Shown: in pieces, positions 1 through 64,000 of the stretch
How the letters are laid out: the number at the start of each line of letters is the position of its first letter
Position numbering within the stretch: the stretch's first letter is position 1
Origin: a virus
Strand: one strand, 5' to 3'
Length of the DNA stretch: 64,000 nt
IMG/VR virus record: IMGVR_UViG_3300048997_000130
Span: 1 to 64,000 of that record
Notes under the pieces: model-generated
What the model was told of the DNA's origin: nothing
Databases searched by the model: none
The model's input: only the letters and a program-made list of their open reading frames with translations
Translations under genes and position numbers: made by a program

Positions 1-1101
1 AAATATGTTGCCAATACCAATTTCACATTTCAAAAAACATCAATAAAAATCACTACTGATATATTTAACAACATCACATCATCACATCAATTATATATTA
101 ATATTGATAAAATCCAAATTCAAGCTGCATTGAAATGGGGATCGGATAATATAGACATATTAGCAGAAATGCCAACGACGCAATGTCAAGATATATTAGA
201 ATCTGTTCCAAAGGAGTTAGTTAATGAAATTATGCCAGGTACTAAATTGAATGGGCAAACCAAATGGAACGTACATATTGCTTTTGACATGCCTCATAGA
301 ATCAATCCAATTGTTGGAATAAAATTCAACAATGGATGCAAGGTTATAAATGTCCCGGAATCTATTGATATTAAAAATATCAAAAAACCTTTCCCACGAC
401 AAATATATACTAGTACCAAATTGTTGAAAACAATCATGAGCGGCCCTGGAACACCTAACTGGATTCCATTAACATTAGTATCGCCGTTCATCCCAGTAGC
501 AATTAAAACACTGGAAGATCCAGGATTTATGGGACATCGAGGTTTTTTAATTCAAGCGCTGGAAAATTCATTGATACAAGATATTCAAACAGGAAAATTG
601 GTGAGAGGTGGAAGTACTATCACCATGCAATTAGCCAAAAATTTATGGCTCAATCGCAATAAAAATCTCTCCAGGAAATTACAAGAATTAATATTAACTA
701 TTTATCTCGAACAAAATTTAAACAAAGACACTATATTAGAATATTATATGAATATAGTTGAATTCGGACCAAATATTTATGGAATTAAAGACGCCAGTCA
801 TTATTATTTCAATAAACACCCGGCTAATTTATCATTAAGTCAGTCATTATTTTTAGCATCTATTTTGCCAAAACCAAATGGATCATATTTTGACATTAAT
901 GGCATTTTAACTAATGCAAGAATACTATTCATCCGTAGAATAATGAAATCTTTGCTTGATAAAAACCTGATTTCAGAATTTGAATATGAAAAAGGAATCC
1001 GTGAAACACCTGCCTTTAAACAGGCATCTACAGGAAATGATGATATATATCCAACAATGACTTCAGATGATGGTATTGATCCAGCAGCATGGCATCAATA
1101 A
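1..1101 (+). CDS. Peptidoglycan glycosyltransferase (GT51), 5' end outside window
   Basis: The frame is open from base 1, so the gene begins upstream of the window; the TTG at 130 is only an internal codon. The C-terminal two thirds are a glycosyltransferase-51 domain, which polymerises lipid II into glycan strands at the outer face of the inner membrane. Visible motifs are TLEDPGFMGHRGF (catalytic Glu codon at 514-516), GGSTITMQLAKNLWL, a RKLQELILTIYLEQN helix, and NIVEFGPNIYGI. There is no transpeptidase domain. The segment before the domain, with a Cys and a GPGTPNWIPL motif, matches my memory of myxobacterial monofunctional glycosyltransferases. An N-terminal signal or membrane anchor would lie outside the window. 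Phages usually degrade peptidoglycan; a synthase is unusual and points to capture from the host. The family is clear; the biological role is inference. Confidence 0.88.
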   Translation, partial: KYVANTNFTFQKTSIKITTDIFNNITSSHQLYINIDKIQIQAALKWGSDNIDILAEMPTTQCQDILESVPKELVNEIMPGTKLNGQTKWNVHIAFDMPHRINPIVGIKFNNGCKVINVPESIDIKNIKKPFPRQIYTSTKLLKTIMSGPGTPNWIPLTLVSPFIPVAIKTLEDPGFMGHRGFLIQALENSLIQDIQTGKLVRGGSTITMQLAKNLWLNRNKNLSRKLQELILTIYLEQNLNKDTILEYYMNIVEFGPNIYGIKDASHYYFNKHPANLSLSQSLFLASILPKPNGSYFDINGILTNARILFIRRIMKSLLDKNLISEFEYEKGIRETPAFKQASTGNDDIYPTMTSDDGIDPAAWHQ

Positions 1102-1271
1102 TGCTCAATATCAGATGCTTCATAGGAGATTTGCGCAGTTGTCCTACGTGATTCAGGCAACAAATCAACAACTGCTTTATCATATTCGGACCGATTAGTT
1201 ATATCAACTGATAAAGCTCTAGAAGAAGTTAAATATCGATTAAATTTCAGAGTTAACTGCGTTTTCAACAT
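1095..1271 (-). CDS. Small hypothetical protein (58 aa)
   Basis: An ATG-TGA frame of 59 codons fills the gap between the dehydratase gene upstream (stop at 1287) and the convergent glycosyltransferase gene, whose last 7 bases it overlaps. The product begins MLKTQLTLKFNRYL and is mixed in charge, with no recognised domain. No clear Shine-Dalgarno sequence precedes it. It is supported by continuing the direction of the operon and by filling an otherwise empty 185-base gap; it could also be a chance frame. Confidence 0.45.
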   Translation of the reverse strand: MLKTQLTLKFNRYLTSSRALSVDITNRSEYDKAVVDLLPESRRTTAQISYEASDIEHY

Positions 1272-1286
1272 AAACCAAGCAATTTA

Positions 1287-2336
1287 CTAAGAAGCTAACT
1301 TTTGTTCATATGTCAATAAAGAACGGACTGTTCGCTCCAGGCCTTCAGTGAAATATATATCAGGGGTCCACCCCATATTTTTCATCAAAGAACCATCTAA
1401 TGCATATCGCATATCATGCTTTGGACGCGATGGATGATAATCCACCATAGTATAATCCAGTTCTTTCCCGAGAATAGTGGCTACCGATAGAGCAACATCT
1501 AAATTAGATATTTCTTCAATACCTGTTATATTATATTTACCAATCAAATCTGTCCCATCTAAACAAGAACCTTTATTAAGTAAAAAATGAACTGCAGAAG
1601 CAACATTTTGAACATATAAATAATATCGAGAGCTGGATCGCGTCCGAGTGGAATCGGAATGGATTTGTATTGTCTCCCCACGCAAAATTTTTCGAACTAA
1701 TAATGGAATAAATTTTTCAGAATGTTGACGTTCCCCAAATACGTTGGTTGTATGAGTCACTAAAATAGGTAATCCATAAGTATTGGCATAAGCCGTACAT
1801 AAAGCCTCCGAGCCCGCTTTAGAAGCCGCATATGGATTATTAGGATTAAATCTATCCCATTCTTTGAATAACCGAGATTCTGGTGCCGGCCCAAATACTT
1901 CATCAGTAGAAAACACGACAATTTTTCCATCATTACGCAGAGCTCGCAACATATTTTGACGAAAAAAATCAAGCAAGTGAGCGGTTCCGACGACGTTATC
2001 CAATAGGAACCCAACAGGATCTTCAATACTCCTATCAACATGCGATCCAGCAGCAAAATGCACAACATGATCAAAGGGGGTTGAATATACAGACCCACGA
2101 TTAGTTAGAATCTTATCAGCAATTCCTTGATTAATCGATGCTCTTAAATCGTGATGGATGAACTGGACTCGGTTACAATGTTTGGTCCAAGTTTCCATTT
2201 CACTCAGACGATTCAAATCACCTGAAGAATCGAGCCTATCCATACATACTACGTTCCAATCGGTGACTCTCAAAATATAATCAATAAAATGATGTCCAAT
2301 AAATCCAGCACCACCAGTCACAAGGATCTTAGTCAT
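1287..2336 (-). CDS. rmlB: dTDP-glucose 4,6-dehydratase-like SDR (RmlB family)
   Basis: A 349-residue extended short-chain dehydrogenase. The Rossmann motif TGGAGFIGHH is at residues 7-16, the TDE catalytic triplet characteristic of 4,6-dehydratases at 144-146 (STDEVFG), and the YxxxK pair at Tyr169/Lys173. Family members convert dTDP-glucose to the 4-keto-6-deoxy intermediate used for deoxysugars. It starts directly after the TAA of the sugar C-methyltransferase gene, with AAGGA about 12 bases upstream, so the two are co-translated. That neighbour acts on 4-keto-6-deoxysugars in known pathways, which supports a shared route to a branched deoxysugar. The exact substrate nucleotide (dTDP or other) cannot be read from the sequence. 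Confidence 0.85.
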   Translation of the reverse strand: MTKILVTGGAGFIGHHFIDYILRVTDWNVVCMDRLDSSGDLNRLSEMETWTKHCNRVQFIHHDLRASINQGIADKILTNRGSVYSTPFDHVVHFAAGSHVDRSIEDPVGFLLDNVVGTAHLLDFFRQNMLRALRNDGKIVVFSTDEVFGPAPESRLFKEWDRFNPNNPYAASKAGSEALCTAYANTYGLPILVTHTTNVFGERQHSEKFIPLLVRKILRGETIQIHSDSTRTRSSSRYYLYVQNVASAVHFLLNKGSCLDGTDLIGKYNITGIEEISNLDVALSVATILGKELDYTMVDYHPSRPKHDMRYALDGSLMKNMGWTPDIYFTEGLERTVRSLLTYEQKLAS

Positions 2337-3617
2337 TTAAATATTTTCCTTCGATATAACTATCGGATCAGGAATAGGAACGATGAATTTTCCACCATTT
2401 TCTAGATATGCTCGATGATTCCGAATGATTGATTCAGCAAAATTCCAAGCTAAAATCACTACGTAATCAGGTTGTCGTTCATAAATAGCTTGTGGAGAAA
2501 GAACAGGAATAAATTTCCCGGGAGTAAATAAACCTTGTTTTAAAGGTGCGTCTTCTACTATGAAATCAATTACCGAATTATCAAGATCAAATTGATGCAT
2601 TAATGTTGTGACTTTAGCTGGAGCACCATAACCAGCAATTTTATTGCCAACTGATTGAAAACTGGAAAGCAGTTTTCTAAGATTATTCTTTAATTTTGTT
2701 ACTTTCCAACTCAAACGACATATCGGGTTTATTGAATCTTTAGAAGGATTTTGTGGAGTCCATAGTCCCAAATCCGATTCTTTAGTTAATAAATCAAGCA
2801 TGGCTGGAGATTCAACTCTATCTGATCTCCCGACAAATGCGCGCAACGTACCACCATGATTCCGATTAATAGTGGCATCAAATAGTTTCAGTCCAAATCG
2901 TTGGAAGAACGGAACAAATGAACCAATATGATGATAATCTAAATGCTCATGATAAACAGTATCAAACAGAGTTTGATCAATAACAGCAGGCAAATAAGAT
3001 ACTTCGAAAACGAATACACCATCATTAGCTAATAAGATAGATATTCCTTTAACAATATCTATAAGATTATCAATATGAGCAAATACATTATTGGCAACAA
3101 TTAGCTTAGCAGGCCCATGTTGTTCAAGGATTTTTGATGCTAGTCTTTCCGAGAAAAATTCCGGAATAGTCTGAATCCCGGAATCATTAGCTACTTCAGC
3201 AATATTGATTGCAGGATCCACTCCAATACCACGTACACCGTTATCTACGATTGCACGTAAAAATGTTCCGTCATTACTGCCAATTTCAACAACCAAATCA
3301 TTAAGTTGAACACTGTAATCACGAATTAAATCAATTGCATAATTACGGAAATGTTCAATATTAACTGGAGATGTTCCCGATACGTACAAATATTTACGGA
3401 ACAATCGCTCAGGATTAACAACAACCGGTAATTGAACATGGCCGCATCTATGACATGTATTAAGACGTAATGGATAAATATCTTGGATTTGTCCGGATTG
3501 AACAAATTCGGAAGTAACAAATTCATTTGCTAATGGAGTAGGAATTAATTCAAATGCGGTAGTTGTATCGCCACCGCATAAACGACAATCCTGTCGAACG
3601 TAGAAATCAGAAGCCAT
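2337..3617 (-). CDS. NDP-hexose C-methyltransferase-like SAM enzyme
   Basis: A 426-residue protein with the three-part layout of TylCIII/NovU-type sugar C-methyltransferases. An N-terminal zinc-binding element has Cys11/Cys14 and Cys55/Cys58 (CRLCGG, CHRCGH). A class I SAM fold follows, with motif VVEIGSNDGTFL near residues 109-120. The C-terminal domain contains GYGAPAKVTTL and LAWNFAESI. Such enzymes methylate carbon 3 of a 4-keto-6-deoxy sugar nucleotide in the cytoplasm. The start is preceded by GGAG 9 bases upstream. It sits between a glycosyltransferase and the 4,6-dehydratase gene, which fits a branched-sugar pathway. Family assignment is good; the sugar product is unknown. Confidence 0.85.
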   Translation of the reverse strand: MASDFYVRQDCRLCGGDTTTAFELIPTPLANEFVTSEFVQSGQIQDIYPLRLNTCHRCGHVQLPVVVNPERLFRKYLYVSGTSPVNIEHFRNYAIDLIRDYSVQLNDLVVEIGSNDGTFLRAIVDNGVRGIGVDPAINIAEVANDSGIQTIPEFFSERLASKILEQHGPAKLIVANNVFAHIDNLIDIVKGISILLANDGVFVFEVSYLPAVIDQTLFDTVYHEHLDYHHIGSFVPFFQRFGLKLFDATINRNHGGTLRAFVGRSDRVESPAMLDLLTKESDLGLWTPQNPSKDSINPICRLSWKVTKLKNNLRKLLSSFQSVGNKIAGYGAPAKVTTLMHQFDLDNSVIDFIVEDAPLKQGLFTPGKFIPVLSPQAIYERQPDYVVILAWNFAESIIRNHRAYLENGGKFIVPIPDPIVISKENI

Positions 3618-3633
3618 ATTTTACTCCGTGGAA

Positions 3634-4947
3634 TTAAATTGACTTTACTAAACTATCATCCAAGACTTTAATATATCCACCACCACATATAGGACAACAA
3701 TTTTTGAGATACCCGGACAAATCACATCGATCCCCAATCCATCCACAACCTGATCCATCTTTATCCGATGGAACAAATCCATAATGCCCATAACATTGGA
3801 CATTAATAGACTTAATTTTCAAATGCGTCGCAAGTTCATTCTCAATCTTCTGACATATTATCAACCATGAATGTTGATAAGCGAGTTCCGAAGCGCGTTG
3901 ATTTACAGATTCTCTAAAAGAAGAATCTAACAATGCTTGGATGACAGTATCAGAAAATTGTTTGATATTATATTTGACTGGAATTGGAGTTATTGGAATA
4001 TGGTTTCCATAAATATATGGGAGCGCATCAATAGCTGTTGTTATAGGGCATGATCGAGCTGCACAACCTTCCATTAATGTAATTGAAAATCCTTCAGTCC
4101 ACATGACAGTATCACATGAATATGCCATAACTTCAGATTTAGCAATTTCTTCACAGATTTGAGATTTACTGACAGAATCTACAATTTCAACATCATATTG
4201 TTGAAGCCTATTCAATGCTTCAACAATATAATATGCGCGATGTCGTTGTTCTTCAACATCATAATAAATATTGGATTCTGTTCCCGTAAAATGGTTTATC
4301 CAAGGCTTTAAACGATAGAAAACTCGAAGATGAGCATGCGGAACTGCTTTCTTGATTTTCGGCCATTCCTGAAGAAGCCAGTGGAGACCACGATCGGGAG
4401 AAGATGCCCAGATCACTCGACCAGGAACTTTTTGGATTCCAGATTCAAAAAGTGCATCATATCGTTCTGGATCACATCCGTCCGGAATAACAACCCATCG
4501 TATATTATTATGTTCACCATTAATTTGTTGTAATCGCTCCAAATGTGGAACTGAAGGACTAATCATTAAATCATTGAATTGACTATAACCCGCTGCACAA
4601 TGATCGAGATTATTGTTTTGAAAACTAGTGACTCTAAAAACAGTATTAGGTATGTTTTTGAATATCTCAGGATCATTCCAAGAAAAAATGACATCATAAT
4701 TCTGCGAATCCCCTACTAAACCATCATAATCATGACACATTATTTTATGCCATTTAGAAGGCATAACTCCGAGAGCTAATGTATATATATGAACATCATG
4801 TCCAAAATCAGCAAATACCTCAGCAACTCTAAAAAATGCGTATTCAGATCCGGTTAATCCACGTGGATCATCCCATATATTGGAAAAATTAAACCCCATT
4901 TTCCCAGGAATTAATCCATACGGACTATAAACAAAAGCAATTCGCAA
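3634..4947 (-). CDS. Glycosyltransferase, GT4-like (GT-B fold)
   Basis: A 437-residue protein starting MRIAFVYSPYG, the usual first strand of GT-B glycosyltransferases. RVIWASSPDRGLHWLLQEW (about residues 177-195) opens the donor-binding half, and TEGFSITLMEGCAARSCP matches the E-x7-E-like donor loop of family 4 enzymes. The last 50 residues add a Cys pair (CCPICGGG) like a small zinc knuckle, which is not usual for the family. The start is TTG, with AGGAG only 3 bases upstream, right after the stop of the FkbM gene. It probably transfers a sugar made by the neighbouring nucleotide-sugar enzymes; the acceptor (lipid carrier, glycan, virion protein or DNA base) is unknown. Confidence 0.78.
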   Translation of the reverse strand: MRIAFVYSPYGLIPGKMGFNFSNIWDDPRGLTGSEYAFFRVAEVFADFGHDVHIYTLALGVMPSKWHKIMCHDYDGLVGDSQNYDVIFSWNDPEIFKNIPNTVFRVTSFQNNNLDHCAAGYSQFNDLMISPSVPHLERLQQINGEHNNIRWVVIPDGCDPERYDALFESGIQKVPGRVIWASSPDRGLHWLLQEWPKIKKAVPHAHLRVFYRLKPWINHFTGTESNIYYDVEEQRHRAYYIVEALNRLQQYDVEIVDSVSKSQICEEIAKSEVMAYSCDTVMWTEGFSITLMEGCAARSCPITTAIDALPYIYGNHIPITPIPVKYNIKQFSDTVIQALLDSSFRESVNQRASELAYQHSWLIICQKIENELATHLKIKSINVQCYGHYGFVPSDKDGSGCGWIGDRCDLSGYLKNCCPICGGGYIKVLDDSLVKSI

Positions 4948-4953
4948 AGTCTC

Positions 4954-5640
4954 CTACTTTACTATAGGAACATACAAACTATGCGAAACATTACTCACGT
5001 GATAAAGATCCGTGGCTACTTCCATGTAACCTCCAATATCCATCAATAACAACTGGCGGATTTCATCAACAATCGTGGAGCGTCTGAAAACGTGATTTTC
5101 AACCAAAATTTTTGGATGGCATCGTGTGATTAGATTCTTACTATTCTGTAGAATCTCAACTTCAGCACCTTCAACATCCATCTTTATCCAATCAATCACA
5201 GCTCCGGATAATTCTCTATCAGCCCAATCATCTAATCGTTCAACATAAATTTCTGAGCCTGATCGAGTCTCTGAAAATGTTTGATTATCAACATTCAGAT
5301 AACCAGCAGCAGCATATAATCCAGTCTGATAAATTTTGCATTTATCAGACCAACCATTGAGTTCCAAATTTCGACTCAAAATTTCGAATTCAGTTTCTTC
5401 ACCAATCGGCCCTTGTGGAGCCCAGGCCCATACAAATGCAGCTCCTTGACTGAGAGCTGTTAAAGTATATGATCCAAAACAAGCACCGATATCTAAAATC
5501 TTTTCCCCTGTTTGAATATTCCAAAATTTGTTGCGAACGTCTTGTTCATCTTCAAACGTATACCAAGTCGGATGAAGAGGATATCGTTCTTCACAATATA
5601 TTTGGAATGTTTGGTCTTTAAACGAATGATTACGAATCAT
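4954..5640 (-). CDS. FkbM-family methyltransferase (copy 1)
   Basis: A 228-residue class I SAM methyltransferase. The SAM loop is LDIGACFGSYTLTAL and the FkbM signature is IDWIKMDVEGAEVEILQ, followed by a VENHVFRR segment. FkbM proteins O-methylate hydroxyls, often on sugars of lipopolysaccharide or glycolipids. Its ATG overlaps the TGA of the upstream GT2 gene (ATGA). It is clearly paralogous to the gene at 7079-7774: both start MIRN and share a motif of the type VWAW-PQG and a GW-DKC block, so a duplication within the cassette is likely. The two may methylate different positions of the same glycan. Confidence 0.85.
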   Translation of the reverse strand: MIRNHSFKDQTFQIYCEERYPLHPTWYTFEDEQDVRNKFWNIQTGEKILDIGACFGSYTLTALSQGAAFVWAWAPQGPIGEETEFEILSRNLELNGWSDKCKIYQTGLYAAAGYLNVDNQTFSETRSGSEIYVERLDDWADRELSGAVIDWIKMDVEGAEVEILQNSKNLITRCHPKILVENHVFRRSTIVDEIRQLLLMDIGGYMEVATDLYHVSNVSHSLYVPIVK

Positions 5641-6548
5641 TTGGATCTCATCTCATTTATTGAATATGAATTTATCGGATTTATATAATTTTGTGCTCGT
5701 TTAGATTCCCAGATTGAATTGTTGGATTCAATGGGTCGAAGGCGTTTGCAATGAGGAAAAATGGATCTAGGATTAACGATATGTGCTACGTTATGTGGCA
5801 CATTAAAAAATGTTAACTGACGTTGAGTAAAAAGCCGATCTGCTAAATCAGAATCTTGATATCCATGTGATCCGTCTAAATCTTCGTCCCATCCATTAAC
5901 AGAAAGAATATGTTCTAATTTAACACTCTCGTTCTTACCATAAAACAATAAATGATTGATAGGACCATGTGGCATATTTATTTTTGTATCATGTCCGAAT
6001 GCCAAATCAGCATTCAATTGATCTATACCATCAAATTCTTTAAAAATGCTCCACATTAAATCAGTCAACAAATTGGATTTAATATCGTTAATATAAGTAT
6101 CAATTCCATCAAATGAATAATTATCATCATTGACACGATATTGAATAGGACGCATCAATGTTGGGAGTTGAACATATCTATGTGGACTCATCACCACTCC
6201 ATCATTATCAAATGATGAGTGGGTGTTAATATGTTCTGATAGACATGTTGGTGGAAGCCATGTGTAATCAGTCAAAAATAATACGAATTCACAATCCGCT
6301 TGGATTAAACCCGCATTGGCATATTTACAAAATGCATTAATAGGGAATGGATTATTGGACGGTTCAATATGTTTGATAGGAAATGAATAATTCCTTGATT
6401 CTTCTTCAACGATATCTTTACGATAATCATATAATCCATCAGAGATGATTAATTCAAAATCTGTAAAAGATTGCGATGCTAATCCATGACATAACACATC
6501 AAGCCCGCCGACTCGGACAGTCGGCATAATTATCGATATTCGAGGCAT
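5637..6548 (-). CDS. Glycosyltransferase family 2-like
   Basis: A 303-residue GT-A fold protein. It opens with ISIIMPTVRVGGLDVLCHGL and then FELIISDG, the first two strands of family 2 glycosyltransferases. A DYT triplet (LFLTDYTWLPP) takes the place of the usual DxD metal site, and GWDEDLDGSHGYQDSDLADR resembles the acceptor-side (E/D)D motif. It is soluble with no evident membrane segment. The start at 6548 lies 7 bases after the upstream methyltransferase stop and the end overlaps the FkbM gene. It belongs to the glycan cassette; donor and acceptor are unknown. Confidence 0.78.
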   Translation of the reverse strand: MPRISIIMPTVRVGGLDVLCHGLASQSFTDFELIISDGLYDYRKDIVEEESRNYSFPIKHIEPSNNPFPINAFCKYANAGLIQADCEFVLFLTDYTWLPPTCLSEHINTHSSFDNDGVVMSPHRYVQLPTLMRPIQYRVNDDNYSFDGIDTYINDIKSNLLTDLMWSIFKEFDGIDQLNADLAFGHDTKINMPHGPINHLLFYGKNESVKLEHILSVNGWDEDLDGSHGYQDSDLADRLFTQRQLTFFNVPHNVAHIVNPRSIFPHCKRLRPIESNNSIWESKRAQNYINPINSYSINEMRSK

Positions 6549-6554
6549 GATATA

Positions 6555-7082
6555 TTATACCGATTTCGAACAAGTCATAGTCAATTCATAAAATACTTCG
6601 TCACTGTGTATTTTAATACGATTTAAATTCACAAACCCATGAGTCTCAAGGAAAGATATTAGACTGGCTTCAGTAAACCCATGACAATGTTTATCAAATT
6701 GTATTAAATCAGGATTCTCTGGAGCATCAAACCAGTTCCCTTGTTCTCCCCAAATAAGTTCACACAATCGAGCATTGGTCGGATCCTCAATAAATCGACG
6801 TAAAACAACATCCATATCAACTTCGCCAACCATAAGTACGCCAGTTGGCGAAAGAACCCTTCGCATTTCTTGGATCACTGGAATATGGTAAATTGGAGCA
6901 AGATGTAGTAATAAATATCCAGCATAAATTTCATCAGCTGAATTATCTGGAAATGGAATAGGATCAGTACGAGCATCCCAAATAATGTCGCATTTTTTAT
7001 TAATAAGTGGCCATTCTGGAACCACGTCCAAGTTAATCCATCCTTCACGGATGTTTGTGCCACTAGCTAAATTTAATTTCAT
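6555..7082 (-). CDS. SAM-dependent methyltransferase, type 11-like
   Basis: A 175-residue protein with a compact methyltransferase-11 layout: MKLNLASGTNIREGWINLD for SAM binding, DARTDPIPFPDNSADEIYAG for the acidic and motif II region, and EMRRVLSPTGVLMVGEVD for motif III. The first glycine motif is NLASG, typical of small methyltransferases encoded beside glycosyltransferases. Its ATG overlaps the TGA of the second FkbM gene (ATGA), so it is translationally coupled. It probably modifies the glycan built by the cassette; the target atom is not predictable. Confidence 0.78.
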   Translation of the reverse strand: MKLNLASGTNIREGWINLDVVPEWPLINKKCDIIWDARTDPIPFPDNSADEIYAGYLLLHLAPIYHIPVIQEMRRVLSPTGVLMVGEVDMDVVLRRFIEDPTNARLCELIWGEQGNWFDAPENPDLIQFDKHCHGFTEASLISFLETHGFVNLNRIKIHSDEVFYELTMTCSKSV

Positions 7083-7774
7083 TTGGATTTATATAAACTA
7101 TGCGTTACTGCAGCCGTATATGGAATATTACCGACTTCTTGATAATCCAATTCATTCAAAAATTGTCGGACTTCATCAGCAATACTAGCACGTTTGAAAA
7201 TATGGTTTTCAACTTGAATGTTTGGTTTATATTTGAGAATGGTGTTGGCAGCTCCCTTCAATACTTCCACTTCAGCGCCTTCGACGTCCAGTTTCATCCA
7301 ATCTACACGTTGTGAAGTTGAAAGTTCGCGCCCGGCCCATGAATCTAAAGTTTCAACCTTAATAATATTGCCGGCAGTCCTAGCAACAAATTCATCGTCG
7401 ATAGTCGATTGAATGGTTTGATTAACTGTATGTAAATAACCAACAGAACTATAAAGCCCAGTGTTATATACAATGCATTTGTCTCCCCAACCATTTAGAA
7501 TGATGGATTTTTGAAGGACTTCCTGTTCAGTTTCACCCGGATGACCTTGAGGAGACCAAGCCCAAACCATGCCGGCTCCTTGAGCCAAGGCTGTTAAAGC
7601 ATATGATCCGAAAGCCGCTCCGATATCGAGTACATGGGCTCCGGGTTGGATATGCCAAAATGCTTCTTTAATATTAATTTCATCATCAAAACTGGTCCAT
7701 GAAGCATGATTTGGATAAGTTTCTAAACTCCAAATCTGGAAGGATCCACCTCGAAATGAAATATTGCGAATCAT
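7079..7774 (-). CDS. FkbM-family methyltransferase (copy 2)
   Basis: A 231-residue paralog of the gene at 4954-5640. The SAM loop is LDIGAAFGSYALTAL and the signature is VDWMKLDVEGAEVEVLKGAA. The ATG at 7774 is preferred over the upstream TTG at 7780, because the product then begins MIRN like its paralog and the ATG overlaps the preceding stop (ATGA). Compared with copy 1 it has an insert of about ten residues before the WAGRELS segment. It probably O-methylates a sugar hydroxyl. Confidence 0.85.
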   Translation of the reverse strand: MIRNISFRGGSFQIWSLETYPNHASWTSFDDEINIKEAFWHIQPGAHVLDIGAAFGSYALTALAQGAGMVWAWSPQGHPGETEQEVLQKSIILNGWGDKCIVYNTGLYSSVGYLHTVNQTIQSTIDDEFVARTAGNIIKVETLDSWAGRELSTSQRVDWMKLDVEGAEVEVLKGAANTILKYKPNIQVENHIFKRASIADEVRQFLNELDYQEVGNIPYTAAVTHSLYKSK

Positions 7775-8829
7775 ATGCAACTTTCTGGACTATATTTTTG
7801 ATATATTTGTCTTAGATTATCAGCGTTGTGCAACGCCCATGAATAAATCCGTTCCATTCCAGATTTCACATCTATCGCGGGTTGCCATCCTGTTATAGAT
7901 GAAAATTCTCGATGATCAGTCACAAATAGTTTATCTTCGTTCAAACGACCAGGACTAGATTTTTTAGATAATGAATGACCGGCTATTGAAGACAACATAT
8001 TGTAAGCTTCTAAAACCGAAATAGTATTAGGACTCCCACCACCAATATTGAAAACTCGACCAAAAACAGCATCCATACGTGCAAACGATGCAAATACGGC
8101 AGAAGCTACATCTGAACAAAATAACATATCACGAGTCTGATATCCGGTACCTTGTATATCAATTGTCCAATCTAATGCAGCAGAGATACAAAACCAAGTT
8201 AACCAACCATGTCTAGGCCCATGACATGGTGCATCACCATATAGATTGGAACATCTAAGAACAGTGACCGGTAAGCCATAAGACCGAGCATAAGCCATAG
8301 CTAATGCAGATTGAGCCATTTTGGATGCAGCATATGGTTCATCAGGTTCTAAGCGATATCCTTCATGGACACCATGAAAGGATTCAGGCCATTTGTAACG
8401 AATCCCATCTAAATAGCAATCAATAGAGTCTGTGACATAAGGTTTTACGCTCGAAAGCATGACAGTTGGAGTATAAATTTTGGATTGACGCATTATATCC
8501 AAAATCTTTCGAGTGGATTCGACATTGGACACCCAATCATCGGTGGGATCTAATGAAGAATGTGGAATGCCAGTATGTGCTGCAGCATGCAAAATATAAT
8601 CATGTGATTGGATTAATTGTATCCAATCCATATTTGACATTGTCTCAATGCGCTCCTTGATAATTTGGATTTTGGATCCATATTGATGAAGAAGACGCGT
8701 AGCAGTCCAGACATTCCGAAGCTCTTCACAACTATCAACAATTGTGACAATGGCACCATGTGCCATCACTTCATCTACAAAACGAGAACCGATGACTCCA
8801 AGTCCACCGGTGACCAAATATCGATTCAT
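7771..8829 (-). CDS. NAD-dependent epimerase/dehydratase (CDP-tyvelose epimerase-like SDR)
   Basis: An extended SDR of 352 residues from the ATG at 8829, where the Rossmann motif YLVTGGLGVIGSRF starts at once. The longer frame up to 8901 would overlap the 2H phosphoesterase gene and adds no domain. It has a catalytic PYAASKMAQSAL (YxxxK), and the blocks HGWLTWFCISAAL and YQTRDMLFCSDVASAVF, which resemble CDP-paratose/tyvelose 2-epimerases. The end VFNIGGGSPNTISVLEAY is typical of sugar-nucleotide epimerases. The SDR family is certain; the CDP-tyvelose assignment is tentative, and UDP-glucose-4-epimerase-like activity is the alternative. It overlaps the second FkbM gene by 4 bases. Confidence 0.8.
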   Translation of the reverse strand: MNRYLVTGGLGVIGSRFVDEVMAHGAIVTIVDSCEELRNVWTATRLLHQYGSKIQIIKERIETMSNMDWIQLIQSHDYILHAAAHTGIPHSSLDPTDDWVSNVESTRKILDIMRQSKIYTPTVMLSSVKPYVTDSIDCYLDGIRYKWPESFHGVHEGYRLEPDEPYAASKMAQSALAMAYARSYGLPVTVLRCSNLYGDAPCHGPRHGWLTWFCISAALDWTIDIQGTGYQTRDMLFCSDVASAVFASFARMDAVFGRVFNIGGGSPNTISVLEAYNMLSSIAGHSLSKKSSPGRLNEDKLFVTDHREFSSITGWQPAIDVKSGMERIYSWALHNADNLRQIYQKYSPESCI

Positions 8830-8872
8830 ACCAGATATCATGGAATATAGATAGACAATACAGGATTGGAAG

Positions 8873-9436
8873 TCACTCCATATCAGAAATCTTAGCAGCA
8901 ATCCTCTCTAAGGGTGAAAGCACAAATGGCAAACCGATATAGATTCGGCCATCTCCTTCATCTCCACCCCATAACATCAATTCATGTGAAGTAAATATAA
9001 GGGGGGCCGGAAGATTGGAGGAAAACTGGAATTCGGGCTGAATAGGTTCTGGTTTATGATATGCTAAAGTAATATGGGGTTTATATTCCGGCCATTTATT
9101 AGAAAAGTTGATATCATTAGCTATAAATGCGGTGATAAGCGAATCATGTAATTGATGCAACTCTGGTGATTCCACAGGACATATTATTGGGAAACCATCA
9201 TCAGGATTGGCTGCAAATGAAGCAATCGATTCAATACCAATTACAAATGATTGTTGTTGACATATTACAGAATAGGCAACAACCATAACACGTGCCAATT
9301 CTGTAATTGGTACGTTCTTACCTAGATATAATATAGTAATATGCATATCAGAAGCTGATAACTTCTGACCAGGAACATCCAATACTTCTAATAAACGTGC
9401 GACTTCATGCGGAACACGTAAACCTAAAAATGCCAT
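8873..9436 (-). CDS. 2H phosphoesterase superfamily protein (LigT/2'-5' RNA ligase-like)
   Basis: A 187-residue protein with both HxT motifs of the 2H superfamily: DMHITILYLG (His32/Thr34) and YKPHITLAYH (His121/Thr123). Members open or form 2',3'-cyclic and 2'-5' phosphodiester bonds. In phages some act in RNA repair, and Acb1 uses the same fold to destroy cyclic-oligonucleotide alarm signals of CBASS. Which applies here cannot be told from motifs. The ATG directly abuts a perfect 10-bp inverted repeat (9437-9462) and has no Shine-Dalgarno sequence. It lies between pyrF and the glycan cassette on the same strand. Confidence 0.8.
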   Translation of the reverse strand: MAFLGLRVPHEVARLLEVLDVPGQKLSASDMHITILYLGKNVPITELARVMVVAYSVICQQQSFVIGIESIASFAANPDDGFPIICPVESPELHQLHDSLITAFIANDINFSNKWPEYKPHITLAYHKPEPIQPEFQFSSNLPAPLIFTSHELMLWGGDEGDGRIYIGLPFVLSPLERIAAKISDME

Positions 9437-9462
9437 GCTGCTAATTATACTAAATTAGCAGC
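9437..9462 (-). promoter_or_regulatory. Perfect inverted repeat abutting the 2H start codon
   Basis: GCTGCTAATT (9437-9446) and AATTAGCAGC (9453-9462) form a 10-bp perfect stem with a 6-base loop between the pyrF stop and the ATG at 9436. The ATG follows the 3' arm with no spacer and there is no ribosome-binding site. A TATAAT hexamer lies within it on the minus strand (9444-9449), 7 bases from the ATG, so a leaderless promoter is an alternative to an RNA hairpin. Confidence 0.55.
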
Positions 9463-9469
9463 TCAAATA

Positions 9470-10174
9470 TCATGTGAACGGTCGGATTTCTTCTCCAATA
9501 TCTCGAGCGGCTTGGATTCGATTCTTAGAATCTAGAATAGGACGACCTACAACAATATAATCAGCTCCATCTTTAATTGCATCAGCTGGAGTTGCCACTC
9601 GAATCTGATCATTAGTTGCACTGCCAGCCGGACGAACTCCTGGAACAACTAAAACAGCTCCTGTTCCGAGTTTTTGACGTAAAACGTAGACTTCGTGGGG
9701 CGAACAAACAAATCCACGAATACCAGCATCCCAAGCTTGCTGGGCTAAATTGAGAGCTAATGAACCTGCGGACGAATTGGTAAGATAAGTATCACGAACA
9801 TCTTGATCAGATAATGAAGTAAGAACAGTTACAGCAAGCAAAGTTAGATTAGGAGGAGCAGCCTTAACAGCTTCCTCAAGCATTTTTTTCCCACCAGATG
9901 CATGCACGGTCAAAAAATCGATATTATGTCTAGAAACTGATTCGACAGCTTTAGCTACAGTATTAGGAATATCATGAAGTTTTAAATCCAGAAATATTTG
10001 AAGCCCGAGTTCTGGACCCAACGATAAAATATTGGAATCAGTTGATGTATAAAGTTGCAAACCGATTTTCAGAACACCGACATGTTCGTGTAAATCGGAT
10101 GCGATGTCCACTGCAGTTCCTGCGTCAGACACATCCAGCGGTAAAATGATTCGTCTATGAGGTCTAATATCCAT
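9470..10174 (-). CDS. pyrF: Orotidine-5'-phosphate decarboxylase
   Basis: Full-length OMP decarboxylase (234 residues), the enzyme that makes UMP in the last step of pyrimidine synthesis. The signature DLKLHDIPNTV supplies the catalytic Asp-x-Lys-x-x-Asp array (Asp63, Lys65, Asp68). VVPGVRPAGSATNDQ and DYIVVGRPIL give the phosphate-binding loops, so the active site looks intact. The ATG at 10174 lies 8 bases behind GGAG; the ATG at 10180 is too close. The leader contains a 9-bp inverted repeat that covers part of the Shine-Dalgarno sequence. A pyrC gene lies 5 kb away on the same strand. This is rare in phages and suggests relief of a UMP shortage during replication, or recent acquisition from a host. 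Confidence 0.95.
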   Translation of the reverse strand: MDIRPHRRIILPLDVSDAGTAVDIASDLHEHVGVLKIGLQLYTSTDSNILSLGPELGLQIFLDLKLHDIPNTVAKAVESVSRHNIDFLTVHASGGKKMLEEAVKAAPPNLTLLAVTVLTSLSDQDVRDTYLTNSSAGSLALNLAQQAWDAGIRGFVCSPHEVYVLRQKLGTGAVLVVPGVRPAGSATNDQIRVATPADAIKDGADYIVVGRPILDSKNRIQAARDIGEEIRPFT

Positions 10175-10183
10175 TTGCATTTC

Positions 10184-10242
10184 TCCAGTTTCGACATAAT
10201 TTACATTACAGACAATCTACAATAGCCGAATAAGAAACTGGA
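10184..10242 (-). promoter_or_regulatory. pyrF leader inverted repeat overlapping the Shine-Dalgarno
   Basis: In the mRNA sense TCCAGTTTC (10242-10234) can pair over 9 bases with GAAACTGGA (10192-10184), enclosing a 41-base loop. The 3' arm includes CTGGA of the CTGGAG ribosome-binding site for pyrF, so pairing would hide it. This could be a translational switch, but the long loop lowers certainty. Confidence 0.4.
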
Positions 10243-10256
10243 CCTAGGATCGATAT

Positions 10257-10862
10257 TTAAATATCATCTTGCGATCGTTGACGAGCTTTACCTTTCAATG
10301 GTTCCATTGCACCGGCTGGTGGATTGGATAAAAGACCGTCAATAAATTCCACAATTCGTTGGCTAGCGTTGGTTATATCTTCAAATTCAATATTCATGTT
10401 TTCGTGTGAATCCGTTATTATTATATCACCCAATCCGACCTCTGTTCTAGTTTCGTCAGAAAACCCCATTCCATATTTACGTTTGAAATATCCGACTTCC
10501 AAAACAAACGGGACCTCAGTCCCTTGCATATTAGGATCGCCACCCTTGACTGACCAATCTGAGCGATTATTACCGGATGGGGATTTACTTTTCAATTCTG
10601 TGTCATATTCAAGTATGAATAGCAAGCTTCCCGTCAAAGCTTGCTTAATTCCATCGATTTCAGTTACTTTATTCCAAGCTGATGCAGGAGATCGCTCAAA
10701 TGATACGAATCCGTGACTGCGTTCATGAACAACAGGACCTTTTTCTATCAATTGATAGGGTCCTGGCAGCTTAGTATTCAGGGCTTCAGTAACTTCTTCA
10801 GCTAAAGTGGAAGCCAATGAAGAATCATCCGCCAATAGTAAGCGAAATGCAATACGATGCAT
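10257..10862 (-). CDS. Hypothetical protein (201 aa)
   Basis: Not recognised. The ATG at 10862 (MHRIAFRLLLADDSS) is preferred to the upstream GTG at 10877; neither has a clear Shine-Dalgarno sequence. The protein is soluble and mixed, with no Cys clusters. The central part (FILEYDTEL, VPFVLEVGYFKRKYG) looks like beta strands, and the C-terminal tail is short, charged and proline-containing. It is the first gene of the leftward run that continues with pyrF and diverges from the plus-strand gene at 10911. Confidence 0.7.
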   Translation of the reverse strand: MHRIAFRLLLADDSSLASTLAEEVTEALNTKLPGPYQLIEKGPVVHERSHGFVSFERSPASAWNKVTEIDGIKQALTGSLLFILEYDTELKSKSPSGNNRSDWSVKGGDPNMQGTEVPFVLEVGYFKRKYGMGFSDETRTEVGLGDIIITDSHENMNIEFEDITNASQRIVEFIDGLLSNPPAGAMEPLKGKARQRSQDDI

Positions 10863-10910
10863 ACAATTAATTAACACATCAAGACATTAAACTAAAGGGC
10901 CATCGGAATC

Positions 10911-11471
10911 ATGAATAATATTCAAGCATCCATGAATCGATCTATATCAATATTAAATATATTGATAATTGCCATCAAACAAGCTGATCCGGCCAAAAAG
11001 ATAAATATTACTAGAGCCATTACTAGAGCATCTGACGGCGATGAAATCAGCAAAAATATTGCATTGAATGCAGTATGCAACGCAGCATATACCAGTGAAT
11101 TTCTACTTGATATATGGAGTGAAGATAAATCTCATTCAGAAATTAGGAATATATTAAAGGAAGCATCCGAGAATTTGGCACACCAATTGGAATTGGATGT
11201 TCATCCGGATAATATGATGGAATTACTATTCAAAGAAGCAGATAGAGGATTAGTTTATTTACCGGTCGAATTAATCCGGGAGTTATATAAATTCGGAAAG
11301 GCGATATCAGACATAAAGCACGGAATAATTCGAGCTTCTGAAGCTGAACTAAACATCAAACAATTGTTTGATGTAGCAAGTGATTGGACAGAACAATTAG
11401 AAAATAGATGGGGAAAGGATAATAATACTGTATTGGTTCCGATACGACCTCTTTCAAAAATTCCATTTTAA
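10911..11471 (+). CDS. Hypothetical helical protein (186 aa)
   Basis: Not recognised. Begins MNNIQASMNRSISILNIL. The whole protein is predicted by eye to be alpha-helical, with many Glu/Lys-rich amphipathic stretches, and the tail PIRPLSKIPF is probably unstructured. It is the first of a short plus-strand pair with the gene at 11510, separated by a perfect 11-bp inverted repeat that includes its stop codon. It diverges from the gene at 10862. Confidence 0.7.
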   Translation: MNNIQASMNRSISILNILIIAIKQADPAKKINITRAITRASDGDEISKNIALNAVCNAAYTSEFLLDIWSEDKSHSEIRNILKEASENLAHQLELDVHPDNMMELLFKEADRGLVYLPVELIRELYKFGKAISDIKHGIIRASEAELNIKQLFDVASDWTEQLENRWGKDNNTVLVPIRPLSKIPF

Positions 11472-11499
11472 TTATCAAATTTTTGTTAGATAATTAAAA
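11466..11499 (+). terminator. 11-bp perfect inverted repeat between two plus-strand genes
   Basis: TTTTAATTATC (11466-11476) and GATAATTAAAA (11489-11499) pair perfectly around a 12-base loop. The stop codon of the upstream gene is in the 5' arm. The stem is entirely A/T-rich and no T tract follows it, so it may be an mRNA-stabilising or attenuating hairpin, not a strong terminator. Confidence 0.4.
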
Positions 11500-11509
11500 T
11501 TACCTACAT

Positions 11510-11815
11510 ATGGACAATGCAGATTCCAAGCACATAAATATTATTCCGGCAATAAAGCACGAACTCAGTGGAGTTCGTGCTGAACTGGAAAAATATAAAA
11601 CAAATGGAATATCAGAAGAAGAAGCTCAAGATTTAATTAAATGGCTAGAAAACATAGAAGGCATGGTAAAAGCCGCTAGCATAACTAAGCAATCTAGTCC
11701 AAAACAATTGGCAAATATTCTCATAGGTATTGCCAATACTGTTGACAGTCAGAATCAACAATGTGCAATGAATAGTCTACGTCATATTGAATATGAATTA
11801 TTGACTAACAAATAA
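11510..11815 (+). CDS. Hypothetical protein (101 aa)
   Basis: Not recognised. A small helical protein with a Glu/Lys-rich first half (ELSGVRAELEKYKTNG) and a Gln/Asn-rich end. It lies 11 bases behind an 11-bp inverted repeat, and its last 18 bases overlap the convergent gene at 11798-12211. No ribosome-binding site is evident before the ATG. Confidence 0.62.
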   Translation: MDNADSKHINIIPAIKHELSGVRAELEKYKTNGISEEEAQDLIKWLENIEGMVKAASITKQSSPKQLANILIGIANTVDSQNQQCAMNSLRHIEYELLTNK

Positions 11816-12211
11816 TTTATCTAGATCATATGATCGGAATCTTATCATAGCAGATTCCTTCAGCCCGATGTCATAATCTGATTGTTCAAGAATCAACATA
11901 AATAATTCTTGAATATGATTCAAGAATCCAGCGTGGATTTTAGGGGAATTGAACGCATCAAGATGGGATTGGATATATTTTCGTATCGAACATTCGGATT
12001 GTTCAACCAGCCTTTGCTCCTCAATCAAACAAAAATGACCGGGAGCCACTAATAATGAGAACATTTCCCTTCGAACTAAACGACTGGCATAATCTACCAT
12101 CATCTGCTTAGGAAATAATTCCTTGATCGTATTCCAATCAACAGATCGAGATTTAGATTGGGTTGAACATAACCCAACCGAATTCAATACGCCTTTCCCA
12201 ATAATATTCAC
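11798..12211 (-). CDS. Hypothetical protein (137 aa)
   Basis: Not recognised. Begins MNIIGKGVLNSVGLC and looks alpha-helical. A strong Shine-Dalgarno (GGAGG) lies 8 bases before the ATG. The leader bases GCCTC, 13 bases upstream of GAGGC, could form a short hairpin over that site. An extended -10 promoter candidate lies about 70 bases upstream, so this may be a separately transcribed early gene. It converges with the plus-strand gene ending at 11815. Confidence 0.7.
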   Translation of the reverse strand: MNIIGKGVLNSVGLCSTQSKSRSVDWNTIKELFPKQMMVDYASRLVRREMFSLLVAPGHFCLIEEQRLVEQSECSIRKYIQSHLDAFNSPKIHAGFLNHIQELFMLILEQSDYDIGLKESAMIRFRSYDLDKLFVSQ

Positions 12212-12278
12212 ATCGCCTCCTATATAATGTATGAGGCCGTTCGGAATGCAAAAATCGAGCCTAGGATCTTAGAACTTT

Positions 12279-12287
12279 ATTATAACA
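12279..12287 (-). promoter_or_regulatory. Extended -10 promoter candidate for the gene at 12211
   Basis: On the minus strand the bases read TGTTATAAT, a consensus extended -10 element (TGnTATAAT). No good -35 hexamer sits 17 bases upstream, as is common for extended -10 promoters. It would give a leader of about 60 bases before the ATG at 12211. Confidence 0.45.
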
Positions 12288-12330
12288 GAGAAAACTTTTT
12301 TTGGCTATATTTTTATTACCAAATATGAAT

Positions 12331-12352
12331 CTACGTGCTTCGACGCACGTAG
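12331..12352 (-). terminator. Stem-loop after the NADAR gene
   Basis: CTACGTGC and GCACGTAG form a perfect 8-bp stem with a 6-base loop, 11 bases beyond the stop of the NADAR gene. Only a weak T-rich stretch follows on the minus strand, so termination may be partial. Confidence 0.5.
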
Positions 12353-12362
12353 AAAGCCGTTA

Positions 12363-12935
12363 CTATTGTGTCAAATTGGTACCAGATATAATATCAGATA
12401 AACTAATATGCTTGAGTTGATTCCTCACAAGCATCAAAATTTTTCCTAATTTATTTTGACCTGTTTTCTGAGCTCCCCAACCCCAATATGAATCTCGTGC
12501 AGAATCTTCTATTATGTGTTTCTCCTCTGTTCCAAGGAGAACTTGTGATAAAGCAGGATGTTGACTGAATTTTGCCAACACAATCTCATACATATATAAA
12601 TCTTTGACTTTCTCTAATACATCCCTAGTAGCATTATTAATATCAAAATTACTATGTTTGGGATTCCGAATACGGACTTGAACACATGAAATATCAAGTT
12701 CCCAATCTGCTCGGATTTTATATTCAGGATTCCTTCCGATAGCCGCGGCTTTACCTGGACTAGATGCTTTCACGATTAAATCGAAAATTTTTTCAAAATT
12801 TTCGAATTTCATAGCTTGATAAGCATGTTCACTAGTACGCCAGCGTCTACCATAAATACGTACGCTATGATTAGAAAAATTAGAAAAACATCCGTATTCA
12901 TCAACAGGATTATAAAATAATATCAAATTATTCAT
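12363..12935 (-). CDS. NADAR (YbiA/DUF1768-like) protein
   Basis: A 190-residue protein covering the whole NADAR domain. Visible motifs are CFSNFSNHSVRIYGRRWRTS, SEHAYQAMKF, ASSPGKAAAIGR, LLGTEEKHIIEDS, and SYWGWGAQKTGQNKLGKILM. The ATG at 12935 is preferred to the TTG at 12971, since it sits behind a GAGA element and the domain starts at once. NADAR enzymes are N-glycosidases acting on ADP-ribose conjugates, including ADP-ribosylated guanine in DNA made by DarT1-type toxins; others act in riboflavin-related chemistry. In a phage a role in reversing host ADP-ribosylation defence is plausible but inferred. It diverges from the gene at 13021 and is followed by a stem-loop. Confidence 0.88.
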   Translation of the reverse strand: MNNLILFYNPVDEYGCFSNFSNHSVRIYGRRWRTSEHAYQAMKFENFEKIFDLIVKASSPGKAAAIGRNPEYKIRADWELDISCVQVRIRNPKHSNFDINNATRDVLEKVKDLYMYEIVLAKFSQHPALSQVLLGTEEKHIIEDSARDSYWGWGAQKTGQNKLGKILMLVRNQLKHISLSDIISGTNLTQ

Positions 12936-13020
12936 CAAATAATCTCTACAGTAAGAACGTTTTGTAATCAATTAGTCTTCAAATTAGACAGATTTGGTCT
13001 TTAATATACAATACTATAAT

Positions 13021-13443
13021 ATGAAAGCCATAAATGCAAGTGCAGATACATTTGTGGAGGCGTTGGATAACAAAATAACAACCTTCCTACACAAGAATAA
13101 AACAGCCATAATAAAAGAATACAGAGAAAAAGCCGGTCGTGGAGTCCCAGATAATGAAGTCAACCAGTTTTTATCGGAACTCGGAGACAGGATTTATGAA
13201 TCAATAACGTTAGATCCTGCACAACTGGATCGGTTCATAAATTTTTACGCAAATGATGATAAATTACAAAAGTTTGTTTCAGAATCAATTGATTCTTTGA
13301 ATGTATATCCGAGAGCCGCCGCTTCGCCTGAAAAGATTTCCGGGCTTTTGAAAGCCATGGCAACGCAAATTAATCAATCAGCCACATCTAATAAACTTAA
13401 ACTCGCCAACAACATCAAAACGATCTTAAACAGCATTATTTAA
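13021..13443 (+). CDS. Hypothetical helical protein (140 aa)
   Basis: Not recognised. The ATG at 13021 (MKAINASADTFVEALDNK) is preferred to a TTG at 12994; there is no clear Shine-Dalgarno sequence. The product is predicted alpha-helical and soluble, with a charged first half and an Ala/Ser-rich middle. A 6-bp hairpin (13477-13495) without a T tract follows it. It diverges from the NADAR gene, with an 85-base shared upstream region. Confidence 0.65.
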   Translation: MKAINASADTFVEALDNKITTFLHKNKTAIIKEYREKAGRGVPDNEVNQFLSELGDRIYESITLDPAQLDRFINFYANDDKLQKFVSESIDSLNVYPRAAASPEKISGLLKAMATQINQSATSNKLKLANNIKTILNSII

Positions 13444-13586
13444 TAAATATTTACTCCGATATTTAATCGAATCATGTTTGGCGTGTTATGCCAAAAAAGC
13501 GAATTAATAACAATGATTTGTAATCATGAAACATAATTGGATATGATAATAACATCTTACTAAGTTAGAAAAATTGGCAAGGTGCT

Positions 13587-13781
13587 ATGATCATGTCAAT
13601 AATAACTGCATCCGATTGGTTCAAATCATTAGATAGTGGAACGAGAAAACATATATTATCATTATTACATATATATAGACAAATGTTATCTAGGAAAAAG
13701 GGCGAAGGATTGATACTTCAATTAGTTGCTAAATTAGAAGAAGATCATCAAATTCAAAAAGATATGGACGGAGAAAAATAA
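13587..13781 (+). CDS. Small hypothetical protein (64 aa)
   Basis: Not recognised. Begins MIMSIITASDWFKSLDSGTR; helical and Lys/Glu-rich at its end. AAGG lies 5 bases before the ATG. The stop codon falls in the loop of the bidirectional-looking terminator at 13761-13799, whose 5' arm codes for the last residues. It converges with the kelch lipoprotein gene. Confidence 0.55.
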   Translation: MIMSIITASDWFKSLDSGTRKHILSLLHIYRQMLSRKKGEGLILQLVAKLEEDHQIQKDMDGEK

Positions 13782-13799
13782 CTGCATTCCGTCCATATC
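13761..13799 (-). terminator. Rho-independent terminator of the kelch lipoprotein gene
   Basis: GATATGGACGGA (13761-13772) and TCCGTCCATATC (13788-13799) pair perfectly over 12 bases around a 15-base loop. On the minus strand the stem is followed by TTTTT, so it best serves the gene ending at 13809. It lies across the 3' end of the convergent plus-strand gene and may stop transcription from that side too. Confidence 0.75.
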
Positions 13800-13808
13800 A
13801 ACATCGAA

Positions 13809-14864
13809 CTATTGAGGAGCAGGTGGTTGATATCGACCACCTACTGCCGAAAATCCATCACCACATATTCCAGAATAAACTATCAATTCGGATCCAGTCC
13901 AAGCTGATGGTCCTTCAGGACATATTCCGGAAGGCATCGTGGAACTATCTGAAATAGTCTCAGCAGTTGACCGATCATATATCGCAACACCATTGGTTGA
14001 TATAGAATATAAACGGCGTCCATCGTCACTTTGTCGAGACCCGTAAAAGGCATTCAGACTTTCAGGAGCATCCCAAGGAAACCAATAACCACCTTCATAG
14101 GATAGACCAGTGCTGCCGCCAGAATAAATATGAACAGAAATCCCATCAGCAAACATTTGAACACCACCAGTTCGTTCGCAGCCTTCATTGAGACATGAAG
14201 AATCTTGCCATGTCTCATGAACAGGATCATATAATCCACTATTATATATTCCTGCTGCTTCATTGGTACTACCACCGAAAATCATCAATGAATTGTCTTT
14301 CCAAGCCATCCCAGTGTTATAACTAGAAGGAGGAGCATTATCGATTGAAGATTGTATCCATGATGTACTTGAAATATTCGGAAGTTGCTCCATTCCACGA
14401 TCCAAATAATAACCATCCCAACAGGATGCCAGACCACCATAGGTGAATACACCATATGGCGTAGAAACAGCAGAATGTTGAGCTCGAGGAGAATTCAAAT
14501 CAGGAAGAGAATTCCAAGAATCAGTAACAGGATCATAAGCCGCCGTGGAAGCTTCTGGAGGAGCATTATAATCGGATGAGGAACATCCACCGAGAATGAC
14601 ATATTTCCCATCAATCGCTGCCGCAGCAGCAACGCCTCGAGGCGTTGGAGCATTGACTGTAGATATCGGAAGCCAAGCTGGTAAGCATTTACCTGTGTCA
14701 CATGATCTGCCACCAACACAAGCATATCCCACTGCACCACAATTATCGGAATCAGAATTTAAATCCAATGTTTGTCGTGTGGTCCCGACATTCGAATCAG
14801 ATCCGGACGCCCCGCATGCTGTTAATATAAATAAACCCAATGATATATATAAGAATCGATACAT
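13809..14864 (-). CDS. Kelch-type beta-propeller lipoprotein
   Basis: From the ATG at 14864 (AGG 6 bases upstream) the product is 351 residues and starts with a lipoprotein signal: MYRF, a hydrophobic stretch, and the lipobox LTAC at Cys17. The longer frame to 15014 would overlap pyrC. After the signal comes a short Cys-rich element (CGAVGYACVGGRSC) and then kelch-like repeats with ILGG, TYGG, IFGG and YSGG strand ends plus WNSLPDLNSPR-type loops, predicting a beta-propeller anchored to a membrane facing the periplasm or cell surface. The Cys-rich element plus kelch layout recalls Myxococcota surface lipoproteins. Phage lipoproteins often block superinfection by masking receptors, which is a possible but unproven role. 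Confidence 0.82.
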   Translation of the reverse strand: MYRFLYISLGLFILTACGASGSDSNVGTTRQTLDLNSDSDNCGAVGYACVGGRSCDTGKCLPAWLPISTVNAPTPRGVAAAAAIDGKYVILGGCSSSDYNAPPEASTAAYDPVTDSWNSLPDLNSPRAQHSAVSTPYGVFTYGGLASCWDGYYLDRGMEQLPNISSTSWIQSSIDNAPPSSYNTGMAWKDNSLMIFGGSTNEAAGIYNSGLYDPVHETWQDSSCLNEGCERTGGVQMFADGISVHIYSGGSTGLSYEGGYWFPWDAPESLNAFYGSRQSDDGRRLYSISTNGVAIYDRSTAETISDSSTMPSGICPEGPSAWTGSELIVYSGICGDGFSAVGGRYQPPAPQ

Positions 14865-14958
14865 AATGGCCTGCTTTTGGAATGGGTGTCTGAATCCACC
14901 GATAGACCAAACGGCCGATACACATGTTGACTTAATGATAGATATAATATAGGATATC

Positions 14959-15969
14959 TTAACTAGAAATGCGCCAAGCCAATTGTTTACCTGAATGAAA
15001 CGGCACGATTCCATGGATTTCTTTAGGAACTATCCATGGAATCCGCTCTAAAGTTATAGAACCTTCGTTAAGTGGAAGTCCGTAAAACATCGCTCCAAAT
15101 GTGGACATGAAATCATTTACTTTATTTAGAGCAAAATTATCATCAAAAATCGGAATTATTGATTCAACGGCACATGGAGCTGAAAAAATACCGGCACATC
15201 CAGAAGCACATTCTTTGGATTCGCGAAGATGTGGAGCACTGTCTGAACCAAAGAAAAATTTAGGATCTCCGGACGTAGCAGCACGAATCAATGCTTGCTT
15301 ATCTTCAATTGTTTTAGCAACAGGTTTACAAAAAGCGTGCGGATTGAGGTTTCCTCCAATCATATCGTCAAGAGTCAAATATAAATGATGAGCCGTAATA
15401 GTGGCCGCCACGTTGGATAAACTAGATACGACTTCAACTGCTGCTGCTGTAGTAATATGTTCAAGAACGATTCGGAGTTTAGGAAATGTGGCAGCAATTG
15501 TTTGCAGATGGCATAGAAAAACATGTTCTCTGCGAAGAGTTGGAACTCGAGGATCTTCGCCATGTAAGCATAAAACGATATTATTATCTTCCATAGCCTC
15601 AAAAATATTAAATAAATCATATATGTTTGATACAGCATCAACATCAGATGAATTATGAGTTACGCCTTCAGGATATAATTTCCCGGCTATTACGTGCGAT
15701 CCAGAGAGATTGGCGATTTGTTCAGGCGTGGTAGATCGAAGCAATTTAATTGTTAAAAGCGGCTGGAAATCATATTGACCAGTAGCTTCCATAATTTCTC
15801 GTTTATAACACACGGCATCACCGGCTTGCCGAATGGGAATTTTAGTATTCGGCATTACCAGAGCCCGAGCAAATACTCGAGCCGTATAAGGTGCTACTTG
15901 TTTTAGAAGTTCGCCTTCACGAAAATGTACATGGAAATCATCCGGCCGCCGTATAACTAATTTAGACAT
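14959..15969 (-). CDS. pyrC: Dihydroorotase, class II
   Basis: A 336-residue enzyme matching E. coli-type PyrC in length and in every metal ligand. DFHVHFRE gives His13 and His15 with Arg17 for substrate. AGKLYPEG gives the carboxylated Lys97. LHGE gives His136, LEHIT gives His171, and GSDSAPH gives Asp243. It cyclises carbamoyl-aspartate to dihydroorotate in the cytoplasm. A 10-bp inverted repeat encloses the start codon. It is upstream of the kelch lipoprotein gene on the same strand. pyrB, pyrD and pyrE are not in the window, so the phage supplies at least two steps of the route (pyrC and pyrF) and relies on the host, or on genes elsewhere in its genome, for the rest. Confidence 0.96.
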   Translation of the reverse strand: MSKLVIRRPDDFHVHFREGELLKQVAPYTARVFARALVMPNTKIPIRQAGDAVCYKREIMEATGQYDFQPLLTIKLLRSTTPEQIANLSGSHVIAGKLYPEGVTHNSSDVDAVSNIYDLFNIFEAMEDNNIVLCLHGEDPRVPTLRREHVFLCHLQTIAATFPKLRIVLEHITTAAAVEVVSSLSNVAATITAHHLYLTLDDMIGGNLNPHAFCKPVAKTIEDKQALIRAATSGDPKFFFGSDSAPHLRESKECASGCAGIFSAPCAVESIIPIFDDNFALNKVNDFMSTFGAMFYGLPLNEGSITLERIPWIVPKEIHGIVPFHSGKQLAWRISS

Positions 15970-15984
15970 AAAAGTTAGTTATAC
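15951..15984 (-). promoter_or_regulatory. Inverted repeat enclosing the pyrC start codon
   Basis: GTATAACTAA (15951-15960) and TTAGTTATAC (15975-15984) are perfect complements over 10 bases. The 14-base loop holds the pyrC ATG (15967-15969). As RNA this would place the start codon in a hairpin loop; as DNA it could be an operator. No Shine-Dalgarno sequence is seen upstream. Confidence 0.5.
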
Positions 15985-15997
15985 ATTACAACAATTC

Positions 15998-16210
15998 TTA
16001 CACAACAATCAATCTACATAATTCGATACATATCCCAAGATTGGCATCAGATCTAGAAGAAGCTACAAATATAGTGATGGAAACACGATCACTGAATAAT
16101 TTCTTAATTTTAATTATCTCTGATTCAGATATTTCGCATAAATCTGGGAGTTGGAAAGTGATTTTTATCTCCATATTCATGCGAATATGAATGGATTTTA
16201 TTATCATCAC
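15998..16210 (-). CDS. Small hypothetical protein (60-70 aa)
   Basis: Not recognised. Candidate starts are GTG 16210, ATG 16207 and ATG 16180 (MNMEIKITFQLPDL); none has a good ribosome-binding site. The C-terminal two thirds look like an alternation of strand and helix. Another frame (16125-16256) overlaps its start, so one or both may be real. It lies just upstream of pyrC on the same strand. Confidence 0.45.
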   Translation of the reverse strand: MMIIKSIHIRMNMEIKITFQLPDLCEISESEIIKIKKLFSDRVSITIFVASSRSDANLGICIELCRLIVV

Positions 16211-16256
16211 ATAGTTGTGATTGAATCTGATCTTGAGTAATTTTATTGAATTCCAT
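16125..16256 (-). CDS. Possible 43-aa ORF overlapping its neighbour
   Basis: An ATG-TGA frame starts within 3 bases of the stop of the gene at 16259, as is usual for coupled phage genes. It encodes MEFNKITQDQIQSQ and a His/Tyr-rich tail. It overlaps the gene at 15998-16210 in a different frame. It has no domain and no homolog that I can recognise. Confidence 0.3.
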   Translation of the reverse strand: MEFNKITQDQIQSQLCDDNKIHSYSHEYGDKNHFPTPRFMRNI

Positions 16257-16258
16257 AT

Positions 16259-16483
16259 TCATGATTTCATAATGTCGCCAATAAGTTCCAGTTTCTCTTC
16301 ATCAACGGTCATATATGTCCAAGTTGTAATATAGCGTTTCATTGAAGGAATAAAAATTCGTATATTACCTTGAACATCAGCTGGTCCCAGATAATTGGCA
16401 AGGACTTTCTTGCCTTTATAGTCAACATAAATCCGTTGATTATAACCTAAATGCCCTCGAGATCCCGAGTCCGCTTTTCCCAT
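16259..16483 (-). CDS. Small hypothetical protein (74 aa)
   Basis: Not recognised. A basic N-terminus (MGKADSGSRGHLGYNQR) is followed by probable beta strands (IYVDYKGKKVLANYLG, IRIFIPS, TWTYMTVD), suggesting a small barrel or SH3-like fold. The start codon lies in a short TCCC/GGGA hairpin. It follows the 153-aa gene on the same strand with a 30-base gap. Confidence 0.6.
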   Translation of the reverse strand: MGKADSGSRGHLGYNQRIYVDYKGKKVLANYLGPADVQGNIRIFIPSMKRYITTWTYMTVDEEKLELIGDIMKS

Positions 16484-16513
16484 AACGGGATCTTACATGC
16501 TAGAAAGTGAAAT

Positions 16514-16975
16514 CTACGAACCTATATGTTGCTTAGAAGCGGCGACTTCAAGCAATAGATCCCAAAGCGGGCGACTCTCGTCCATAGATCCATCTTCGGA
16601 ATCTTCCAGGAAGCTTTCTGGATCAAGTTCGCCAAGATTCAACATTTCAATACCATTAGGAGCGTCCCAGGGGATTCCATCGATAGTGATGTCCAAATCC
16701 ACATTATCGTTATCCGAAGTCCCGGAAACCGCAATGGTTTTACCCGACGGCGAAATTAAAATGAATTGACCAGAAACAACGCCTTGCGGATGTTCCTGAC
16801 TAACAGGTTCATATTGAGAGACTTCTGCCTTCTGCACTTTGAACCCAGAAAGATTTTCCATAGCTAAAAATACACGCTGAATATTTTTGGCGACGAGCTT
16901 TCGAGAAGGACGTTCGGCATGTTGGATATTATGCGCAAGCTTTCGCAAATAAGAAGAAACATGCTTAGGATCCAT
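16514..16975 (-). CDS. Hypothetical protein (153 aa)
   Basis: Not recognised. The N-terminal 40 residues are a basic helix (SYLRKLAHNIQHAERPSRK), the middle has strands with GQFILISPSGKTIAV, and the C-terminal third is acidic. It overlaps the 3' end of the HNH endonuclease gene by 11 bases. It is G+C-richer than the far-left genes, like the neighbouring virion genes, so a structural or virion-associated role is possible. Confidence 0.65.
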   Translation of the reverse strand: MDPKHVSSYLRKLAHNIQHAERPSRKLVAKNIQRVFLAMENLSGFKVQKAEVSQYEPVSQEHPQGVVSGQFILISPSGKTIAVSGTSDNDNVDLDITIDGIPWDAPNGIEMLNLGELDPESFLEDSEDGSMDESRPLWDLLLEVAASKQHIGS

Positions 16976-17531
16976 GCTGATATGAAATATTAAAAGCTTG
17001 GATTAAGAGGAACCATTCATTAGGAGTCATTTGGCCTTTCCGAATATTACATGGTGCGCATGCTGGGCGCAAATTCGATAATATATGAGGCCCACCCAGT
17101 TCGAGAGGCTTCACATGATCCCAGTGTTCGAAAGGCCCAGAACAATATGCACATTGACCACCAAAAATGGTTAAACGATCACGCAACATAACTTGAGTGA
17201 TTTTAATAACTTGAGATCCTTTCTTCCTTGCTCGCCTCCGTTGTTGAGCCTCCAAACGCCTTCCGGGATTATTTTTTGCCCATCTTGCAGCTTTTGCAGC
17301 TATTTTCCCTGGGTTATTCAATCTCCATAATTTATCGGCCTGCTTCAAATCAATTAAATGCGAAGCTCTATATGCTCGAGTCTTTTCTAACGTCGGAATT
17401 GGATTTTCTTGATAACGCTTTTTCTTATAATCAGAAAAGCAACCTTTGCACATTTTGTTTTTGCATTTTTCCTCGATGGCTTGAGGAACTCTGCATTTAT
17501 AACAAACAAAGATTGTTATCGTATCTTCCAT
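16965..17531 (-). CDS. HNH homing endonuclease (free-standing)
   Basis: A 188-residue protein. An N-terminal Cys cluster (FVCYKC, then KMCKGC) resembles a zinc element, followed by a basic helical linker. The C-terminal HNH domain has CAYC (Cys127/Cys130), the metal ligand pair WDH (Asp137-His138), GGPH (His149), an Asn at 153, and CAPCN (Cys158/Cys161). Such free-standing enzymes cut DNA near their own insertion site and spread into related phages. It sits directly downstream of the capsid gene behind tandem terminators, a typical intergenic site. Its start region is duplicated as an inverted copy nearby. Confidence 0.88.
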   Translation of the reverse strand: MEDTITIFVCYKCRVPQAIEEKCKNKMCKGCFSDYKKKRYQENPIPTLEKTRAYRASHLIDLKQADKLWRLNNPGKIAAKAARWAKNNPGRRLEAQQRRRARKKGSQVIKITQVMLRDRLTIFGGQCAYCSGPFEHWDHVKPLELGGPHILSNLRPACAPCNIRKGQMTPNEWFLLIQAFNISYQHGS

Positions 17532-17643
17532 TACGTAGTAATATCTAAGACAATCATAAAACGCATCAAATTAATAAAGAATTAATCTTACATTCTCGAA
17601 TGATTAATTTGATAATCTATAATTATTACGTAATGGAAGATAT
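17521..17643. repeat. Imperfect inverted repeat holding the HNH start and its mirror copy
   Basis: The bases around the HNH start (17521-17544 on the minus strand, TACGTAATGGAAGATAC) recur in the other orientation at about 17622-17643 (TACGTAATGGAAGATAT), with about 20 of 22 bases matching. Between them is a small hairpin (ATTAAT and CATTC/GAATG arms). The rest of the roughly 250-base gap up to the capsid gene is A/T-rich direct repeats of TTTGATAATCTA plus the terminators. The copy on the plus strand opens only a 13-codon frame. Confidence 0.6.
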
Positions 17644-17704
17644 AACAAATAAATTTGATAATTTGATAATCTAATATGTGGAAGATACGAAATAGTTTAA
17701 AAAC

Positions 17705-17747
17705 TTTTTGGCCCGACCAGCAGTATTAGTGCCAATCGGGCCAAAAA
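17705..17747 (-). terminator. Terminator T2 behind the capsid gene
   Basis: TTTTTGGCCCGA (17705-17716) and TCGGGCCAAAAA (17736-17747) form a 12-bp perfect stem around a 19-base loop. On the minus strand it is followed by GTTTTT. The A/T flanks could also make it work in the other direction. Confidence 0.8.
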
Positions 17748-17757
17748 AGCAAAAGAA

Positions 17758-17775
17758 AAGGCCAAAGAAAGCCTT
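17758..17775 (-). terminator. Terminator T1 behind the capsid gene
   Basis: AAGGC and GCCTT form a 5-bp stem with an 8-base loop just after the capsid stop codon. On the minus strand it is followed by the T-rich tract TTCTTTTGCTTTTTT. It forms a tandem pair with the stronger hairpin at 17705-17747. Confidence 0.5.
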
Positions 17776-17786
17776 CCCTTATATTA

Positions 17787-18683
17787 TCAGCGCGTTACAA
17801 TCAAACGGACCAAGCCGCGTGGATTATAGGCACCAATCCCAAGATTCTCGAAAATCGAGAATCCTATTGTACGATCTTCCGTATTATCCGCCGAAAGAAC
17901 AGTGAGTTCCGTCCGGACTGGAATACGGCCGAAATGCTCGGGCTCGCAGCAGCAGTACACAACACCTGCCGGAACCAGTCTGGATACAATGAACTGGGCA
18001 TTCCAGCCGGTCGCCATCATGCCAGTCTTCCAAAGTGTGGCCTGTGATTCAATATCCAGGACATCACGACCGAACTTCCGGACGTCTGCATAATCACGTG
18101 CGTTCATGTAAACGCGCGCAACACGCAAATCATGGAATTCGATTTCAGCGAACGCGTCTGCAAGGACGGCCGGCGAAATCGGAGCAACAACCGGAATATC
18201 CGGATTGGTTCCACCTGGAAGACTATCAAAACCATTGATAGCAATGGCGTCCATGATGCTGAAGACGCGATCGTCTTCAGCCGCTTGGATTTGAGCCTTA
18301 CCAAGATCCTGCATACGCTTCAGAAGGTCGTATCGACGCTCCTTGATCTGCGTGAGAGGAGCTCGCGGCAGGGCCGCAATCTCGAACAACGGGAAAATCA
18401 CGCGGCGTGGCTTCATAACCGCCGTGATGCTCTCGCCTTCCTCACCAATCACGTATGCCGTGACGTCAGGATCCTTATCATAAATCGGCAGAGCTCCATC
18501 AGGAATCTGCTCGACTAAAAAGGTTTTGCGACCAACTGACGAATAATCGCGGCGTTCGCGCAAGGATTGGATCATCGAAGCTGCTAACCGGCGACGGCCA
18601 GCATTAGTTCCGATGTGTCTGTCAACAATTTGTTCCCGAATGGTGTTATCAACCACCTGGACGCCGAAGTTATTAGGATTCAT
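17787..18683 (-). CDS. Probable major capsid protein
   Basis: A 298-residue protein of the size and style of HK97-fold capsid proteins. It has an N-terminal helical arm rich in Arg (NAGRRRLAASMIQSLRERRD), an extended-loop-like region (FLVEQIPDGALPIYDKDPD), a long spine-like helix (LLKRMQDLGKAQIQAAEDD), and a strand-rich C-terminal domain ending NPRGLVRLIVTR. It is an inference from position and appearance: it sits two genes after the putative scaffold gene in the leftward head-gene run, is followed by tandem terminators, has a strong Shine-Dalgarno (AAGGA), and uses markedly more G/C-rich codons than the rest of the window, as highly expressed virion genes do. I do not recognise it by a catalytic motif, so fold prediction would be the check. 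Confidence 0.75.
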   Translation of the reverse strand: MNPNNFGVQVVDNTIREQIVDRHIGTNAGRRRLAASMIQSLRERRDYSSVGRKTFLVEQIPDGALPIYDKDPDVTAYVIGEEGESITAVMKPRRVIFPLFEIAALPRAPLTQIKERRYDLLKRMQDLGKAQIQAAEDDRVFSIMDAIAINGFDSLPGGTNPDIPVVAPISPAVLADAFAEIEFHDLRVARVYMNARDYADVRKFGRDVLDIESQATLWKTGMMATGWNAQFIVSRLVPAGVVYCCCEPEHFGRIPVRTELTVLSADNTEDRTIGFSIFENLGIGAYNPRGLVRLIVTR

Positions 18684-18707
18684 GATATTTAGTTCCTTTC
18701 CTTCGGC

Positions 18708-19376
18708 TTAGCCGATGAACGCCAATAAGGCGAACATTTCGGCAGAGGTTGCATCACCGGGTGAAATGACCGTGCCCATACGGGTGCAGTCGGGTTCAGT
18801 TCCAGCTAAGGAACCTCCGCTACCGGAAACTCCATCAATCCACTGATTCTCATACGAATCCTGCCAACGATTCGTAAGAAGCCCGTTGACCGATGCATAG
18901 AGCTTATCGCCAATAGCATAGGTTAATGCTGTTCCGACAACGCCACTGCCTTTGGTCGTCTGAACTTGAGTTTCATAGACCTTGACGCCGACCGAACCGC
19001 CACGAAGGAATGGGCCTTTACCCGAAGCCACACCTGGCGTGTTTTCATTAGCATTACCTAACGAATCATTGATGAATAGCCCGAGAGGTCGAGTACCCAC
19101 GACGTATGCAGAGCTAACTTGCACTGCACCGCCAACGGTATTCCCACCGATATCGGGGCGAGTAAACGCCACTGAACCACCAAGAACGCCCCTCTTCACT
19201 GTTGAAGGAAGAGTGGTCGATCGTGCCGATGTAGTGACAACCACACTCGGATTGCTCTGTGAAAACCCGTCCGCCGCAAGATTAAGGATAGTATCCTTAA
19301 TTAGGGAGTACAGGATCCGGAGCGCACCTTGATTACCGCGGAAGTCCGCAGATGCTTGCCCGTTAATTGATCCCAT
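18708..19376 (-). CDS. Probable virion structural (decoration/stabilising) protein
   Basis: A 222-residue Gly/Ser/Thr-rich, strand-rich protein with few charged residues and long loops (GGSVAFTRPDIGGNTVGG). It lies 24 bases upstream of the capsid gene, has GGAG and AAGG elements before its ATG, and shares the G/C-rich codon use of the capsid gene. Small beta proteins next to the capsid gene are often capsid decoration or vertex proteins. That is inference from context; no family is recognised. Confidence 0.55.
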   Translation of the reverse strand: MGSINGQASADFRGNQGALRILYSLIKDTILNLAADGFSQSNPSVVVTTSARSTTLPSTVKRGVLGGSVAFTRPDIGGNTVGGAVQVSSAYVVGTRPLGLFINDSLGNANENTPGVASGKGPFLRGGSVGVKVYETQVQTTKGSGVVGTALTYAIGDKLYASVNGLLTNRWQDSYENQWIDGVSGSGGSLAGTEPDCTRMGTVISPGDATSAEMFALLAFIG

Positions 19377-19562
19377 GTTGCCTTTTTCTCCAGTTGCGTC
19401 AGTCCAAAGCTGCTCTATACAGAATCTTCCTCATTAAATCTGGGATTCAGTCCAAGTTTCCTTGCGAATCCGTCAAATTAGAATATGGATTTATCTGTTA
19501 GTATGACCTTGAAACCTCCGTTGGAAACCTGTTTAAGTATCCTTTATTTGTATTCTTGCGAC

Positions 19563-19580
19563 GAGGGGTTTGAATCCCTC
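19563..19580 (-). terminator. Weak stem-loop after the scaffold-like gene
   Basis: GAGGG and CCCTC form a 5-bp stem with an 8-base loop, 5 bases beyond the stop codon at 19586. There is no T tract. It superficially recalls a tRNA T-arm but the loop is the wrong size. The rest of the 209-base gap to 19376 shows no clear gene. Confidence 0.3.
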
Positions 19581-19585
19581 AGAAT

Positions 19586-20800
19586 CTATGGACGATCCCA
19601 CAAGTTCGACAGTTCATCAGTTGGAACTGGAGCGGCTCGCATTTGTCCAAGTTTGCGAGCACCGGTTGAGGCCGTACGGGCTACGGGCTTGCCGCCGTAG
19701 CCGGATTGAGCTCGTTCAGCTGCAACGATTTCACGTTGCGCTTGGACTTCCGGATTATCTGCAAACAAATCCGATAAATCCTGATTATCACCAGCTGTTC
19801 GGCCTGAATCATCATCTTCGTCGTCATCTAATGAGATTGCGAATCCACTAGATGCCATTTGGGTCTGAACAGCATCGGGTTCCTCATCGTTCCCAGCTGC
19901 CACAGGAGCCGCCATGGGCACTGGAGGCATGGGCGATTGGAACAGCTCCGTCAGTTCTGGAGCAGGAACTGGAGGAACAGGAGCCACCATTGTTGGAACA
20001 GGAACACATGCTTCATCAGCAAGCATCTGATCTAACATAGAGACGTCCGATGCCGACATATTGCCGTCATCATCCGTCTGATGCTCCGTTGAAGTAACTT
20101 CCTCAGGTTCTTTTACTTCCTGAGCTTGTACTTCTTTTTTATCATCTTCACAATCAGCTTGAGCAATTCGAGCTTGAGCCGAAATCTTCAAAATCTCTTT
20201 CAAAGTCGGATCATCAATTGACATGAAAACAGAAGCCATGCGTTGAATAGTGTCCGCGTCAACACCATCTGGCAAAACATTTTGTGAAAGTTTGCAACAA
20301 GCCAAGGCTCGACGATATTTCTGATCGCGCGTCAGAGCATTGGGCGATATCTGATCTAAACGCTTGAGCGAAGCTATGACTGATTGAGCTGGCAAAGCCA
20401 TCAAATCAATCATTTGCTCTTCCAGCAATTTTTCATCTGCTGTGCGAAGAAGCGTACGAGCAAGTCTTTCAACAAAAGCCGCTTTGCGCTGAACTGCAGC
20501 TAAGCGCTGATTGTCGTATTTACCAGAACCATTCCACTGGTCCGAGTCTTTGTGTTTGAAGGTATCATCACGGAATTCGCCGAAACCGAGTTCGTTCCGC
20601 TTCACGTGATCGCCTTCATACTCCATTTCCACCGATTTACTGGAGGCTGGAGTTTCTGCCCAACTATCAGGATCTCCATTTTCATACTCAACAGCCGAAG
20701 GTTGAGGATGCTCCTGGTTCATCTGATAAATGTCAGCTTGTCGTGATGTTGCCGCCTGTCGCGGGCTGCTGGGGGTCCAAGTTGTGCGCAGACGGTTCAT
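19586..20800 (-). CDS. Putative scaffold/core protein
   Basis: A 404-residue protein with a helical middle (RLAAVQRKAAFVERLARTLL and following) and an acidic, Pro/Met/Val-rich disordered C-terminal half with runs of Asp/Glu (DDDEDDDSG). Acidic, helical, low-complexity proteins encoded between the prohead protease and the capsid gene are typical scaffolds, which the protease removes. The Shine-Dalgarno GGAGG is strong, and a short GATAAA/TTTATC inverted repeat ends at the ATG. Function is inferred from position and composition only. Confidence 0.5.
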   Translation of the reverse strand: MNRLRTTWTPSSPRQAATSRQADIYQMNQEHPQPSAVEYENGDPDSWAETPASSKSVEMEYEGDHVKRNELGFGEFRDDTFKHKDSDQWNGSGKYDNQRLAAVQRKAAFVERLARTLLRTADEKLLEEQMIDLMALPAQSVIASLKRLDQISPNALTRDQKYRRALACCKLSQNVLPDGVDADTIQRMASVFMSIDDPTLKEILKISAQARIAQADCEDDKKEVQAQEVKEPEEVTSTEHQTDDDGNMSASDVSMLDQMLADEACVPVPTMVAPVPPVPAPELTELFQSPMPPVPMAAPVAAGNDEEPDAVQTQMASSGFAISLDDDEDDDSGRTAGDNQDLSDLFADNPEVQAQREIVAAERAQSGYGGKPVARTASTGARKLGQMRAAPVPTDELSNLWDRP

Positions 20801-20842
20801 GATAAATACTGCCTCCGTTTAGGACTAAAGTTTATCAATGTC

Positions 20843-23533
20843 TTAAAATTTGTTGGACATTGTCGAGATATTGCCAAGATTGGAGAAAAAAATTTTTTCA
20901 TCTGTTGATAAGGCATGTCCGATGCGCAGTCTACAAGCTGCTAAGAAAGATGTTCCACTCGGATAATTAGAAGCAGAACCTAATTGCATAGCAGTTTTAT
21001 AATATATGGCCGGACGTGCTTTAGACTGGACAGTGTCATTGATCCATGAAAGGACTATTAGATCTCGTGAAGAAAGCGTTGAAGTCTGACCGTGTTCTAT
21101 AAGCTTTCGAGTTGCGGATGCCCATTTAGCAAGCTGCGGATGATCTTTAAATATTTGATTTACAGAACCAATAAACTCCGTACTAGATAGTAAAGTATTA
21201 TTCAAATCTCCACCAGCAAGACCTGAATCTGATGTTGATGGAATAGCTGCTGGAACATCAGCTGGATCAGGAACCAGTTTATCACTCAATTTTTTCAACA
21301 GAGCCTCGACAAGCATCTCTTGAGCTTTGTTGATCATGTCTTCAATACTGGATTGTCCGACATCGGGAGCTGGAGATTCTGTAGTAGACTCTTCAGGATT
21401 CGATGGTTCGTCTGGTGAAGAATCTAAATCATCGAGTTCTGAATCTGAATTTGAATCTGAATCTGAATCTGAATTTTGTTCATCGGCCGCGACTTTTCGA
21501 AGTCCATCGATGTGCAAATCATTTTTCCGTATTTCATATATAGTTGCAGCCTTTTCAAGCGCTGCAACAGTTGCGGTGGAATCCGGATTCAAAATATTAC
21601 GGCGTGTGGCTCCAGTAAATGCTGGATTGCGCACCCAAGAAGCTTCAATAAATTGATTACTATTAGGGACAGATACATGGCCAATGAGTTCAGCCAATTT
21701 ATGTTCAATACCATTTTCATCACGAAACATAGTATTTTTGCCATCATATAAAACATGATTACATAACTGAGTCTCATCGACAGCAACGTTCCCGCAATGG
21801 CTACATACTGTGAACAAACTAATGCAGTTAGATATGCCGATTCCATCAGCAATGTAAGAATGATCATTATCTACTTGGAGATCATATACAAATCCTTGGT
21901 AGTCATAAGTATCAATGGAATGGATTCGAGTATAAACATGATTCCCAGCAATCCAACGATCACGACTTCCGGAATTTTGCTCTTTAAAAGAACCACCAGA
22001 ATTCTTGATCTTTACTGACGGAATTTTAGAAACTCCAGACGAACGAATACGGATTTGATAATCAACTTCTGCCGCATTAGGCAGCATCTTTGTGCCAGAT
22101 CTCTGGACTTTAGTTAAAGTTCCGATAAGACCACAACGATTTAAAATCGTCATATACTGATTGGCTAAATTTTCATTTCGTGTCGAAATAAATATTTGCT
22201 TTGTTCCTCGTTTGGAAATACTGATACATCCATTAGAATCTATTATTCCTGACAAAAATGCGAGTTGATGGGACTTCGGCCACAGCATTACGTCTTGGGT
22301 CACGCATTTATCAAGAGCCTTACGACCCATTGAATGATTATCAATGAAGTCTCGGACGGCACGAGAAGTCGACAAAATGTAATCCGCATTTCGTCTAATA
22401 TGACGATGCACCATTTCCGGGGCTGATCCCCCCACAGCAAGCCGCATCTCTTTGGCAAGCCACGAAATACGATTGATTTCAGATTCTACGAATCCAGAAA
22501 TCTCTGAATATTGTTGGCTTGAGTCCAAACAAAATCCAACTCCAATAGTGGAGTTGTGTTTATTATCGAATTTCCACCCATCCCCTATCCAAAGACCTAA
22601 CAGTCGAGCTTCAGATTCTGAACAATGCGGCTTGGATTCGCCTTGCAAGATTGGCGTAGCAATTACATCTCCGGGCAGCAGATCACCGGCTTCACGATAT
22701 TCAAAGCTATAAGCAATTGGGATGATTCGCTGCAGTCCTTTTCGTTCCGTGAACTGAAGTTCAGAACGTGGAACCGCATAAAATTTATGATTATCTGTGA
22801 AACTTAAAGCAGACAGTCCAATAGGCTTAATCCGACAGATTTTCCAGCGATTCTCACGAATTTGTAAGTTATCAACTCGACAAATGTTCCCTTTTTGGGA
22901 GATGACTTCCATATCAGGACGAATATCTTCAATCGGAAGCACCGTCCCATCAGCCATCAGCACCCGGGTTCCGGGTATTCCGCAGCCCATACTCATTGCC
23001 TTAATTTCCTCAGAAAGGATATCTTGGACGAGCAATTTATGCTTGCGATCAGTTGCTACTAAAATATCTATATAGCAAGTGTTACCTAAATCTCGTGCAA
23101 TAGCGTCAACAATAAATCCTTTGGAAAGTTCAGGAATTTGAATATGTTCAAGATAATTAGGTGATCCAATAAATGTCCGGTAAGTTGCCAATAATAGCGA
23201 ACGGCTCCACGCGTCGCCATTATTATTAATGATATTCTGACATTCAGGTTTAATACGGAAATCTGGATATCTGACATCGATTTGGACGCCGCGATCTAAA
23301 CGCTTTCCGGTTTTAGATCCTTCAGGAGCATATGTATCAACAGAAGCTACTATTGTACTATGAGATAGTAAATATTGATTAGGATCGCATTTCTGAAGAA
23401 CATTCTTAGCAACACGAACAACTTGATCTTTGGAGACTGCACCTTCATGTTGTTGGCGCAGTTCTTCCATCCATTCATCAAATCCAATATTGGATTTAGA
23501 TATTATTGCATTCGCGGTACGACGAAAAGCCAT
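20843..23533 (-). CDS. Prohead protease-like head protein interrupted by an intein
   Basis: An 896-residue precursor. The ATG at 23533 (MAFRRTANA) is chosen because GAGGA lies 5 bases before it; the GTG at 23551 has no site. Extein part 1 ends KAMSMG and part 2 resumes CISLFTVCSHCGNVA after a 386-residue intein (residues 184-569), leaving about 510 residues. His130 (LEHIQIPELSKG) and Ser181 (AMSMG) could be the His/Ser pair of a prohead serine protease, and the intein sits three residues after that Ser. Cys577, Cys580, Cys591 and His593 form a zinc-like cluster. The tail has Ser-Asp repeats and helices. Its place between portal-side genes and the putative scaffold supports a maturation protease, but the family is inferred. 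Confidence 0.6.
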   Translation of the reverse strand: MAFRRTANAIISKSNIGFDEWMEELRQQHEGAVSKDQVVRVAKNVLQKCDPNQYLLSHSTIVASVDTYAPEGSKTGKRLDRGVQIDVRYPDFRIKPECQNIINNNGDAWSRSLLLATYRTFIGSPNYLEHIQIPELSKGFIVDAIARDLGNTCYIDILVATDRKHKLLVQDILSEEIKAMSMGCGIPGTRVLMADGTVLPIEDIRPDMEVISQKGNICRVDNLQIRENRWKICRIKPIGLSALSFTDNHKFYAVPRSELQFTERKGLQRIIPIAYSFEYREAGDLLPGDVIATPILQGESKPHCSESEARLLGLWIGDGWKFDNKHNSTIGVGFCLDSSQQYSEISGFVESEINRISWLAKEMRLAVGGSAPEMVHRHIRRNADYILSTSRAVRDFIDNHSMGRKALDKCVTQDVMLWPKSHQLAFLSGIIDSNGCISISKRGTKQIFISTRNENLANQYMTILNRCGLIGTLTKVQRSGTKMLPNAAEVDYQIRIRSSGVSKIPSVKIKNSGGSFKEQNSGSRDRWIAGNHVYTRIHSIDTYDYQGFVYDLQVDNDHSYIADGIGISNCISLFTVCSHCGNVAVDETQLCNHVLYDGKNTMFRDENGIEHKLAELIGHVSVPNSNQFIEASWVRNPAFTGATRRNILNPDSTATVAALEKAATIYEIRKNDLHIDGLRKVAADEQNSDSDSDSNSDSELDDLDSSPDEPSNPEESTTESPAPDVGQSSIEDMINKAQEMLVEALLKKLSDKLVPDPADVPAAIPSTSDSGLAGGDLNNTLLSSTEFIGSVNQIFKDHPQLAKWASATRKLIEHGQTSTLSSRDLIVLSWINDTVQSKARPAIYYKTAMQLGSASNYPSGTSFLAACRLRIGHALSTDEKIFFSNLGNISTMSNKF
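21438..21475. repeat. Hexanucleotide repeat coding for Ser-Asp
   Basis: A run of GAATCT units (one altered to GAATTT) on the plus strand, coding on the minus strand for alternating Ser/Asp and Asn/Ser in the C-terminal extein of the protease-like gene. Such tracts are prone to slippage and length change. Confidence 0.7.
21827..22984 (-). other. Intein in the prohead protease-like gene (386 aa)
   Basis: Starts CGIPGTRVLMADGTVLPIED (block A), has FTDNHKFYAV (block B, His), LAGLIDADG-type motifs LLGLWIGDGW and FLSGIIDSNGCIS, and ends VYDLQVDNDHSYIADGI then ISN, with Cys as +1 residue. The penultimate residue is Ser where His is usual. In the second LAGLIDADG motif the catalytic Asp is replaced by Asn (DSNG), so nuclease activity may be partly lost. 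Confidence 0.92.
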
Positions 23534-23581
23534 GCTTCCTCGAATAAACACGACATATCAAAAATCTGATTATTCGGAAGC
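23534..23581 (-). promoter_or_regulatory. Long imperfect hairpin hiding the protease Shine-Dalgarno
   Basis: In the mRNA sense GCTTCCGAATAA (23581-23570) pairs with TTATTC-GA-GGAAGC (23547-23534), 12 pairs with a 2-base bulge and a 22-base loop. The 3' arm contains the GAGGA ribosome-binding site and ends exactly at the ATG. The gene is divergent from the plus-strand gene at 23599. Confidence 0.55.
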
Positions 23582-23598
23582 GTATTTTCAGAAATAAT

Positions 23599-23994
23599 AT
23601 GAAAATATTCAAAGATGGAAAAAGGAATCGTAAAAATAAGGATATCAAAATCCAACAAGGTTTAGATGGTATCAATATTCATATTGATAAAAGGATAATA
23701 ACTGTTCCATGGCTAAATCATATTAAAATATATACGAAGAAAGCGAGTCGTGGTAATAAATATATAATGGTGGCCCATTTCCCTGATAAGAATCATGGTC
23801 TGATCGGAGAACCTGAAAATGTGAAAGAATTAGTAGATACGGTGGCTGAAATGGCGTTAATTTTGAACGGAGTAAGTCGGCCTCCAACCAATTTAATAAA
23901 TAAATTGGTAAAAGAGTGGGGACAGACAGATAAATTGGAACATTTAATATCCAAGTTCCAAGAACTAACCATCAAAAATATTATGGAAGTTTAA
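23599..23994 (+). CDS. Hypothetical basic protein (131 aa)
   Basis: Not recognised. Very basic N-terminus (MKIFKDGKRNRKNKDIKIQQ), then strands (INIHIDKRIITVPWLNHIKI) and a C-terminal pair of helices. One of very few plus-strand genes in the head region; it is divergent from the protease-like gene and its last 4 bases overlap the convergent gene at 23991. The basic N-terminal tail would suit nucleic-acid binding. Possibly a later insertion into the head operon. Confidence 0.62.
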   Translation: MKIFKDGKRNRKNKDIKIQQGLDGINIHIDKRIITVPWLNHIKIYTKKASRGNKYIMVAHFPDKNHGLIGEPENVKELVDTVAEMALILNGVSRPPTNLINKLVKEWGQTDKLEHLISKFQELTIKNIMEV

Positions 23995-24962
23995 GCAGCC
24001 CGACCGGTAGCTCTCTTAATGACTGGTAATAGTATCGGACGCATATTCGGACGAGCATGAGCTACGCGAATTAAGATCGGAAGAACTCGTCGAGCGGCTA
24101 ATTGTTTGTTGGAACTCGTATGATTGCTCCCGATCATCGGTCCAACGTCTTCAAACATATCATGCAAAGTTTGCATGAGCTTTTCAGGGTCTTTCAAATT
24201 TTCTCGTAATACTTCAATATAAGTTTCAACAGTATCTTCAAAATTAGAGACTTCGGACTCAACATCAACATCTGAAGATGGCGTCATCAGATGTTTCCGG
24301 ACGCCTTTCAACATATCTTGTCCAGTTTTCAACAAATCTCGAATTTCATCCAGAATTTGCTTTAAAGCCCCTTTATTAGGCGTATGGCGGGCTTTCTCCA
24401 TTTTATGAAGAACATCTTGGGCACCGGAGAAAAAATCCTTATTCTCTTTATATTCTTGCTGAACATAATGAGCAGCATCTTTCCAGTCAGATTGACCTTC
24501 TACGAAATTATCTATCGATGCATCGTCCAAAGAATATGCAGGTTCTTGACCTGAAGATTCAGCATCATTCTGGTCTTTTTTCAATTTCTTGAACATATTC
24601 TTGAAGAAATCACCAATACCGGCTGTATGTCCGGTCGAAGCAACTTTTCCAAGTTCATGAGAACGATTCAATATTTTACGTAGTTCGTCCTCTTCCTGAA
24701 CTACTTCACCTTCAAAAAAATTCGCAAATTCTTCAGCCGAATCATATTTTTCTAATGCAGTCTTAATTTCTTGCTGGAGAGATTTGAGCACCATAACCAT
24801 CTCTTCAACATGTTTTTCCCAAGATTTAAATCCGGGGTTAACAACAGAAACGGTACGACGCATTGCAATTAGTTTATGAACATTATTTTCCAGTTCATAT
24901 CCTAAGGTAGGATCAGACAGCTCAGAAGCAATCCGATACAATCGCTGTATATAAGGATTCAT
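23991..24962 (-). CDS. Hypothetical helical head-region protein (323 aa)
   Basis: Not recognised. The ATG at 24962 overlaps the stop of the upstream gene (ATGA) with GGAG 9 bases before. The protein is almost all alpha-helix and charged, with coiled-coil stretches (EMVMVLKSLQQEIKTALEK). The C-terminus RVLPILIRVAHARPNMRPIL then LPVIKRA resembles the motif near the end of the protein at 26288-27760 (DLLRLANSDPEAKRILGPVI). That shared tail hints at a common binding partner, for example the protease or scaffold. It lies in the head gene run. Confidence 0.65.
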   Translation of the reverse strand: MNPYIQRLYRIASELSDPTLGYELENNVHKLIAMRRTVSVVNPGFKSWEKHVEEMVMVLKSLQQEIKTALEKYDSAEEFANFFEGEVVQEEDELRKILNRSHELGKVASTGHTAGIGDFFKNMFKKLKKDQNDAESSGQEPAYSLDDASIDNFVEGQSDWKDAAHYVQQEYKENKDFFSGAQDVLHKMEKARHTPNKGALKQILDEIRDLLKTGQDMLKGVRKHLMTPSSDVDVESEVSNFEDTVETYIEVLRENLKDPEKLMQTLHDMFEDVGPMIGSNHTSSNKQLAARRVLPILIRVAHARPNMRPILLPVIKRATGRAA

Positions 24963-25720
24963 TCGACGGTCTCCAGCTCTTGATCCCATATTAAATCTTT
25001 TGGAGATATTGCAAAACCACACGCTCGACATTGCAAGACTTTTTTGCCTTGTCGATAAACACGCGGCCGCATACTATTTTGACCACAACGAGGACAACGC
25101 AAAATACCGCTGGCCTTCTCACGTTGCGTAACTTTATATCGTCGCCCAGTATCTTTCCAATAGATAGCCAATCGACGTGATAAGTGTTCAGGAACTGAAT
25201 ATAAATTAGAAACAGTTATACGAATAGCGTCTGATCCAAAAACGTCGGCCAAGTATGCTGATAATCGCTGGAATGCCTGAATTTGATTCAAGCCATAATA
25301 GTGAGCTTTACAAGCCGCTCTCCATAATGGCTTCGTACGTTCTTCATATTGAATAATGACGTTATCTAATAAAGCAGTAGACGATTCACTAGATAGCTTG
25401 CTGCGCCATTTAGCGTCTTGCTTCAATGTCTCTTTATCATTAGTCAATCGTTCTTGACGCCAAGTATCATAAGTCTGGTTCAGATGTAATGGAACAGCCA
25501 CGCTCCCTGACATGTCCTTAATGAGCGCAGTGGGAGATTCTTGCTCAGAACCCCATGGCCATTGAACTTGGACAGTCCCATTACGAGGATCTGAATAGAC
25601 AACACGCCCGGCATACGGACTCGGGAAAAAATCCCTGAAATCCGTCTTACGAACAATATCACCTGACGCGAAGTCCTTCGCGGCTTCGCAGTCATCCACG
25701 AAAGCCTTCCGGATAGTCAT
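24959..25720 (-). CDS. Hypothetical protein with C-terminal zinc ribbon (253 aa)
   Basis: The N-terminal 60 residues form an SH3/PWWP-like barrel by appearance (SGDIVRKTDFRDFFPSPYAG, VVYSDPRNGTVQVQWPWGSE). The middle is helical. The C-terminus is a zinc ribbon with CPRCGQNSMRPRVYRQGKK followed by CRACGF, giving Cys pairs about 20 residues apart. Function unknown. It sits between two head-region genes and is translationally coupled to the gene at 23991. A nucleic-acid or protein-interaction role is plausible. Confidence 0.65.
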   Translation of the reverse strand: MTIRKAFVDDCEAAKDFASGDIVRKTDFRDFFPSPYAGRVVYSDPRNGTVQVQWPWGSEQESPTALIKDMSGSVAVPLHLNQTYDTWRQERLTNDKETLKQDAKWRSKLSSESSTALLDNVIIQYEERTKPLWRAACKAHYYGLNQIQAFQRLSAYLADVFGSDAIRITVSNLYSVPEHLSRRLAIYWKDTGRRYKVTQREKASGILRCPRCGQNSMRPRVYRQGKKVLQCRACGFAISPKDLIWDQELETVE

Positions 25721-25731
25721 TAATGCTCCGA

Positions 25732-26244
25732 TTACTCAGCCCAGACTTTGCGAGACACAGAAGCCCCTTGTCGGGTGCTCTTGCCCGAAGAACCACCTGG
25801 CCACGATGGTTGCTTAGTAGTCTTATCTGAAAATTCACTCAAGTCGCGCACGTCATATTCATCACGGCCCGAAACTTGTGAACTGTCGTCGGAATCGTAT
25901 GTATCAATGCCTTTGCTATTAAAGCCACCGTCGGCATGATGCATATAAGGTTCATCAGAATCGGTCTGGATTGGCTTCTGAACATTGTCAAAAGTATCCA
26001 TATACTTCTCATCCGAATCTTTCTTAATGACCTTAGCTTGTTGTTGACGTCGATAAGCATCAAAAGCTTTCTGGCCATATGCAGCAAGTTGGATTCTATC
26101 AGCAGTAGCATCAATATGCTGCAAAATTTCCTGACCGGCTTCTGCACTAAAAACATGACGCTTGACAAGCAATTCTACATCATTGGCAGTCTTGTCTAAT
26201 GTAGCAATGAGCTTGCGAGCAGTCTCTTTCTTCATAGTCGTCAT
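25732..26244 (-). CDS. Hypothetical protein (170 aa)
   Basis: Not recognised. The N-terminal 75 residues are helical (RKLIATLDKTANDVELLVKR). The rest is low-complexity and acidic, with related units DSDEKYMDTFD, TDSDEPYMHH and IDTYDSDDS, and a Ser/Gly-rich end. GGAG lies 10 bases before the ATG. Order in the operon suggests a head-assembly or virion protein. Confidence 0.62.
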   Translation of the reverse strand: MTTMKKETARKLIATLDKTANDVELLVKRHVFSAEAGQEILQHIDATADRIQLAAYGQKAFDAYRRQQQAKVIKKDSDEKYMDTFDNVQKPIQTDSDEPYMHHADGGFNSKGIDTYDSDDSSQVSGRDEYDVRDLSEFSDKTTKQPSWPGGSSGKSTRQGASVSRKVWAE

Positions 26245-26287
26245 TTATTCAAATCTCCCACATCAATTATTTATTATAGGAAATGTA

Positions 26288-27760
26288 TTACCAGTTAAAA
26301 TCATCTTGAGTGATCGTCGCTTTGCGTTTTTTGCCCTTCAAATTCTTGGGGAAGGGATTTTTATCATCTTTCTTAGGAGACTCTTTTTTGGCCTCCTCGG
26401 CTTTTTCTTTCTTCATATCAGTTTTTGCCTTAGATTTAGGCTTAGGTGGCGTTTTTTTCTTTTTTGCCGCCGCCACAATCACAGGACCAAGTATCCGTTT
26501 GGCTTCAGGATCGGAATTGGCTAATCGAAGAAGATCAACCAATGGAATTGAAATCGAAGCCACTGCAGAAGTTTTCTTCTGCATATCTTCAACCATTTCA
26601 GTTACTCCTTCAGCAAATTTACCGGCATCAGATTCCTTGCTTAGCTTATCCATGTCTGTCTTAACATCCTTCTTTAATGCATTTAAATCTTGGTCATCAA
26701 TTGATTTGATTTCAACTTTATCAGAATCCGATTCGGTAGTAACACGATGCGTGGAAGCCATTGAAGGCAAAAATCCGGTAGATGCCAGAGAGCGCAAATT
26801 CTTGAGAATATCCAGAGCTTGAACCGGAGACGTAGTCCGGAGTTCATTGGCAATGTGAATTATATTCCGATATTCATTAGAAATTGTCATATCAAAAGCA
26901 TTCCTAGGAATTTTCTCAGATAAAATAGTCTGAGAAAATGAATCATGACCCCATTTAGCCAAATGATTCAAAAGCATCATATATGTTTCAGAATCAATTT
27001 TGGATTGATATAGATTTCCATCTGCCATATGCACAGCCATATCTAATGCAGCACGGAATTTTGCGTCAGAATTATCATCCCATCCATATTTCAACCAGTC
27101 TTCTTTCAATAAACCGGAAGCATATTTTAAAATGCGATCGTAATTTTTATCAGTAAAATATCGTTTATCATATGATTTATATTCAGTATTTGGCGGATCA
27201 GTCGGATTACCTTTTTGAGAGATAACCCCATGATATGTTCCAGTCTTGCTGGTCATAATGCCAAATATTTTATTAGAAGTTGCAATACTTAATTGCTTCA
27301 TAAGCTTTTGAAGAAGAGGCCCAGGTTTATTTGGGTCTTCATTATCCAACAATTCTTCATCAAGAACATCAATATAATCATCTAAATCTGCATCATCCGG
27401 TGCATTTTCAATGACTCGGTCTAACAAGCGATCAATCGTATCTTCATCTAATTCAGGATCATGTAGCAAATCGCGAATATCATTTTCATATTGCTTCAAT
27501 AATTTATCATCAATATATGGAAGCAATGCTATATGCAAAGTCGAAATCAATAAATTGGCAGATCGACTCCGCATCGAAAGATCTTTATGTTCCTCAGTCC
27601 GAGGAAGCAAATCTGGATCATCGACCTTCATTCGATTCCGGCGCAAATCACGTCGAGGAGCGCGTTTCTCTTTATATTTACGAGAATGTGGTCGCTTCTT
27701 ATTCAGAAGGCGTTCGGCTTCTCGGTCTTCTTTTTCCGCCGGGGATAGATCACTAGCCAT
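26288..27760 (-). CDS. Hypothetical head-region protein with Lys-rich tail (490 aa)
   Basis: Not recognised. A charged N-terminus (basic patch HSRKYKEKRAPRRDLRRNRM), acidic helices (DDADLDDYIDVLDEELLDNE), a central helical domain, then DLLRLANSDPEAKRILGPVI followed by a long Lys/Pro-rich tail. The tail motif resembles the C-terminus of the protein at 23991. A 10-bp perfect hairpin (27756-27778) has the start codon in its 3' arm, with GAG in the 3-base loop as the only possible ribosome-binding site. It lies directly downstream of the portal gene. Confidence 0.65.
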   Translation of the reverse strand: MASDLSPAEKEDREAERLLNKKRPHSRKYKEKRAPRRDLRRNRMKVDDPDLLPRTEEHKDLSMRSRSANLLISTLHIALLPYIDDKLLKQYENDIRDLLHDPELDEDTIDRLLDRVIENAPDDADLDDYIDVLDEELLDNEDPNKPGPLLQKLMKQLSIATSNKIFGIMTSKTGTYHGVISQKGNPTDPPNTEYKSYDKRYFTDKNYDRILKYASGLLKEDWLKYGWDDNSDAKFRAALDMAVHMADGNLYQSKIDSETYMMLLNHLAKWGHDSFSQTILSEKIPRNAFDMTISNEYRNIIHIANELRTTSPVQALDILKNLRSLASTGFLPSMASTHRVTTESDSDKVEIKSIDDQDLNALKKDVKTDMDKLSKESDAGKFAEGVTEMVEDMQKKTSAVASISIPLVDLLRLANSDPEAKRILGPVIVAAAKKKKTPPKPKSKAKTDMKKEKAEEAKKESPKKDDKNPFPKNLKGKKRKATITQDDFNW

Positions 27761-27778
27761 AAATTCTCAATTTATGGC
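27756..27778 (-). promoter_or_regulatory. Perfect hairpin containing a start codon
   Basis: GCCATAAATT and AATTTATGGC pair over 10 bases with a 3-base loop (GAG in the mRNA). The ATG of the gene at 26288-27760 is in the 3' arm and the loop GAG is the only Shine-Dalgarno-like triplet. This looks like a translational operator between the portal gene and its downstream neighbour. Confidence 0.6.
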
Positions 27779-27790
27779 TTAATCAACGGG

Positions 27791-30700
27791 CTATTCTGTG
27801 TATCTATCTCCTTCTTTCTTCTTAGATACCAATCCGAGATTCTTGATTAGGCGATCTTTAATGTCGGAATCGTCAAGTAATTGTTCGCCAGCAGCGGACA
27901 ATAGAGTGCGTATCAATTCATTCATGTTAGCATCTTTGAGAGTGAACGCATCTTTTTGAAGCTCTGCGTGAGCATCATCCACATCAATATTGATTAGATC
28001 ATAGATATATGATATGGGCATAGATCCTTTACTATATAGATTAAACATGAAATCTTGGAGTTCGGAATTATCTCGCAGAGCCAATCTCGTAAATTGAAGT
28101 TTGGGATATAATAATTGCCTATTCCCATATTCATCTTCTTCAACATAGCCTTTTTTCTCAGCAACAGGAGCAAACAAATAATCTTCAACAAATGTTGATA
28201 CCATGTCTCGATATAAGAGATACATAGTATTCATAACATCCAAATGAATACGTTCACCTGAATATGTTGATTCACCAGTCAGCATAGATTCAGTGATTCG
28301 CAAACCAATAAACAACAATTTATTAGTGATCTCATATTCAGTACTAAGATCTAATAATCGATCTCGTGATCCAATTTCGTCCCAATGCAATTCGAAATTG
28401 GATACAATCGTAAAATCGGGATCGATCAAAGCCTGATCAACTTGATCGCGGATTCCATCAATATCCATCGATGAAGCTTTATCCGCCCAAACAATTCGTT
28501 TGGGCGTCATAGCACGAGATGCAATGGATGATTGTGCCTGACGGAGCTTATCCTGATAGTTCAACGTCCGAAGGCAGTTATGAGTGCGTGCTAAACCAGC
28601 ATAAAACGAGTGATCTTGATTTACTTCAAGACTAAAAACGGGGCCAGAAAATTCATTCGTAAGCACTTCTCGAATTTGATAATAATTATGTCCTTCAAAA
28701 ACTTTACTTTTCAAACCTAATTTACTTTGGTATCTATCAATACACAGGTCGAATAATTTAGAACTAAAACCTGATTGTTGTAATCGGAAAATATCAGATT
28801 GCAAATTAAATGCAATAGTATATAAAGGTTTAGTATTAATACAAAAAGACCCATTAGCTTGCCGCGCTGGTTTAGTTTTAACAGATTTCTTTAAACTCGG
28901 ATTTAAACCGATAGTATTTGTTAATACGAATATATGATCAACTAATTGTTTGGTTGTCATTGCGATAGAAGCTGAATGACATCCAGTTCTACCGGTAGAT
29001 TTCCAACCATCTGAATCAATTAAACCACGTAAAATTCCGAATTTGAATTCTGGTGATGTGGAATGAATCCAATTCGGTAATTTCTTGTCTGATTTATTAT
29101 GACCAAAATTCCGACCTACCCATCGAGAAAACCAATCATCATGAATTTGCAACCATCCGAGTTCATATTCATGTGATTGCAGATCCAGTCCTAGATTCTT
29201 CAAAACATCAAATATGAACGCGACTGATTTAGCGCTTGCCTCAGAATCTTGTTGCCAACATATACCAGTTGGGCCATATTTAGTTGCAGATGGTCTGTTG
29301 GATTCAGTCCATCCATCACCAAGATAATAACCTATGAAATAACCCAGATCAGCAGTCAATTCTAATGATTTGGGACAAAATTGAACATAATTCAATTCAT
29401 ATAAAGGCCTTGGATCCAGATCCGCTCTATGGAACCGGCGAGCTTGTGATTTATATGTAGAATCGGATTGAACGCAAACGGTCAAATAACCGAGTTTGGA
29501 AAGGTCTTTTAAAATAGCTCTATAAACAGATTTGCCAGCAATTCCAAATTTCTCTTGGAATGTAGCATATAGCATATCAATTGGCGAATCCAAATTCCGA
29601 ATCCAATCACAAATTTGGACAAGAATTTGGCTCCGCATATCGCGTTGCGGATTATTATCTGTTCGACGATGAGTTAAAATCAACTCTCCGTCATGGATAT
29701 CCGCTGATATTGATAATGCATGCTTGGTCTTCGTCCTCCGACAATTGAATGTCCATTGTTCAGAATTAAAAAACGTATTTAAATCAAAATCATGTAGAAC
29801 GAGATCGGCATTAATATGGGCAATTTCAATATAATCACCAGGCCGAGCATTTTGAGCTTCTACATCAAGAAATTGATTATCTCTCAAAATCCGGATTTTA
29901 TGATCCGATGTGGACCATATAATATTAGGGAGTTTGCAAATTTGTAGTCCAACAGTTTTTCCTGAATATTGACGGGAACCATGTTGGAACGATCTCCAGT
30001 TACCACTCCCACCAAGCACTTGATCAGTCTGCGGATCTAATTCCTCAATCGGAATTTGTAAAACTTCACCGTTTCGAAGTGCAGTGATTTCGGTCCCTGG
30101 AAGATGGCAACGTTCTAATATTGATATACCCCGATCGTTATATGCTGATCGTTTATGCGCTAAATAATAACAGAATGAAGAACATAAGAATTCTTCATAC
30201 GGACTCGTATTCAACGGAATAGGCTGCCCATTTAAAAGATTGTTACGAATTTCTTCTGGAATGTCGTTAGCAATACGAACGGCTTCCGGATCTTTGGTAT
30301 CTTCAGCACGCAAAACAAGCAAACGATCTTTCTCGGATGGAATAAGTTCCATCCGAGATTTATTAGTATATTGGAAGACTTCAAGTTTCACTTGTTCAGG
30401 AGGCAGGATTTGAAGTCTCTCCCATCCAAGATAATTATCCTGAACATATTTCAAAATGGCGGTTTGTTGTTCATTCTCGGGTTTGGGTTTCCTGGTCTTG
30501 ATTTTTTTAGTATTAGAACGCCCAGCATAATCAATTTCCCCGATTTCTTCTTCCGTAATGTCTGAGATTAAGTCTTCAGGAATTTCATTATGTAAGTCAT
30601 GATCTTCACAAAAGATAAATACTCCGCCGTGAAGCCAATATTCATGAGTGGCATCATATAAAGTTTGAAATAATCGGACTCGCTTGCACATTTCTTGATA

Positions 30701-32206
30701 AAAATGCAAGATTTGTTTATTCCGTTTAGGATCCTTGCCTTTTGGCAAAGATAAACGAATTTTGGACATTGGTACGTCGGTATTATGGGTCGCCAACCCA
30801 TAAGCTATGTAACTCTTCCGATCTCCATCACCATCGACTTCAATGTTATATACTGGTCCATCATATTGAACAGTTCCAACTTTTTCGATTCTTCTCAATA
30901 CGTTATTATTGATTTGAATACAGTTTTCACGAGTTGAATCGGAATGATAGCCATCTTGCACAAAATTAGCATATCTCGAAAATTCAGAATGGAAACGATA
31001 CGGAATAATGATCCGATAAATCGAACTATTTGATTTAAAATCTGTGTCCGAGTCTTCCGGTTCATGACGATGGAGCGTTGGTGCATATCCAACCTTCAAA
31101 GCAAGAGCATAAATTTGATGCGCTAATTGTTTGGATATTGTCGTAGCGACATATCCACTTTTAGTAAGACTACCATCACCATTCCAATATGCACCTAGGA
31201 ATTCTAGTATATCTTCTCTAGCTGAATCAATAATATCGAGGCTAAGTTGTTTATATAGGGACTCACTTCCAACGTGTTTTAAACAGAATTCTGCAAAATC
31301 TTTTTTATAACATCTAACTTCACATACACTGCAGTCTTTTTGCTCACGTTTCTGAGCAACGTGCTTATATTCATTCCCAAACAATTCAACAATTTCGTTA
31401 GCAATGGAGTCGAATTTATCAATATTTAGAGAAAAAATTACTTTATCTAGTTTATCGTATTTAGTATATGATAAAGAGCCTTCAGCCGCATAATATCCGA
31501 GTAAACGCAATTGCGCTCGATTAAAAATAGACTCAGAATTGACCAGAGAAGGTGAACATATATAATCGCCAATTTTTAAGTCCTTGGCAAATACGAATCC
31601 CGGCTTCCCAAAATCAAGACTATGTTGAGAGGGTTTGTAATCAATTTGCTCAGCACGATAAACTAGAAACGGATGGTTTTCAGTGCAATCAATATCTCCC
31701 TGAATATTTTGCACCTTCAAACGAGTGACTGGCCCACATATATCATGTTTGAAGGTTTGAATTACTTTGGTCGATTCTCCGAATCCATTAATGACTTCAT
31801 CACCAACACTCAATGATTCAATGGAATTGACTGATCCATCTTTCATCATCACCGGAGCGCCGGGTGGGAAACAATGGAAGTCAATTGCCGCTCCCACTAT
31901 AGGATGTACGTTATACCAAAATCTAAATAATTCGCGCTTTTCGCGTTCTGATTGCGGTAATTCAAGGAAGTCTGTAGAAAGCTGGGGACTATAAAATTGA
32001 GAATCCGCGGCACTTATAGAGCCGGATCCATTATTACCATATCCGGAAAACCCACCACTACTGATCATAGCAACGCGTATGGATTGCGAAGCTTCTCTGC
32101 GAGCTTGTTTTTCTAGTTTAGTGAGTTGACGAGTCGGAACCGATTGGACATCCACGTGTTTAACTGGATGACCTACTCGAGTTTTGTTACGGGATTTGTT
32201 AGCCAT
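27791..32206 (-). CDS. Portal protein with two inteins
   Basis: A 1471-residue precursor; removal of two inteins (residues 112-475 and 700-1210) leaves 596 residues, a normal portal size. Extein junctions rejoin portal motifs: AIDFH with TDVPMSKIRLSLPKG, and GISILER with CLRTLNYQDKLRQAQ. Other portal features are FRFWYNVHPIVGAA in the N-terminal region and LDVMNTMYLLYRDMVSTF near the C-terminus. The portal is the dodecameric ring at one capsid vertex through which DNA enters. It lies downstream of the terminase gene with two small genes between. Both inteins must splice for a working portal. The family is inferred from motifs and from its position beside terL. Confidence 0.88.
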   Translation of the reverse strand: MANKSRNKTRVGHPVKHVDVQSVPTRQLTKLEKQARREASQSIRVAMISSGGFSGYGNNGSGSISAADSQFYSPQLSTDFLELPQSEREKRELFRFWYNVHPIVGAAIDFHCFPPGAPVMMKDGSVNSIESLSVGDEVINGFGESTKVIQTFKHDICGPVTRLKVQNIQGDIDCTENHPFLVYRAEQIDYKPSQHSLDFGKPGFVFAKDLKIGDYICSPSLVNSESIFNRAQLRLLGYYAAEGSLSYTKYDKLDKVIFSLNIDKFDSIANEIVELFGNEYKHVAQKREQKDCSVCEVRCYKKDFAEFCLKHVGSESLYKQLSLDIIDSAREDILEFLGAYWNGDGSLTKSGYVATTISKQLAHQIYALALKVGYAPTLHRHEPEDSDTDFKSNSSIYRIIIPYRFHSEFSRYANFVQDGYHSDSTRENCIQINNNVLRRIEKVGTVQYDGPVYNIEVDGDGDRKSYIAYGLATHNTDVPMSKIRLSLPKGKDPKRNKQILHFYQEMCKRVRLFQTLYDATHEYWLHGGVFIFCEDHDLHNEIPEDLISDITEEEIGEIDYAGRSNTKKIKTRKPKPENEQQTAILKYVQDNYLGWERLQILPPEQVKLEVFQYTNKSRMELIPSEKDRLLVLRAEDTKDPEAVRIANDIPEEIRNNLLNGQPIPLNTSPYEEFLCSSFCYYLAHKRSAYNDRGISILERCHLPGTEITALRNGEVLQIPIEELDPQTDQVLGGSGNWRSFQHGSRQYSGKTVGLQICKLPNIIWSTSDHKIRILRDNQFLDVEAQNARPGDYIEIAHINADLVLHDFDLNTFFNSEQWTFNCRRTKTKHALSISADIHDGELILTHRRTDNNPQRDMRSQILVQICDWIRNLDSPIDMLYATFQEKFGIAGKSVYRAILKDLSKLGYLTVCVQSDSTYKSQARRFHRADLDPRPLYELNYVQFCPKSLELTADLGYFIGYYLGDGWTESNRPSATKYGPTGICWQQDSEASAKSVAFIFDVLKNLGLDLQSHEYELGWLQIHDDWFSRWVGRNFGHNKSDKKLPNWIHSTSPEFKFGILRGLIDSDGWKSTGRTGCHSASIAMTTKQLVDHIFVLTNTIGLNPSLKKSVKTKPARQANGSFCINTKPLYTIAFNLQSDIFRLQQSGFSSKLFDLCIDRYQSKLGLKSKVFEGHNYYQIREVLTNEFSGPVFSLEVNQDHSFYAGLARTHNCLRTLNYQDKLRQAQSSIASRAMTPKRIVWADKASSMDIDGIRDQVDQALIDPDFTIVSNFELHWDEIGSRDRLLDLSTEYEITNKLLFIGLRITESMLTGESTYSGERIHLDVMNTMYLLYRDMVSTFVEDYLFAPVAEKKGYVEEDEYGNRQLLYPKLQFTRLALRDNSELQDFMFNLYSKGSMPISYIYDLINIDVDDAHAELQKDAFTLKDANMNELIRTLLSAAGEQLLDDSDIKDRLIKNLGLVSKKKEGDRYTE
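28577..30109 (-). other. Portal intein 2 (511 aa)
   Basis: Begins CHLPGTEITALRNGEVLQIP, has STSDHKIRIL (block B), a winged-helix-like insert (KSVYRAILKDLSKLGYL), LAGLIDADG motifs YFIGYYLGDGW and ILRGLIDSDGW, and ends FSLEVNQDHSFYAGLAR then THN, with Cys as +1. Both nuclease motifs keep Asp, so homing activity may be intact. Confidence 0.93.
30782..31873 (-). other. Portal intein 1 (364 aa)
   Basis: Begins CFPPGAPVMMKDGSVNSIES, has CTENHPFLVY (block B), LAGLIDADG motifs RLLGYYAAEGSLS and FLGAYWNGDGSL, then VYNIEVDGDGDRKSYIAYG and the C-terminal THN with Thr as +1 residue. All splicing residues look canonical. In the first nuclease motif Glu replaces Asp (AAEG). Confidence 0.93.
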
Positions 32207-32236
32207 ATTTTATGAAGCCGTCCTAAAAAGATAGTA

Positions 32237-32809
32237 TTATTCAAAAGCGGGAGGTGAATTAATATTATCTTCCACAGAAGCAAATACCGTTGAGGAAACT
32301 GATTGCCATCGACGAACAGTACGAATAAGCAGTTTAGAGGCCGCCGAAATCTTCCCTAATAATATAACGGGATCAGGGAACCCAGGGTTTATAGGAGTTT
32401 CGTTCAATATTTGAACAGATTCTTGAAGCAAAATATGAGCCGTGTAAATCTTGCCTAATGCAAGCTCGATGGATTCCAATTTATTATCTGCAGGAGGATT
32501 TAATTTTTCGAGACGAGTTTTATAATTAATAATAATCGCCAATAAACCATGTGAAACGTTAGCAATTATTCGAGCATTACTAACTGGACGAATTCTATCT
32601 AATATCCGATGTCTAGATACGGCGTTGGCTGTAATAGTTTTATGTAGCTTATCCAAGCTATTCAGAGATTTCAATAATGAATGGATAGATGATTCCAGAA
32701 CATGCAGTGCATTCGAATAATCAGTAGATATTATTCGAAATTCATTATGCTCTCGAGCTCGAGCTGATTTAATCTGTCGTTTCCTGCGAGAATCTGATAA
32801 ATCGGACAC
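32237..32809 (-). CDS. Hypothetical helical protein (190 aa)
   Basis: Not recognised. The start is GTG with AAGG 7 bases upstream. A basic N-terminus (SDSRRKRQIKSARAREHN) precedes a bundle of long helices with regular Leu/Ile spacing. It is encoded between terminase and portal genes, a place where small head-tail or packaging accessory proteins are found. No further function can be given. Confidence 0.62.
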   Translation of the reverse strand: MSDLSDSRRKRQIKSARAREHNEFRIISTDYSNALHVLESSIHSLLKSLNSLDKLHKTITANAVSRHRILDRIRPVSNARIIANVSHGLLAIIINYKTRLEKLNPPADNKLESIELALGKIYTAHILLQESVQILNETPINPGFPDPVILLGKISAASKLLIRTVRRWQSVSSTVFASVEDNINSPPAFE

Positions 32810-32828
32810 ATATAACCTTACTCAATAT

Positions 32829-33077
32829 TTAAATTGACCAAGACATTAATTCTAGTTTCTTGGGAGCAATTAAAGTGTCTATCGATTGTTCTAGATATGT
32901 GAAATTGGATATATCACCATTCATTAATTGCTCCCAAGATCCACCTAGTCGATGGAATGACTGGCAAATATTGATTATCTCTGGATCTTCCAATTCAATA
33001 TCAGATCCCCAGGTATGATCTATTATTTGACGAATAATCCGATAAGCAGTAGTATCTCGTATACCGATTTTATCCAT
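32829..33077 (-). CDS. Small hypothetical protein (82 aa)
   Basis: Not recognised. Begins MDKIGIRDTTAYRIIRQIID and is helical, acidic in the middle. Its ATG overlaps an 8-1-8 perfect palindrome, with GGA directly before the ATG. It lies between the terminase gene and the 190-aa gene. Confidence 0.55.
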   Translation of the reverse strand: MDKIGIRDTTAYRIIRQIIDHTWGSDIELEDPEIINICQSFHRLGGSWEQLMNGDISNFTYLEQSIDTLIAPKKLELMSWSI

Positions 33078-33092
33078 TCCAAAATTTGGAAT
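33076..33092 (-). promoter_or_regulatory. 8-1-8 palindrome overlapping a start codon
   Basis: ATTCCAAA and TTTGGAAT are perfect complements around one base, and two bases of the ATG (33075-33077) lie in the arm. It could be a DNA operator-like palindrome or, with a wider loop, an RNA hairpin. Confidence 0.45.
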
Positions 33093-33104
33093 TTAACAAC
33101 AAGT

Positions 33105-36100
33105 TTATCTTCTACGATATTTAGGTATACGGCGTTCTTTTGGTGGAAGACCATGTAAATAAGATCGATTCCGCTGGAATTGATGATATCCAACAGACAC
33201 CGGCCGAGTGATTACATTAGTATTAATATCACCCATCAATAAAGCAGATGGATTCTCACGAATATATTCAGCAGCTAAATATGCACTACGTACAAGCGAA
33301 TCTGAAAAATCATCGTGTTTCCCTAACATATCTGGAGCTTCAACTACTAAAATATTCTTTCCGCCGGATGTAGCTTGAAGCTCTAACAATTCTCGAATAT
33401 GCGGTGAGTGACGAATTTGAATTGATGCTAAAGAGTTGTCGATTTCTGGAAGTGGATAATCATATAAAGCTAGTTGTCGGCTATACATCAACATCTTAGC
33501 AGTCTGATACATGACCGAGCTATCAGATGTTGTGAAATTTTTCATATCAAATTGAATTAAACCGGCTTTATGTAATTTTTGTTCAAATATAATGCCAGCC
33601 CATTGATCAAATAAACCTCTTTGAATATAGAATCGCTTCGAAATAATTACTAACCAGTTAATTATTTCATCTAAATCTAACTTTGATTGATCTTGAAGCG
33701 TTAGAGCATATGGTACTAATGGAGTAGATAAGTGTGGATTAATTTCTTTCCAATTCCGACCTGCATACCACATTTCATGGTAACCAAGTTGAATTTTCCC
33801 ATTATTGATATGAGTCAAAGATATTGAAGTCCCGTCTTTGACCAAAGCAAAATCAAGTCCAGCAAAGAATGGTTCCCGAGGATTCCCACGGATCAAAGGA
33901 CGTAAATCAGCCACACAACAATCCAATAAGTCATGAGCATTTTCGATCCAACCGCGGATACGATCTGAGAATTGAGCGCCATATTCTGTTTCGAATCCAT
34001 TAGGATCCTTGGCAAATTCTATTTCATATTCCATCGGATCAATGGTCGGATTCACTTCCCAAGTAGGGGCTTGAATCATCAACATATTGGACGATGCGAT
34101 ACCATTCGAAAGCGCTAATTCATATAATTTATAGAACAATCCAGCCTTCGGACCAGGCGAAGAAATACAAATCATTCGACCGTCACTGGGTCCAATAGGA
34201 ATGCGCCGATCGTTGGCGTCTTTAGGTGAAAATTGCTTTAAAGAAGGCGACATCGCCTTATACACTTGTTCGTCGGAGCTTTTTCCGTCATTGATGAAAA
34301 AAGCGAATTCGTCAAGAATACAACAAATAACGCCACGACCACGAAGACCTTTGGCGACTGAACTTTTAAATGTCGATGTTATAGTTGCTTTTCGCGCGTC
34401 ATCTTTAAATTTTTCGTTATCATTAGCAGTCCGGAACTTCATATATACTTGCGTATCATGAGTCATGGAACTTTTGAAATAATCTACTTGAGCAACATGG
34501 CTAGACATTTCACCATAAACAATGCTAGCTTGGTCTTTATCATTGGCTATGCAAAATAATCGAATCTCAGATCCAGGGAGCATGCCATAATATGCTTGCG
34601 GACAATAACGACGAAGAAGTTTATATGTTTCATAAGCAGAAATTAATCCAGCCAAAGCGCTGTTATGATTAGTCATACCATTCGCAACAAATGACTCACC
34701 ATTTGGCACTGTCAAATCATAGACTCTGCATTTATCTTGACCAATCGTTACAACGGGATCAAAATAATAATTATTATTTTGAAGTGTCTCAAGTTCTGCA
34801 ATAAGAACTGGGTCTGCAAAATATTCTTTCGCTTTCTGAATTACCCGATGCAGTCTTATGTAACTTATATTTTCTCCTGAACCAGGCTTTGCGACGTTTC
34901 CGCATGTTTCTTTTAACCAAGTTCGTTTCCTATTAGGAACACTTCCGGATTTGTTATTACATGCAATCGGGATAGATTGTATTAACTTGCGTAAACGTTC
35001 TTTTTGAAATGGAATAGCTTCAGTATCAGAATGCCCATTATTACCGTCTTCAATCCCTCGAATCAGTATTTTTCGTTTTCTATCCGTTATAAATCCAATT
35101 TGCTCAGCAAACAACTTCCTCGATTCATATCCAAGGATATGAATGCAATAATAATATCGCTTATATTTCTTATTCCATTTCTGACGGATTCTAGATATGA
35201 TTCCGAAATTCAGAAGGAGTATTTGGATTTCTGTCGCTAAACGAGTAGAAGCCGTACAAGCACTAATAAGCGATCCTGATTTTTCAAGACCTCCGTCTGT
35301 CTCAAAGAATCCTCTTAAAAATGCCGCTACAACAGATTTTGGACTTTTAAAAATCGACCACGGAACATGCTTATTGCTAGGTTTAGATGAATCATATCCA
35401 AGAAGCCTCAAAAGCTTTCTTACAGCTGTGGAATATATAGATATTGACCAAGGAAATTTTGGACATGTGGATGATCGAGATTTCTTCCTGTATATTGTGT
35501 GATGATCAAATTCGCTGTCTAGTAATAATTCGACAAATTCACGAAGTTCTTCGCATCCACCGGTTATTTGAATAGAGCTGGTTCGTCCCCATGTTCCATC
35601 ACCGACCAATAATCCGAGCAATAATCCCCAGCGTTCATTTAAAATATCAGGAAATTGAATATTACGACGATTGCAATATTTATATTTATCAAATGGGATA
35701 TGGGTTGGCAACCACTCAATGGTTGATCCCGATCGTTTATTAAACAGAACCTTGCGGAAAATTATTCCAAATTTGGCACGCAATGTTGCCAGTAATTTTT
35801 GCAGTTCAGGAATCGACATTCCGAGTTGCTTTGCAACCTCAGCTCGAGACATCGTGACTGGATCATCCAATAAACGGAGCCATTCACAAAATTTTTCTTT
35901 ATTAAGTTGTGGCCGGCTCAAGTGTGGAGGTATTAGACATTGTTCATGGAACTGTTGAATTGATAAATAATCTTGAGTCCATAAATCAGTATTCCTGTGA
36001 ATGGCAACAAAATCGCCGGTTTGAATATCTGTTAGATATTTCCAAGTTACCACTCCATCATGACCGAGGACTTTAATTCGATGATTATCAGTCCCTGTAA

Positions 36101-36707
36101 TATTATAACCACAGTAAGTCGTTATTGATTTAACATCACGAACACCATCATTATAAAATTTAGCAGATTTGCTATAATGCTTACGACCTTCTTGGGCTAC
36201 TGTTACGTTCAAATCTTGCCATTCTGGTCCAGCAGGGTCTCCGAGTTCCTGGATTGATATAATACCTTTCTCAGTTAAAACTAAAGTATCACCTTTCACA
36301 CATTTCCCACTTCTCCTACCGATTGCCAAAATCAGTTCGTGGCGTTCTTTTTTATCTTGTTCTTTAATATTGCATCGACCATTATCATACAAATATCTGA
36401 GATACTGGACTTCAGTTAAATCAACAACATCTTTTTTCCGGAAAGTTGATGAAACTCGTATTCTATCAGATGGTTTTTCCGGAAGTATAGTATCCAACTG
36501 AATATTATAATATATTTTAAGAATAAATTTCTGGACTGGATATAGTCCATTAGGTATTAAATTAAATTGATCAATAAATTCAATAATATTTAAGAATTGT
36601 GGATTATATTCATCTTTATCTGGAGTTTTATGTTTTCGCTTCTCATGTAAGAATTTATCAAGTGTTCCAGATAAATCACTTTTATCACGCTTTTCATTAC
36701 TAGGCAT
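33105..36707 (-). CDS. terL: Terminase large subunit with intein
   Basis: A 1200-residue precursor; excising the 547-residue intein (136-682) leaves 653 residues, usual for TerL. The intein divides the Walker A motif: AIGRRSGK before and SALAGL after. Walker B with the catalytic Glu is VICCILDEFAFF. The RNase H-like nuclease domain starts at FFAGLDFALVKDGTS with its first Asp, and later SDSLVRSAYLAAEYI carries a late Asp. TerL translocates DNA into the prohead through the portal and cuts the concatemer. Downstream are two small genes and the portal; upstream is a candidate small subunit. Confidence 0.95.
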   Translation of the reverse strand: MPSNEKRDKSDLSGTLDKFLHEKRKHKTPDKDEYNPQFLNIIEFIDQFNLIPNGLYPVQKFILKIYYNIQLDTILPEKPSDRIRVSSTFRKKDVVDLTEVQYLRYLYDNGRCNIKEQDKKERHELILAIGRRSGKCVKGDTLVLTEKGIISIQELGDPAGPEWQDLNVTVAQEGRKHYSKSAKFYNDGVRDVKSITTYCGYNITGTDNHRIKVLGHDGVVTWKYLTDIQTGDFVAIHRNTDLWTQDYLSIQQFHEQCLIPPHLSRPQLNKEKFCEWLRLLDDPVTMSRAEVAKQLGMSIPELQKLLATLRAKFGIIFRKVLFNKRSGSTIEWLPTHIPFDKYKYCNRRNIQFPDILNERWGLLLGLLVGDGTWGRTSSIQITGGCEELREFVELLLDSEFDHHTIYRKKSRSSTCPKFPWSISIYSTAVRKLLRLLGYDSSKPSNKHVPWSIFKSPKSVVAAFLRGFFETDGGLEKSGSLISACTASTRLATEIQILLLNFGIISRIRQKWNKKYKRYYYCIHILGYESRKLFAEQIGFITDRKRKILIRGIEDGNNGHSDTEAIPFQKERLRKLIQSIPIACNNKSGSVPNRKRTWLKETCGNVAKPGSGENISYIRLHRVIQKAKEYFADPVLIAELETLQNNNYYFDPVVTIGQDKCRVYDLTVPNGESFVANGMTNHNSALAGLISAYETYKLLRRYCPQAYYGMLPGSEIRLFCIANDKDQASIVYGEMSSHVAQVDYFKSSMTHDTQVYMKFRTANDNEKFKDDARKATITSTFKSSVAKGLRGRGVICCILDEFAFFINDGKSSDEQVYKAMSPSLKQFSPKDANDRRIPIGPSDGRMICISSPGPKAGLFYKLYELALSNGIASSNMLMIQAPTWEVNPTIDPMEYEIEFAKDPNGFETEYGAQFSDRIRGWIENAHDLLDCCVADLRPLIRGNPREPFFAGLDFALVKDGTSISLTHINNGKIQLGYHEMWYAGRNWKEINPHLSTPLVPYALTLQDQSKLDLDEIINWLVIISKRFYIQRGLFDQWAGIIFEQKLHKAGLIQFDMKNFTTSDSSVMYQTAKMLMYSRQLALYDYPLPEIDNSLASIQIRHSPHIRELLELQATSGGKNILVVEAPDMLGKHDDFSDSLVRSAYLAAEYIRENPSALLMGDINTNVITRPVSVGYHQFQRNRSYLHGLPPKERRIPKYRRR
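34662..36302 (-). other. TerL intein (547 aa)
   Basis: Begins CVKGDTLVLTEKGIISIQEL, has GTDNHRIKVL (block B), a helix-turn-helix-like insert (VAKQLGMSIPELQKLLATL), LAGLIDADG motifs GLLLGLLVGDGTW and FLRGFFETDGGL, and ends VYDLTVPNGESFVANGM, then NHN, with Ser as +1 residue. It interrupts the ATP-binding P-loop, a site where only precise loss is tolerated. Confidence 0.94.
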
Positions 36708-36779
36708 TAGAATTAATATTGTTCAAGAGGCCGTGCCGATAATGTAAAATTGAAATATAATACCAAAAGATCTAATTGT

Positions 36780-37394
36780 TTAAGTATCAATCCCAGCCAT
36801 ATCCATTTTTTTCTCCCAATCCACCATATCTTTCTTCATTTGTTGGAAAACAATATCAATTATACGTGGTTCAATACCGACTTTTTCCATAGAATTATGG
36901 AAAAAATCTAACCACACTTTAAAAACTGCTTGAAAACGCTCAGATTTGAGATCCAAACGTTCATTCAAAGCGACTTCTTTGCGTTTTAGAAGAAGATCAG
37001 CAAGGCTTTTTAATGAATGCGTACGGCTAATAGTGTAGTTAGCCGTATTTTTCCCTTCTTTAGTAGCTTTCCGGCGCTCAAATTTAAGATGAGCGAGTTC
37101 TTCGGAAATTTCAAGAAGAATAACATCAATAATATCTATAGTACTAGCTTTATTAGAAACCGCCTTAACTAATTCTTGATTCTGAACATATCTCGTACGC
37201 TCTTGGATTTCTCTATCAATTTGTACAGGATCAAGTATATCAGTAGTTGGAACCTCCCCAGCAGCCCCGACTATATAATTGGCTTCAATATCCGGTAGAT
37301 CTTTTGGATCTATTCGTTTTCCTTGACGAATAAAAACGATTTTATCATTTGGATCGTTTTTATTATCATTCCCGTCTCCGGGTCCATCGCCCAT
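36780..37394 (-). CDS. Candidate small terminase subunit (204 aa)
   Basis: The N-terminus is Gly/Asp/Asn-rich, and from about residue 65 the protein is helical (LVKAVSNKASTIDIIDVILL, HSLKSLADLLLKRKEVAL). The block LKSERFQAVFKVWLDFF is followed by an amphipathic end. The gene sits directly upstream of terL on the same strand, the usual place of terS, and the size fits. There is no visible helix-turn-helix. The call rests on position, size and helical content and could be wrong. Confidence 0.45.
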   Translation of the reverse strand: MGDGPGDGNDNKNDPNDKIVFIRQGKRIDPKDLPDIEANYIVGAAGEVPTTDILDPVQIDREIQERTRYVQNQELVKAVSNKASTIDIIDVILLEISEELAHLKFERRKATKEGKNTANYTISRTHSLKSLADLLLKRKEVALNERLDLKSERFQAVFKVWLDFFHNSMEKVGIEPRIIDIVFQQMKKDMVDWEKKMDMAGIDT

Positions 37395-37414
37395 AAATGA
37401 CTATACCTATAACA

Positions 37415-39361
37415 TCATTCATCAATTATCTTGATTGGCAATTGAATATCCAGCATTGTTCTTCTTGGATTAATTTCTACAACCATTTCAGAAGCTAATT
37501 CATATTTTTCAACTGGATTTTCCACAGGCAAATTAACAAGCACCGGCAATTTCCGGCGTTCATTAGCTTCTGCACGGATGGAATCCGGGATTTGTCTAAT
37601 CATAGATTTGGCATATTTAGAACACCAACTCGGATGAGTTTGATATACACATCCAGTACAAGATGAACCTGCTAAAATATGTTCCGGTAGACTCCGTTTT
37701 AACTGAGATGCTCCAACAGAACATCCTTTCCCATAATCCGAATAAACAGTTGGATCAATAAAATAATGACCTTGGATTCCATCGTCCATGGCTAATTGTG
37801 ACACAATAGTAGATGGAATCTTGGCTAAATCTACAGCAGCATATCGGCTTAAAATAGAATATTGTAGTTGAGACCCGGATAGTCCGTTATTCATCATCTT
37901 GGAAATAGAAATACGAACTTCTTCGGGATTAATAAAAGTACTTCGAACTTTGTCATGGACATCACCATGGTGGAATGATAACTTAGGGGCGATTTGCACA
38001 TGAACAGGTTGAACAACTTCTGGCGGAATATATAAATTAACTTGAGATATTAAATTAGGCCAATCCGAATATTGTTGATTAGCCACATTAAGAAGTATAT
38101 TATGTGTTTGTTCCAAAGTCAGACGATTAGATTCTAGAGCTCTTCCGCAAGCTTGACGTAAATTATCGATCGTCAATTCAGGGCGTTTGGAGACCACTGG
38201 AGCGAACATTTGCAGTCGTGCTGCTCCATCAATATCAGTCGCCGCAACACGATATAGAAGAAAATCAAATCTATGATCGGAATTGGCTTGTAAATATTTA
38301 AATGATTGCTGGACTCCGCCGATAGCATCAACATCTAAATAAGTATGACCAATAAGCCCGTATTCCTTAGCGAGTTTACGAACTTCAGAGTCTGAAGATG
38401 CTCGAATAGAATTGGGATCGACATTCCCTTGTATCATCTTGCGTGCAGCAATCAAATACATTGCGCTTGGCATGGCCTCAGCATCAATACTGGCCATGCG
38501 ACGATCCCAAAATGACTGAATATCGGATTGTGAGATTGTCGGAACAGGCTTCTGAGCTTGCTGAATAATCGATTTGGAATTTTCAATATAAGCCCGTCTA
38601 ATTGGACGCTGGAAAGCCACTTGTAAATGGCGTTTAATATCTGAAGATGACGAATGGCGTGTGAAACAAGCAATATCTTCTTCAGATAGTCGAGATGATT
38701 CATTCAAATGTACAGAATATTGTGCCGCTAATTTAGCATCATATGGCACGTCAGCTGTTAGTCGTTTCTTGAATGAAGAACAAATCCCGTGGTTATTATG
38801 GACGCAACCGATACATTCCGATTTCGCTAAAACATAAGTGGCTTGTCCAGCAAATTTATGGACTATAGTCCGATGATCACCATCTTGAGCACATCGGGGA
38901 AAATGTGCTGAATTAATATATATGTTACCCAATAATCCACGTTCAGCGATTATGGCGTTAGCATCTTGCGCAGCTGATAGAAGCTGTTCAGGTCCAAATT
39001 CCGATTGTAATCGGACGGCAATATCCTTATCAGACAATCCTATTATAATATAAGTGGCTAAGCGATTGGCAACAGAAGCGACAGAACGGATAGGAGGATT
39101 AGTGTCGAGCGGATTGGAATTTACGACAGTGTGCGGACGCAAAGGTATGATGGACGGGACTTTATCATCTTTCCCATCCCATTGCAAAGCTTCTTGGAGC
39201 TCCGGGATACAATCCAAATTCTGTTTAGGAAGAGCTTCCATACGTCGATATTCTTCCATATCGACGGACAACCAAGAATGATCAGCTACTCCTTGATTAT
39301 GGAATAATTCCGATACATCTCCAAGACCTTCATTAGACATATCTAAAGGCTTTTTAGCCAT
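37415..39361 (-). CDS. Protein with three internal repeats and Cys clusters (648 aa)
   Basis: The ATG at 39361 lies behind GGAGGAG and overlaps the preceding stop. Three related blocks recur: ERGLLGNIYINSAHF, EYGLIGHTYLDVDAI and DDGIQGHYFIDPTVY. The first and third continue into a Cys motif (LAKSECIGCVHNNHGICS and LAGSSCTGCVYQTHPSWCS), giving C-x2-C-x6-7-C; the middle copy has lost its Cys. Such clusters could bind zinc or an iron-sulfur centre. The repeats are separated by helical linkers. No family recognised. Position upstream of the terminase pair suggests packaging or virion, but that is a guess. Confidence 0.7.
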   Translation of the reverse strand: MAKKPLDMSNEGLGDVSELFHNQGVADHSWLSVDMEEYRRMEALPKQNLDCIPELQEALQWDGKDDKVPSIIPLRPHTVVNSNPLDTNPPIRSVASVANRLATYIIIGLSDKDIAVRLQSEFGPEQLLSAAQDANAIIAERGLLGNIYINSAHFPRCAQDGDHRTIVHKFAGQATYVLAKSECIGCVHNNHGICSSFKKRLTADVPYDAKLAAQYSVHLNESSRLSEEDIACFTRHSSSSDIKRHLQVAFQRPIRRAYIENSKSIIQQAQKPVPTISQSDIQSFWDRRMASIDAEAMPSAMYLIAARKMIQGNVDPNSIRASSDSEVRKLAKEYGLIGHTYLDVDAIGGVQQSFKYLQANSDHRFDFLLYRVAATDIDGAARLQMFAPVVSKRPELTIDNLRQACGRALESNRLTLEQTHNILLNVANQQYSDWPNLISQVNLYIPPEVVQPVHVQIAPKLSFHHGDVHDKVRSTFINPEEVRISISKMMNNGLSGSQLQYSILSRYAAVDLAKIPSTIVSQLAMDDGIQGHYFIDPTVYSDYGKGCSVGASQLKRSLPEHILAGSSCTGCVYQTHPSWCSKYAKSMIRQIPDSIRAEANERRKLPVLVNLPVENPVEKYELASEMVVEINPRRTMLDIQLPIKIIDE

Positions 39362-40433
39362 TCCGCTCCTCCAATGCACTCAAACCAACAAGAACAGTCA
39401 CAGTGTCGGTAGCGCATTTCCTAAGCTGTCTAGCTATAACAGGATCATGAGCGTGTTCGATCATGGCTTCAACCAATTTATCATGAACATATGAAATGCG
39501 ACGAATAGTATTAGAAGCGGTCTTAGCAATTGGAAATATATCCATGACATCAGGAATAACGATATCATATTGATGCTTCATACATCGAATAATATCAGAT
39601 GCCAAATATTGAGGTTCATTACGTTCTTGCAAAAATGCCAGAACGTGGCGTCTAACCAAATTCTTTCGACCAAATTCCTTAAGGAATTGTTGGGTTAGGT
39701 TTTCCACCAAAGAGATATTTGTGGCAATTTTATTCATAATACTACCTGAAGACGCGTAACCAAAAGGCTGAAGATGCCAAACTTCTGGAAGAATAGGATT
39801 TTCATCTAAAAAATCAGCTTCTTCAGTGAATTGATCACTAGGAAATCCAAATGGTACAGCTAAATCTTCAACTACATATCCTGAATCAGAGTTCCCCAAC
39901 GCTCCTAAAAAATTATCCATGTAATTATCATTGAATTCCGGAGTAGGCAGTGATTCGACTTCAGGTATAAATGAATCGCTATCTTGTGTTGCATATACAC
40001 CAGAATCTTCATCTGCCCAAATATCAGATGTATTACCAATAATCATTTCGTCATAATAATCGGATCGTGATACCGGATCAGTATCATCATTTGGCAATTT
40101 CGCATTAGATATCTGAATATCTGAAGGTGGAGAAGCTAATCCATCATAAATTAGATCACTGGGTTGAGGTCCTCGAGCTGGTCTAGATATATCGCCAGGA
40201 AGCATGCCGCTAGCATGTTTAGGGCCTTGAGACAAATCTTGCGGATATCCAAGATATAGTTCAGGTTCAAAGCCCTCTACTCCATTAGTCCCGGGCAATG
40301 ATTGACCTGTTGGTTCGCGAGATTCGTCATCTTCTCCATGCAATGATGAATCTGATAGAGAGTCGTAAGTCCCTATCCCGAAAGTATCTACTGCCTTAGT
40401 GGCAGCCGAATCAGTCGGCAGAGAACTCGCCAT
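39354..40433 (-). CDS. Hypothetical protein, acidic N-terminus (359 aa)
   Basis: Not recognised. The first 230 residues are acidic, Ser/Pro-rich and probably disordered. The C-terminal 120 residues are helical (LVENLTQQFLKEFGRKNLVR, VHDKLVEAMIEHAHDPVIAR). It overlaps the next gene by 8 bases at its end and the previous one by 23 bases at its start, so it is part of a tightly coupled run. The layout resembles the neighbour at 40411, so the two may be distantly related or work together. Confidence 0.62.
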   Translation of the reverse strand: MASSLPTDSAATKAVDTFGIGTYDSLSDSSLHGEDDESREPTGQSLPGTNGVEGFEPELYLGYPQDLSQGPKHASGMLPGDISRPARGPQPSDLIYDGLASPPSDIQISNAKLPNDDTDPVSRSDYYDEMIIGNTSDIWADEDSGVYATQDSDSFIPEVESLPTPEFNDNYMDNFLGALGNSDSGYVVEDLAVPFGFPSDQFTEEADFLDENPILPEVWHLQPFGYASSGSIMNKIATNISLVENLTQQFLKEFGRKNLVRRHVLAFLQERNEPQYLASDIIRCMKHQYDIVIPDVMDIFPIAKTASNTIRRISYVHDKLVEAMIEHAHDPVIARQLRKCATDTVTVLVGLSALEERNG

Positions 40434-41706
40434 GTTTATCTTGCCTTAATTCCCATAATGGATCAGTAGGAGGGCGAATTAATTTAGAATGTGGAGAAAA
40501 CGGTGGATCTGGAGCGTCGTTAGCGCGCATCCATAATACGTCATCTTCTGTTACATTGAGATCGTAATATGGCATCATTTTCTCATTACGAGATCCTGGA
40601 AGCCAAGAATATGATATTCTTGTATCAGCAAGCTGCATGGCGAAGCTTCCGAATCCGGTCACTCCATCAGCCGCTTCGTCTTCATAAATCCTGTCTAATT
40701 GAGAAAATCCTTCTCCAAGAGGATCATCTGATGGACGTTCATCTAATTCTGTAGAATATCCAAATTCTTCCGGAGATTCTCCAGGGCCAATATGCATAAC
40801 TCTCGGCCCTGGCAATGTCGATGGATCCACCGATGAATCTGCAAAACGAATATCCACCGATGAATATCTACGATGAATATCATGGAGTACCGATTGAATG
40901 GCTCCGGAATAATTTCCTTGATGGCGTTCGCCAGTAGTATCCATAAGCATCTCTACTGCTGAACACGCTTCTCCTTGAGGACCATCATCATCTGGTAATT
41001 TAGAACCTGGCTCATCGGGATCAATTACAGGTTCTTGCGATGACGAAGTCTGGGACTGGCCAGGACTAGTGTCTTCTTCTCCATCCCAACCCCAGTCATC
41101 AATAGCTTCTTCATCTCCAGCGTCTTCCTCATCCGAGTCAAATGGATTGAAATCATCTGGCGAAGGATTAGCGGTTTCTAAATCAAATTCACTTGGATCT
41201 TGAGGTACTTCAGTCTCATAAGATTGAGTTACAAAATCCTCAGGATGGGATTTAACATCTACTGCTTGTTCAATAATATCTGATGTTATTGAATCATCTT
41301 CAATAGCAGAATGCCAATGATCAGCATTAACTTCATCATGCAAAGTATCAGCAAAAGCTGACATAACTTCTACAGCTTGACTGAGTTGAGATCGAAGATC
41401 TTTAACTTTTTGAATATAACCTTTTCCTCCGAGAAGCCCATCAGGACTAAATTCAGAAGAATTCATTTTGGAGAACAGTCGTAATGCAGCTATTCCATAA
41501 CTATGGGCTCGTTCAATAGCCCATAATGTCTTGGCTAAATTCCGATGTACATCTGGATTCCATTTAAATCCTTGAACACGAATATCACGTCGTAACGGAC
41601 CTTGGTCTTTCTGGAATTGAATAACTCCAGCGGTCCGGAATTTAGTATTACACTGCAGTCCAACAATTTGTGCAGCGATTTTATTTAAATCATGATTTCG
41701 CATCAT
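40411..41706 (-). CDS. Hypothetical acidic protein (431 aa)
   Basis: Not recognised. The first 140 residues are helical (NLAKTLWAIERAHSYGIAAL). The middle is a long disordered acidic tract (SDEEDAGDEEAIDDWGWDGE), and the C-terminus is again ordered with several Trp residues. The start ATG overlaps the stop of the 88-aa gene (ATGA). Acidic low-complexity proteins of this sort occur in phage heads and as scaffolds, but no assignment can be made. Confidence 0.62.
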   Translation of the reverse strand: MMRNHDLNKIAAQIVGLQCNTKFRTAGVIQFQKDQGPLRRDIRVQGFKWNPDVHRNLAKTLWAIERAHSYGIAALRLFSKMNSSEFSPDGLLGGKGYIQKVKDLRSQLSQAVEVMSAFADTLHDEVNADHWHSAIEDDSITSDIIEQAVDVKSHPEDFVTQSYETEVPQDPSEFDLETANPSPDDFNPFDSDEEDAGDEEAIDDWGWDGEEDTSPGQSQTSSSQEPVIDPDEPGSKLPDDDGPQGEACSAVEMLMDTTGERHQGNYSGAIQSVLHDIHRRYSSVDIRFADSSVDPSTLPGPRVMHIGPGESPEEFGYSTELDERPSDDPLGEGFSQLDRIYEDEAADGVTGFGSFAMQLADTRISYSWLPGSRNEKMMPYYDLNVTEDDVLWMRANDAPDPPFSPHSKLIRPPTDPLWELRQDKHGEFSAD

Positions 41707-41969
41707 GTTTCCTTTATTGGACCCTCATCATCACTTACCAAGCGTTCAATAAAATATCCACTTTCATCTTGCCCTAAATGCCAAAAATCATTTTGAGAAA
41801 GACGAACTAATTTATCATCAGCAACAAATCGGAATCCAGAAAGTTGGGAAACTGAACCCACTCGGACTTTCCCCATAGTTGCAGTTCGTAATGATTTTTT
41901 GGATGGCTCAAAAAAATCATCAATAGAACTGGATGAAAATCGGAAATCTTCGATTTTGAGGGTACTCAT
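41703..41969 (-). CDS. Small hypothetical protein (88 aa)
   Basis: Not recognised. The ATG at 41969 (MSTLKIEDFRFSSSSIDDFF) lies behind AAGGA; the frame open from 42005 uses a TTG. The second half has strand-like segments (KVRVGSVSQLSGFRFVADDK). Coupled to the gene at 40411 and preceded by the BACON-like protein gene. Confidence 0.58.
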   Translation of the reverse strand: MSTLKIEDFRFSSSSIDDFFEPSKKSLRTATMGKVRVGSVSQLSGFRFVADDKLVRLSQNDFWHLGQDESGYFIERLVSDDEGPIKET

Positions 41970-42016
41970 GTATCTGAATCCTTCTTCGGATACATGAGAC
42001 AACAAGTTTAATGCTA

Positions 42017-42922
42017 TCAGACTAATACATTCAATTCTACTTGAATATCTACAAAACCATTGGAAGCTGTTGGAGAACTAACTCGAACAGAGTCTTTATA
42101 TAGGCCGGGAGTAGAAGGAATGCCAGAAGGATTAATACTGAATACAGCATCACCAGACTCGCTAGAAACCAACGGGCCTCCATTAACTGGTGAAACGGTA
42201 AGCCAGGGGGATGTATTATGCACTTTAGAAGCCAGCCAATTTAAAATGGAATTGGCGGGTCCAGCATTTTGAATACTAACTGTTGCTGGACTAGAACCAG
42301 AAGAAGTAGACAAGAAGTAGACAAGATTCACAAGTGGAGGTGATATCGCTATTATAGGACGAGGGAGAACGTTAATAATGAAATCCAGAGAAATCTGCGT
42401 AGCAGGAATACGATTATCTTGCAAATGAACCGTTCCTAAATATGGAGAATCCGATTCAAATAACGAAGCAGTTAATAATGTGACGTTAAAATAATCAGAT
42501 TGATTTTTACCGAGTCCAGGAATGGAAACTGGACTGGAACGTAGCCAAGGTACGCTAGGTGTTGAAATCACAGTCAAAAATGAACCAAAAGCACCGGCAT
42601 TAAATATGCCAATATTAGCAACGGATTTATTGGAGTCGCCTTCAACAATAGTTATATTGTAAGCATTGATACTAGGATCAATCAAAGCTACCAAGGGAGA
42701 TAATTGCTGTTGAATCTCAGATAGAGATTCTGCCATGGACGTAATTATATCTCCCGGAATAGGAATGGCAGTTTGAATCAGAGGACCATAAGGAGTGTTG
42801 ATGTCAGTCAATTCATACAATTGACCACCACCTTGAATATTATTGGCACGAATGGCCCAACGCCATATTCCTCCAATAGAAGTCTTCTGGAAAATAAAAC
42901 CGCCACCTTGAACAATGTTCAT
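42017..42922 (-). CDS. Virion protein with BACON-like Ig domains (301 aa)
   Basis: The N-terminal 85 residues are Gly-rich (MNIVQGGGFIF, NIQGGGQLYEL) with a helix. Two beta-sandwich units follow, about residues 86-195 and 200-301. The second has the classic BACON-type layout: SPWLTVSPVNGG, then a Pro/Gly-rich turn, GLYKDSVRVSSPTASNG and a final VDIQVELNV strand. The first has PWLRSSPVSIPG and VHLQDNRIPATQISLDFIINV in matching places. Such domains bind glycans or proteins and are common on phage surfaces. It is the outermost gene of the head-region run. The domain call is from appearance only. Confidence 0.6.
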   Translation of the reverse strand: MNIVQGGGFIFQKTSIGGIWRWAIRANNIQGGGQLYELTDINTPYGPLIQTAIPIPGDIITSMAESLSEIQQQLSPLVALIDPSINAYNITIVEGDSNKSVANIGIFNAGAFGSFLTVISTPSVPWLRSSPVSIPGLGKNQSDYFNVTLLTASLFESDSPYLGTVHLQDNRIPATQISLDFIINVLPRPIIAISPPLVNLVYFLSTSSGSSPATVSIQNAGPANSILNWLASKVHNTSPWLTVSPVNGGPLVSSESGDAVFSINPSGIPSTPGLYKDSVRVSSPTASNGFVDIQVELNVLV

Positions 42923-42971
42923 ATATCAACCTGTTTGAAAAGAAGGCGATAGAATAAAAGAGATATTAACC

Positions 42972-43430
42972 ATGAGGAAGGAATTGGAATTATTCTGGGA
43001 ATGTCCACTATGTAAAACGATAAATATCGATAATTCATCCATATGTAGTTTATGCAGTCGCCGGAAAGATGGAAGAATAGAACCATTTCATAAGCAACTT
43101 CCTCCTGAAATCAGAAAATCTAAAAAAGACCGACCAAGTTTAATGGTGGAAGAAGTTATAATACATGATTCTCTATATAAGAAAATCCGTAGACCTCAAA
43201 AAACTGATCCGGATATGTTTCAAAATAATATAAAAAAGGCTGATAAATCGGAACAGTTGATACAACAGATAAACGATAGAATAAAAGAAGCGCGTCGTAG
43301 TTCATCAGAACTCCAACTCAAATCTGGCGCATCAAATAAACCTGCTATTACTGTCCCTAATACGTGGTGGGGATGGATAATATTAATACTAATATCCATC
43401 ATAATTGTTGCCAGCACTATAATTAAATGA
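42972..43430 (+). CDS. RanBP2-type zinc finger protein with C-terminal membrane anchor (152 aa)
   Basis: The N-terminus FWECPLCKTINIDNSSICSL followed by C fits a RanBP2-type zinc finger (W-x-C-x2-C, ten residues, C-x2-C, with an Asn at the usual place). A charged helical middle follows, and the last 20 residues are a single hydrophobic segment (WWGWIILILISIIIVASTII) ending in Lys: a tail-anchored membrane protein with the finger in the cytoplasm. It is an isolated plus-strand gene between two minus-strand units. Function unknown; a membrane-tethered RNA or protein binder is the obvious reading. Confidence 0.7.
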   Translation: MRKELELFWECPLCKTINIDNSSICSLCSRRKDGRIEPFHKQLPPEIRKSKKDRPSLMVEEVIIHDSLYKKIRRPQKTDPDMFQNNIKKADKSEQLIQQINDRIKEARRSSSELQLKSGASNKPAITVPNTWWGWIILILISIIIVASTIIK

Positions 43431-43431
43431 A

Positions 43432-45234
43432 TCAATTCCGCATCAACACGAATTTGGTCTTGGATTTACCATATACCTTCAAATAATCATATTTGGAAAC
43501 ATAATCTGATTCTTTCATATTATTTTTGATTGCATGATTATATAATGTCTTTTTATGGATTACAAAACCTTCTGAATTAATATAATGATAATCCGGTTTG
43601 GTTTGATGGAGTTCTTCCCAATTCGCAGCTTTGTAAATTATTCCTAAATGACCAAATGTGGAATCGGAAAAGCTGACAAGGGTAGAAAGTCGTGAGAATT
43701 GCTTAAAAATGGAAGCCGAACAGCGTGAAATGAACCAAGAAGCAAAATTTTTCTTTTGATATTGAGGATGAATGCAGAATCTATCAAGTTCCAAAACTTG
43801 AGAAGGGCTAAGATTCATGGAAGTTGCAACTTCCATGCGGACGGGAGTTGCAAATTTGCAGATGGCAATCAATTTATCATCAAGGAAGGCTCCGAAGATT
43901 TGTTTAGCAGAACGCCCAAATCCTGCATAATGAAATGATTGTAAAAATTCTTCGGATTCCGAATAATAAGAATTCGGCAATTTATCTTGAACGTTCAACG
44001 GCCGAATGGAAACATTAGTAAACGAAAAATCTTGAGAAGCTATTGGCGAATCTTCACCAAATAATTCACGAATCAGCTTTTGTTTAATAATGCCCGGATT
44101 CAAAAATTCTCTCTCCCACAGATATATTAATTTATATTCGGGGAAATATTCATCAACATAAGTGAATTTAGATGCGTCCTGTGATTGTCGCGTGGAGTGC
44201 CAATATTCGCCTTGACATTCAATGAGTAAATTATGTGAAGGAATGAATAAATCGAATTCCCAATAACCAATCACATGATGTCTAACGTAGGGAATGTCCA
44301 AAGCATTCAATAATGTTTGGACAACCCTCTCCAGAATACTATCTTTCCCATTAATTAATACTGAAGCACGAGCTCGAGCCATTTTCTCGCGGAATGCTGG
44401 ATCTTTCCATAATTTATCCATCTTCTCACGAAATATAGGATCTTGCCATTGCTTCTTAGCATTCTCTGCCTTCAATTGTAGAAGAGCTGGATCAATGGCT
44501 GCAGCTTTTTGTTTTTCAATATAAGCAGGATCTTTCCAAAGTTCTCGAATCCGATTGGTCATGACTTCCCGATATTCAGGAATGGTCCACAACAACTTCT
44601 GGGACTCGATAATCAACTCACGATATTCAGGATCGTTCCAACGTTCAATAACTAATCGAGATTGGAGCTGCCTGTGTTCAAGGCTGGAATGCAACGAGTC
44701 TTGCTTAGCTCGGTATTCAGGATCTTTCCAAACATCGCTGATGATTTGCGCATGATCAGAAACTTTCTTTGGATCAGACCAAATCTTTTCATAATGAGCT
44801 TTACGTTCTGGGTCCTCCCATAGTCCTTTAACTAATTCCGAGGATTGTTGTCTCTTTTCGGGATCATTCCAAATCGCAGTCGAAATTTGTTTTTGTTTTT
44901 CTGCAAACTCCGGGTCGGACCATAAATCTTTAGAAATTTGTGATTGGCGTTCGCGTTTTTCATCTGACCAAGATTCAACCATCCCAACTCGATGTTTCTC
45001 TTTATATTCAGGGTCTTGATGTTTCTCTTTCATGCCGCACGATAAACAACGATAAACTCCAACACGGCTGATTGTCCGAAGCACAGAAACAATTTTTAGT
45101 GTTTTCTTATCACCACAACCACAAATGACGCCGATATCAGATTGACGAGTGATATGGGATAATTGAGAAGCAAATTTTAGATCAATGATTTGTTCTGGAA
45201 TTCCATATTTCTTAATCTTATCTAAAATACTCAT
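43432..45234 (-). CDS. Homing endonuclease with DPE repeats fused to a Mom-like acyltransferase domain
   Basis: From the ATG at 45234 the product is 600 residues. Order: a Cys-containing N-terminus (CGCGDKK, CLSCGM), about eleven repeats of the W-x-DPE-(Y/F)-R type with DNA-binding helices (NUMOD-like), a PD-(D/E)XK or Vsr-like nuclease (WEFDLFIPSHNLLIECQGEY), and a C-terminal GNAT/Mom-like domain (LELDRFCIHPQYQKKNF, SFSDSTFGHLGIIYKAANWE, KTKFVL). The combination recalls phage homing endonucleases that carry this domain, as I remember them. The domain could modify DNA or serve recognition. It lies between the zinc-finger gene and the regulator gene, a likely insertion site. No Shine-Dalgarno is seen. 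Confidence 0.78.
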   Translation of the reverse strand: MSILDKIKKYGIPEQIIDLKFASQLSHITRQSDIGVICGCGDKKTLKIVSVLRTISRVGVYRCLSCGMKEKHQDPEYKEKHRVGMVESWSDEKRERQSQISKDLWSDPEFAEKQKQISTAIWNDPEKRQQSSELVKGLWEDPERKAHYEKIWSDPKKVSDHAQIISDVWKDPEYRAKQDSLHSSLEHRQLQSRLVIERWNDPEYRELIIESQKLLWTIPEYREVMTNRIRELWKDPAYIEKQKAAAIDPALLQLKAENAKKQWQDPIFREKMDKLWKDPAFREKMARARASVLINGKDSILERVVQTLLNALDIPYVRHHVIGYWEFDLFIPSHNLLIECQGEYWHSTRQSQDASKFTYVDEYFPEYKLIYLWEREFLNPGIIKQKLIRELFGEDSPIASQDFSFTNVSIRPLNVQDKLPNSYYSESEEFLQSFHYAGFGRSAKQIFGAFLDDKLIAICKFATPVRMEVATSMNLSPSQVLELDRFCIHPQYQKKNFASWFISRCSASIFKQFSRLSTLVSFSDSTFGHLGIIYKAANWEELHQTKPDYHYINSEGFVIHKKTLYNHAIKNNMKESDYVSKYDYLKVYGKSKTKFVLMRN

Positions 45235-45275
45235 ATAATATAATAAAACAACCAACAACTCATTTCCAAGAATGA

Positions 45276-46037
45276 TTAGTCAGTCGGAAGAATCTGCGCA
45301 ATACCTCTGTCGACAAATTGTGGTAAGGAAACCTCGTGAAGAATATTAAAATGTTTATCGCTAATGGCGAAAAACACAGTCCAATATTTCCCATAGCGCG
45401 AATCGCGAGTAGTTTTTTCAACCTCTTGTTTTATTTTTTCAGGAGTAATATCAAGTCCTCGCCTACGACTTAATTGTAAATTGACTTCTCGTTCTCGAGC
45501 TTCCTCTGCGATCAAATCTCGAATCTTATTAAGAGCACGAAAAAATCGATGACGAACGCGACCTTGTGTCAATTTAAGTCGTTTAGCAATTTCAGATTGA
45601 CAAGTCGTTTCATACATTAACCATAAAATTTCTCGGTCTTGGTCTGAGAATTTAGGACCAAGTTCTAATTCAAATTCATCAAATTCAAGTTCAGGAATGG
45701 TGCGTAAAAATTGAATACGTTTAATACCTCGATGCAATCGATATGAGACAGCAGCTTGCGTAATACCGAAAATTCTTGCAATTTGCTCTTGCTTCATCTT
45801 ATCTCTATAATATAGAACGATAAGATCAGTCTCGCGTTCAGGAATCCGATTCAAATGATGTTCGATAACACCAAAATCCGGTTGATATCCCTCCGCTATC
45901 AAATCTTCTTCGGGAGCAGGAGCAAGTTGTCTTTCTATCAAATCTTCGATAGAAATTTCAGACTCGGCGCCTAATCTATCATTATTACTAAATCGTGTGG
46001 AAATATTCGAAGGATCTTGAATTAAAACGTGCGACAT
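45276..46037 (-). CDS. Tandem sigma-region-4-like regulator (253 aa)
   Basis: Two helix-turn-helix units of sigma-70 region 4 type: RETDLIVLYYRDKMKQEQIA with RIFGITQAAVSYRLHRGIKR (about residues 66-108), and REILWLMYETTCQSEIAKRL with KLTQGRVRHRFFRALNKI (132-175). No region 2 is seen, so it is not a complete sigma factor. It may be a phage transcription factor or sigma-like protein recruiting host polymerase to phage promoters. GGAG precedes the ATG behind a CCGCT/AGCGG hairpin. Its leader holds nested inverted repeats. Confidence 0.72.
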   Translation of the reverse strand: MSHVLIQDPSNISTRFSNNDRLGAESEISIEDLIERQLAPAPEEDLIAEGYQPDFGVIEHHLNRIPERETDLIVLYYRDKMKQEQIARIFGITQAAVSYRLHRGIKRIQFLRTIPELEFDEFELELGPKFSDQDREILWLMYETTCQSEIAKRLKLTQGRVRHRFFRALNKIRDLIAEEAREREVNLQLSRRRGLDITPEKIKQEVEKTTRDSRYGKYWTVFFAISDKHFNILHEVSLPQFVDRGIAQILPTD

Positions 46038-46078
46038 CCCAGATCTCCAACCGCTCGAAATAAGCGGAATGGTTTAAA

Positions 46079-46127
46079 ATATTCATATTGGTCTCGATAA
46101 ACATCAGATGTTGTTTAGTATGAATAT
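46079..46127. promoter_or_regulatory. Nested inverted repeats between the FEN gene and the sigma-like gene
   Basis: An outer pair ATATTCATA (46079-46087) and TATGAATAT (46119-46127) flanks an inner palindrome AACATC-A-GATGTT (46100-46112). The centres differ by 3 bases. The region is the 147-base gap upstream of the sigma-like gene, so an autoregulatory operator is possible. Confidence 0.4.
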
Positions 46128-46184
46128 CGGCATAAGCCTGGGATGGCCGCCAGTTTAACATTACCAGACAGAGATATCGAACAG

Positions 46185-47186
46185 TTAAATATGTTTCAAA
46201 AAATCGGGTAATAAATCATAAGAATTGGACGTTCTCAAGTGAGATACTTTATTACATGCGAACACACTAATATTTATACTACGAATCCCCAAGTCATTAT
46301 GTAAAATTTGAGAAGCCATCCGATGATCACTTATAGCTTCACGCTTGGAATCTGATAAATTCAAATCGCGATTGAATCCGATTAATTTATAATTCAGATG
46401 AATACGATCTCTACATAGTAATGCTCGAGATTTTTCAGATTTAGAAAAACCTGGGAATCCCGTCTCATATAATTCATCAATTGTTCGGGAAGAACATAGT
46501 GGTGCAGCGGCTTTTTTCCGGAGTCGAAAAATCCCGGATATCCCATCTGATGGATCACCAGTCAAAGCTTTAAACATACGAATATTGGATGGTGGTATAT
46601 GAGCACCATATTTGTTCATCAAATCTTCAGTAGCACGTTCTGCGTCATAAAATCGATTGCCACTCACGCCGGGTCTATATATGATGATGCGATCATTATC
46701 AGACAATAATTGATAATAATCTCTATCTGATGACATTATGACGTTAATGTCGTCCCGATTTTGATCAATATAACTGGCTATTAAGTCATCGGCTTCTTCA
46801 TCGGGATTATGATAAATATCAATCCCAAATAGCTTAAATAAATGAACAAGAATGTCTAATTCATTTTGTGCAACAAATCCGTCAGATAATGTGATGGGAC
46901 ATGGAACACTTCCAGGTCTCTCGGAATCTGTCGTTTTTTGTTTATATTGAGGATCCAATATCAATCGACGGCGAGGCACGCCATCTAAAAACAATAATAT
47001 TTTAGATGGCGTGGCAATGTCTTGAATCCAATCGGACAACATCGATAACATACCATAAATAAGCCCGGTCGGATATCCAGTCGGAGACATAAATGGTGAA
47101 GATGTTTTGTTCATAACATATACTGCATGTGCCCTATGCAATATATTGTTACCGTCAATTAAAATAGTGCGATTAGACACTGACAT
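46185..47186 (-). CDS. 5'-3' exonuclease / flap endonuclease (PIN-FEN fold)
   Basis: A 333-residue nuclease with the acidic array of FEN enzymes: Asp11 (LIDGNN), Asp68 (LFLDG), Glu130-Glu131-Asp133-Asp134 (DEEADDLIASY), Asp154 and Asp156 (SSDRDYYQL), and Asp211/Asp214 in the helix-hairpin-helix (TGDPSDGISGI). Such enzymes remove RNA primers and flaps from lagging strands, like phage T4 RNase H or the polymerase I domain. It is downstream of the NusG-like gene, and its start overlaps that gene's stop by one base. An intact active site makes activity likely. Confidence 0.9.
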   Translation of the reverse strand: MSVSNRTILIDGNNILHRAHAVYVMNKTSSPFMSPTGYPTGLIYGMLSMLSDWIQDIATPSKILLFLDGVPRRRLILDPQYKQKTTDSERPGSVPCPITLSDGFVAQNELDILVHLFKLFGIDIYHNPDEEADDLIASYIDQNRDDINVIMSSDRDYYQLLSDNDRIIIYRPGVSGNRFYDAERATEDLMNKYGAHIPPSNIRMFKALTGDPSDGISGIFRLRKKAAAPLCSSRTIDELYETGFPGFSKSEKSRALLCRDRIHLNYKLIGFNRDLNLSDSKREAISDHRMASQILHNDLGIRSINISVFACNKVSHLRTSNSYDLLPDFLKHI

Positions 47187-47770
47187 TATTTTTTAATAAT
47201 AATCTTTTCTAGATAAGAAGCTGGATAAGGAGCTATAAGCGGTTTGGATAACAGTCGAGCTGATACTACGACTCGACCATCTTCTAATATATCAACAACA
47301 TATCCGGGTAAATTTTTATTTTCACCACGAATAATTTTGACTCTATCGTCTACTTCGAATGGTGTATTCCCGATGGCTTCCAGCCCGTCTCGCATCGGGT
47401 TTAATTTATCATCATCAATTAATGAATAAACCGGTCCACCTTTACTAGTACCAGGATTACATAATACTTCCCGGAAATAATTCGTATCTCGTAATTTCAA
47501 ATAATGGACGCCATCTTCATATCTAATGAAGATATAACCTTCCATATAAATCAGGATTTGAGAATCCGATCGAATCTTAGATGATACCGCAGGAACAAAT
47601 ACATCTATGTTGGGACGACCAAGTATCCGGCGCGCAGCACGGATTAAAATTGCTGGATCCATCCCGTGTTCCCCATTAGATGATAACTCCACAATCACCC
47701 ATTTAGGGCGCGGAGAATCACTGGAATCCACGGAAGAGTGTGGAGAATTCTTGATCTGTGATTGGGACAC
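47186..47770 (-). CDS. NusG/RfaH-like transcription factor (194 aa)
   Basis: An N-terminal NGN domain (PKWVIVELSSNGEHG, MEGYIFIRYEDG) and a C-terminal KOW domain (VDDRVKIIRGENKNLPGYVV, then DILEDGRVVV) match NusG-type factors in order and length. They bind the elongating RNA polymerase and affect pausing or termination. The start is GTG at 47770, 53 bases inside the 3' end of dnaX in another frame. The first 22 residues are Ser/Pro-rich. A phage copy could make host polymerase ignore terminators, like RfaH or an antitermination protein. Confidence 0.8.
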   Translation of the reverse strand: MSQSQIKNSPHSSVDSSDSPRPKWVIVELSSNGEHGMDPAILIRAARRILGRPNIDVFVPAVSSKIRSDSQILIYMEGYIFIRYEDGVHYLKLRDTNYFREVLCNPGTSKGGPVYSLIDDDKLNPMRDGLEAIGNTPFEVDDRVKIIRGENKNLPGYVVDILEDGRVVVSARLLSKPLIAPYPASYLEKIIIKK

Positions 47771-49157
47771 GGTTCGGATCTAACAATACCTGTTCCGACG
47801 GAGAAGAAACATTCTCGACTGTCGAATTTTTATCCGGACCGGTGGAAGGTTCGATTTTATTATCTAGTGACGTGAGATTTTCGGAAGCTGTAAATTTGAC
47901 GCCATCAACTTCAATGGATTTTTGAACAATCCTCTTAGGGGCAGTATTTTTGGTGTTCTTCTCATTAGGTTCCGAGGGCTTCGGGGCAGACGACGTCCCA
48001 ACTTTTGGAACTGAACTAGCAAGGCTCGCATCCGGTTCCGGAGATGGAAGGGAAGTAGACGTCGTCCCCACTACTGTAGGAACCGAATTACTAATAAACT
48101 TTGTATTTAGTTCCGGAGGCCTAGAAATAGATTGATGTTCTCCTCCAGTATTAGGATGATGCAGAAGTATAGCCTCGATATCTGAATAAGTAGGTTTAGA
48201 TAATGCACCCAATTGACGAGATACTTCAGTCCATGATCGTAATCGAACTTGAAATGATCGAAGAGGAACAGGATACGTAGATTGCGCACCAACATCTGCT
48301 CGAAGCCCGCTGGCGATCGCCCAAATTATAGAATCTCGTGCCCAAGTAGGTCCTTCATGTTGTGCCAGTTTATCAAGTAATTCGAATCCTGATTTTGGAT
48401 CTGAATCGATAGTAAATAATATTTTATCAATTAGTGTATAACTATCAAAATGATAAAATTCTCGAACAGAATCTAAAATCAAAGGCCCGAGTTTAGAAAG
48501 CGATTCCACAGCCAAGATACTACTACGTGGCGTACCACCGTTCATACGAATAATAAGTGTTAAAGCATCATCTTGAGCTTCAATTTGTTCTTGAGAACAA
48601 ATTGCGCGCAATCTATCATGTAGAGCATCAATAGGAGGAAGATATACCGGGTATTCCTCAATCCTATCGCGAATTGGACCTTGGACTTTAAAAGGTTCGG
48701 TAGTACATAAGATAACTATGAACAATCGAGATTCTATGGCTTTAAGCAAAGCATCTTGAGCTGCTTTAGATAATCGTTGAGCTTCGTCTAGTATATAAAT
48801 TTGTAAATCTTGACCATCAATTGATCCATAATCTGCATCACGGACCATAGCTCGTATTTTATCTATCGTGCCTTGAGATGCGGCGTCGAGTTCCTCAACA
48901 CCGGAATAAGTATCGCTTTCGATAGCTTTGCAAACTAAACAATCATTACATGGCTCCCCATCTTGGAGATTTTGACATTTAATGGCTTTAACTATAATCC
49001 GTGCTAAAGTGGTCTTCCCACAACCCTTGGGACCACCTAACATCATGGATTGATTGATCAACGATCCATCACGGCTTCTAATATGTAATAGCTTCCGGAT
49101 TCCAGGATTCCCTAATACATCAGCAAACCGGACGGGTCGATATTTAATATCAAACAT
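47718..49157 (-). CDS. dnaX: DNA polymerase III gamma/tau-like clamp loader ATPase
   Basis: A 479-residue AAA+ protein. Walker A GGPKGCGKTTLA (41-52), zinc module Cys61, Cys70, Cys73, Cys76 (CNDCLVC), Walker B YILDEAQ (121-127), and sensor 1 ILCTTEP. The C-terminal third is a Ser/Pro/Thr-rich linker (EPDASLASSVPKVGTSSAPK) with a terminal segment that may bind a partner. It loads the sliding clamp, for which a DnaN-like gene is at 52259. No other clamp-loader subunit is seen here. The start is preceded by GAGG, and a GATATT-A-AATATC palindrome lies at codons 3-7. Confidence 0.93.
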   Translation of the reverse strand: MFDIKYRPVRFADVLGNPGIRKLLHIRSRDGSLINQSMMLGGPKGCGKTTLARIIVKAIKCQNLQDGEPCNDCLVCKAIESDTYSGVEELDAASQGTIDKIRAMVRDADYGSIDGQDLQIYILDEAQRLSKAAQDALLKAIESRLFIVILCTTEPFKVQGPIRDRIEEYPVYLPPIDALHDRLRAICSQEQIEAQDDALTLIIRMNGGTPRSSILAVESLSKLGPLILDSVREFYHFDSYTLIDKILFTIDSDPKSGFELLDKLAQHEGPTWARDSIIWAIASGLRADVGAQSTYPVPLRSFQVRLRSWTEVSRQLGALSKPTYSDIEAILLHHPNTGGEHQSISRPPELNTKFISNSVPTVVGTTSTSLPSPEPDASLASSVPKVGTSSAPKPSEPNEKNTKNTAPKRIVQKSIEVDGVKFTASENLTSLDNKIEPSTGPDKNSTVENVSSPSEQVLLDPNRVPITDQEFSTLFRGFQ

Positions 49158-49158
49158 A

Positions 49159-49644
49159 TTACGTCCTCAATGATTTTTCGAGATTTATCAATCCATCATG
49201 CCATTGACCATGACGTGCAGCAACTTCAGGAAATTCTTGAACTTCGGGCGGAATTATGCGCCATTTATATTCACCCGATTCTTCTACTTCCTCACCAATG
49301 CATCGCGAAAGCAAATGATCGATGAGTGCTTTGCGTTGATTAACAGCCAAGTCATTCCAAACTTCCAGCGCGATTTCAAGAATAAAATCGCAATCAATCA
49401 AGAATTCAAATTTACTGGACACCTTATAAACATTGCCAGGGACTGGCTTCCCAGCTCGTTTAGTAGCTTTATTTCTACATATATATTTAATGCGTGCTTC
49501 CACCAAATATGGATGGAATCTCGGAATCAAATCTTTTGCAACTTCTTCGGCAGCTTCGAACGTATCAAATAATAATGGGATTTTTTCTGCTTTCTGTTTC
49601 ACATCACGCTGAGCTGGATCAAAATTTTCGCGCGAATCATTCAT
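49159..49644 (-). CDS. Phage metallopeptidase-like protein with degenerate active site (161 aa)
   Basis: The ATG at 49644 has GAGG 6 bases before it. RFHPYLVEARIKYICRNKAT, the strand DFILEIALEVWNDLAVNQRK and the helix ALIDHLLSRC match the layout of the putative phage metallopeptidase family, where the helix normally reads DHELxH. Here the HExxH Glu is Leu and the second His is Arg, so peptidase activity is unlikely. It sits between dnaX and the primase gene, in a replication run. A structural or regulatory role by a pseudo-enzyme is the likely reading. Confidence 0.6.
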   Translation of the reverse strand: MNDSRENFDPAQRDVKQKAEKIPLLFDTFEAAEEVAKDLIPRFHPYLVEARIKYICRNKATKRAGKPVPGNVYKVSSKFEFLIDCDFILEIALEVWNDLAVNQRKALIDHLLSRCIGEEVEESGEYKWRIIPPEVQEFPEVAARHGQWHDGLINLEKSLRT

Positions 49645-49652
49645 AATTAACC

Positions 49653-50447
49653 TCAATTCATATTATTCAAAAAATAATGCCGGAATTTTTCGTCACCAAC
49701 TCGTCGCCAGAAATCATTCACATCTTTGTCTTTATCGTTCAATTTCGGATATTTTATATTTTGAATTGAAACAAATTTATCTGATTGGCGTTGGATGAAT
49801 CGAAGCACACCATATCGTCCAGCTTCATCTAAATCAAAACAAAGATTTACTTTATCGACAAATCTATAAAGGAATTTGAGTTGCGCCTCACCAAGAGAAC
49901 TGGTTGTAATGGCAGCAACGCAGGGTGTAACTAAGCGACTTATGACCATAGAGTCCATAGCGCCTTCGACCAAACATATCTCACGACGAGCCCAAACATT
50001 ATCCATGCACGCGGATAATCCAAAAAAATATCCTTCAGGACGCCTTTTCATCAAGAATGAATCATAAGATTTTTCAATCAACGATCGAACTTGGAATCCA
50101 ATTGGATTCCCAGTATAATTCGTCAACGGAAAAACTATACTTCCAGCGATTCTCCTGCCAGCAATCGGGATTTTCGGAACATCGTCAGATTCTCGAACCC
50201 AAGACGTAGACCAGCGAGTAAATTGGCAAACGTCACACCAGTTATTAGGCGAGTTAGAATCATTACATCGGATTCCATGATTCGGATCGTGTGTTGGATC
50301 TGCTACATAATCACCTCCAACATAACCTATACGATGACGTTTCCATTGATCTTCTGACGAACCACGGCTTATTAAATAATCTCGGGCAACATCGGATTCA
50401 TTTAAGCATCCTGATGCCCAATCTAAAAAAGGCTCCAGAAAATTCAT
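49653..50447 (-). CDS. DNA primase-like TOPRIM protein (264 aa)
   Basis: A short DnaG-type primase core. The N-terminal part has SFLMKRRPEGYFFGL and FPLTNYTGNPIGFQVR blocks of the RNA-polymerase domain. TOPRIM has Glu161 (CLVEGAMDSMV) and Asp205/Asp207 (LCFDLDEAG). Ahead of these is a Cys-rich insert (RCNDSNSPNNWCDVC) with His57, resembling a zinc knuckle rather than a full zinc ribbon. No helicase domain is attached. It synthesises RNA primers for lagging-strand replication. It precedes the metallopeptidase-like gene and is separated by 3 bases from the gene upstream. Confidence 0.85.
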   Translation of the reverse strand: MNFLEPFLDWASGCLNESDVARDYLISRGSSEDQWKRHRIGYVGGDYVADPTHDPNHGIRCNDSNSPNNWCDVCQFTRWSTSWVRESDDVPKIPIAGRRIAGSIVFPLTNYTGNPIGFQVRSLIEKSYDSFLMKRRPEGYFFGLSACMDNVWARREICLVEGAMDSMVISRLVTPCVAAITTSSLGEAQLKFLYRFVDKVNLCFDLDEAGRYGVLRFIQRQSDKFVSIQNIKYPKLNDKDKDVNDFWRRVGDEKFRHYFLNNMN

Positions 50448-50450
50448 GAT

Positions 50451-51044
50451 TCAAGTTTCAGATTGAAGGAAACTCATACCCATTCGAATATTATGTAAAA
50501 TGATCCCAGAATTCCCACCAAGTATTTGAGTATACATTCCAACCATGTCTGGTCGAGAAAGAAATGTTACTGTATGGACTTTAGATGGTACTACATGACA
50601 AATGGAATGGAACTTGGATGTTTTGGAATCGAATGCCTTACCGAATCGTTTGGAACATTGAGCAATAGTCCATGAATCTGGAACTAAACACATGTGTGGT
50701 TGAGTCTTCAATCCAGAATTGTATCGAACAAAATTATAAGCTGCAGTCAAAGATCCACGTCCGGAGAAGATATTTACCCATTGTTCAGCAACACTCAGTT
50801 CATAAGCAGCACGTATCATAGGCTCTATAACATCATCTATCCTATCAGAATCATGCGGGAACATTCCAACACGAATATATCGATCATTAAATATACGACG
50901 AGACGTAAGGAATTGTGCTCGAGTCCCGCTAATAATCGCGGGCAAAAATTCAGGACGTGCTGGAACTTCAATAGCTAACGGAATAGCATCAACGTTAGAT
51001 CGAGGCCTATGCAAATCATGATCTAGGATCTTTAAAAGAATCAT
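50451..51044 (-). CDS. Hypothetical protein (197 aa)
   Basis: Not recognised. The ATG at 51044 is chosen over a start at 51068, which would overlap the previous gene more. The protein is a mix of strands and helices (PLAIEVPARPEFLPAIISGT, IRAAYELSVAEQWVNIFSGR, HTVTFLSRPDMVGMYTQILG). Two Cys are isolated. It lies between the Cys-cluster gene and the primase gene in the replication run. It might be a primase partner or replication accessory factor. Confidence 0.62.
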   Translation of the reverse strand: MILLKILDHDLHRPRSNVDAIPLAIEVPARPEFLPAIISGTRAQFLTSRRIFNDRYIRVGMFPHDSDRIDDVIEPMIRAAYELSVAEQWVNIFSGRGSLTAAYNFVRYNSGLKTQPHMCLVPDSWTIAQCSKRFGKAFDSKTSKFHSICHVVPSKVHTVTFLSRPDMVGMYTQILGGNSGIILHNIRMGMSFLQSET

Positions 51045-51609
51045 TATTCCAAATCCAAGAAATATCACCAGATGGTAATTGCGGAGATTCTGGTTTTATT
51101 GTATGAAGCCTAATCCATGTTCTGATTTGATCAACAACACGAATCCACCAGGAACGGTCATTAAATTTAATACGATATCCAAGAACCCATTGCAAAGTGG
51201 CGATATCTAAAAAATTATCATATACATATCGATCATCTTCCAGTAAAACATCAAATTCTTGAGCTAAAACAGCGACAGTCTTTTTGGGTTGGAAAAATGG
51301 ACAAATGCGAGCGATTGAAGTATCATCACAAATCAATCCGGACCATGTTTCAGGATCAGATTGTCCATATGTACAAATATGGATTGGTCGAGAATTATCC
51401 TGAATTACTACTAGAGTAGTAACAGTCCTAGGAGCAATTTCCAAATTCGTATTTAGATCTTCTTGCACATATGGGAGTTTTTTAGGATAATGGACAATAT
51501 TATGTAAACAGTTATCATGTCGTCGTGAAATAGCAGCTTTTATATATTGATTTTTATATCTATCTTGGAGCCGGCGCAGTCTTCTGCGGATGACTGATTC
51601 TATTTTCAC
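51016..51609 (-). CDS. Protein with four-Cys metal-binding-like motif (197 aa)
   Basis: Start GTG at 51609. The protein has Cys in NCLHN near the N-terminus, then ICTYGQSD, ETWSGLICDD and ARICPFFQ. This spacing (CLHN, ICTYG, W-x-G-x2-CDD, CPFF) recurs in phage proteins that I remember and fits a metal or iron-sulfur site. A basic N-terminus (RRRLRRLQDRYKNQY) and a C-terminal helical part with many Trp complete it. Function unknown. It is coupled to the ABC ATPase gene upstream, and its end overlaps the next gene. Confidence 0.6.
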   Translation of the reverse strand: MKIESVIRRRLRRLQDRYKNQYIKAAISRRHDNCLHNIVHYPKKLPYVQEDLNTNLEIAPRTVTTLVVIQDNSRPIHICTYGQSDPETWSGLICDDTSIARICPFFQPKKTVAVLAQEFDVLLEDDRYVYDNFLDIATLQWVLGYRIKFNDRSWWIRVVDQIRTWIRLHTIKPESPQLPSGDISWIWNNDSFKDPRS

Positions 51610-51614
51610 AATAG

Positions 51615-52262
51615 TTACCGTACACTTTGGTCTCGTAACTTCAAACTCTTTATATTATTCGAATCCCGAATCGTGTATGCTTCATATGATTTATGAGCAT
51701 GATTCAAAAATTCTTCATTATGAGTCACCATGAGTATATTGATTCCAGTATCTTCAGATATTTGGCGCATAAAACTGGCTGCATTTGGAATATAACGAGC
51801 AGCAAGCCCGGACATGGATTCATCAAGCAACAATAAATTCCCCATATTCAATCGAGTCATGACAGCAAGTCGCAGAATAAAAGAAGCCATAAGAACGGCT
51901 CCTCCCCCAAATGAAGACATAGGATCAGCTTCTATACCATCCTCTTCGATAACAAAACGCATAGCCAAACGGTTATACTTTAATTCTTGTTTAATATTGA
52001 ATTTGAGTGTTTGATCTCGGATCGTATGTTGAAGACCACTAGTAACCAAATCCGATATTGAATCAACATTAGATTTCAATAAGTCTTCAAGCCACTTCTT
52101 ATATACTTCAGAACTCTTTTGATTTAATTCAGCTGAATATTTCAATTTAGCAATCTCATCCTCCAGACTTTGGAGTTGAGATCGTAATACATCTCGATGC
52201 GCTCGTACTCGAGCCACATTATGTTTAAATGATTCCAAACGCGTAGATTGAACGGATGTCAT
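51615..52262 (-). CDS. ABC ATPase half (SbcC/Rad50-like C-terminal part), no Walker A
   Basis: A 215-residue protein. A coiled coil (VLRSQLQSLEDEIAKLKYSA) leads into a signature-like motif MSSFGGGAVLMASF, Walker B LLLLDESMSGL and the H-loop THNEEF. These match the C-terminal half of SMC/SbcC/Rad50 ATPases. No P-loop (GxxxxGK[ST]) is present in this protein. The partner half could be a separate gene outside the window, or ATP may be bound differently. It is coupled to the clamp gene; SbcD is 2.3 kb away, so a recombination nuclease complex is likely. Confidence 0.75.
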   Translation of the reverse strand: MTSVQSTRLESFKHNVARVRAHRDVLRSQLQSLEDEIAKLKYSAELNQKSSEVYKKWLEDLLKSNVDSISDLVTSGLQHTIRDQTLKFNIKQELKYNRLAMRFVIEEDGIEADPMSSFGGGAVLMASFILRLAVMTRLNMGNLLLLDESMSGLAARYIPNAASFMRQISEDTGINILMVTHNEEFLNHAHKSYEAYTIRDSNNIKSLKLRDQSVR

Positions 52263-53392
52263 CGACGTACCATGCTAGTTATATAATGACGAGCTTTAAT
52301 GCCCAAGTCCAAATTAGATTCTCGTATGCAAGCTAACGCTGGTAATTCTTTGTGTTGATATTCCAGAGTTATATCGTTATCTAAATATCCTAAAATAGAA
52401 ACAAAATGTTTGACCGGAAAATCAGCTTCGAAATTCCCACCACGCATAATTTGGCATTCCAGACGTGATATTTCTTCAGTACCATTCCGAATTTCTAATT
52501 CACCACCGTTATCATCATTTTTTTGAACTAAAAAGCTTAATCTCTGAGTACCATCCATGGCCAAAGATACCCAACTCAAACATTTCTTTAAACTTTCTCC
52601 ATTTAAAGAAATAGAATGTTGATAATCCGTTTCTGGCATCGACTCATAACTGGGTTTATTACAAGTGACTTTGCTGAACGCTATGATAGACTGGGTTGCA
52701 GGATCAATCATATAGAGCCGCGCGGCATCGTGACATAGCTGAACGGTCTCTGACGTGGCTTTGGAACAAAACGATCGAATAACAGGTAAATCAGAACTAA
52801 TTATGCTCAAGTCAAAATTCAATCCATTCATAGAAGCAATGGTCGCATAGAAGCGAGCGATGGACACTGCACATCCATAATCAGAATAAAAATGAATTTG
52901 ATTAATTCGCATATCATCTTCAGTCTTAGTTTCTCGGATCAGAGCTGAACAGGATAATTGCTTCAGCAAATGATCAAAGCTCTTAGACTGGACTTCATAT
53001 AAATCCAAATCAGCTGGAAAATCTGGAATTTTCGGACGACGAGCCTTAAGCGCGCGCGGCTTTAGACTCACCATTCGATTAGTTCCGTCACCTTCAACGC
53101 GAATTTTTAAATTCTTATCGTTAACAGTAATAATTATCTTATCTAAATCCGTATCAAATAATGCAATCCTATCAGTAGTTATATAAAATTCTTCAGATCG
53201 ATAATCCGGCTCAACATCTGATTGTTGAGAATATTGAACAATCGATTTTACATAACTCCGTTTGTTATATGAAAATATAACAGCAAATCGCTCGAAAAAT
53301 TGGAAACTAAAATCATTAGTTTCCGGTTTAACGAGCCGAGCAATAGCAATACCGCGTTTTAAAGCATTGGCATCAAAGATGAATTTAGACAT
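52259..53392 (-). CDS. dnaN: DnaN-like sliding clamp (377 aa)
   Basis: The length, three similar beta-rich thirds of about 125 residues, and the closing helix-strand ARHYITSMVRR fit the bacterial beta clamp. Repeated strand patterns include RFAVIFSYNKRSYVKSIVQ and TQRLSFLVQKNDDNGGELEI. The ring holds the polymerase on DNA and is loaded by DnaX (47718). The neighbourhood (primase, clamp loader, coiled-coil protein) supports it. There is no diagnostic motif, so the call is moderate. Its start lies 3 bases from the coiled-coil gene. Confidence 0.6.
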   Translation of the reverse strand: MSKFIFDANALKRGIAIARLVKPETNDFSFQFFERFAVIFSYNKRSYVKSIVQYSQQSDVEPDYRSEEFYITTDRIALFDTDLDKIIITVNDKNLKIRVEGDGTNRMVSLKPRALKARRPKIPDFPADLDLYEVQSKSFDHLLKQLSCSALIRETKTEDDMRINQIHFYSDYGCAVSIARFYATIASMNGLNFDLSIISSDLPVIRSFCSKATSETVQLCHDAARLYMIDPATQSIIAFSKVTCNKPSYESMPETDYQHSISLNGESLKKCLSWVSLAMDGTQRLSFLVQKNDDNGGELEIRNGTEEISRLECQIMRGGNFEADFPVKHFVSILGYLDNDITLEYQHKELPALACIRESNLDLGIKARHYITSMVRR

Positions 53393-53395
53393 ATA

Positions 53396-53698
53396 TCAAG
53401 ACTTATTGATATCATCTACCATCGGACGAAGCAATTTTTCAGCAGCTTCAATGTCAGATTCATAAGTATCTAGCTTTACTCGCATTACTTGATTCAAATG
53501 GTGAACTTCTTGCCGAATATTATTCGGATCGAGTCCGGCTTCTCGAGCAGCATCCATATGTTTCTTCAAATTCCGTTTCCGAGCTGCAAGTTCAGCTTCA
53601 ATATGGCTCTTTTGAGTTACTAAAGAGTCTCTTCGGATAGAGAGCTTCTGATGGCGTTTTACAAGTTCGTCAATTGAATTGGACATTTCATCACGCAT
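53396..53698 (-). CDS. Coiled-coil protein (100 aa)
   Basis: The ATG at 53698 lies behind AGGTG and is preferred to GTG 53707. The product is a single coiled coil with two strongly charged helices (IDELVKRHQKLSIRRDSLVT and RQEVHHLNQVMRVKLDTYES) and a loop around AREAGLDPNN. It may belong with the ABC ATPase half at 51615 as a coiled-coil partner. Sits between the clamp and the Cas4/RecB-like nuclease genes. Confidence 0.62.
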   Translation of the reverse strand: MRDEMSNSIDELVKRHQKLSIRRDSLVTQKSHIEAELAARKRNLKKHMDAAREAGLDPNNIRQEVHHLNQVMRVKLDTYESDIEAAEKLLRPMVDDINKS

Positions 53699-53718
53699 GG
53701 ATTTCACCTAATTATAAA

Positions 53719-54585
53719 TTACATTAACTCTATGTCAAACACAGAACTCTCTACACGATTAACTGAAGCTACACGATGATCAGCCAAATATTTGATACCA
53801 GGCTGACATGTTTGGTTATACGAACATAGTTTACAAGCAGCTGATGGAGTCGGATCGAATTTTTTATTTAAAATATTTTGAACGGTAGTCAAAGTACGAT
53901 TTCGAAGCTTCCGAAGAGATTGAGCATCATAATCTACCCATTGCAAAGCATCTTTAGGAAAGCGCCAATAAATGAATCCGATTCTAGACGGAGCAACACG
54001 AAATTTCAAATAATGTAGTAATGCATACCATATTAATTGATTGGTATCTGAATATAATTCTCTATGTTTAGATGCTTTTCCATCTAATATTGATACTCCA
54101 CGATCATAATGAATAAAATCGGATTTCCCACCAAATTTAACAGTTAGATTATGTTCGGCACTATAATATAATTGAGTTAGATCAAGTTCAGCCACGCTGT
54201 TTGGAGAAATCAAATGATATTTCCGAATAACTTCCAGCGCATGTGGAACTAACTGTTCCAATTCATATTTTATATTATCGACATACCAGGTATCGGATAA
54301 TGGATCGAATTTTTCATGTTGAAAAATTCGATCCATAGCTTTAGGTATAAGTGCCATCACATTCAATAGCACATTAGGACCCGCCCAAATCCGATTGTTA
54401 TAGAACCATTCAAAAATTTTTCCAATAATTGATCCGAACATTGAATCGCGTGGATCGCGTGGTTTTCCGGGCTCCTTTACAATATAATGCAAATTATATT
54501 GTAAAGGACATAAATTATAAGTACGATCGCCTGAATAACTTAAATACAGATCGTATCGAGATATTGTGGCATTAGAACGATACAT
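53719..54585 (-). CDS. Cas4/RecB-like PD-(D/E)XK nuclease with Fe-S cluster (288 aa)
   Basis: A PD-(D/E)XK nuclease with Asp156, Asp168 and Lys170 (FGGKSDFIHYD, SILDGKASKH), and a QxxxY motif in NQLIWYALL (Gln183). Cys26 (YNLCPLQY) with Cys251, Cys254 and Cys260 (CKLCSYNQTC) matches the four-Cys iron-sulfur site of Cas4/AddB-type nucleases. Such enzymes process DNA ends in recombination and packaging. Neighbours are the coiled-coil protein and SbcD, so end processing is the likely role. Confidence 0.85.
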   Translation of the reverse strand: MYRSNATISRYDLYLSYSGDRTYNLCPLQYNLHYIVKEPGKPRDPRDSMFGSIIGKIFEWFYNNRIWAGPNVLLNVMALIPKAMDRIFQHEKFDPLSDTWYVDNIKYELEQLVPHALEVIRKYHLISPNSVAELDLTQLYYSAEHNLTVKFGGKSDFIHYDRGVSILDGKASKHRELYSDTNQLIWYALLHYLKFRVAPSRIGFIYWRFPKDALQWVDYDAQSLRKLRNRTLTTVQNILNKKFDPTPSAACKLCSYNQTCQPGIKYLADHRVASVNRVESSVFDIELM

Positions 54586-54603
54586 TAAATATTAGTATAC
54601 CAA

Positions 54604-55602
54604 TTATTCATCAACAAGGCCAGCTTCAGCAGCTTCAGCGGTATCAAGAATAACTTGTTTCAGATCGGTCGGATAATCAGTCCGCTCTAACTGCGCCAAA
54701 AAATTTTGTACTCCACCATCTTGAGGAGTTTGAGACTGCGTGCGTAATATGTGTATGAAATCTTCTAAATCGCGGCGATTAGTATCAAGTGTTTTTTTGA
54801 GTTCTAAATCAAATATTTGTTTAGCGTCATCACATGGAATTTTATGAACATCAATAGAAATACCTTGAGAATTGCATGTAATATGAGTAACTTTGGGGAT
54901 CCTATCTAAATTCTCAAAAGTTAATGCACCACGTGATACTGCTCCAACATTCACAAATTGAACACCTAAATGGGTTTGGACACCTTGGTCTTTGTGATAA
55001 TGTCCGAACACATATACATCAGGGCATCCTTCATATACTAAATCGCGATAATCAAAAATTTTCTCGCTGAAGAATGAACTAAATTTCTCACTCGGAGAGT
55101 GAGCAGCAAGTGCATGTACTAAAGCAATTGTATAGGTATCGCCGTCTCGCTTCCGGACTTTATCACGGAGTCCTTCATCATCAAGGTCAACAGTGAAATC
55201 GACACCAACCACTCGAACATTCATAGATCCAGATGTAAAAGTCTGATCTTGAATGTGTTGGAACACATTCGATCGATATAATACTCCAATTGGTTGGCGT
55301 GGTATTGATCCAGGATCATTATAAGACATATCGTGATTGCCGGACACTGCATGCGTCGGACAGGAATATGCACGGTGAATGCGAGCAACTTCAGCCACGG
55401 TCCCCATAGTAGTTTTGTTAGAGGCCTTTACGTGAAAGAGATCGCCAATTCTGAACAAAGCGTCCGCTGAAACTCGCTTCGCAAGCTCGCCTTGCCAAAT
55501 CATTTTCTGCAAAATTGAATTTTTGTAATTATCTTTGCGAAAACCCGGAGCTATCTCGCAAAGATGCTCGTCGGATGACGTGACAAAACGAATTTCAGAC
55601 AT
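54604..55602 (-). CDS. sbcD: SbcD/Mre11-like exonuclease
   Basis: From the ATG at 55602 (MSEIRFVTSSDEH) the product is 332 residues. Metal ligands are in RFVTSSDEH (D-x-H), FRIGDLFH, VSGNHDMSYND, LVHALAAHSPS and VFGHYHKDQG (GHxH). This is the calcineurin-like nuclease fold of SbcD, Mre11 and phage gp46/47 partners. It processes double-strand ends with an SbcC/Rad50 ATPase; an ATPase half is encoded at 51615. GGAG is 13 bases before the ATG. A 147-base gap separates it from the helicase gene. Confidence 0.88.
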   Translation of the reverse strand: MSEIRFVTSSDEHLCEIAPGFRKDNYKNSILQKMIWQGELAKRVSADALFRIGDLFHVKASNKTTMGTVAEVARIHRAYSCPTHAVSGNHDMSYNDPGSIPRQPIGVLYRSNVFQHIQDQTFTSGSMNVRVVGVDFTVDLDDEGLRDKVRKRDGDTYTIALVHALAAHSPSEKFSSFFSEKIFDYRDLVYEGCPDVYVFGHYHKDQGVQTHLGVQFVNVGAVSRGALTFENLDRIPKVTHITCNSQGISIDVHKIPCDDAKQIFDLELKKTLDTNRRDLEDFIHILRTQSQTPQDGGVQNFLAQLERTDYPTDLKQVILDTAEAAEAGLVDE

Positions 55603-55749
55603 ATTAAATATTACACTCCAAAATCCAACGTTTATTATTGGAATTGTTTCTTTATAAATTAAACAATCACTCGGTAACGTATAAATTACGCGGGCATAGT
55701 CTAATTGCAAGGCGCAAATTCACCCCGGATTTGAGATGTTAGGTCAAAA

Positions 55750-58700
55750 CTAACTGCCCGCTCCAACAGCTTGAAGTGCTTCTACGAGAGTCTCGGGAGC
55801 ACGCAAACTCTCTAAAACAAATTCGGAAATTTGTTTTCCTAAATCTGAATTCCGAACGTTATCGCGTTCATTGGCAGCAGCATATAAAAATGCGTTCGGA
55901 TCACCGAATAGAAATACCTTTTTCTTGGCACGAGTAATAGCTGTATAAATAAGATTCCGATATAACATCATCCCGTATTGCATAGTCATTGGCATAAGGA
56001 TATAATCGAACTCTCTACCTTGGCAATTCCATCCGCAAAATCCATTTTGAATAAAACGATGACCATCCGGGACTTCAACACACATAGATGGTCCATCAAA
56101 TATCTCAATACGCGATATAACACTATGATGGAATTTAATCCGCTCCCGTAAAGCTCGTGATTCGTTGTTTTCTATCTGAATCCGAGATAATAGGGATTCC
56201 AATTGATGGCGAGACATATAACCACGCGTCAGAACATTTTTGTCCGCAAAAGTAAAAAATTTAGGACCACCGTTAATATCTCTAATTGATAACGCTTCAG
56301 CTTTAAGTATTGGAACTTGATAATGGCATTCATTTCCATATAGAGATTTCGCTCGTAGTTGTTTCTCATCAGTTATGAAACCGATAACATCAGCAAATCG
56401 ACCAACATTCCGACCATATATATAAATAATACGATAAGTTTTCACACACCCATCACTCAGTGTTTGACGACGCTCGCCATATCCAGATATGATGCCAAAA
56501 CGAAGTAACATCACTTTCACGTCTTTATATAATGATTCATAGCAGGTTAGTAACTCAATATGATCAACAGTCCCTAGATCTGGATTCATATTGACAGTGC
56601 CATCTTCAAACAAACCGCGCAAGAAGGCTGCTTGCACGGTCAGTGAAGAACGTAAAACAGATAATGGAACAGATTTATTTTCCGGTCCGATTCCTCCAAT
56701 ATCTAGAAGCCAGCGAGATAAAAATGTGGAATGGACTTCAATACCAGCGGTTCCGTTATGATCAATATGTTTCGGATGGCATTTAAAAAGTAACTTACAT
56801 AATTCATCGAAACGTATGATTACATCATTGGATGATGTAATCATACGAAATCCACCATCAAACACAGTTCCATCTGCGACCATTATGCCAAGAAATTCCG
56901 CCATATGAACATCCAATTCCGTAGGCACCGGATATTGGACTTCATTATAATGACCGCTGATAGGAGCAGGAAGAAACCTATTCGATTGCTCCCCCCATTG
57001 AACGCCAAGACGCAAAGCCAGTAAATTTCCTTCCACAAGCTCTGAAGCCGGACGACGAATATATCCATATTTAGAATCCCAAGTATCCATTCCATGATCA
57101 GGAGTGGTTTCAAGTACGTAACCATCTGAAGTGGTTATACGAAGCATACGACTGGAAGGATTATTGACTTTGGAATGATATTCAGCGCCGCCAGAAGGAG
57201 TAGCAATAGAACCATCAGATGGTATATCAGAAATCCGAATTAAACCTTCTGGAGTCTCAACTAGTGTATCCGGAGACACACATTTATGCGCTGTACATGC
57301 ATATGCAACATTCAACATTGAACGACATTCTTCAATCTTGAATGTGAATGTCTTATCTATATATTCAGGAACAGTAGATTCATGATTGAACCATTCAAAT
57401 ATTTTGACTTCAACCACGTCATCTTTAGCCGATATACGTTGGACTTTTCCAACGTCTCCATTGAAAATCATTCTATCATAGTCATTCTTCACGACCATGA
57501 TTCGATCCCCTTCATATAAATCACAAACGCCATGTTTTATTTTATAAGCATTGCCAGCGATATACATAGGATTTAATATCTCTCGCAATTTCTTATTTAG
57601 ATTATTAACTCCAAGTTCGCCATCATATTTAGGAGCAATAACTTGAAATAATGCGTCACGTGTCATCATTCTTTCAGTGAGGGCACATATTTCGTCAGCT
57701 ACTTGAGGCTGTGGGAAACGGAAAAATACGAATTGAGAATCCTTTCGAAAATCAGTATCTATTGCATCCCCAGCAAGTATCTGATGTGCCACTGTTATAA
57801 TATCAGACCTATCAGTCTGTCGATAAATCCGAGTCAATGATACATGCGGAACATCATCACAACGCATCAGATTATTGAGAACATAACCAGCGCCAACTGA
57901 TGGTAATTGTGCAGAGTCCCCAACACATATCAAAATAGTAGTAGATGGAAGCGCCGAAATTAAATGATAAAATGTTGCTCCATCAACCATTGAAGTTTCA
58001 TCAACAATGACAGCATCAACATGGAATTTATTCGATGAATGAAATTCCCATCCGCCATCTCGTTTATATCCAAGAGCCCGATGAATTGTAGAAGCCGGTT
58101 TCCCCGTCACTTGTGATAATCGTTTAGAAGCAATACCAGTTGGTGATAATAATACATAATGTAGATGATTCTCTTCGAATAAATCAACAAATGCAGAAAT
58201 TAATGTGGTCTTCCCGGTTCCAGGATAACCTGATATAACACACACTTTGGAATGTTCAAGCAGCATTAATGCTTGACGTTGATGCTCCGAAAGCGTTATA
58301 TTACGACGTTTTTCATATTTATCCAAAAATCCAGATAGATCACCCAAATCTTTTGGTCCATTGGCAAGTAAGTCCACTAAATATTTAGCAGATTCAGATT
58401 CATATTGCCAATTTTGGATTGAATATATTCGGGAATTATCAACGACTATATCATCATCTTCTTTTAATTGATCAAGAGCTGTGTAGAACGAAATATCTGA
58501 TAAATATTCACCATGAGAAAATGGATCGAGTCCAATTTTTTTGAACAGCCTTTGAACATACTCACGAATCTGATCCGCGGATACATACATATGTCCTTCA
58601 GATGATGATAATTCATGGATGATATATAAAATCATTGCATTAACACGGCGTTGATCGTCTCGACCGACTCCCAATTGCCGAGCAACGTTATCGGACGTTT

Positions 58701-59277
58701 GAAATCCAACGCCAGGACATTCATACAGCCAGTATGGATTTTCTTTGACTAATCGAACTGATTCAATTCCGAATCTAGTATATACGGATCGAATCTGAGA
58801 AGCAGTTAAACCTAAATTACTAAGGAATATTGCGGCCGTTCTCTGTTCAGAAGCTACTCGCCACTCATCAATTATAGATTCAATCTGTTTCTGGCTAAGA
58901 AAATCACAATCGGCAAGCTTTTCGGGCTCCGTATCCAACAATGTTATAAGATCATCACCATAAACTGCATATAATTTTCCAGCTGTTACTGGACCAATGG
59001 ACGGAACGTTATTCACTAAATATGTGATTATTCCAGATCTACTTTTTTCTGGTAATACTTCACAAGTAGTCATTCGAAATTCACGTCCATACTGGGGATG
59101 ATCGCCCCAGATGCCACGTGCATGAATTTTAATACCGACAGCTACAGGTTGACCAAGGAATGATCCCTTAACTGTAACTACAGACGCTGGTTTCTCAGGT
59201 TGAACCTTAAGAATATAATATCCAGTGCCCCGGTTGGAATACATAATTCCAACAATTTTTCCGATGAGTTCTTCCAC
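55750..59277 (-). CDS. recD2: RecD2-like helicase with intein
   Basis: A 1175-residue precursor; excising the intein (666-1084) leaves 756 residues. Order: an OB-like N-terminus (MEELIGKIVGIMYSNRGTGY), helix-hairpin-helix repeats (90-210), then a superfamily 1 helicase with Walker A SGYPGTGKTT (349-358), Walker B VIVDETSM (423-430), GDSAQLPSVG, and IYRQT. After the intein the C-terminal UvrD-type motif resumes with CQGREFDYILMPMT, so the intein divides TAHK-CQGRE, part of the helicase core. RecD2 unwinds DNA 5'-3' and helps recombination or fork repair. The start is GTG. Confidence 0.92.
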   Translation of the reverse strand: MEELIGKIVGIMYSNRGTGYYILKVQPEKPASVVTVKGSFLGQPVAVGIKIHARGIWGDHPQYGREFRMTTCEVLPEKSRSGIITYLVNNVPSIGPVTAGKLYAVYGDDLITLLDTEPEKLADCDFLSQKQIESIIDEWRVASEQRTAAIFLSNLGLTASQIRSVYTRFGIESVRLVKENPYWLYECPGVGFQTSDNVARQLGVGRDDQRRVNAMILYIIHELSSSEGHMYVSADQIREYVQRLFKKIGLDPFSHGEYLSDISFYTALDQLKEDDDIVVDNSRIYSIQNWQYESESAKYLVDLLANGPKDLGDLSGFLDKYEKRRNITLSEHQRQALMLLEHSKVCVISGYPGTGKTTLISAFVDLFEENHLHYVLLSPTGIASKRLSQVTGKPASTIHRALGYKRDGGWEFHSSNKFHVDAVIVDETSMVDGATFYHLISALPSTTILICVGDSAQLPSVGAGYVLNNLMRCDDVPHVSLTRIYRQTDRSDIITVAHQILAGDAIDTDFRKDSQFVFFRFPQPQVADEICALTERMMTRDALFQVIAPKYDGELGVNNLNKKLREILNPMYIAGNAYKIKHGVCDLYEGDRIMVVKNDYDRMIFNGDVGKVQRISAKDDVVEVKIFEWFNHESTVPEYIDKTFTFKIEECRSMLNVAYACTAHKCVSPDTLVETPEGLIRISDIPSDGSIATPSGGAEYHSKVNNPSSRMLRITTSDGYVLETTPDHGMDTWDSKYGYIRRPASELVEGNLLALRLGVQWGEQSNRFLPAPISGHYNEVQYPVPTELDVHMAEFLGIMVADGTVFDGGFRMITSSNDVIIRFDELCKLLFKCHPKHIDHNGTAGIEVHSTFLSRWLLDIGGIGPENKSVPLSVLRSSLTVQAAFLRGLFEDGTVNMNPDLGTVDHIELLTCYESLYKDVKVMLLRFGIISGYGERRQTLSDGCVKTYRIIYIYGRNVGRFADVIGFITDEKQLRAKSLYGNECHYQVPILKAEALSIRDINGGPKFFTFADKNVLTRGYMSRHQLESLLSRIQIENNESRALRERIKFHHSVISRIEIFDGPSMCVEVPDGHRFIQNGFCGWNCQGREFDYILMPMTMQYGMMLYRNLIYTAITRAKKKVFLFGDPNAFLYAAANERDNVRNSDLGKQISEFVLESLRAPETLVEALQAVGAGS
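56026..57282 (-). other. RecD2 intein (419 aa)
   Basis: Begins CVSPDTLVETPEGLIRISDI, has TTPDHGMDTW (block B), LAGLIDADG motifs FLGIMVADGTVFDG and FLRGLFEDGTVN, and ends MCVEVPDGHRFIQNG, then FCGWN, with Cys as +1. The penultimate residue is Trp where His is usual. The second nuclease motif is one residue shorter than canonical. Confidence 0.92.
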
Positions 59278-59295
59278 TGAATTGTACTTATTAGG

Positions 59296-60108
59296 TTAGG
59301 ATTGGATAGTGATTAAGTTATATAAATCAGTCTCACTAAGCACAGGAACGTTATATTTCCTGGCATTCTTCATTTTACTAGAATTTGTATCTGGATTATT
59401 GGTAACTAAGTAGGATGTGGTCTTAGACACAGAACTTTTAGGGAATCCCCCGACATCCATAATATCTCTTTCAACTGCTTTCCTGGGTCGAGTAAGTTCT
59501 CCAGTTATGCAAAGCGTCTTTCCTGATAGTATACCACCAACAGCTTGACGTACGTTTATTACTGACACTAAATCAATAAATAATTCACGTCTAAATAATA
59601 AACCTTCTTGAATTTGACGAGCTGTCTTCTCTCCAATATTCGGAACTGCTCTTAAAGCATCATAATCAATATTCAAGATTTTGTCAACAGTATTAAAACC
59701 AGCTTGAATTAAATCAGTAGCCGTACTTATTCCAAAATTTGGAATATTTAATGATGCAAGAATTAATTCTAAAGACAAATCTTTATTACTGTGTAATACT
59801 TCATAACATTTAGCAGCCATTTTCGGACCAGAGCAATATTGTTCTAAATCAGCAACAGTTAATCGATATAAATCAGCAACAGATTTAACGATTGAATTGG
59901 ATGAAATAATAGCATCTATAGTAGCATCTCCCCAATGCAGAAGTCCAAGATTTCGAATCCAAACTTTTAGAGAACCCGATAATTTCGATGGACAGACGTT
60001 ATTCTTACAATATAAAAAATCACCTTGAATTATAGTTACACTAGAACAAATCGGACAGAATTCGGGAATTTTGAATAATATGGGATCCACTATAATATAA
60101 ACATACAA
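59296..60108 (-). CDS. NAD-dependent DNA ligase, C-terminal half (zinc finger, HhH, BRCT)
   Basis: A 270-residue protein that starts a few residues before the LigA zinc finger: CPICSSV and YCKNNVCPSK, a four-Cys element. Helix-hairpin-helix repeats follow (LGLLHWGDATIDAII, LRAVPNIGEKTARQI), and a BRCT domain closes it (GKTLCITGELTRPRKAVERD and YLVTNNPDTNSSKMKNARKY). It lacks the adenylation domain, which is encoded at 61319 on the other strand. The two halves should assemble into a ligase, as phage T5 does with two subunits. The short leader MYVYIIVDPILF replaces the missing linker to the OB fold. Confidence 0.92.
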   Translation of the reverse strand: MYVYIIVDPILFKIPEFCPICSSVTIIQGDFLYCKNNVCPSKLSGSLKVWIRNLGLLHWGDATIDAIISSNSIVKSVADLYRLTVADLEQYCSGPKMAAKCYEVLHSNKDLSLELILASLNIPNFGISTATDLIQAGFNTVDKILNIDYDALRAVPNIGEKTARQIQEGLLFRRELFIDLVSVINVRQAVGGILSGKTLCITGELTRPRKAVERDIMDVGGFPKSSVSKTTSYLVTNNPDTNSSKMKNARKYNVPVLSETDLYNLITIQS

Positions 60109-60130
60109 GAAAGACTATCATTCAAAACCT

Positions 60131-60682
60131 TTATTCAGTTTCAGATTCCTCTTTAGGTTTTTCTTCTTTATCATCTTCGTATTCATCGAAATCCTCCGAA
60201 CCTTCCAAATCTAATTCCGTTTCAAAATCTTCTTCTGGTCGTTGCGGAGCAGGGGCTGGAGTTGGTTCAGGAGTCGGAGCAGGGGCTGGAGACATTACAG
60301 GTTCATGCCCAAAGGTCTTCTCGCGAACCATTGCGGCATCACCATCATGGAATCCTTTCATAAATTCATTCATATCTTCCCCAATATCCAAGACACGTGT
60401 GGAAATAGATTCCAATCCACTGAGTTCAGCTCCGACGAAATCACTTTGAAGCCGAGCTAATTTAGAATATGTAACTGATAAGTCCTTCAGAATATCGGCA
60501 ATATATGAATTGACTCTCTGCCATTCAGCATCATGTTCAGAATCATGTTCAGAATTATTACCAGATAATGCTGAATTTACTTCATACGCCACTCGTGAAA
60601 AAGATTTTCCAGTAATAGAGTCCACTGAATTATCCAATAATACAGAAGTAGTTCTGGCGACATTTGCAAAATGGGAATCCAT
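60131..60682 (-). CDS. Hypothetical acidic protein (183 aa)
   Basis: Not recognised. The N-terminal 120 residues are helical (RVNSYIADILKDLSVTYSKL), then a Pro/Ala/Glu repeat tract (SPAPAPTPEPTPAPAP) and a very acidic end (DLEGSEDFDEYEDDKEEK). The Pro/Ala tract includes a 30-base-period direct repeat. It lies between the ligase C-half gene and the acyltransferase remnant. Confidence 0.62.
   Translation of the reverse strand: MDSHFANVARTTSVLLDNSVDSITGKSFSRVAYEVNSALSGNNSEHDSEHDAEWQRVNSYIADILKDLSVTYSKLARLQSDFVGAELSGLESISTRVLDIGEDMNEFMKGFHDGDAAMVREKTFGHEPVMSPAPAPTPEPTPAPAPQRPEEDFETELDLEGSEDFDEYEDDKEEKPKEESETE
60245..60291. repeat. 17-base direct repeat with 30-base period
   Basis: CGGAGCAGGGGCTGGAG occurs at 60245-60261 and again at 60275-60291. 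It codes for the Pro-Ala stretch on the minus strand and is a likely site of slippage or recombination. Confidence 0.85.
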
Positions 60683-60818
60683 GTTATTATTAAAATAAAT
60701 TAAAAATCCAGGTTCAGTAAATTTAATATAAATTCATTTTATTCAAATAAGATAATAATTATGTTAACGCCGTTACCTGAATAAATTAAATTTAATAGTT
60801 AGTTCCAAATTACGAGCC

Positions 60819-61322
60819 ATTAATATAATAATTTCGAAAATCCCAGCAATTGATGCTGACTCATTTTATGATGCATATCATTATATCGGAAAATGCAAAG
60901 CTAAAATAAACTATGGTGTATATTTTGAAGAACAATTAATTGCATGCGCCACATTCAAACCTCCAACTCGCCAATCCAAACATCCTTGGGAATTAGTCCG
61001 AATGACTTCCCATCCACAATTCCGCGTTCATGGCATTTGGTCCAAAATCTTGAAACAATTTATTCAAGATTTTGGACCAAAGTCAATTGTGAGTTTTTCA
61101 GATAATAGGTTATTCTCTGGGAAAGTTTACGAGAAAATTGGATTCCAGTTTGATGGTGACGTCCGACCTGATTATTATTGGGTGAAAGGTCAAAACCGAT
61201 ACCATAAATCGGTATTGCGTAAAAAACCGGGAGAAGTTGGTACTGAAACTATACTCCGTCAAATTGATGGTTTCCGGAAAATTTGGGACTTAGGAAAGAA
61301 ACGTTGGGTGTTAACATTATGA
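60819..61322 (+). CDS. Mom-like acyltransferase domain without standard start codon
   Basis: The frame is open from 60768 to the stop at 61320-61322, but contains no ATG, GTG or TTG before 61002. Conserved sequence already begins near 60825, with INIIISKIPAIDADSFYDAY, YGVYFEEQLIACATF and HPWELVRMTSHPQFRVHG. The end (SIVSFSDNRLFSGKVYEKIG, DYYWVKGQNRYHKS, IWDLGKKRWVL) is the C-terminal GNAT/Mom-like module of phage homing endonucleases such as the one at 43432. So it is either a remnant of such an enzyme or a gene started from ATT (60819) or another rare codon. A start at 61002 would remove the first half of the domain. Its stop overlaps the ligase ATG. Confidence 0.65.
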   Translation: MNIIISKIPAIDADSFYDAYHYIGKCKAKINYGVYFEEQLIACATFKPPTRQSKHPWELVRMTSHPQFRVHGIWSKILKQFIQDFGPKSIVSFSDNRLFSGKVYEKIGFQFDGDVRPDYYWVKGQNRYHKSVLRKKPGEVGTETILRQIDGFRKIWDLGKKRWVLTL

Positions 61323-62428
61323 ATGATAACATAGATTTAGATGAATTAAAATCAGAACTTAAACAAGCGCGTCTAGCTTATTTTAATTTAAATCCTGTCA
61401 TATCTGATGCGGAATATGATGCCAAAAAAGAATTATTAGCTAAATACGAACCTGACGCAGCAGAAATCAAAGCGGTAGGAGCGGATCCGCCTAAGATATC
61501 AGTGTGGGAAAAAGTCCAACATAAAATACCGATGGGGTCTCTAGATAAGGTTAATACTGAATCGGAATTCCTAGAGTGGGCTAATAAACTAGGATCTGAT
61601 ACATCATTTTTATTTATTCATAAAATTGATGGATCGAGTATGGAAGTTGTCTATGAACATGGTCAGTTAATTCGATGCGTCACCAGAGGGAACGGGATAA
61701 TTGGGGAAGATATAACCAATAATGGAATACAGATCCCTAATATTCCTAAGTTCATTCCGATACAACATGAAGAAATAATCATACGTGGCGAAGTTGTCAT
61801 GTTGAAAGATGTCTTCCATAATAAATATGCTCAAGTATACGCCAATCCAAGGAACACAGCCAACGGAAAACTTCGAGAACGTAAGTCTGGAGGTTTAAAT
61901 TGTGCCGATCTCATATTTTTAGCGTTTACTTTGGAATCCAGTTCTGCACCAAAGCTGGAATATCTAAGAATGAAAGCTCTTCAAAAAATGGGATTTTCTG
62001 TTCCAGAATTTGAAGTAGGATCTGCAGCACAAGCAGTAAGCTGGCAACAATCAATAATAGGAAACAGGAATTCGATTCCATACGAAATCGATGGAATCGT
62101 AGTTCGAGCCAATAATATTTCTCTCCAAGAAGAGCTTGGAGAAATAAATATGAGACCTAGAGCTCAAATCGCTTATAAATTCGAATCTGCTACCGGGATT
62201 TCCCAAGTCATAGATATAAAATGGCAAGTAGGATTGACTGGTCGAATTACAGCAGTAGCATCTGTGGAACCAGTTAATATTGGAGGCGTAGTAATCACTT
62301 CCATATCACTTCATAATTTAAAATTATTCCAAGATTTAAAATTATTTAAAGGATGTAGAATATTGATCTCACGTCGTAATGACGTTATTCCGTATTGTGA
62401 AAAAAATTTAGATGCAGCGTCAGATTAG
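61319..62428 (+). CDS. ligA: NAD-dependent DNA ligase, N-terminal half (Ia, adenylation, OB)
   Basis: The ATG at 61319 overlaps the preceding stop (ATGA). The 369-residue product has the NAD-binding Ia domain (NPVISDAEYDAKKELLAKY), the active-site lysine in FLFIHKIDGSS (KxDG), then RGEVVML, NPRNTANGKLRERK, EIDGIVVRAN and an OB fold (GLTGRITAVASVEPVNIGG, ISRRNDVIPY). It ends just where the zinc finger would begin. The zinc finger, HhH and BRCT are in the minus-strand gene at 59296. All catalytic motifs are present, so this half could self-adenylate but probably needs its partner. Confidence 0.94.
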   Translation: MNDNIDLDELKSELKQARLAYFNLNPVISDAEYDAKKELLAKYEPDAAEIKAVGADPPKISVWEKVQHKIPMGSLDKVNTESEFLEWANKLGSDTSFLFIHKIDGSSMEVVYEHGQLIRCVTRGNGIIGEDITNNGIQIPNIPKFIPIQHEEIIIRGEVVMLKDVFHNKYAQVYANPRNTANGKLRERKSGGLNCADLIFLAFTLESSSAPKLEYLRMKALQKMGFSVPEFEVGSAAQAVSWQQSIIGNRNSIPYEIDGIVVRANNISLQEELGEINMRPRAQIAYKFESATGISQVIDIKWQVGLTGRITAVASVEPVNIGGVVITSISLHNLKLFQDLKLFKGCRILISRRNDVIPYCEKNLDAASD

Positions 62429-62430
62429 AT

Positions 62431-63438
62431 ATGATTTATAATACTATCACAGGTATCACTAGTTATTTAACATCTCTAGATGGATTCAATAGATTAATTA
62501 TTGATAGAAGGCGAGCTGTAAAAAATGAAGAACTGTTAGATGAATTTATAATTTTAGGCCATTGGACAATTGATAAATTTGGTCAATGTATCAAAATTGG
62601 AAGCAGTGAAACTCCAGATGGATATCGGAGACCCGGTGTACAAGAATTAATTAATATATCCAATCCAGGAGAAACTGTGATTTCTAAACAGGGATTTTAT
62701 GATGAATGGCCCGGAGTTATATTAACTACGCATTTTGAATCACAAATTCCTAAGTCATCTTTAATATGTCCAGTATGTGGATTGGGTTGGAATATTAAAA
62801 ATTGTTATGATACTCAAACGCTCGAAAAATCTATTGATTATCAATTATCCAAACAAATCGGAAAATCATTATACGATTTTCTGAATGAAAATCTCCCACA
62901 AGATGAGCTGTGGATATATAGAGGCGAGATTCGGAATGATGCATTAATCGATAATGCTCCTCATCCAAGTGTGATAGGAGCAAAAGTTAATGAACATGGC
63001 TGGTATAGACCAGCCGTTGAATCATGCCATATGATACAAGATGGAGATTATGCAGCGTTTGCAGTGCAAACGTTTTTTCATAAACAATGTTATTCAGCAA
63101 GGATTAGTCAACAAATTAGAAAAAGTTATGTAGAAATGTTAGAAAAATCTGGTTGGGGAGATTCTGAATTGATAGCTATTCCCAATGAATATTCAACATA
63201 CGAGAAGTTCGAACCATGGTTTTTAGTCAAACATCCATTAGGGACGCTCAAAATCGGGTGGAGGAAACGCGTTCTCCAAATTGATTGGTCAGGGACCGGG
63301 ATTCCAATATTTGATGAATTTCGTGATGAAAAAACAACTCATAACACCACATTTATACATGCACATAATCTAGAAAAAGCGGCTGATTATTTAAAAATAA
63401 TCAAATTTAAGATTCAACAGGCGACCGCGTTGCGTTAA
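62431..63438 (+). CDS. Hypothetical protein with Cys pair (335 aa)
   Basis: Not recognised. It begins 2 bases after the ligase stop and continues the plus-strand run. Visible elements are SLICPVCGLGWNIKNC (Cys pair, perhaps a zinc site), YRPAVESCHMI, and strands like FEPWFLVKHPLGTLKIGWR. The C-terminal end overlaps the convergent gene at 63407 by 32 bases. The position suggests a replication or repair partner of the ligase, but nothing in the sequence proves this. Confidence 0.65.
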   Translation: MIYNTITGITSYLTSLDGFNRLIIDRRRAVKNEELLDEFIILGHWTIDKFGQCIKIGSSETPDGYRRPGVQELINISNPGETVISKQGFYDEWPGVILTTHFESQIPKSSLICPVCGLGWNIKNCYDTQTLEKSIDYQLSKQIGKSLYDFLNENLPQDELWIYRGEIRNDALIDNAPHPSVIGAKVNEHGWYRPAVESCHMIQDGDYAAFAVQTFFHKQCYSARISQQIRKSYVEMLEKSGWGDSELIAIPNEYSTYEKFEPWFLVKHPLGTLKIGWRKRVLQIDWSGTGIPIFDEFRDEKTTHNTTFIHAHNLEKAADYLKIIKFKIQQATALR

Positions 63439-63664
63439 GCATAGACTCGAGCGCTTCCATGGTTTCAAACGAAACTATAGTAAGTCGTATTCTTTTACCG
63501 TCCAAATGTTGTAATGCGACTTGTAAATCCAGTCCTTTATTATCTTCATCCACTAATACAAATCGTTGAGTATTAGGATCTAATGTGACTATGCCATCAA
63601 TAATTAATCCGGCATCAAATCCATGTTGGAATTGATCTCGTTTATTATCATAATCAATTGCCAT
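63407..63664 (-). CDS. Small hypothetical protein (85 aa)
   Basis: Not recognised. Begins MAIDYDNKRDQFQHGFDAG; beta-rich (GLIIDGIVTLD, RFVLVDEDN, RIRLTIVSF) with a helical end. Convergent with the gene ending at 63438. The small size and strand-turn-strand pattern recall short phage early proteins. Confidence 0.58.
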   Translation of the reverse strand: MAIDYDNKRDQFQHGFDAGLIIDGIVTLDPNTQRFVLVDEDNKGLDLQVALQHLDGKRIRLTIVSFETMEALESMLNATRSPVES

Positions 63665-63761
63665 TTATAATCTCATGCATCGAATAAATTCCTGAATTAT
63701 ACTCAACCATACTATTATTAGATATAATCCAAGCATCAGCCCTATAATTTCTAATAAAAAT

Positions 63762-64000
63762 ATGGCATCAGGATCTCACGCCTTATTCTTGCAAGGCGCT
63801 AAAGAGTTATATTCTAAGATTAAATCATCTTCTGATTTTAGAGTCCAATCATATACTAGTCCAGTAGAACATTTGATATCGGAATTTGAATCTTGGGAAT
63901 TAGAACCTCCTGAAGATATACGACGAGTTCAATCAATTGTTAAATTGATTGAACTCACCAGAACCATCAATGAGCTCATAGTCAACAGTTCGAAACCAAG
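63762..64000 (+). CDS. Partial gene at the right edge
   Basis: An ATG at 63762 opens a frame with no stop through the end of the window (79 complete codons). The product begins MASGSHALFLQGAKELYSKI and looks helical with a Glu-rich middle. A TATAAT hexamer at 63723-63728 could be a -10 element but no -35 is evident. The other 97 bases before it hold nothing recognisable. Confidence 0.55.
   Translation, partial: MASGSHALFLQGAKELYSKIKSSSDFRVQSYTSPVEHLISEFESWELEPPEDIRRVQSIVKLIELTRTINELIVNSSKP

Follow-up and report, generated by a model that had tools for sequence, protein, structure and literature searches.

What are the long inserts that interrupt the head and packaging genes of this phage, and how did so many of them come to reside in one genome? 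The stretch analysed here (the window) comprises the first 64 kb of a viral record of 196,676 bases (G+C 40%). Since many related contigs reach 300-450 kb or more, the record is probably a piece of a huge-phage genome.

Host genes and their inserts

A preliminary description of the window had proposed five inteins in four genes, and this is borne out by the splice residues, the unbroken frames and the gap-free junctions of relatives. All five are complete, and the four genes that house them are long, unbroken reading frames of the minus strand (Table 1). An intein HMM search over the whole record, as had been suggested, was made with the intein C-terminal model; it recovered the five, a sixth in the class II ribonucleotide reductase NrdJ, just past the window (record 65216-66475, 420 aa), and no further ones. 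Together they total 7,941 bases and are spread over 44.6 kb. It had also been correctly noted that head and packaging genes (protease, portal and large terminase, TerL) predominate among the hosts and that the extein junctions rejoin known motifs.

Table 1. Host genes and inteins of the window. Intein coordinates run from Cys1 to the last Asn; a slash marks a splice junction.
Feature	Position	Strand	Description
Protease gene	20843..23551	-	one intein; precursor 902 aa, spliced 516 aa; uninterrupted homologues in relatives
Protease intein	21827..22984	-	386 aa; SMG/C...SN/CISL
Portal gene	27791..32206	-	two inteins; precursor 1471 aa, spliced 596 aa
Portal intein 1	30782..31873	-	364 aa; AIDFH/C...HN/TDVP
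Portal intein 2	28577..30109	-	511 aa; SILER/C...HN/CLRT
Large terminase (TerL) gene	33105..36707	-	one intein; precursor 1200 aa, spliced 653 aa
TerL intein	34662..36302	-	547 aa; in P-loop, GRRSGK/C...HN/SALA
RecD2 helicase gene	55750..59277	-	one intein; precursor 1175 aa, spliced 756 aa
RecD2 intein	56026..57282	-	419 aa; TAHK/C...WN/CQGREFD

The identities of TerL, portal and RecD2 come from family models. For the protease, phrog_18299 ("head maturation protease") gives a match, and a model of an uninterrupted homologue finds viral-library proteins named prohead or head maturation protease (best 5.7e-7; TM about 0.3-0.4). The host gene is thereby similar to HK97-like prohead proteases, remotely; neither a PDB fold match nor a Pfam peptidase was found for it. 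The Ser of the SMG motif directly preceding the intein does not vary among 34 homologues and is presumably the protease nucleophile.

In such phages, genes for the portal, protease or terminase can escape annotation or be misnamed, as in Eggerthella phage LE2-3 (MW679026.1 45222-48335, L227). There, a protein annotated as a "tRNA synthetase" (QXJ36673.1) matches head maturation protease families and has an intein at SMGLN/C, two residues from the present point. Both protease and intein are missed by the annotation, and this intein differs from the one in the window, with 23-27% identity to it.

Intein anatomy

All six inserts possess the Cys1, the block B TxxH, the terminal Asn and the +1 Cys, Ser or Thr that define class 1 inteins, the +1 residues of the protease, portal 1, portal 2, TerL and RecD2 inteins being C, T, C, S and C. 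The splice residues are also kept in the alleles of the six. The penultimate His is present in four of them; Ser takes its place in the protease intein and the five close alleles of that intein, and Trp in the RecD2 intein. Among the family models, Pfam LAGLIDADG_3 is above cut-off in all four window proteins. TIGR01443 (intein C-terminus) is above cut-off for the protease, TerL and both portal inteins and below it for RecD2. Pfam Intein_splicing passes its cut-off in portal and TerL and falls short of it in protease and RecD2. For the protease intein, a structure model built with six alleles (pLDDT 83.1) adopts the HINT fold and matches the TliVMA, PI-SceI and PI-PfuI inteins with E values of about 1e-13 to 5e-16, the best PDB match being the TliVMA intein 7qsu (E 5.5e-16).

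Chance is excluded by the gap-free junctions in relatives, by inteins that other contigs carry at four of the same five points and by the fold match of the protease intein. We put at about 95% the probability that the six inserts are inteins; we read them as class 1, with homing endonucleases of the LAGLIDADG type, and their splicing is predicted from their residues.

Empty and occupied alleles in relatives

The insertion alleles were compared, as had been suggested, and at all five points the host gene of relatives is continuous, residue for residue. For instance, the host genes of LR745208.1 cross all six intein points without a gap, at TerL GRRSGK/SLLAA, portal AIDLH/TELPLSK and SILER/CLRVL, protease SMG/CSIDG, RecD2 VTVHR/CQGQE and NrdJ APTG/TIGYL. 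Several points are also empty, junction-exact, in Tunturi_5 and phage G. The inserts are thus in frame and have precise inteinless alleles, and most relatives possess the same genes without these inteins.

IMG/VR was scanned twice with portal and TerL alignments, which yielded 160 loci; alignments were needed, as a search of IMG/VR with the TerL extein as a single protein gave no match. Allelic inteins were found in other phage contigs at all four head-gene points, namely protease SMG/C (protease-189), portal AIDFH/T (portal-111) and LER/C (portal-335) and TerL GRRSGK/S (TerL-135). Besides the inteins described here, the tree set holds 6, 3, 3 and 16 of them, respectively. Further points are occupied in relatives: TerL-225, TerL-262, portal-99, portal-164, protease-108/111 and protease-133. 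The RecD2 point (RecD2-665) is empty in 30 of 30 further relatives and the NrdJ point (NrdJ-579) in eight of eight, so that both are occupied only here among those compared; another reductase point, NrdJ-387 (SNP/CSEF), is occupied in two relatives. Directly after the RecD2 point, this phage and L187 have Cys; most close relatives have Val, with which splicing could not occur.

On a portal tree of 116 rows, protease-189 is occupied in 7 and empty in 70 (at least 6 changes), TerL-135 is occupied in 14 and empty in 90 (at least 12), and portal-335 is occupied in 4 and empty in 112 (at least 4). The counts for portal-111 are identical to those of portal-335 (4, 112, at least 4), with its occupied alleles under-sampled because one portal search pattern straddles the junction. 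This distribution demands almost one change per occupied row: occupancy on the phage tree is patchy, as homing elements would give. Moreover, the inteins cluster with those of the same gene and point rather than with those of the same genome (6 changes, where shuffling gives 20.7 on average). A single private clade of all protease and portal inteins was supported as long as outsiders were left out and was broken once outside phage inteins were added. As a separate observation, the portal-99 intein of L050 belongs to the portal-111 lineage and lies 12 residues upstream, at FWYA/SHPIVG; it may be a second relocation, with no common flank.

Proposed homing, inheritance and decay

These observations lead us to infer selfish class 1 inteins that homed among related huge phages and then decayed. 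Each host gene would be translated as a single long precursor, from which the HINT domain would excise itself and join the exteins, restoring protease, portal, terminase, helicase and NrdJ. During co-infection, the endonuclease of an active intein would cut the inteinless alleles of related phages and repair would copy the intein in; after its arrival the endonuclease would decay. The insertion points lie at conserved motifs (the P-loop, the HKCQG region of the helicase, the invariant SMG), so that imprecise loss would be costly and recipients would share the target.

The endonucleases are in different states. The portal 1, portal 2 and TerL inteins keep both canonical LAGLIDADG acids. In the protease intein the second acid is replaced by Asn (IIDSNG), where close alleles have the acid, one acid of the NrdJ intein is likewise replaced by Asn (FAANG), and the second motif of the RecD2 intein is one residue short. 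Three of the six endonucleases thus look damaged, judging by their motifs. The LAGLIDADG modules that had been called complete are indeed present, but complete does not mean active, the motifs of the protease and RecD2 inteins being damaged. It is reasonably probable that at least one of the six inteins is still active in homing. Outside the window, a free-standing LAGLIDADG frame of 246 aa that belongs to no intein is found on the plus strand (record 144442-145182).

A recent transfer into this phage was considered and rejected: the inteins show no unusual base composition and no clear surplus of identity over the exteins. At most shared points, their identity matches that of the exteins or falls below it. 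The inteins may instead have been in the lineage for long, passed on vertically with many losses along the way, and homing would then no longer be involved. Part of the data fits this reading: identities are 63-71% for the portal-111 intein against 64-69% for its exteins and 37-48% against 38-56% at TerL-135, endonuclease motifs are decayed in half of the six inteins, and inteins and exteins have similar base composition. Nevertheless, we regard it as unlikely, because occupied rows are scattered among empty ones, which would require very many exact losses, and because none of the relatives compared has an intein at the RecD2 or the NrdJ point.

From the positions of the inserts, virion assembly would depend on several splicing events. 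It might be imagined that head assembly is regulated through the inteins, waiting for the splicing of protease, portal and terminase. Several head-gene inserts in one genome, a protease intein adjoining an invariant Ser, the five inteins that a relative, G016, carries in three neighbouring head genes, and the mycobacterial DnaB intein, whose splicing is known to be conditional (PMC6195587, in the part consulted), would be in keeping with such a role. Yet close relatives make heads from the same genes without inteins, the occupied sets vary from phage to phage and similar inteins sit in the helicases, polymerases and NrdJ of relatives, all of which makes regulation highly improbable.

Probable movement of inteins within the terminase gene

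The 21 TerL inteins form one clade (100/98), outside which the tested outside phage inteins fall. Inteins at TerL-225 (L053) and TerL-262 (L044, L047 and G016) nest within those at TerL-135, and the TerL intein of the window is the next branch to this nested group. With full-length inteins a separate TerL-135 clade is rejected (p-AU 0.0003 on the full tree and 0.004 on the TerL-only tree). When the splicing and endonuclease parts are taken apart, the p-AU for a single TerL-135 clade is 0.22 and 0.055, and neither rejects at 5%; with either part, the TerL-262 inteins and the P-loop intein of G016 are placed side by side. The three points all read GK/S: GRRSGK/S in the P-loop, GPEGK/S and VDDGK/S. 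GK followed by S, T or C occurs one to three times in most TerL proteins. A common DNA target of the three points was sought and rejected: nothing above chance was found over 48 bp, and over 18 bp there is a mild excess (ranks 37-71 of 1375-1567) for which the GK/S codons account.

The nesting, together with the GK/S shared by all points, suggests movement within the gene to splice-compatible look-alikes. It seems slightly favoured that a TerL intein moved from GRRSGK/S in the P-loop to GPEGK/S and VDDGK/S, and that such a move needs a splice context and no extended DNA target. The moved copies belong to relatives and none lies in the window. Ectopic movement of inteins is regarded as very rare (PMC1635734), and the clade test was devised after the tree had been seen, with off-P-loop inteins in only a handful of contigs.

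If the tree placement were wrong, the TerL-225 and TerL-262 inteins could have come from unrelated genes and not from the TerL P-loop. The p-AU values of the separate parts leave room for this, as does the fact that relocation was hypothesized once the tree was known, and gene conversion in G016, which carries both kinds, could have drawn them together. We hold this origin to be doubtful, given the single clade that excludes outside phage inteins, the rejection with full-length inteins and the GK/S found at all three points.

Intein load and known systems

The preliminary description had called the inteins dense for any phage. Six is indeed a high number, but it is not the maximum of the lineage. 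G016 (362 kb) has seven: two in the protease, one in the portal, two in TerL, one in a Snf2-type helicase and one in a DnaB-like protein. LR745208.1 (485 kb) gives eight intein C-terminal matches, that is about eight inteins. Two of these are mini-inteins of 149 and 167 aa, in RecD2 (L017) and in a DnaX-like clamp loader (L016 9019-10932); both sit at DE/C of ATPases, and no endonuclease motif was found in either. In 35 further IMG/VR relatives the count ranges from 0 to 7, and among named records it is three in CPt10, four in Lak-A1 (two of them weak), two in phage G and none in Tunturi_5 or LinStu. Near 355.2 kb of LR745208.1 (L186 1708-2667), a C-terminal intein half lies near the start of a 320-aa frame without an in-frame N-terminal half, as in a broken or split intein.

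Inteins of this kind are already known, and it is an ordinary mechanism in an unusual setting that is met here. According to the part of PMC5050341 consulted, mycobacteriophages carry inteins in terminase and portal genes; splicing has been demonstrated for five of the TerL inteins and cleavage for two, and TerL1-a is inserted directly after the P-loop Lys, the same position as the present TerL intein. Those phages are unrelated to this one, and the prohead protease is not named among the intein hosts in that part of the source. A single genome with four inteins in three head genes as well as in RecD2 and NrdJ is unlike the mycobacteriophage cases described there. Several self-splicing elements have also invaded the genomes of crAss-like Zeta and Delta phages, TerL included (PMC7886860), to be compared with the six inteins of this phage. 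Finally, the haloarchaeal MCM gene holds several inteins in a single gene, as do the phages considered here, and it likewise raises the question of whether a decayed endonuclease can be carried along (PMC10643990). The TerL pair of G016 offers a parallel read from sequence, as its second intein (TerL-262) has lost both acids (LVGGG, FETGG) and its first keeps both.

For one and the same set of essential phage genes, the group thus provides natural alleles with no, one or several inteins. Such a series makes it testable by which routes inteins reach new points, whether flanking residues (GK/S) or the DNA target determine settlement, whether an intact endonuclease nearby can carry a dead one along, and what price a phage pays for many inteins in its head genes.

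Other genes of the window

Two further loci on the minus strand were observed. At 43432-45258, a frame of 608 aa is an odd fusion of three parts: W-x-DPE-type repeats, an HNH/homing-endonuclease-like part (phrog_559 3e-26, phrog_3339) and a Mom-like acyltransferase (PF25680 2e-20). At 1287-4947, genes for an epimerase/dehydratase, a C-methyltransferase and a glycosyltransferase follow one another, which suggests sugar modification.

Follow-up and report, generated by a model that had tools for sequence, protein, structure and literature searches.

The portal gene of a large uncultured bacterial virus encodes a 1,471-aa precursor interrupted by two inteins, and we favour, at a probability of about 0.87, the reading that each intein excises itself independently and is a separate homing parasite, the two having been stacked in the gene by separate invasions. 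The window analysed here is the stretch of 64,000 nucleotides that makes up bases 1–64000 of the 196,676-base record of this virus (G000). An earlier note on this DNA had proposed a portal protein split by two inteins, inserted after residues 111 and 699 of the precursor and followed by Thr and Cys, respectively, as +1 residues. By sequence, that observation is confirmed, both insertion points and both +1 residues being correct, and the single portal ORF holds two full-length LAGLIDADG inteins. The interval 28577–31873, read on the minus strand, opens with the first codon of intein 1 and closes with the last codon of intein 2, and the gene extends beyond both ends. The features of the gene are as follows (a slash marks a splice junction; motif positions were converted by hand).

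27791–32206, minus strand: portal precursor gene, 1,471 aa, from a PHROG portal match and the ORF listing
31874–32206, minus strand: extein 1, portal residues 1–111
30782–31873, minus strand: intein 1 (site b), 364 aa, C...TENH...HN/T, LAGLIDADG type, from profiles and junction residues
31478–31504, minus strand: first LAGLIDADG motif of intein 1, LLGYYAAEG
31172–31201, minus strand: second LAGLIDADG motif of intein 1, FLGAYWNGDG
30110–30781, minus strand: extein 2, portal residues 112–335
28577–30109, minus strand: intein 2 (site d), 511 aa, C...TSDH...HN/C, LAGLIDADG type, from sequence and predicted fold
29432–29650, minus strand: winged-helix-like stretch of intein 2, intein residues 154–226, from model topology
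29312–29338, minus strand: first LAGLIDADG motif of intein 2, FIGYYLGDG
29006–29035, minus strand: second LAGLIDADG motif of intein 2, ILRGLIDSDG, with invariant D365, S366, D367 and G368
27791–28576, minus strand: extein 3, portal residues 336–596 plus the stop codon, from portal matches

The inserts occupy residues 112–475 and 700–1210 of the precursor; each has Cys as its first residue and His-Asn as its last two. Both inteins retain intact catalytic and junction residues, block B (T-x-x-H) and C-terminal signatures, and each has two LAGLIDADG motifs with their acidic residues. The whole precursor scores 39.5 bits against Pfam Intein_splicing (cut-off 35.8) and 66.5 bits, in two stretches, against LAGLIDADG_3 (cut-off 22.5). 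The NCBIfam model intein_Cterm recognises the inteins of the precursor, intein_Nterm stays below its cut-off, and a search of the virus's own record placed an intein C-terminus at the end of each insert. In each intein, Cys1 would attack the N-terminal junction, the +1 residue (Thr or Cys) would take over the chain and the terminal Asn would cyclise, so that independent excision of the two would leave a predicted portal of 596 aa. We infer this chemistry from the known intein mechanism; the sequence signatures that it calls for are all observed.

The Hint assignment of intein 1 comes from its sequence profile only, and intein 2 is confidently predicted to adopt a Hint–LAGLIDADG fold. Its AlphaFold2 model, built with seven relatives, has a mean pLDDT of 85.9 and a pTM of 0.81. 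The best solved match to this model is the TliVMA intein (Z 28.6, rmsd 4.0 over 319 residues); the model also matches intein homing endonuclease II (2cw7, Z 26.1), and the nuclease part by itself gives a structural match to I-DmoI. The possibility raised earlier that the second block is not an intein is thus answered by sequence and predicted fold together, both of which identify it as one. Its penultimate His is present in the window and absent from the site-d relatives.

The earlier note had also described a winged-helix-like insert ahead of the nuclease motifs of intein 2. The topology fits: in the model, residues 154–226 follow a helix–strand–helix–helix–strand–strand order and precede those motifs. 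The profile libraries lend the insert no name, with a best E value of 0.27 in PHROGs and one unrelated match in Pfam (E 0.16), neither significant, so that the label 'winged helix' rests on predicted topology. The wider insert (residues 118–239) is nearly gone in one relative, L089, in which 5 residues align, and it therefore behaves as a module. It probably provides extra DNA contacts for target recognition.

Several lines of evidence identify the extein as a portal. The portal family phrog_16240 is hit by the precursor at 3.1e-13 and by three intein-free relatives at 1.5e-25, 2.4e-28 and 1.5e-27. In tblastn searches, the last third of the precursor retrieves proteins annotated as portals in Bacillus phage G, Tunturiibacter phage Tunturi_5 and mycobacteriophages. 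An alignment to intein-free portals, the check proposed in the earlier note, bears this out, as the extein is continuous across both junctions when aligned with 31 intein-free portal loci. The gene sits in a head-gene order on the minus strand, with TerL (33105–36707), two small genes, the portal and, further on, the prohead protease (20843–23551). For L028, an intein-free portal, the AlphaFold2 model from 22 rows reached a pLDDT of 43.7, at which the junctions are not placeable on the portal fold, and a PDB sequence search with the portal gave no useful match.

Our scan of viral contigs yielded 45 portal loci with 65–80% identity in the last third. With L044, which lacks the N-terminal part, left out and the window included, there were 45 full portals, which came down to 34 representatives once those sharing 98% identity and one intein pattern were collapsed. 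Four sites, numbered on the portal of the window, are filled in this clade: a (after residue 99), b (after 111), c (after 164) and d (after 335). No intein is present in 22 of the 34 representatives. Single inteins occur at b (4 representatives) or a (1), double inteins at a and d (4) or at b and d (1, the window), and the remaining two portals carry three inteins at b, c and d (L066) and four at a, b, c and d (L057). Two inteins per portal are thus not rare in the clade of the window, where 7 of 34 representatives have at least two; the earlier description of the arrangement as uncommon holds for the literature that could be searched and fails for this clade. The L057 ORF, at 2,363 aa, comprises 1,756 residues of intein and 607 of extein, with a 12-residue extein, THPIVGAAIDFH, between its a and b inteins. 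The site-c intein of L066 looks decayed, with a block B that lacks Thr and with substituted LAGLIDADG acids.

In empty alleles the reading frame is unbroken across each junction. The +1 residue of empty representatives is Thr at b in 27/27, Cys at d in 26/27 and Thr or Ser at a in 24/28. The window itself has Val at site a, where a site-a intein could hardly splice. At c, Cys is found in 5/32 empty portals versus 2/2 filled ones (p = 0.037). Site d is filled only alongside a or b in this clade (7/7, with a or b present in 12/34 representatives; p = 1.5e-4, relatedness ignored), which could hint at co-transfer or constraint instead of independence.

A sister clade of 36 new loci (49–56% identity), obtained from an alignment scan that took 80 of 211 relatives, has no insert in 34 of its 36 members. 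L095 holds a d intein alone, and L089 has a d-type intein 3 codons downstream of d, where it has Cys and its relative L079 has Thr. The L089 intein is without the winged-helix-like module, and Ala replaces Asp in its first LAGLIDADG motif.

How the inteins are distributed speaks for movement. On a portal tree of 42 rows, filled and empty states change 12 times, equal to the number for shuffled labels (12.0), and L027 (b filled) and L029 (empty) differ in occupancy at 88% identity of extein DNA. For the seven d-inteins, the intein tree disagrees with that of the corresponding exteins (AU p = 0.0024, 3.5e-6, 0.0105 and 1e-41, for clades selected after the trees were seen). Patchy occupancy and discordance between intein and portal trees argue that the stack arose from separate invasions, as expected of homing parasites. 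Both portal inteins of the window encode what looks like an intact LAGLIDADG nuclease. In mixed infections, each would cleave portal alleles that lack it at its own insertion point and be copied into the break during repair; such invasions, made separately at different conserved positions of the gene, would then build the stack. Nucleotide identity around the junctions in six filled/empty pairs showed no clear or consistent co-conversion tract, and a DNA comparison with the phages collection found no near relatives.

Sites a and b, 12 codons apart, carry related inteins. In the intein tree, the clade's a and b inteins group together (100% support), with the b inteins as a single clade (99%), and the a-intein of L126, a portal outside the clade, joins this group at 90%. 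Across the two sites, a and b inteins reach 43–47% identity in their best matches, compared with 28–31% for the best matches among 24 other inteins. These data suggest that an intein spread from a to b, the direction being set by the one branch with 90% support. The lineage of intein 1 thus has relatives 12 codons upstream and, as the tree suggests, one site probably seeded the other.

Those 24 inteins, the next relatives of intein 1, come from a scan that gave 45 new loci, for 24 of which the flanks were read. Five of the 24 lie in portals, and four of these five portals have two inteins: L126 at a and c; L127 at 93/94 and c, in a gene that runs off the contig end; and L128 and L135, both at 93/94 and 348/349. 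The fifth, L136, has a alone. A similar scan for the intein 2 family outside portals returned 6 loci, all on contigs already in the sample. Portal inteins are also found in two cultured phages, both upstream of intein 1: by 18 residues in the mycobacteriophage Shnickers (junction 93/94, HW/CR) and by 5 residues in Eggerthella phage LE2-3 (junction 106/107), bringing the portal junctions mapped to eight in total. Four of the eight share a span of 19 residues, for which random placement gives P = 0.007. With junctions confined to the half of the gene that is more conserved, P becomes 0.026, and with the most conserved quarter it becomes 0.084; with six junctions counted as independent it is 0.05–0.23. 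A junction hot spot beyond conservation and descent was therefore not upheld once conservation was allowed for.

The portal is one of five genes of the record with inteins, six in all: two in the portal and one each in TerL, the prohead protease, a RecD2-like helicase and ribonucleotide reductase (junction QAPLG/TISFL). These genes lie at 20843–23551, 27791–32206, 33105–36707 and 55750–59277 of the window and at 112–4212 of L021. Three of these inteins lie in the window outside the portal.

34662–36302, minus strand: TerL intein at the Walker A motif, GRRSGK/S
21827–22984, minus strand: prohead protease intein, MSMG/C
56026–57282, minus strand: RecD2-like helicase intein, TAHK/CQG

The record also has a LAGLIDADG frame that stands alone and is about 250 aa long (144541–144987, L022), and the G+C content of window positions 18001–20000 is 0.51 against about 0.38 around them. 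Among relatives, TerL has at least three intein junctions (GRRSGK/S at Walker A, a second G-K/S upstream of SFKSS, and D-GK/S before SSA), which were seen in L031, L039, L040, L042, L049, L050, L051, L056, L057 and L061–L063; L042 and L056 have two TerL inteins at once. By eye, a prohead-protease-like gene in L138 (7494–10991) holds two inteins, and a gene of LE2-3 annotated 'tRNA synthetase' (MW679026, 45222–48335, L178) looks, from its VSMG...CSVCGN motif, like a prohead protease with an intein.

Three other accounts of the two inserts can be weighed against stacking by separate invasions. The inteins might be kept as a switch, with splicing delaying or conditioning portal maturation in capsid assembly or packaging. 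Four of the record's inteins do lie in head-assembly genes (two in the portal, one each in TerL and the prohead protease), and for the two TerL inteins of cyanophage Mic1 such control has been proposed (PMC7156551). The same record, however, has inteins outside head assembly, in the RecD2-like helicase and the reductase, and most representative portals are intein-free, with near relatives differing in occupancy, so that no conserved regulatory need is visible; we regard a switch as unlikely. Less probable again is travel of the two inteins as one unit with the portal gene, by vertical descent or co-homing, the gaps being losses. The constant company of d with a or b in the clade would fit such travel, as would the identities of b-inteins to intein 1 (60–73%), which are near the extein identities. 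It is called into question by the disagreement of d-intein and extein trees, by the alleles with b or a alone and, in the sister clade, d alone, and by L040, whose a-intein groups with L056 and L057 and whose d-intein groups with L054 in quick trees; such differing nearest relatives argue against travel as a unit.

The third account, that the inserts are decayed or the ORF an assembly artefact, so that no functional portal would be made, strikes us as very improbable. Nothing in the window favours it, and what can be said for it comes from the relatives L066 (site c) and L089 (d-type), whose inteins are without some nuclease residues. Against it, the catalytic residues are intact, the reading frame is open for 4.4 kb without a stop, and divergence is greatest at third codon positions of the inserts; frame and divergence together indicate that the inserts evolve as protein and did not arise by chance. 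Nor is there a second portal in the 196,676-base record, which may be a fragment.

Portal inteins and multi-intein genes are known already, and we found no earlier case of several inteins in one portal in the literature searched, which covered few subscription journals. Reportedly, one bacterial ribonucleotide reductase gene has four inteins (Liu et al. 2003), the same count as in the L057 portal but in a cellular gene. For the mycobacteriophages of cluster C1 (Bixzunavirus), PMC5050341 lists portal (PORT) inteins and gives the number 6. These inteins, like those of the window, interrupt a homologous portal gene, and the Shnickers junction lies in the same conserved segment; Shnickers differs in having one intein, of about 270 aa. 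The cultured phage LE2-3 (MW679026) likewise has a portal intein, but a single one at another junction, in a record that gives the product name just as 'portal protein'. Literature joining two inteins with a portal protein led to phages with both inteins in TerL: cyanophage Mic1 (PMC7156551) and a crAss-like phage, with up to 3 inteins per genome (PMC7886860). Both resemble the window in having two inteins in one packaging gene, but that gene is the terminase and not the portal. A further parallel is haloarchaeal MCM, which has four intein sites, with neighbouring inteins that interfere with each other's homing (PMC10643990). As in the portals of this clade, neighbouring sites in a conserved gene are occupied by nuclease-bearing inteins whose trees give no sign of co-homing; unlike the portal, known here from sequence, MCM is a cellular helicase in which homing was tested (PMC10643990).

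Portals with empty, single and multiple alleles at defined junctions offer a natural test bed for stacked inteins: the gene is short, presumably essential, and suited to studying how such inteins splice, spread and gain new sites, and the cultured phages with single portal inteins, Shnickers and LE2-3, make parts of this testable at the bench. A broader proposition, to which we give even odds, is that the portal gene of huge phages is an intein hopping ground, in which a seeded b 12 codons away, the L089 intein slid three codons to a position with a matching +1 Cys, and as many as four full-length inteins can accumulate, two of them 12 extein residues apart. If this is true, inteins would regularly gain new sites by shifting a few codons along conserved stretches.
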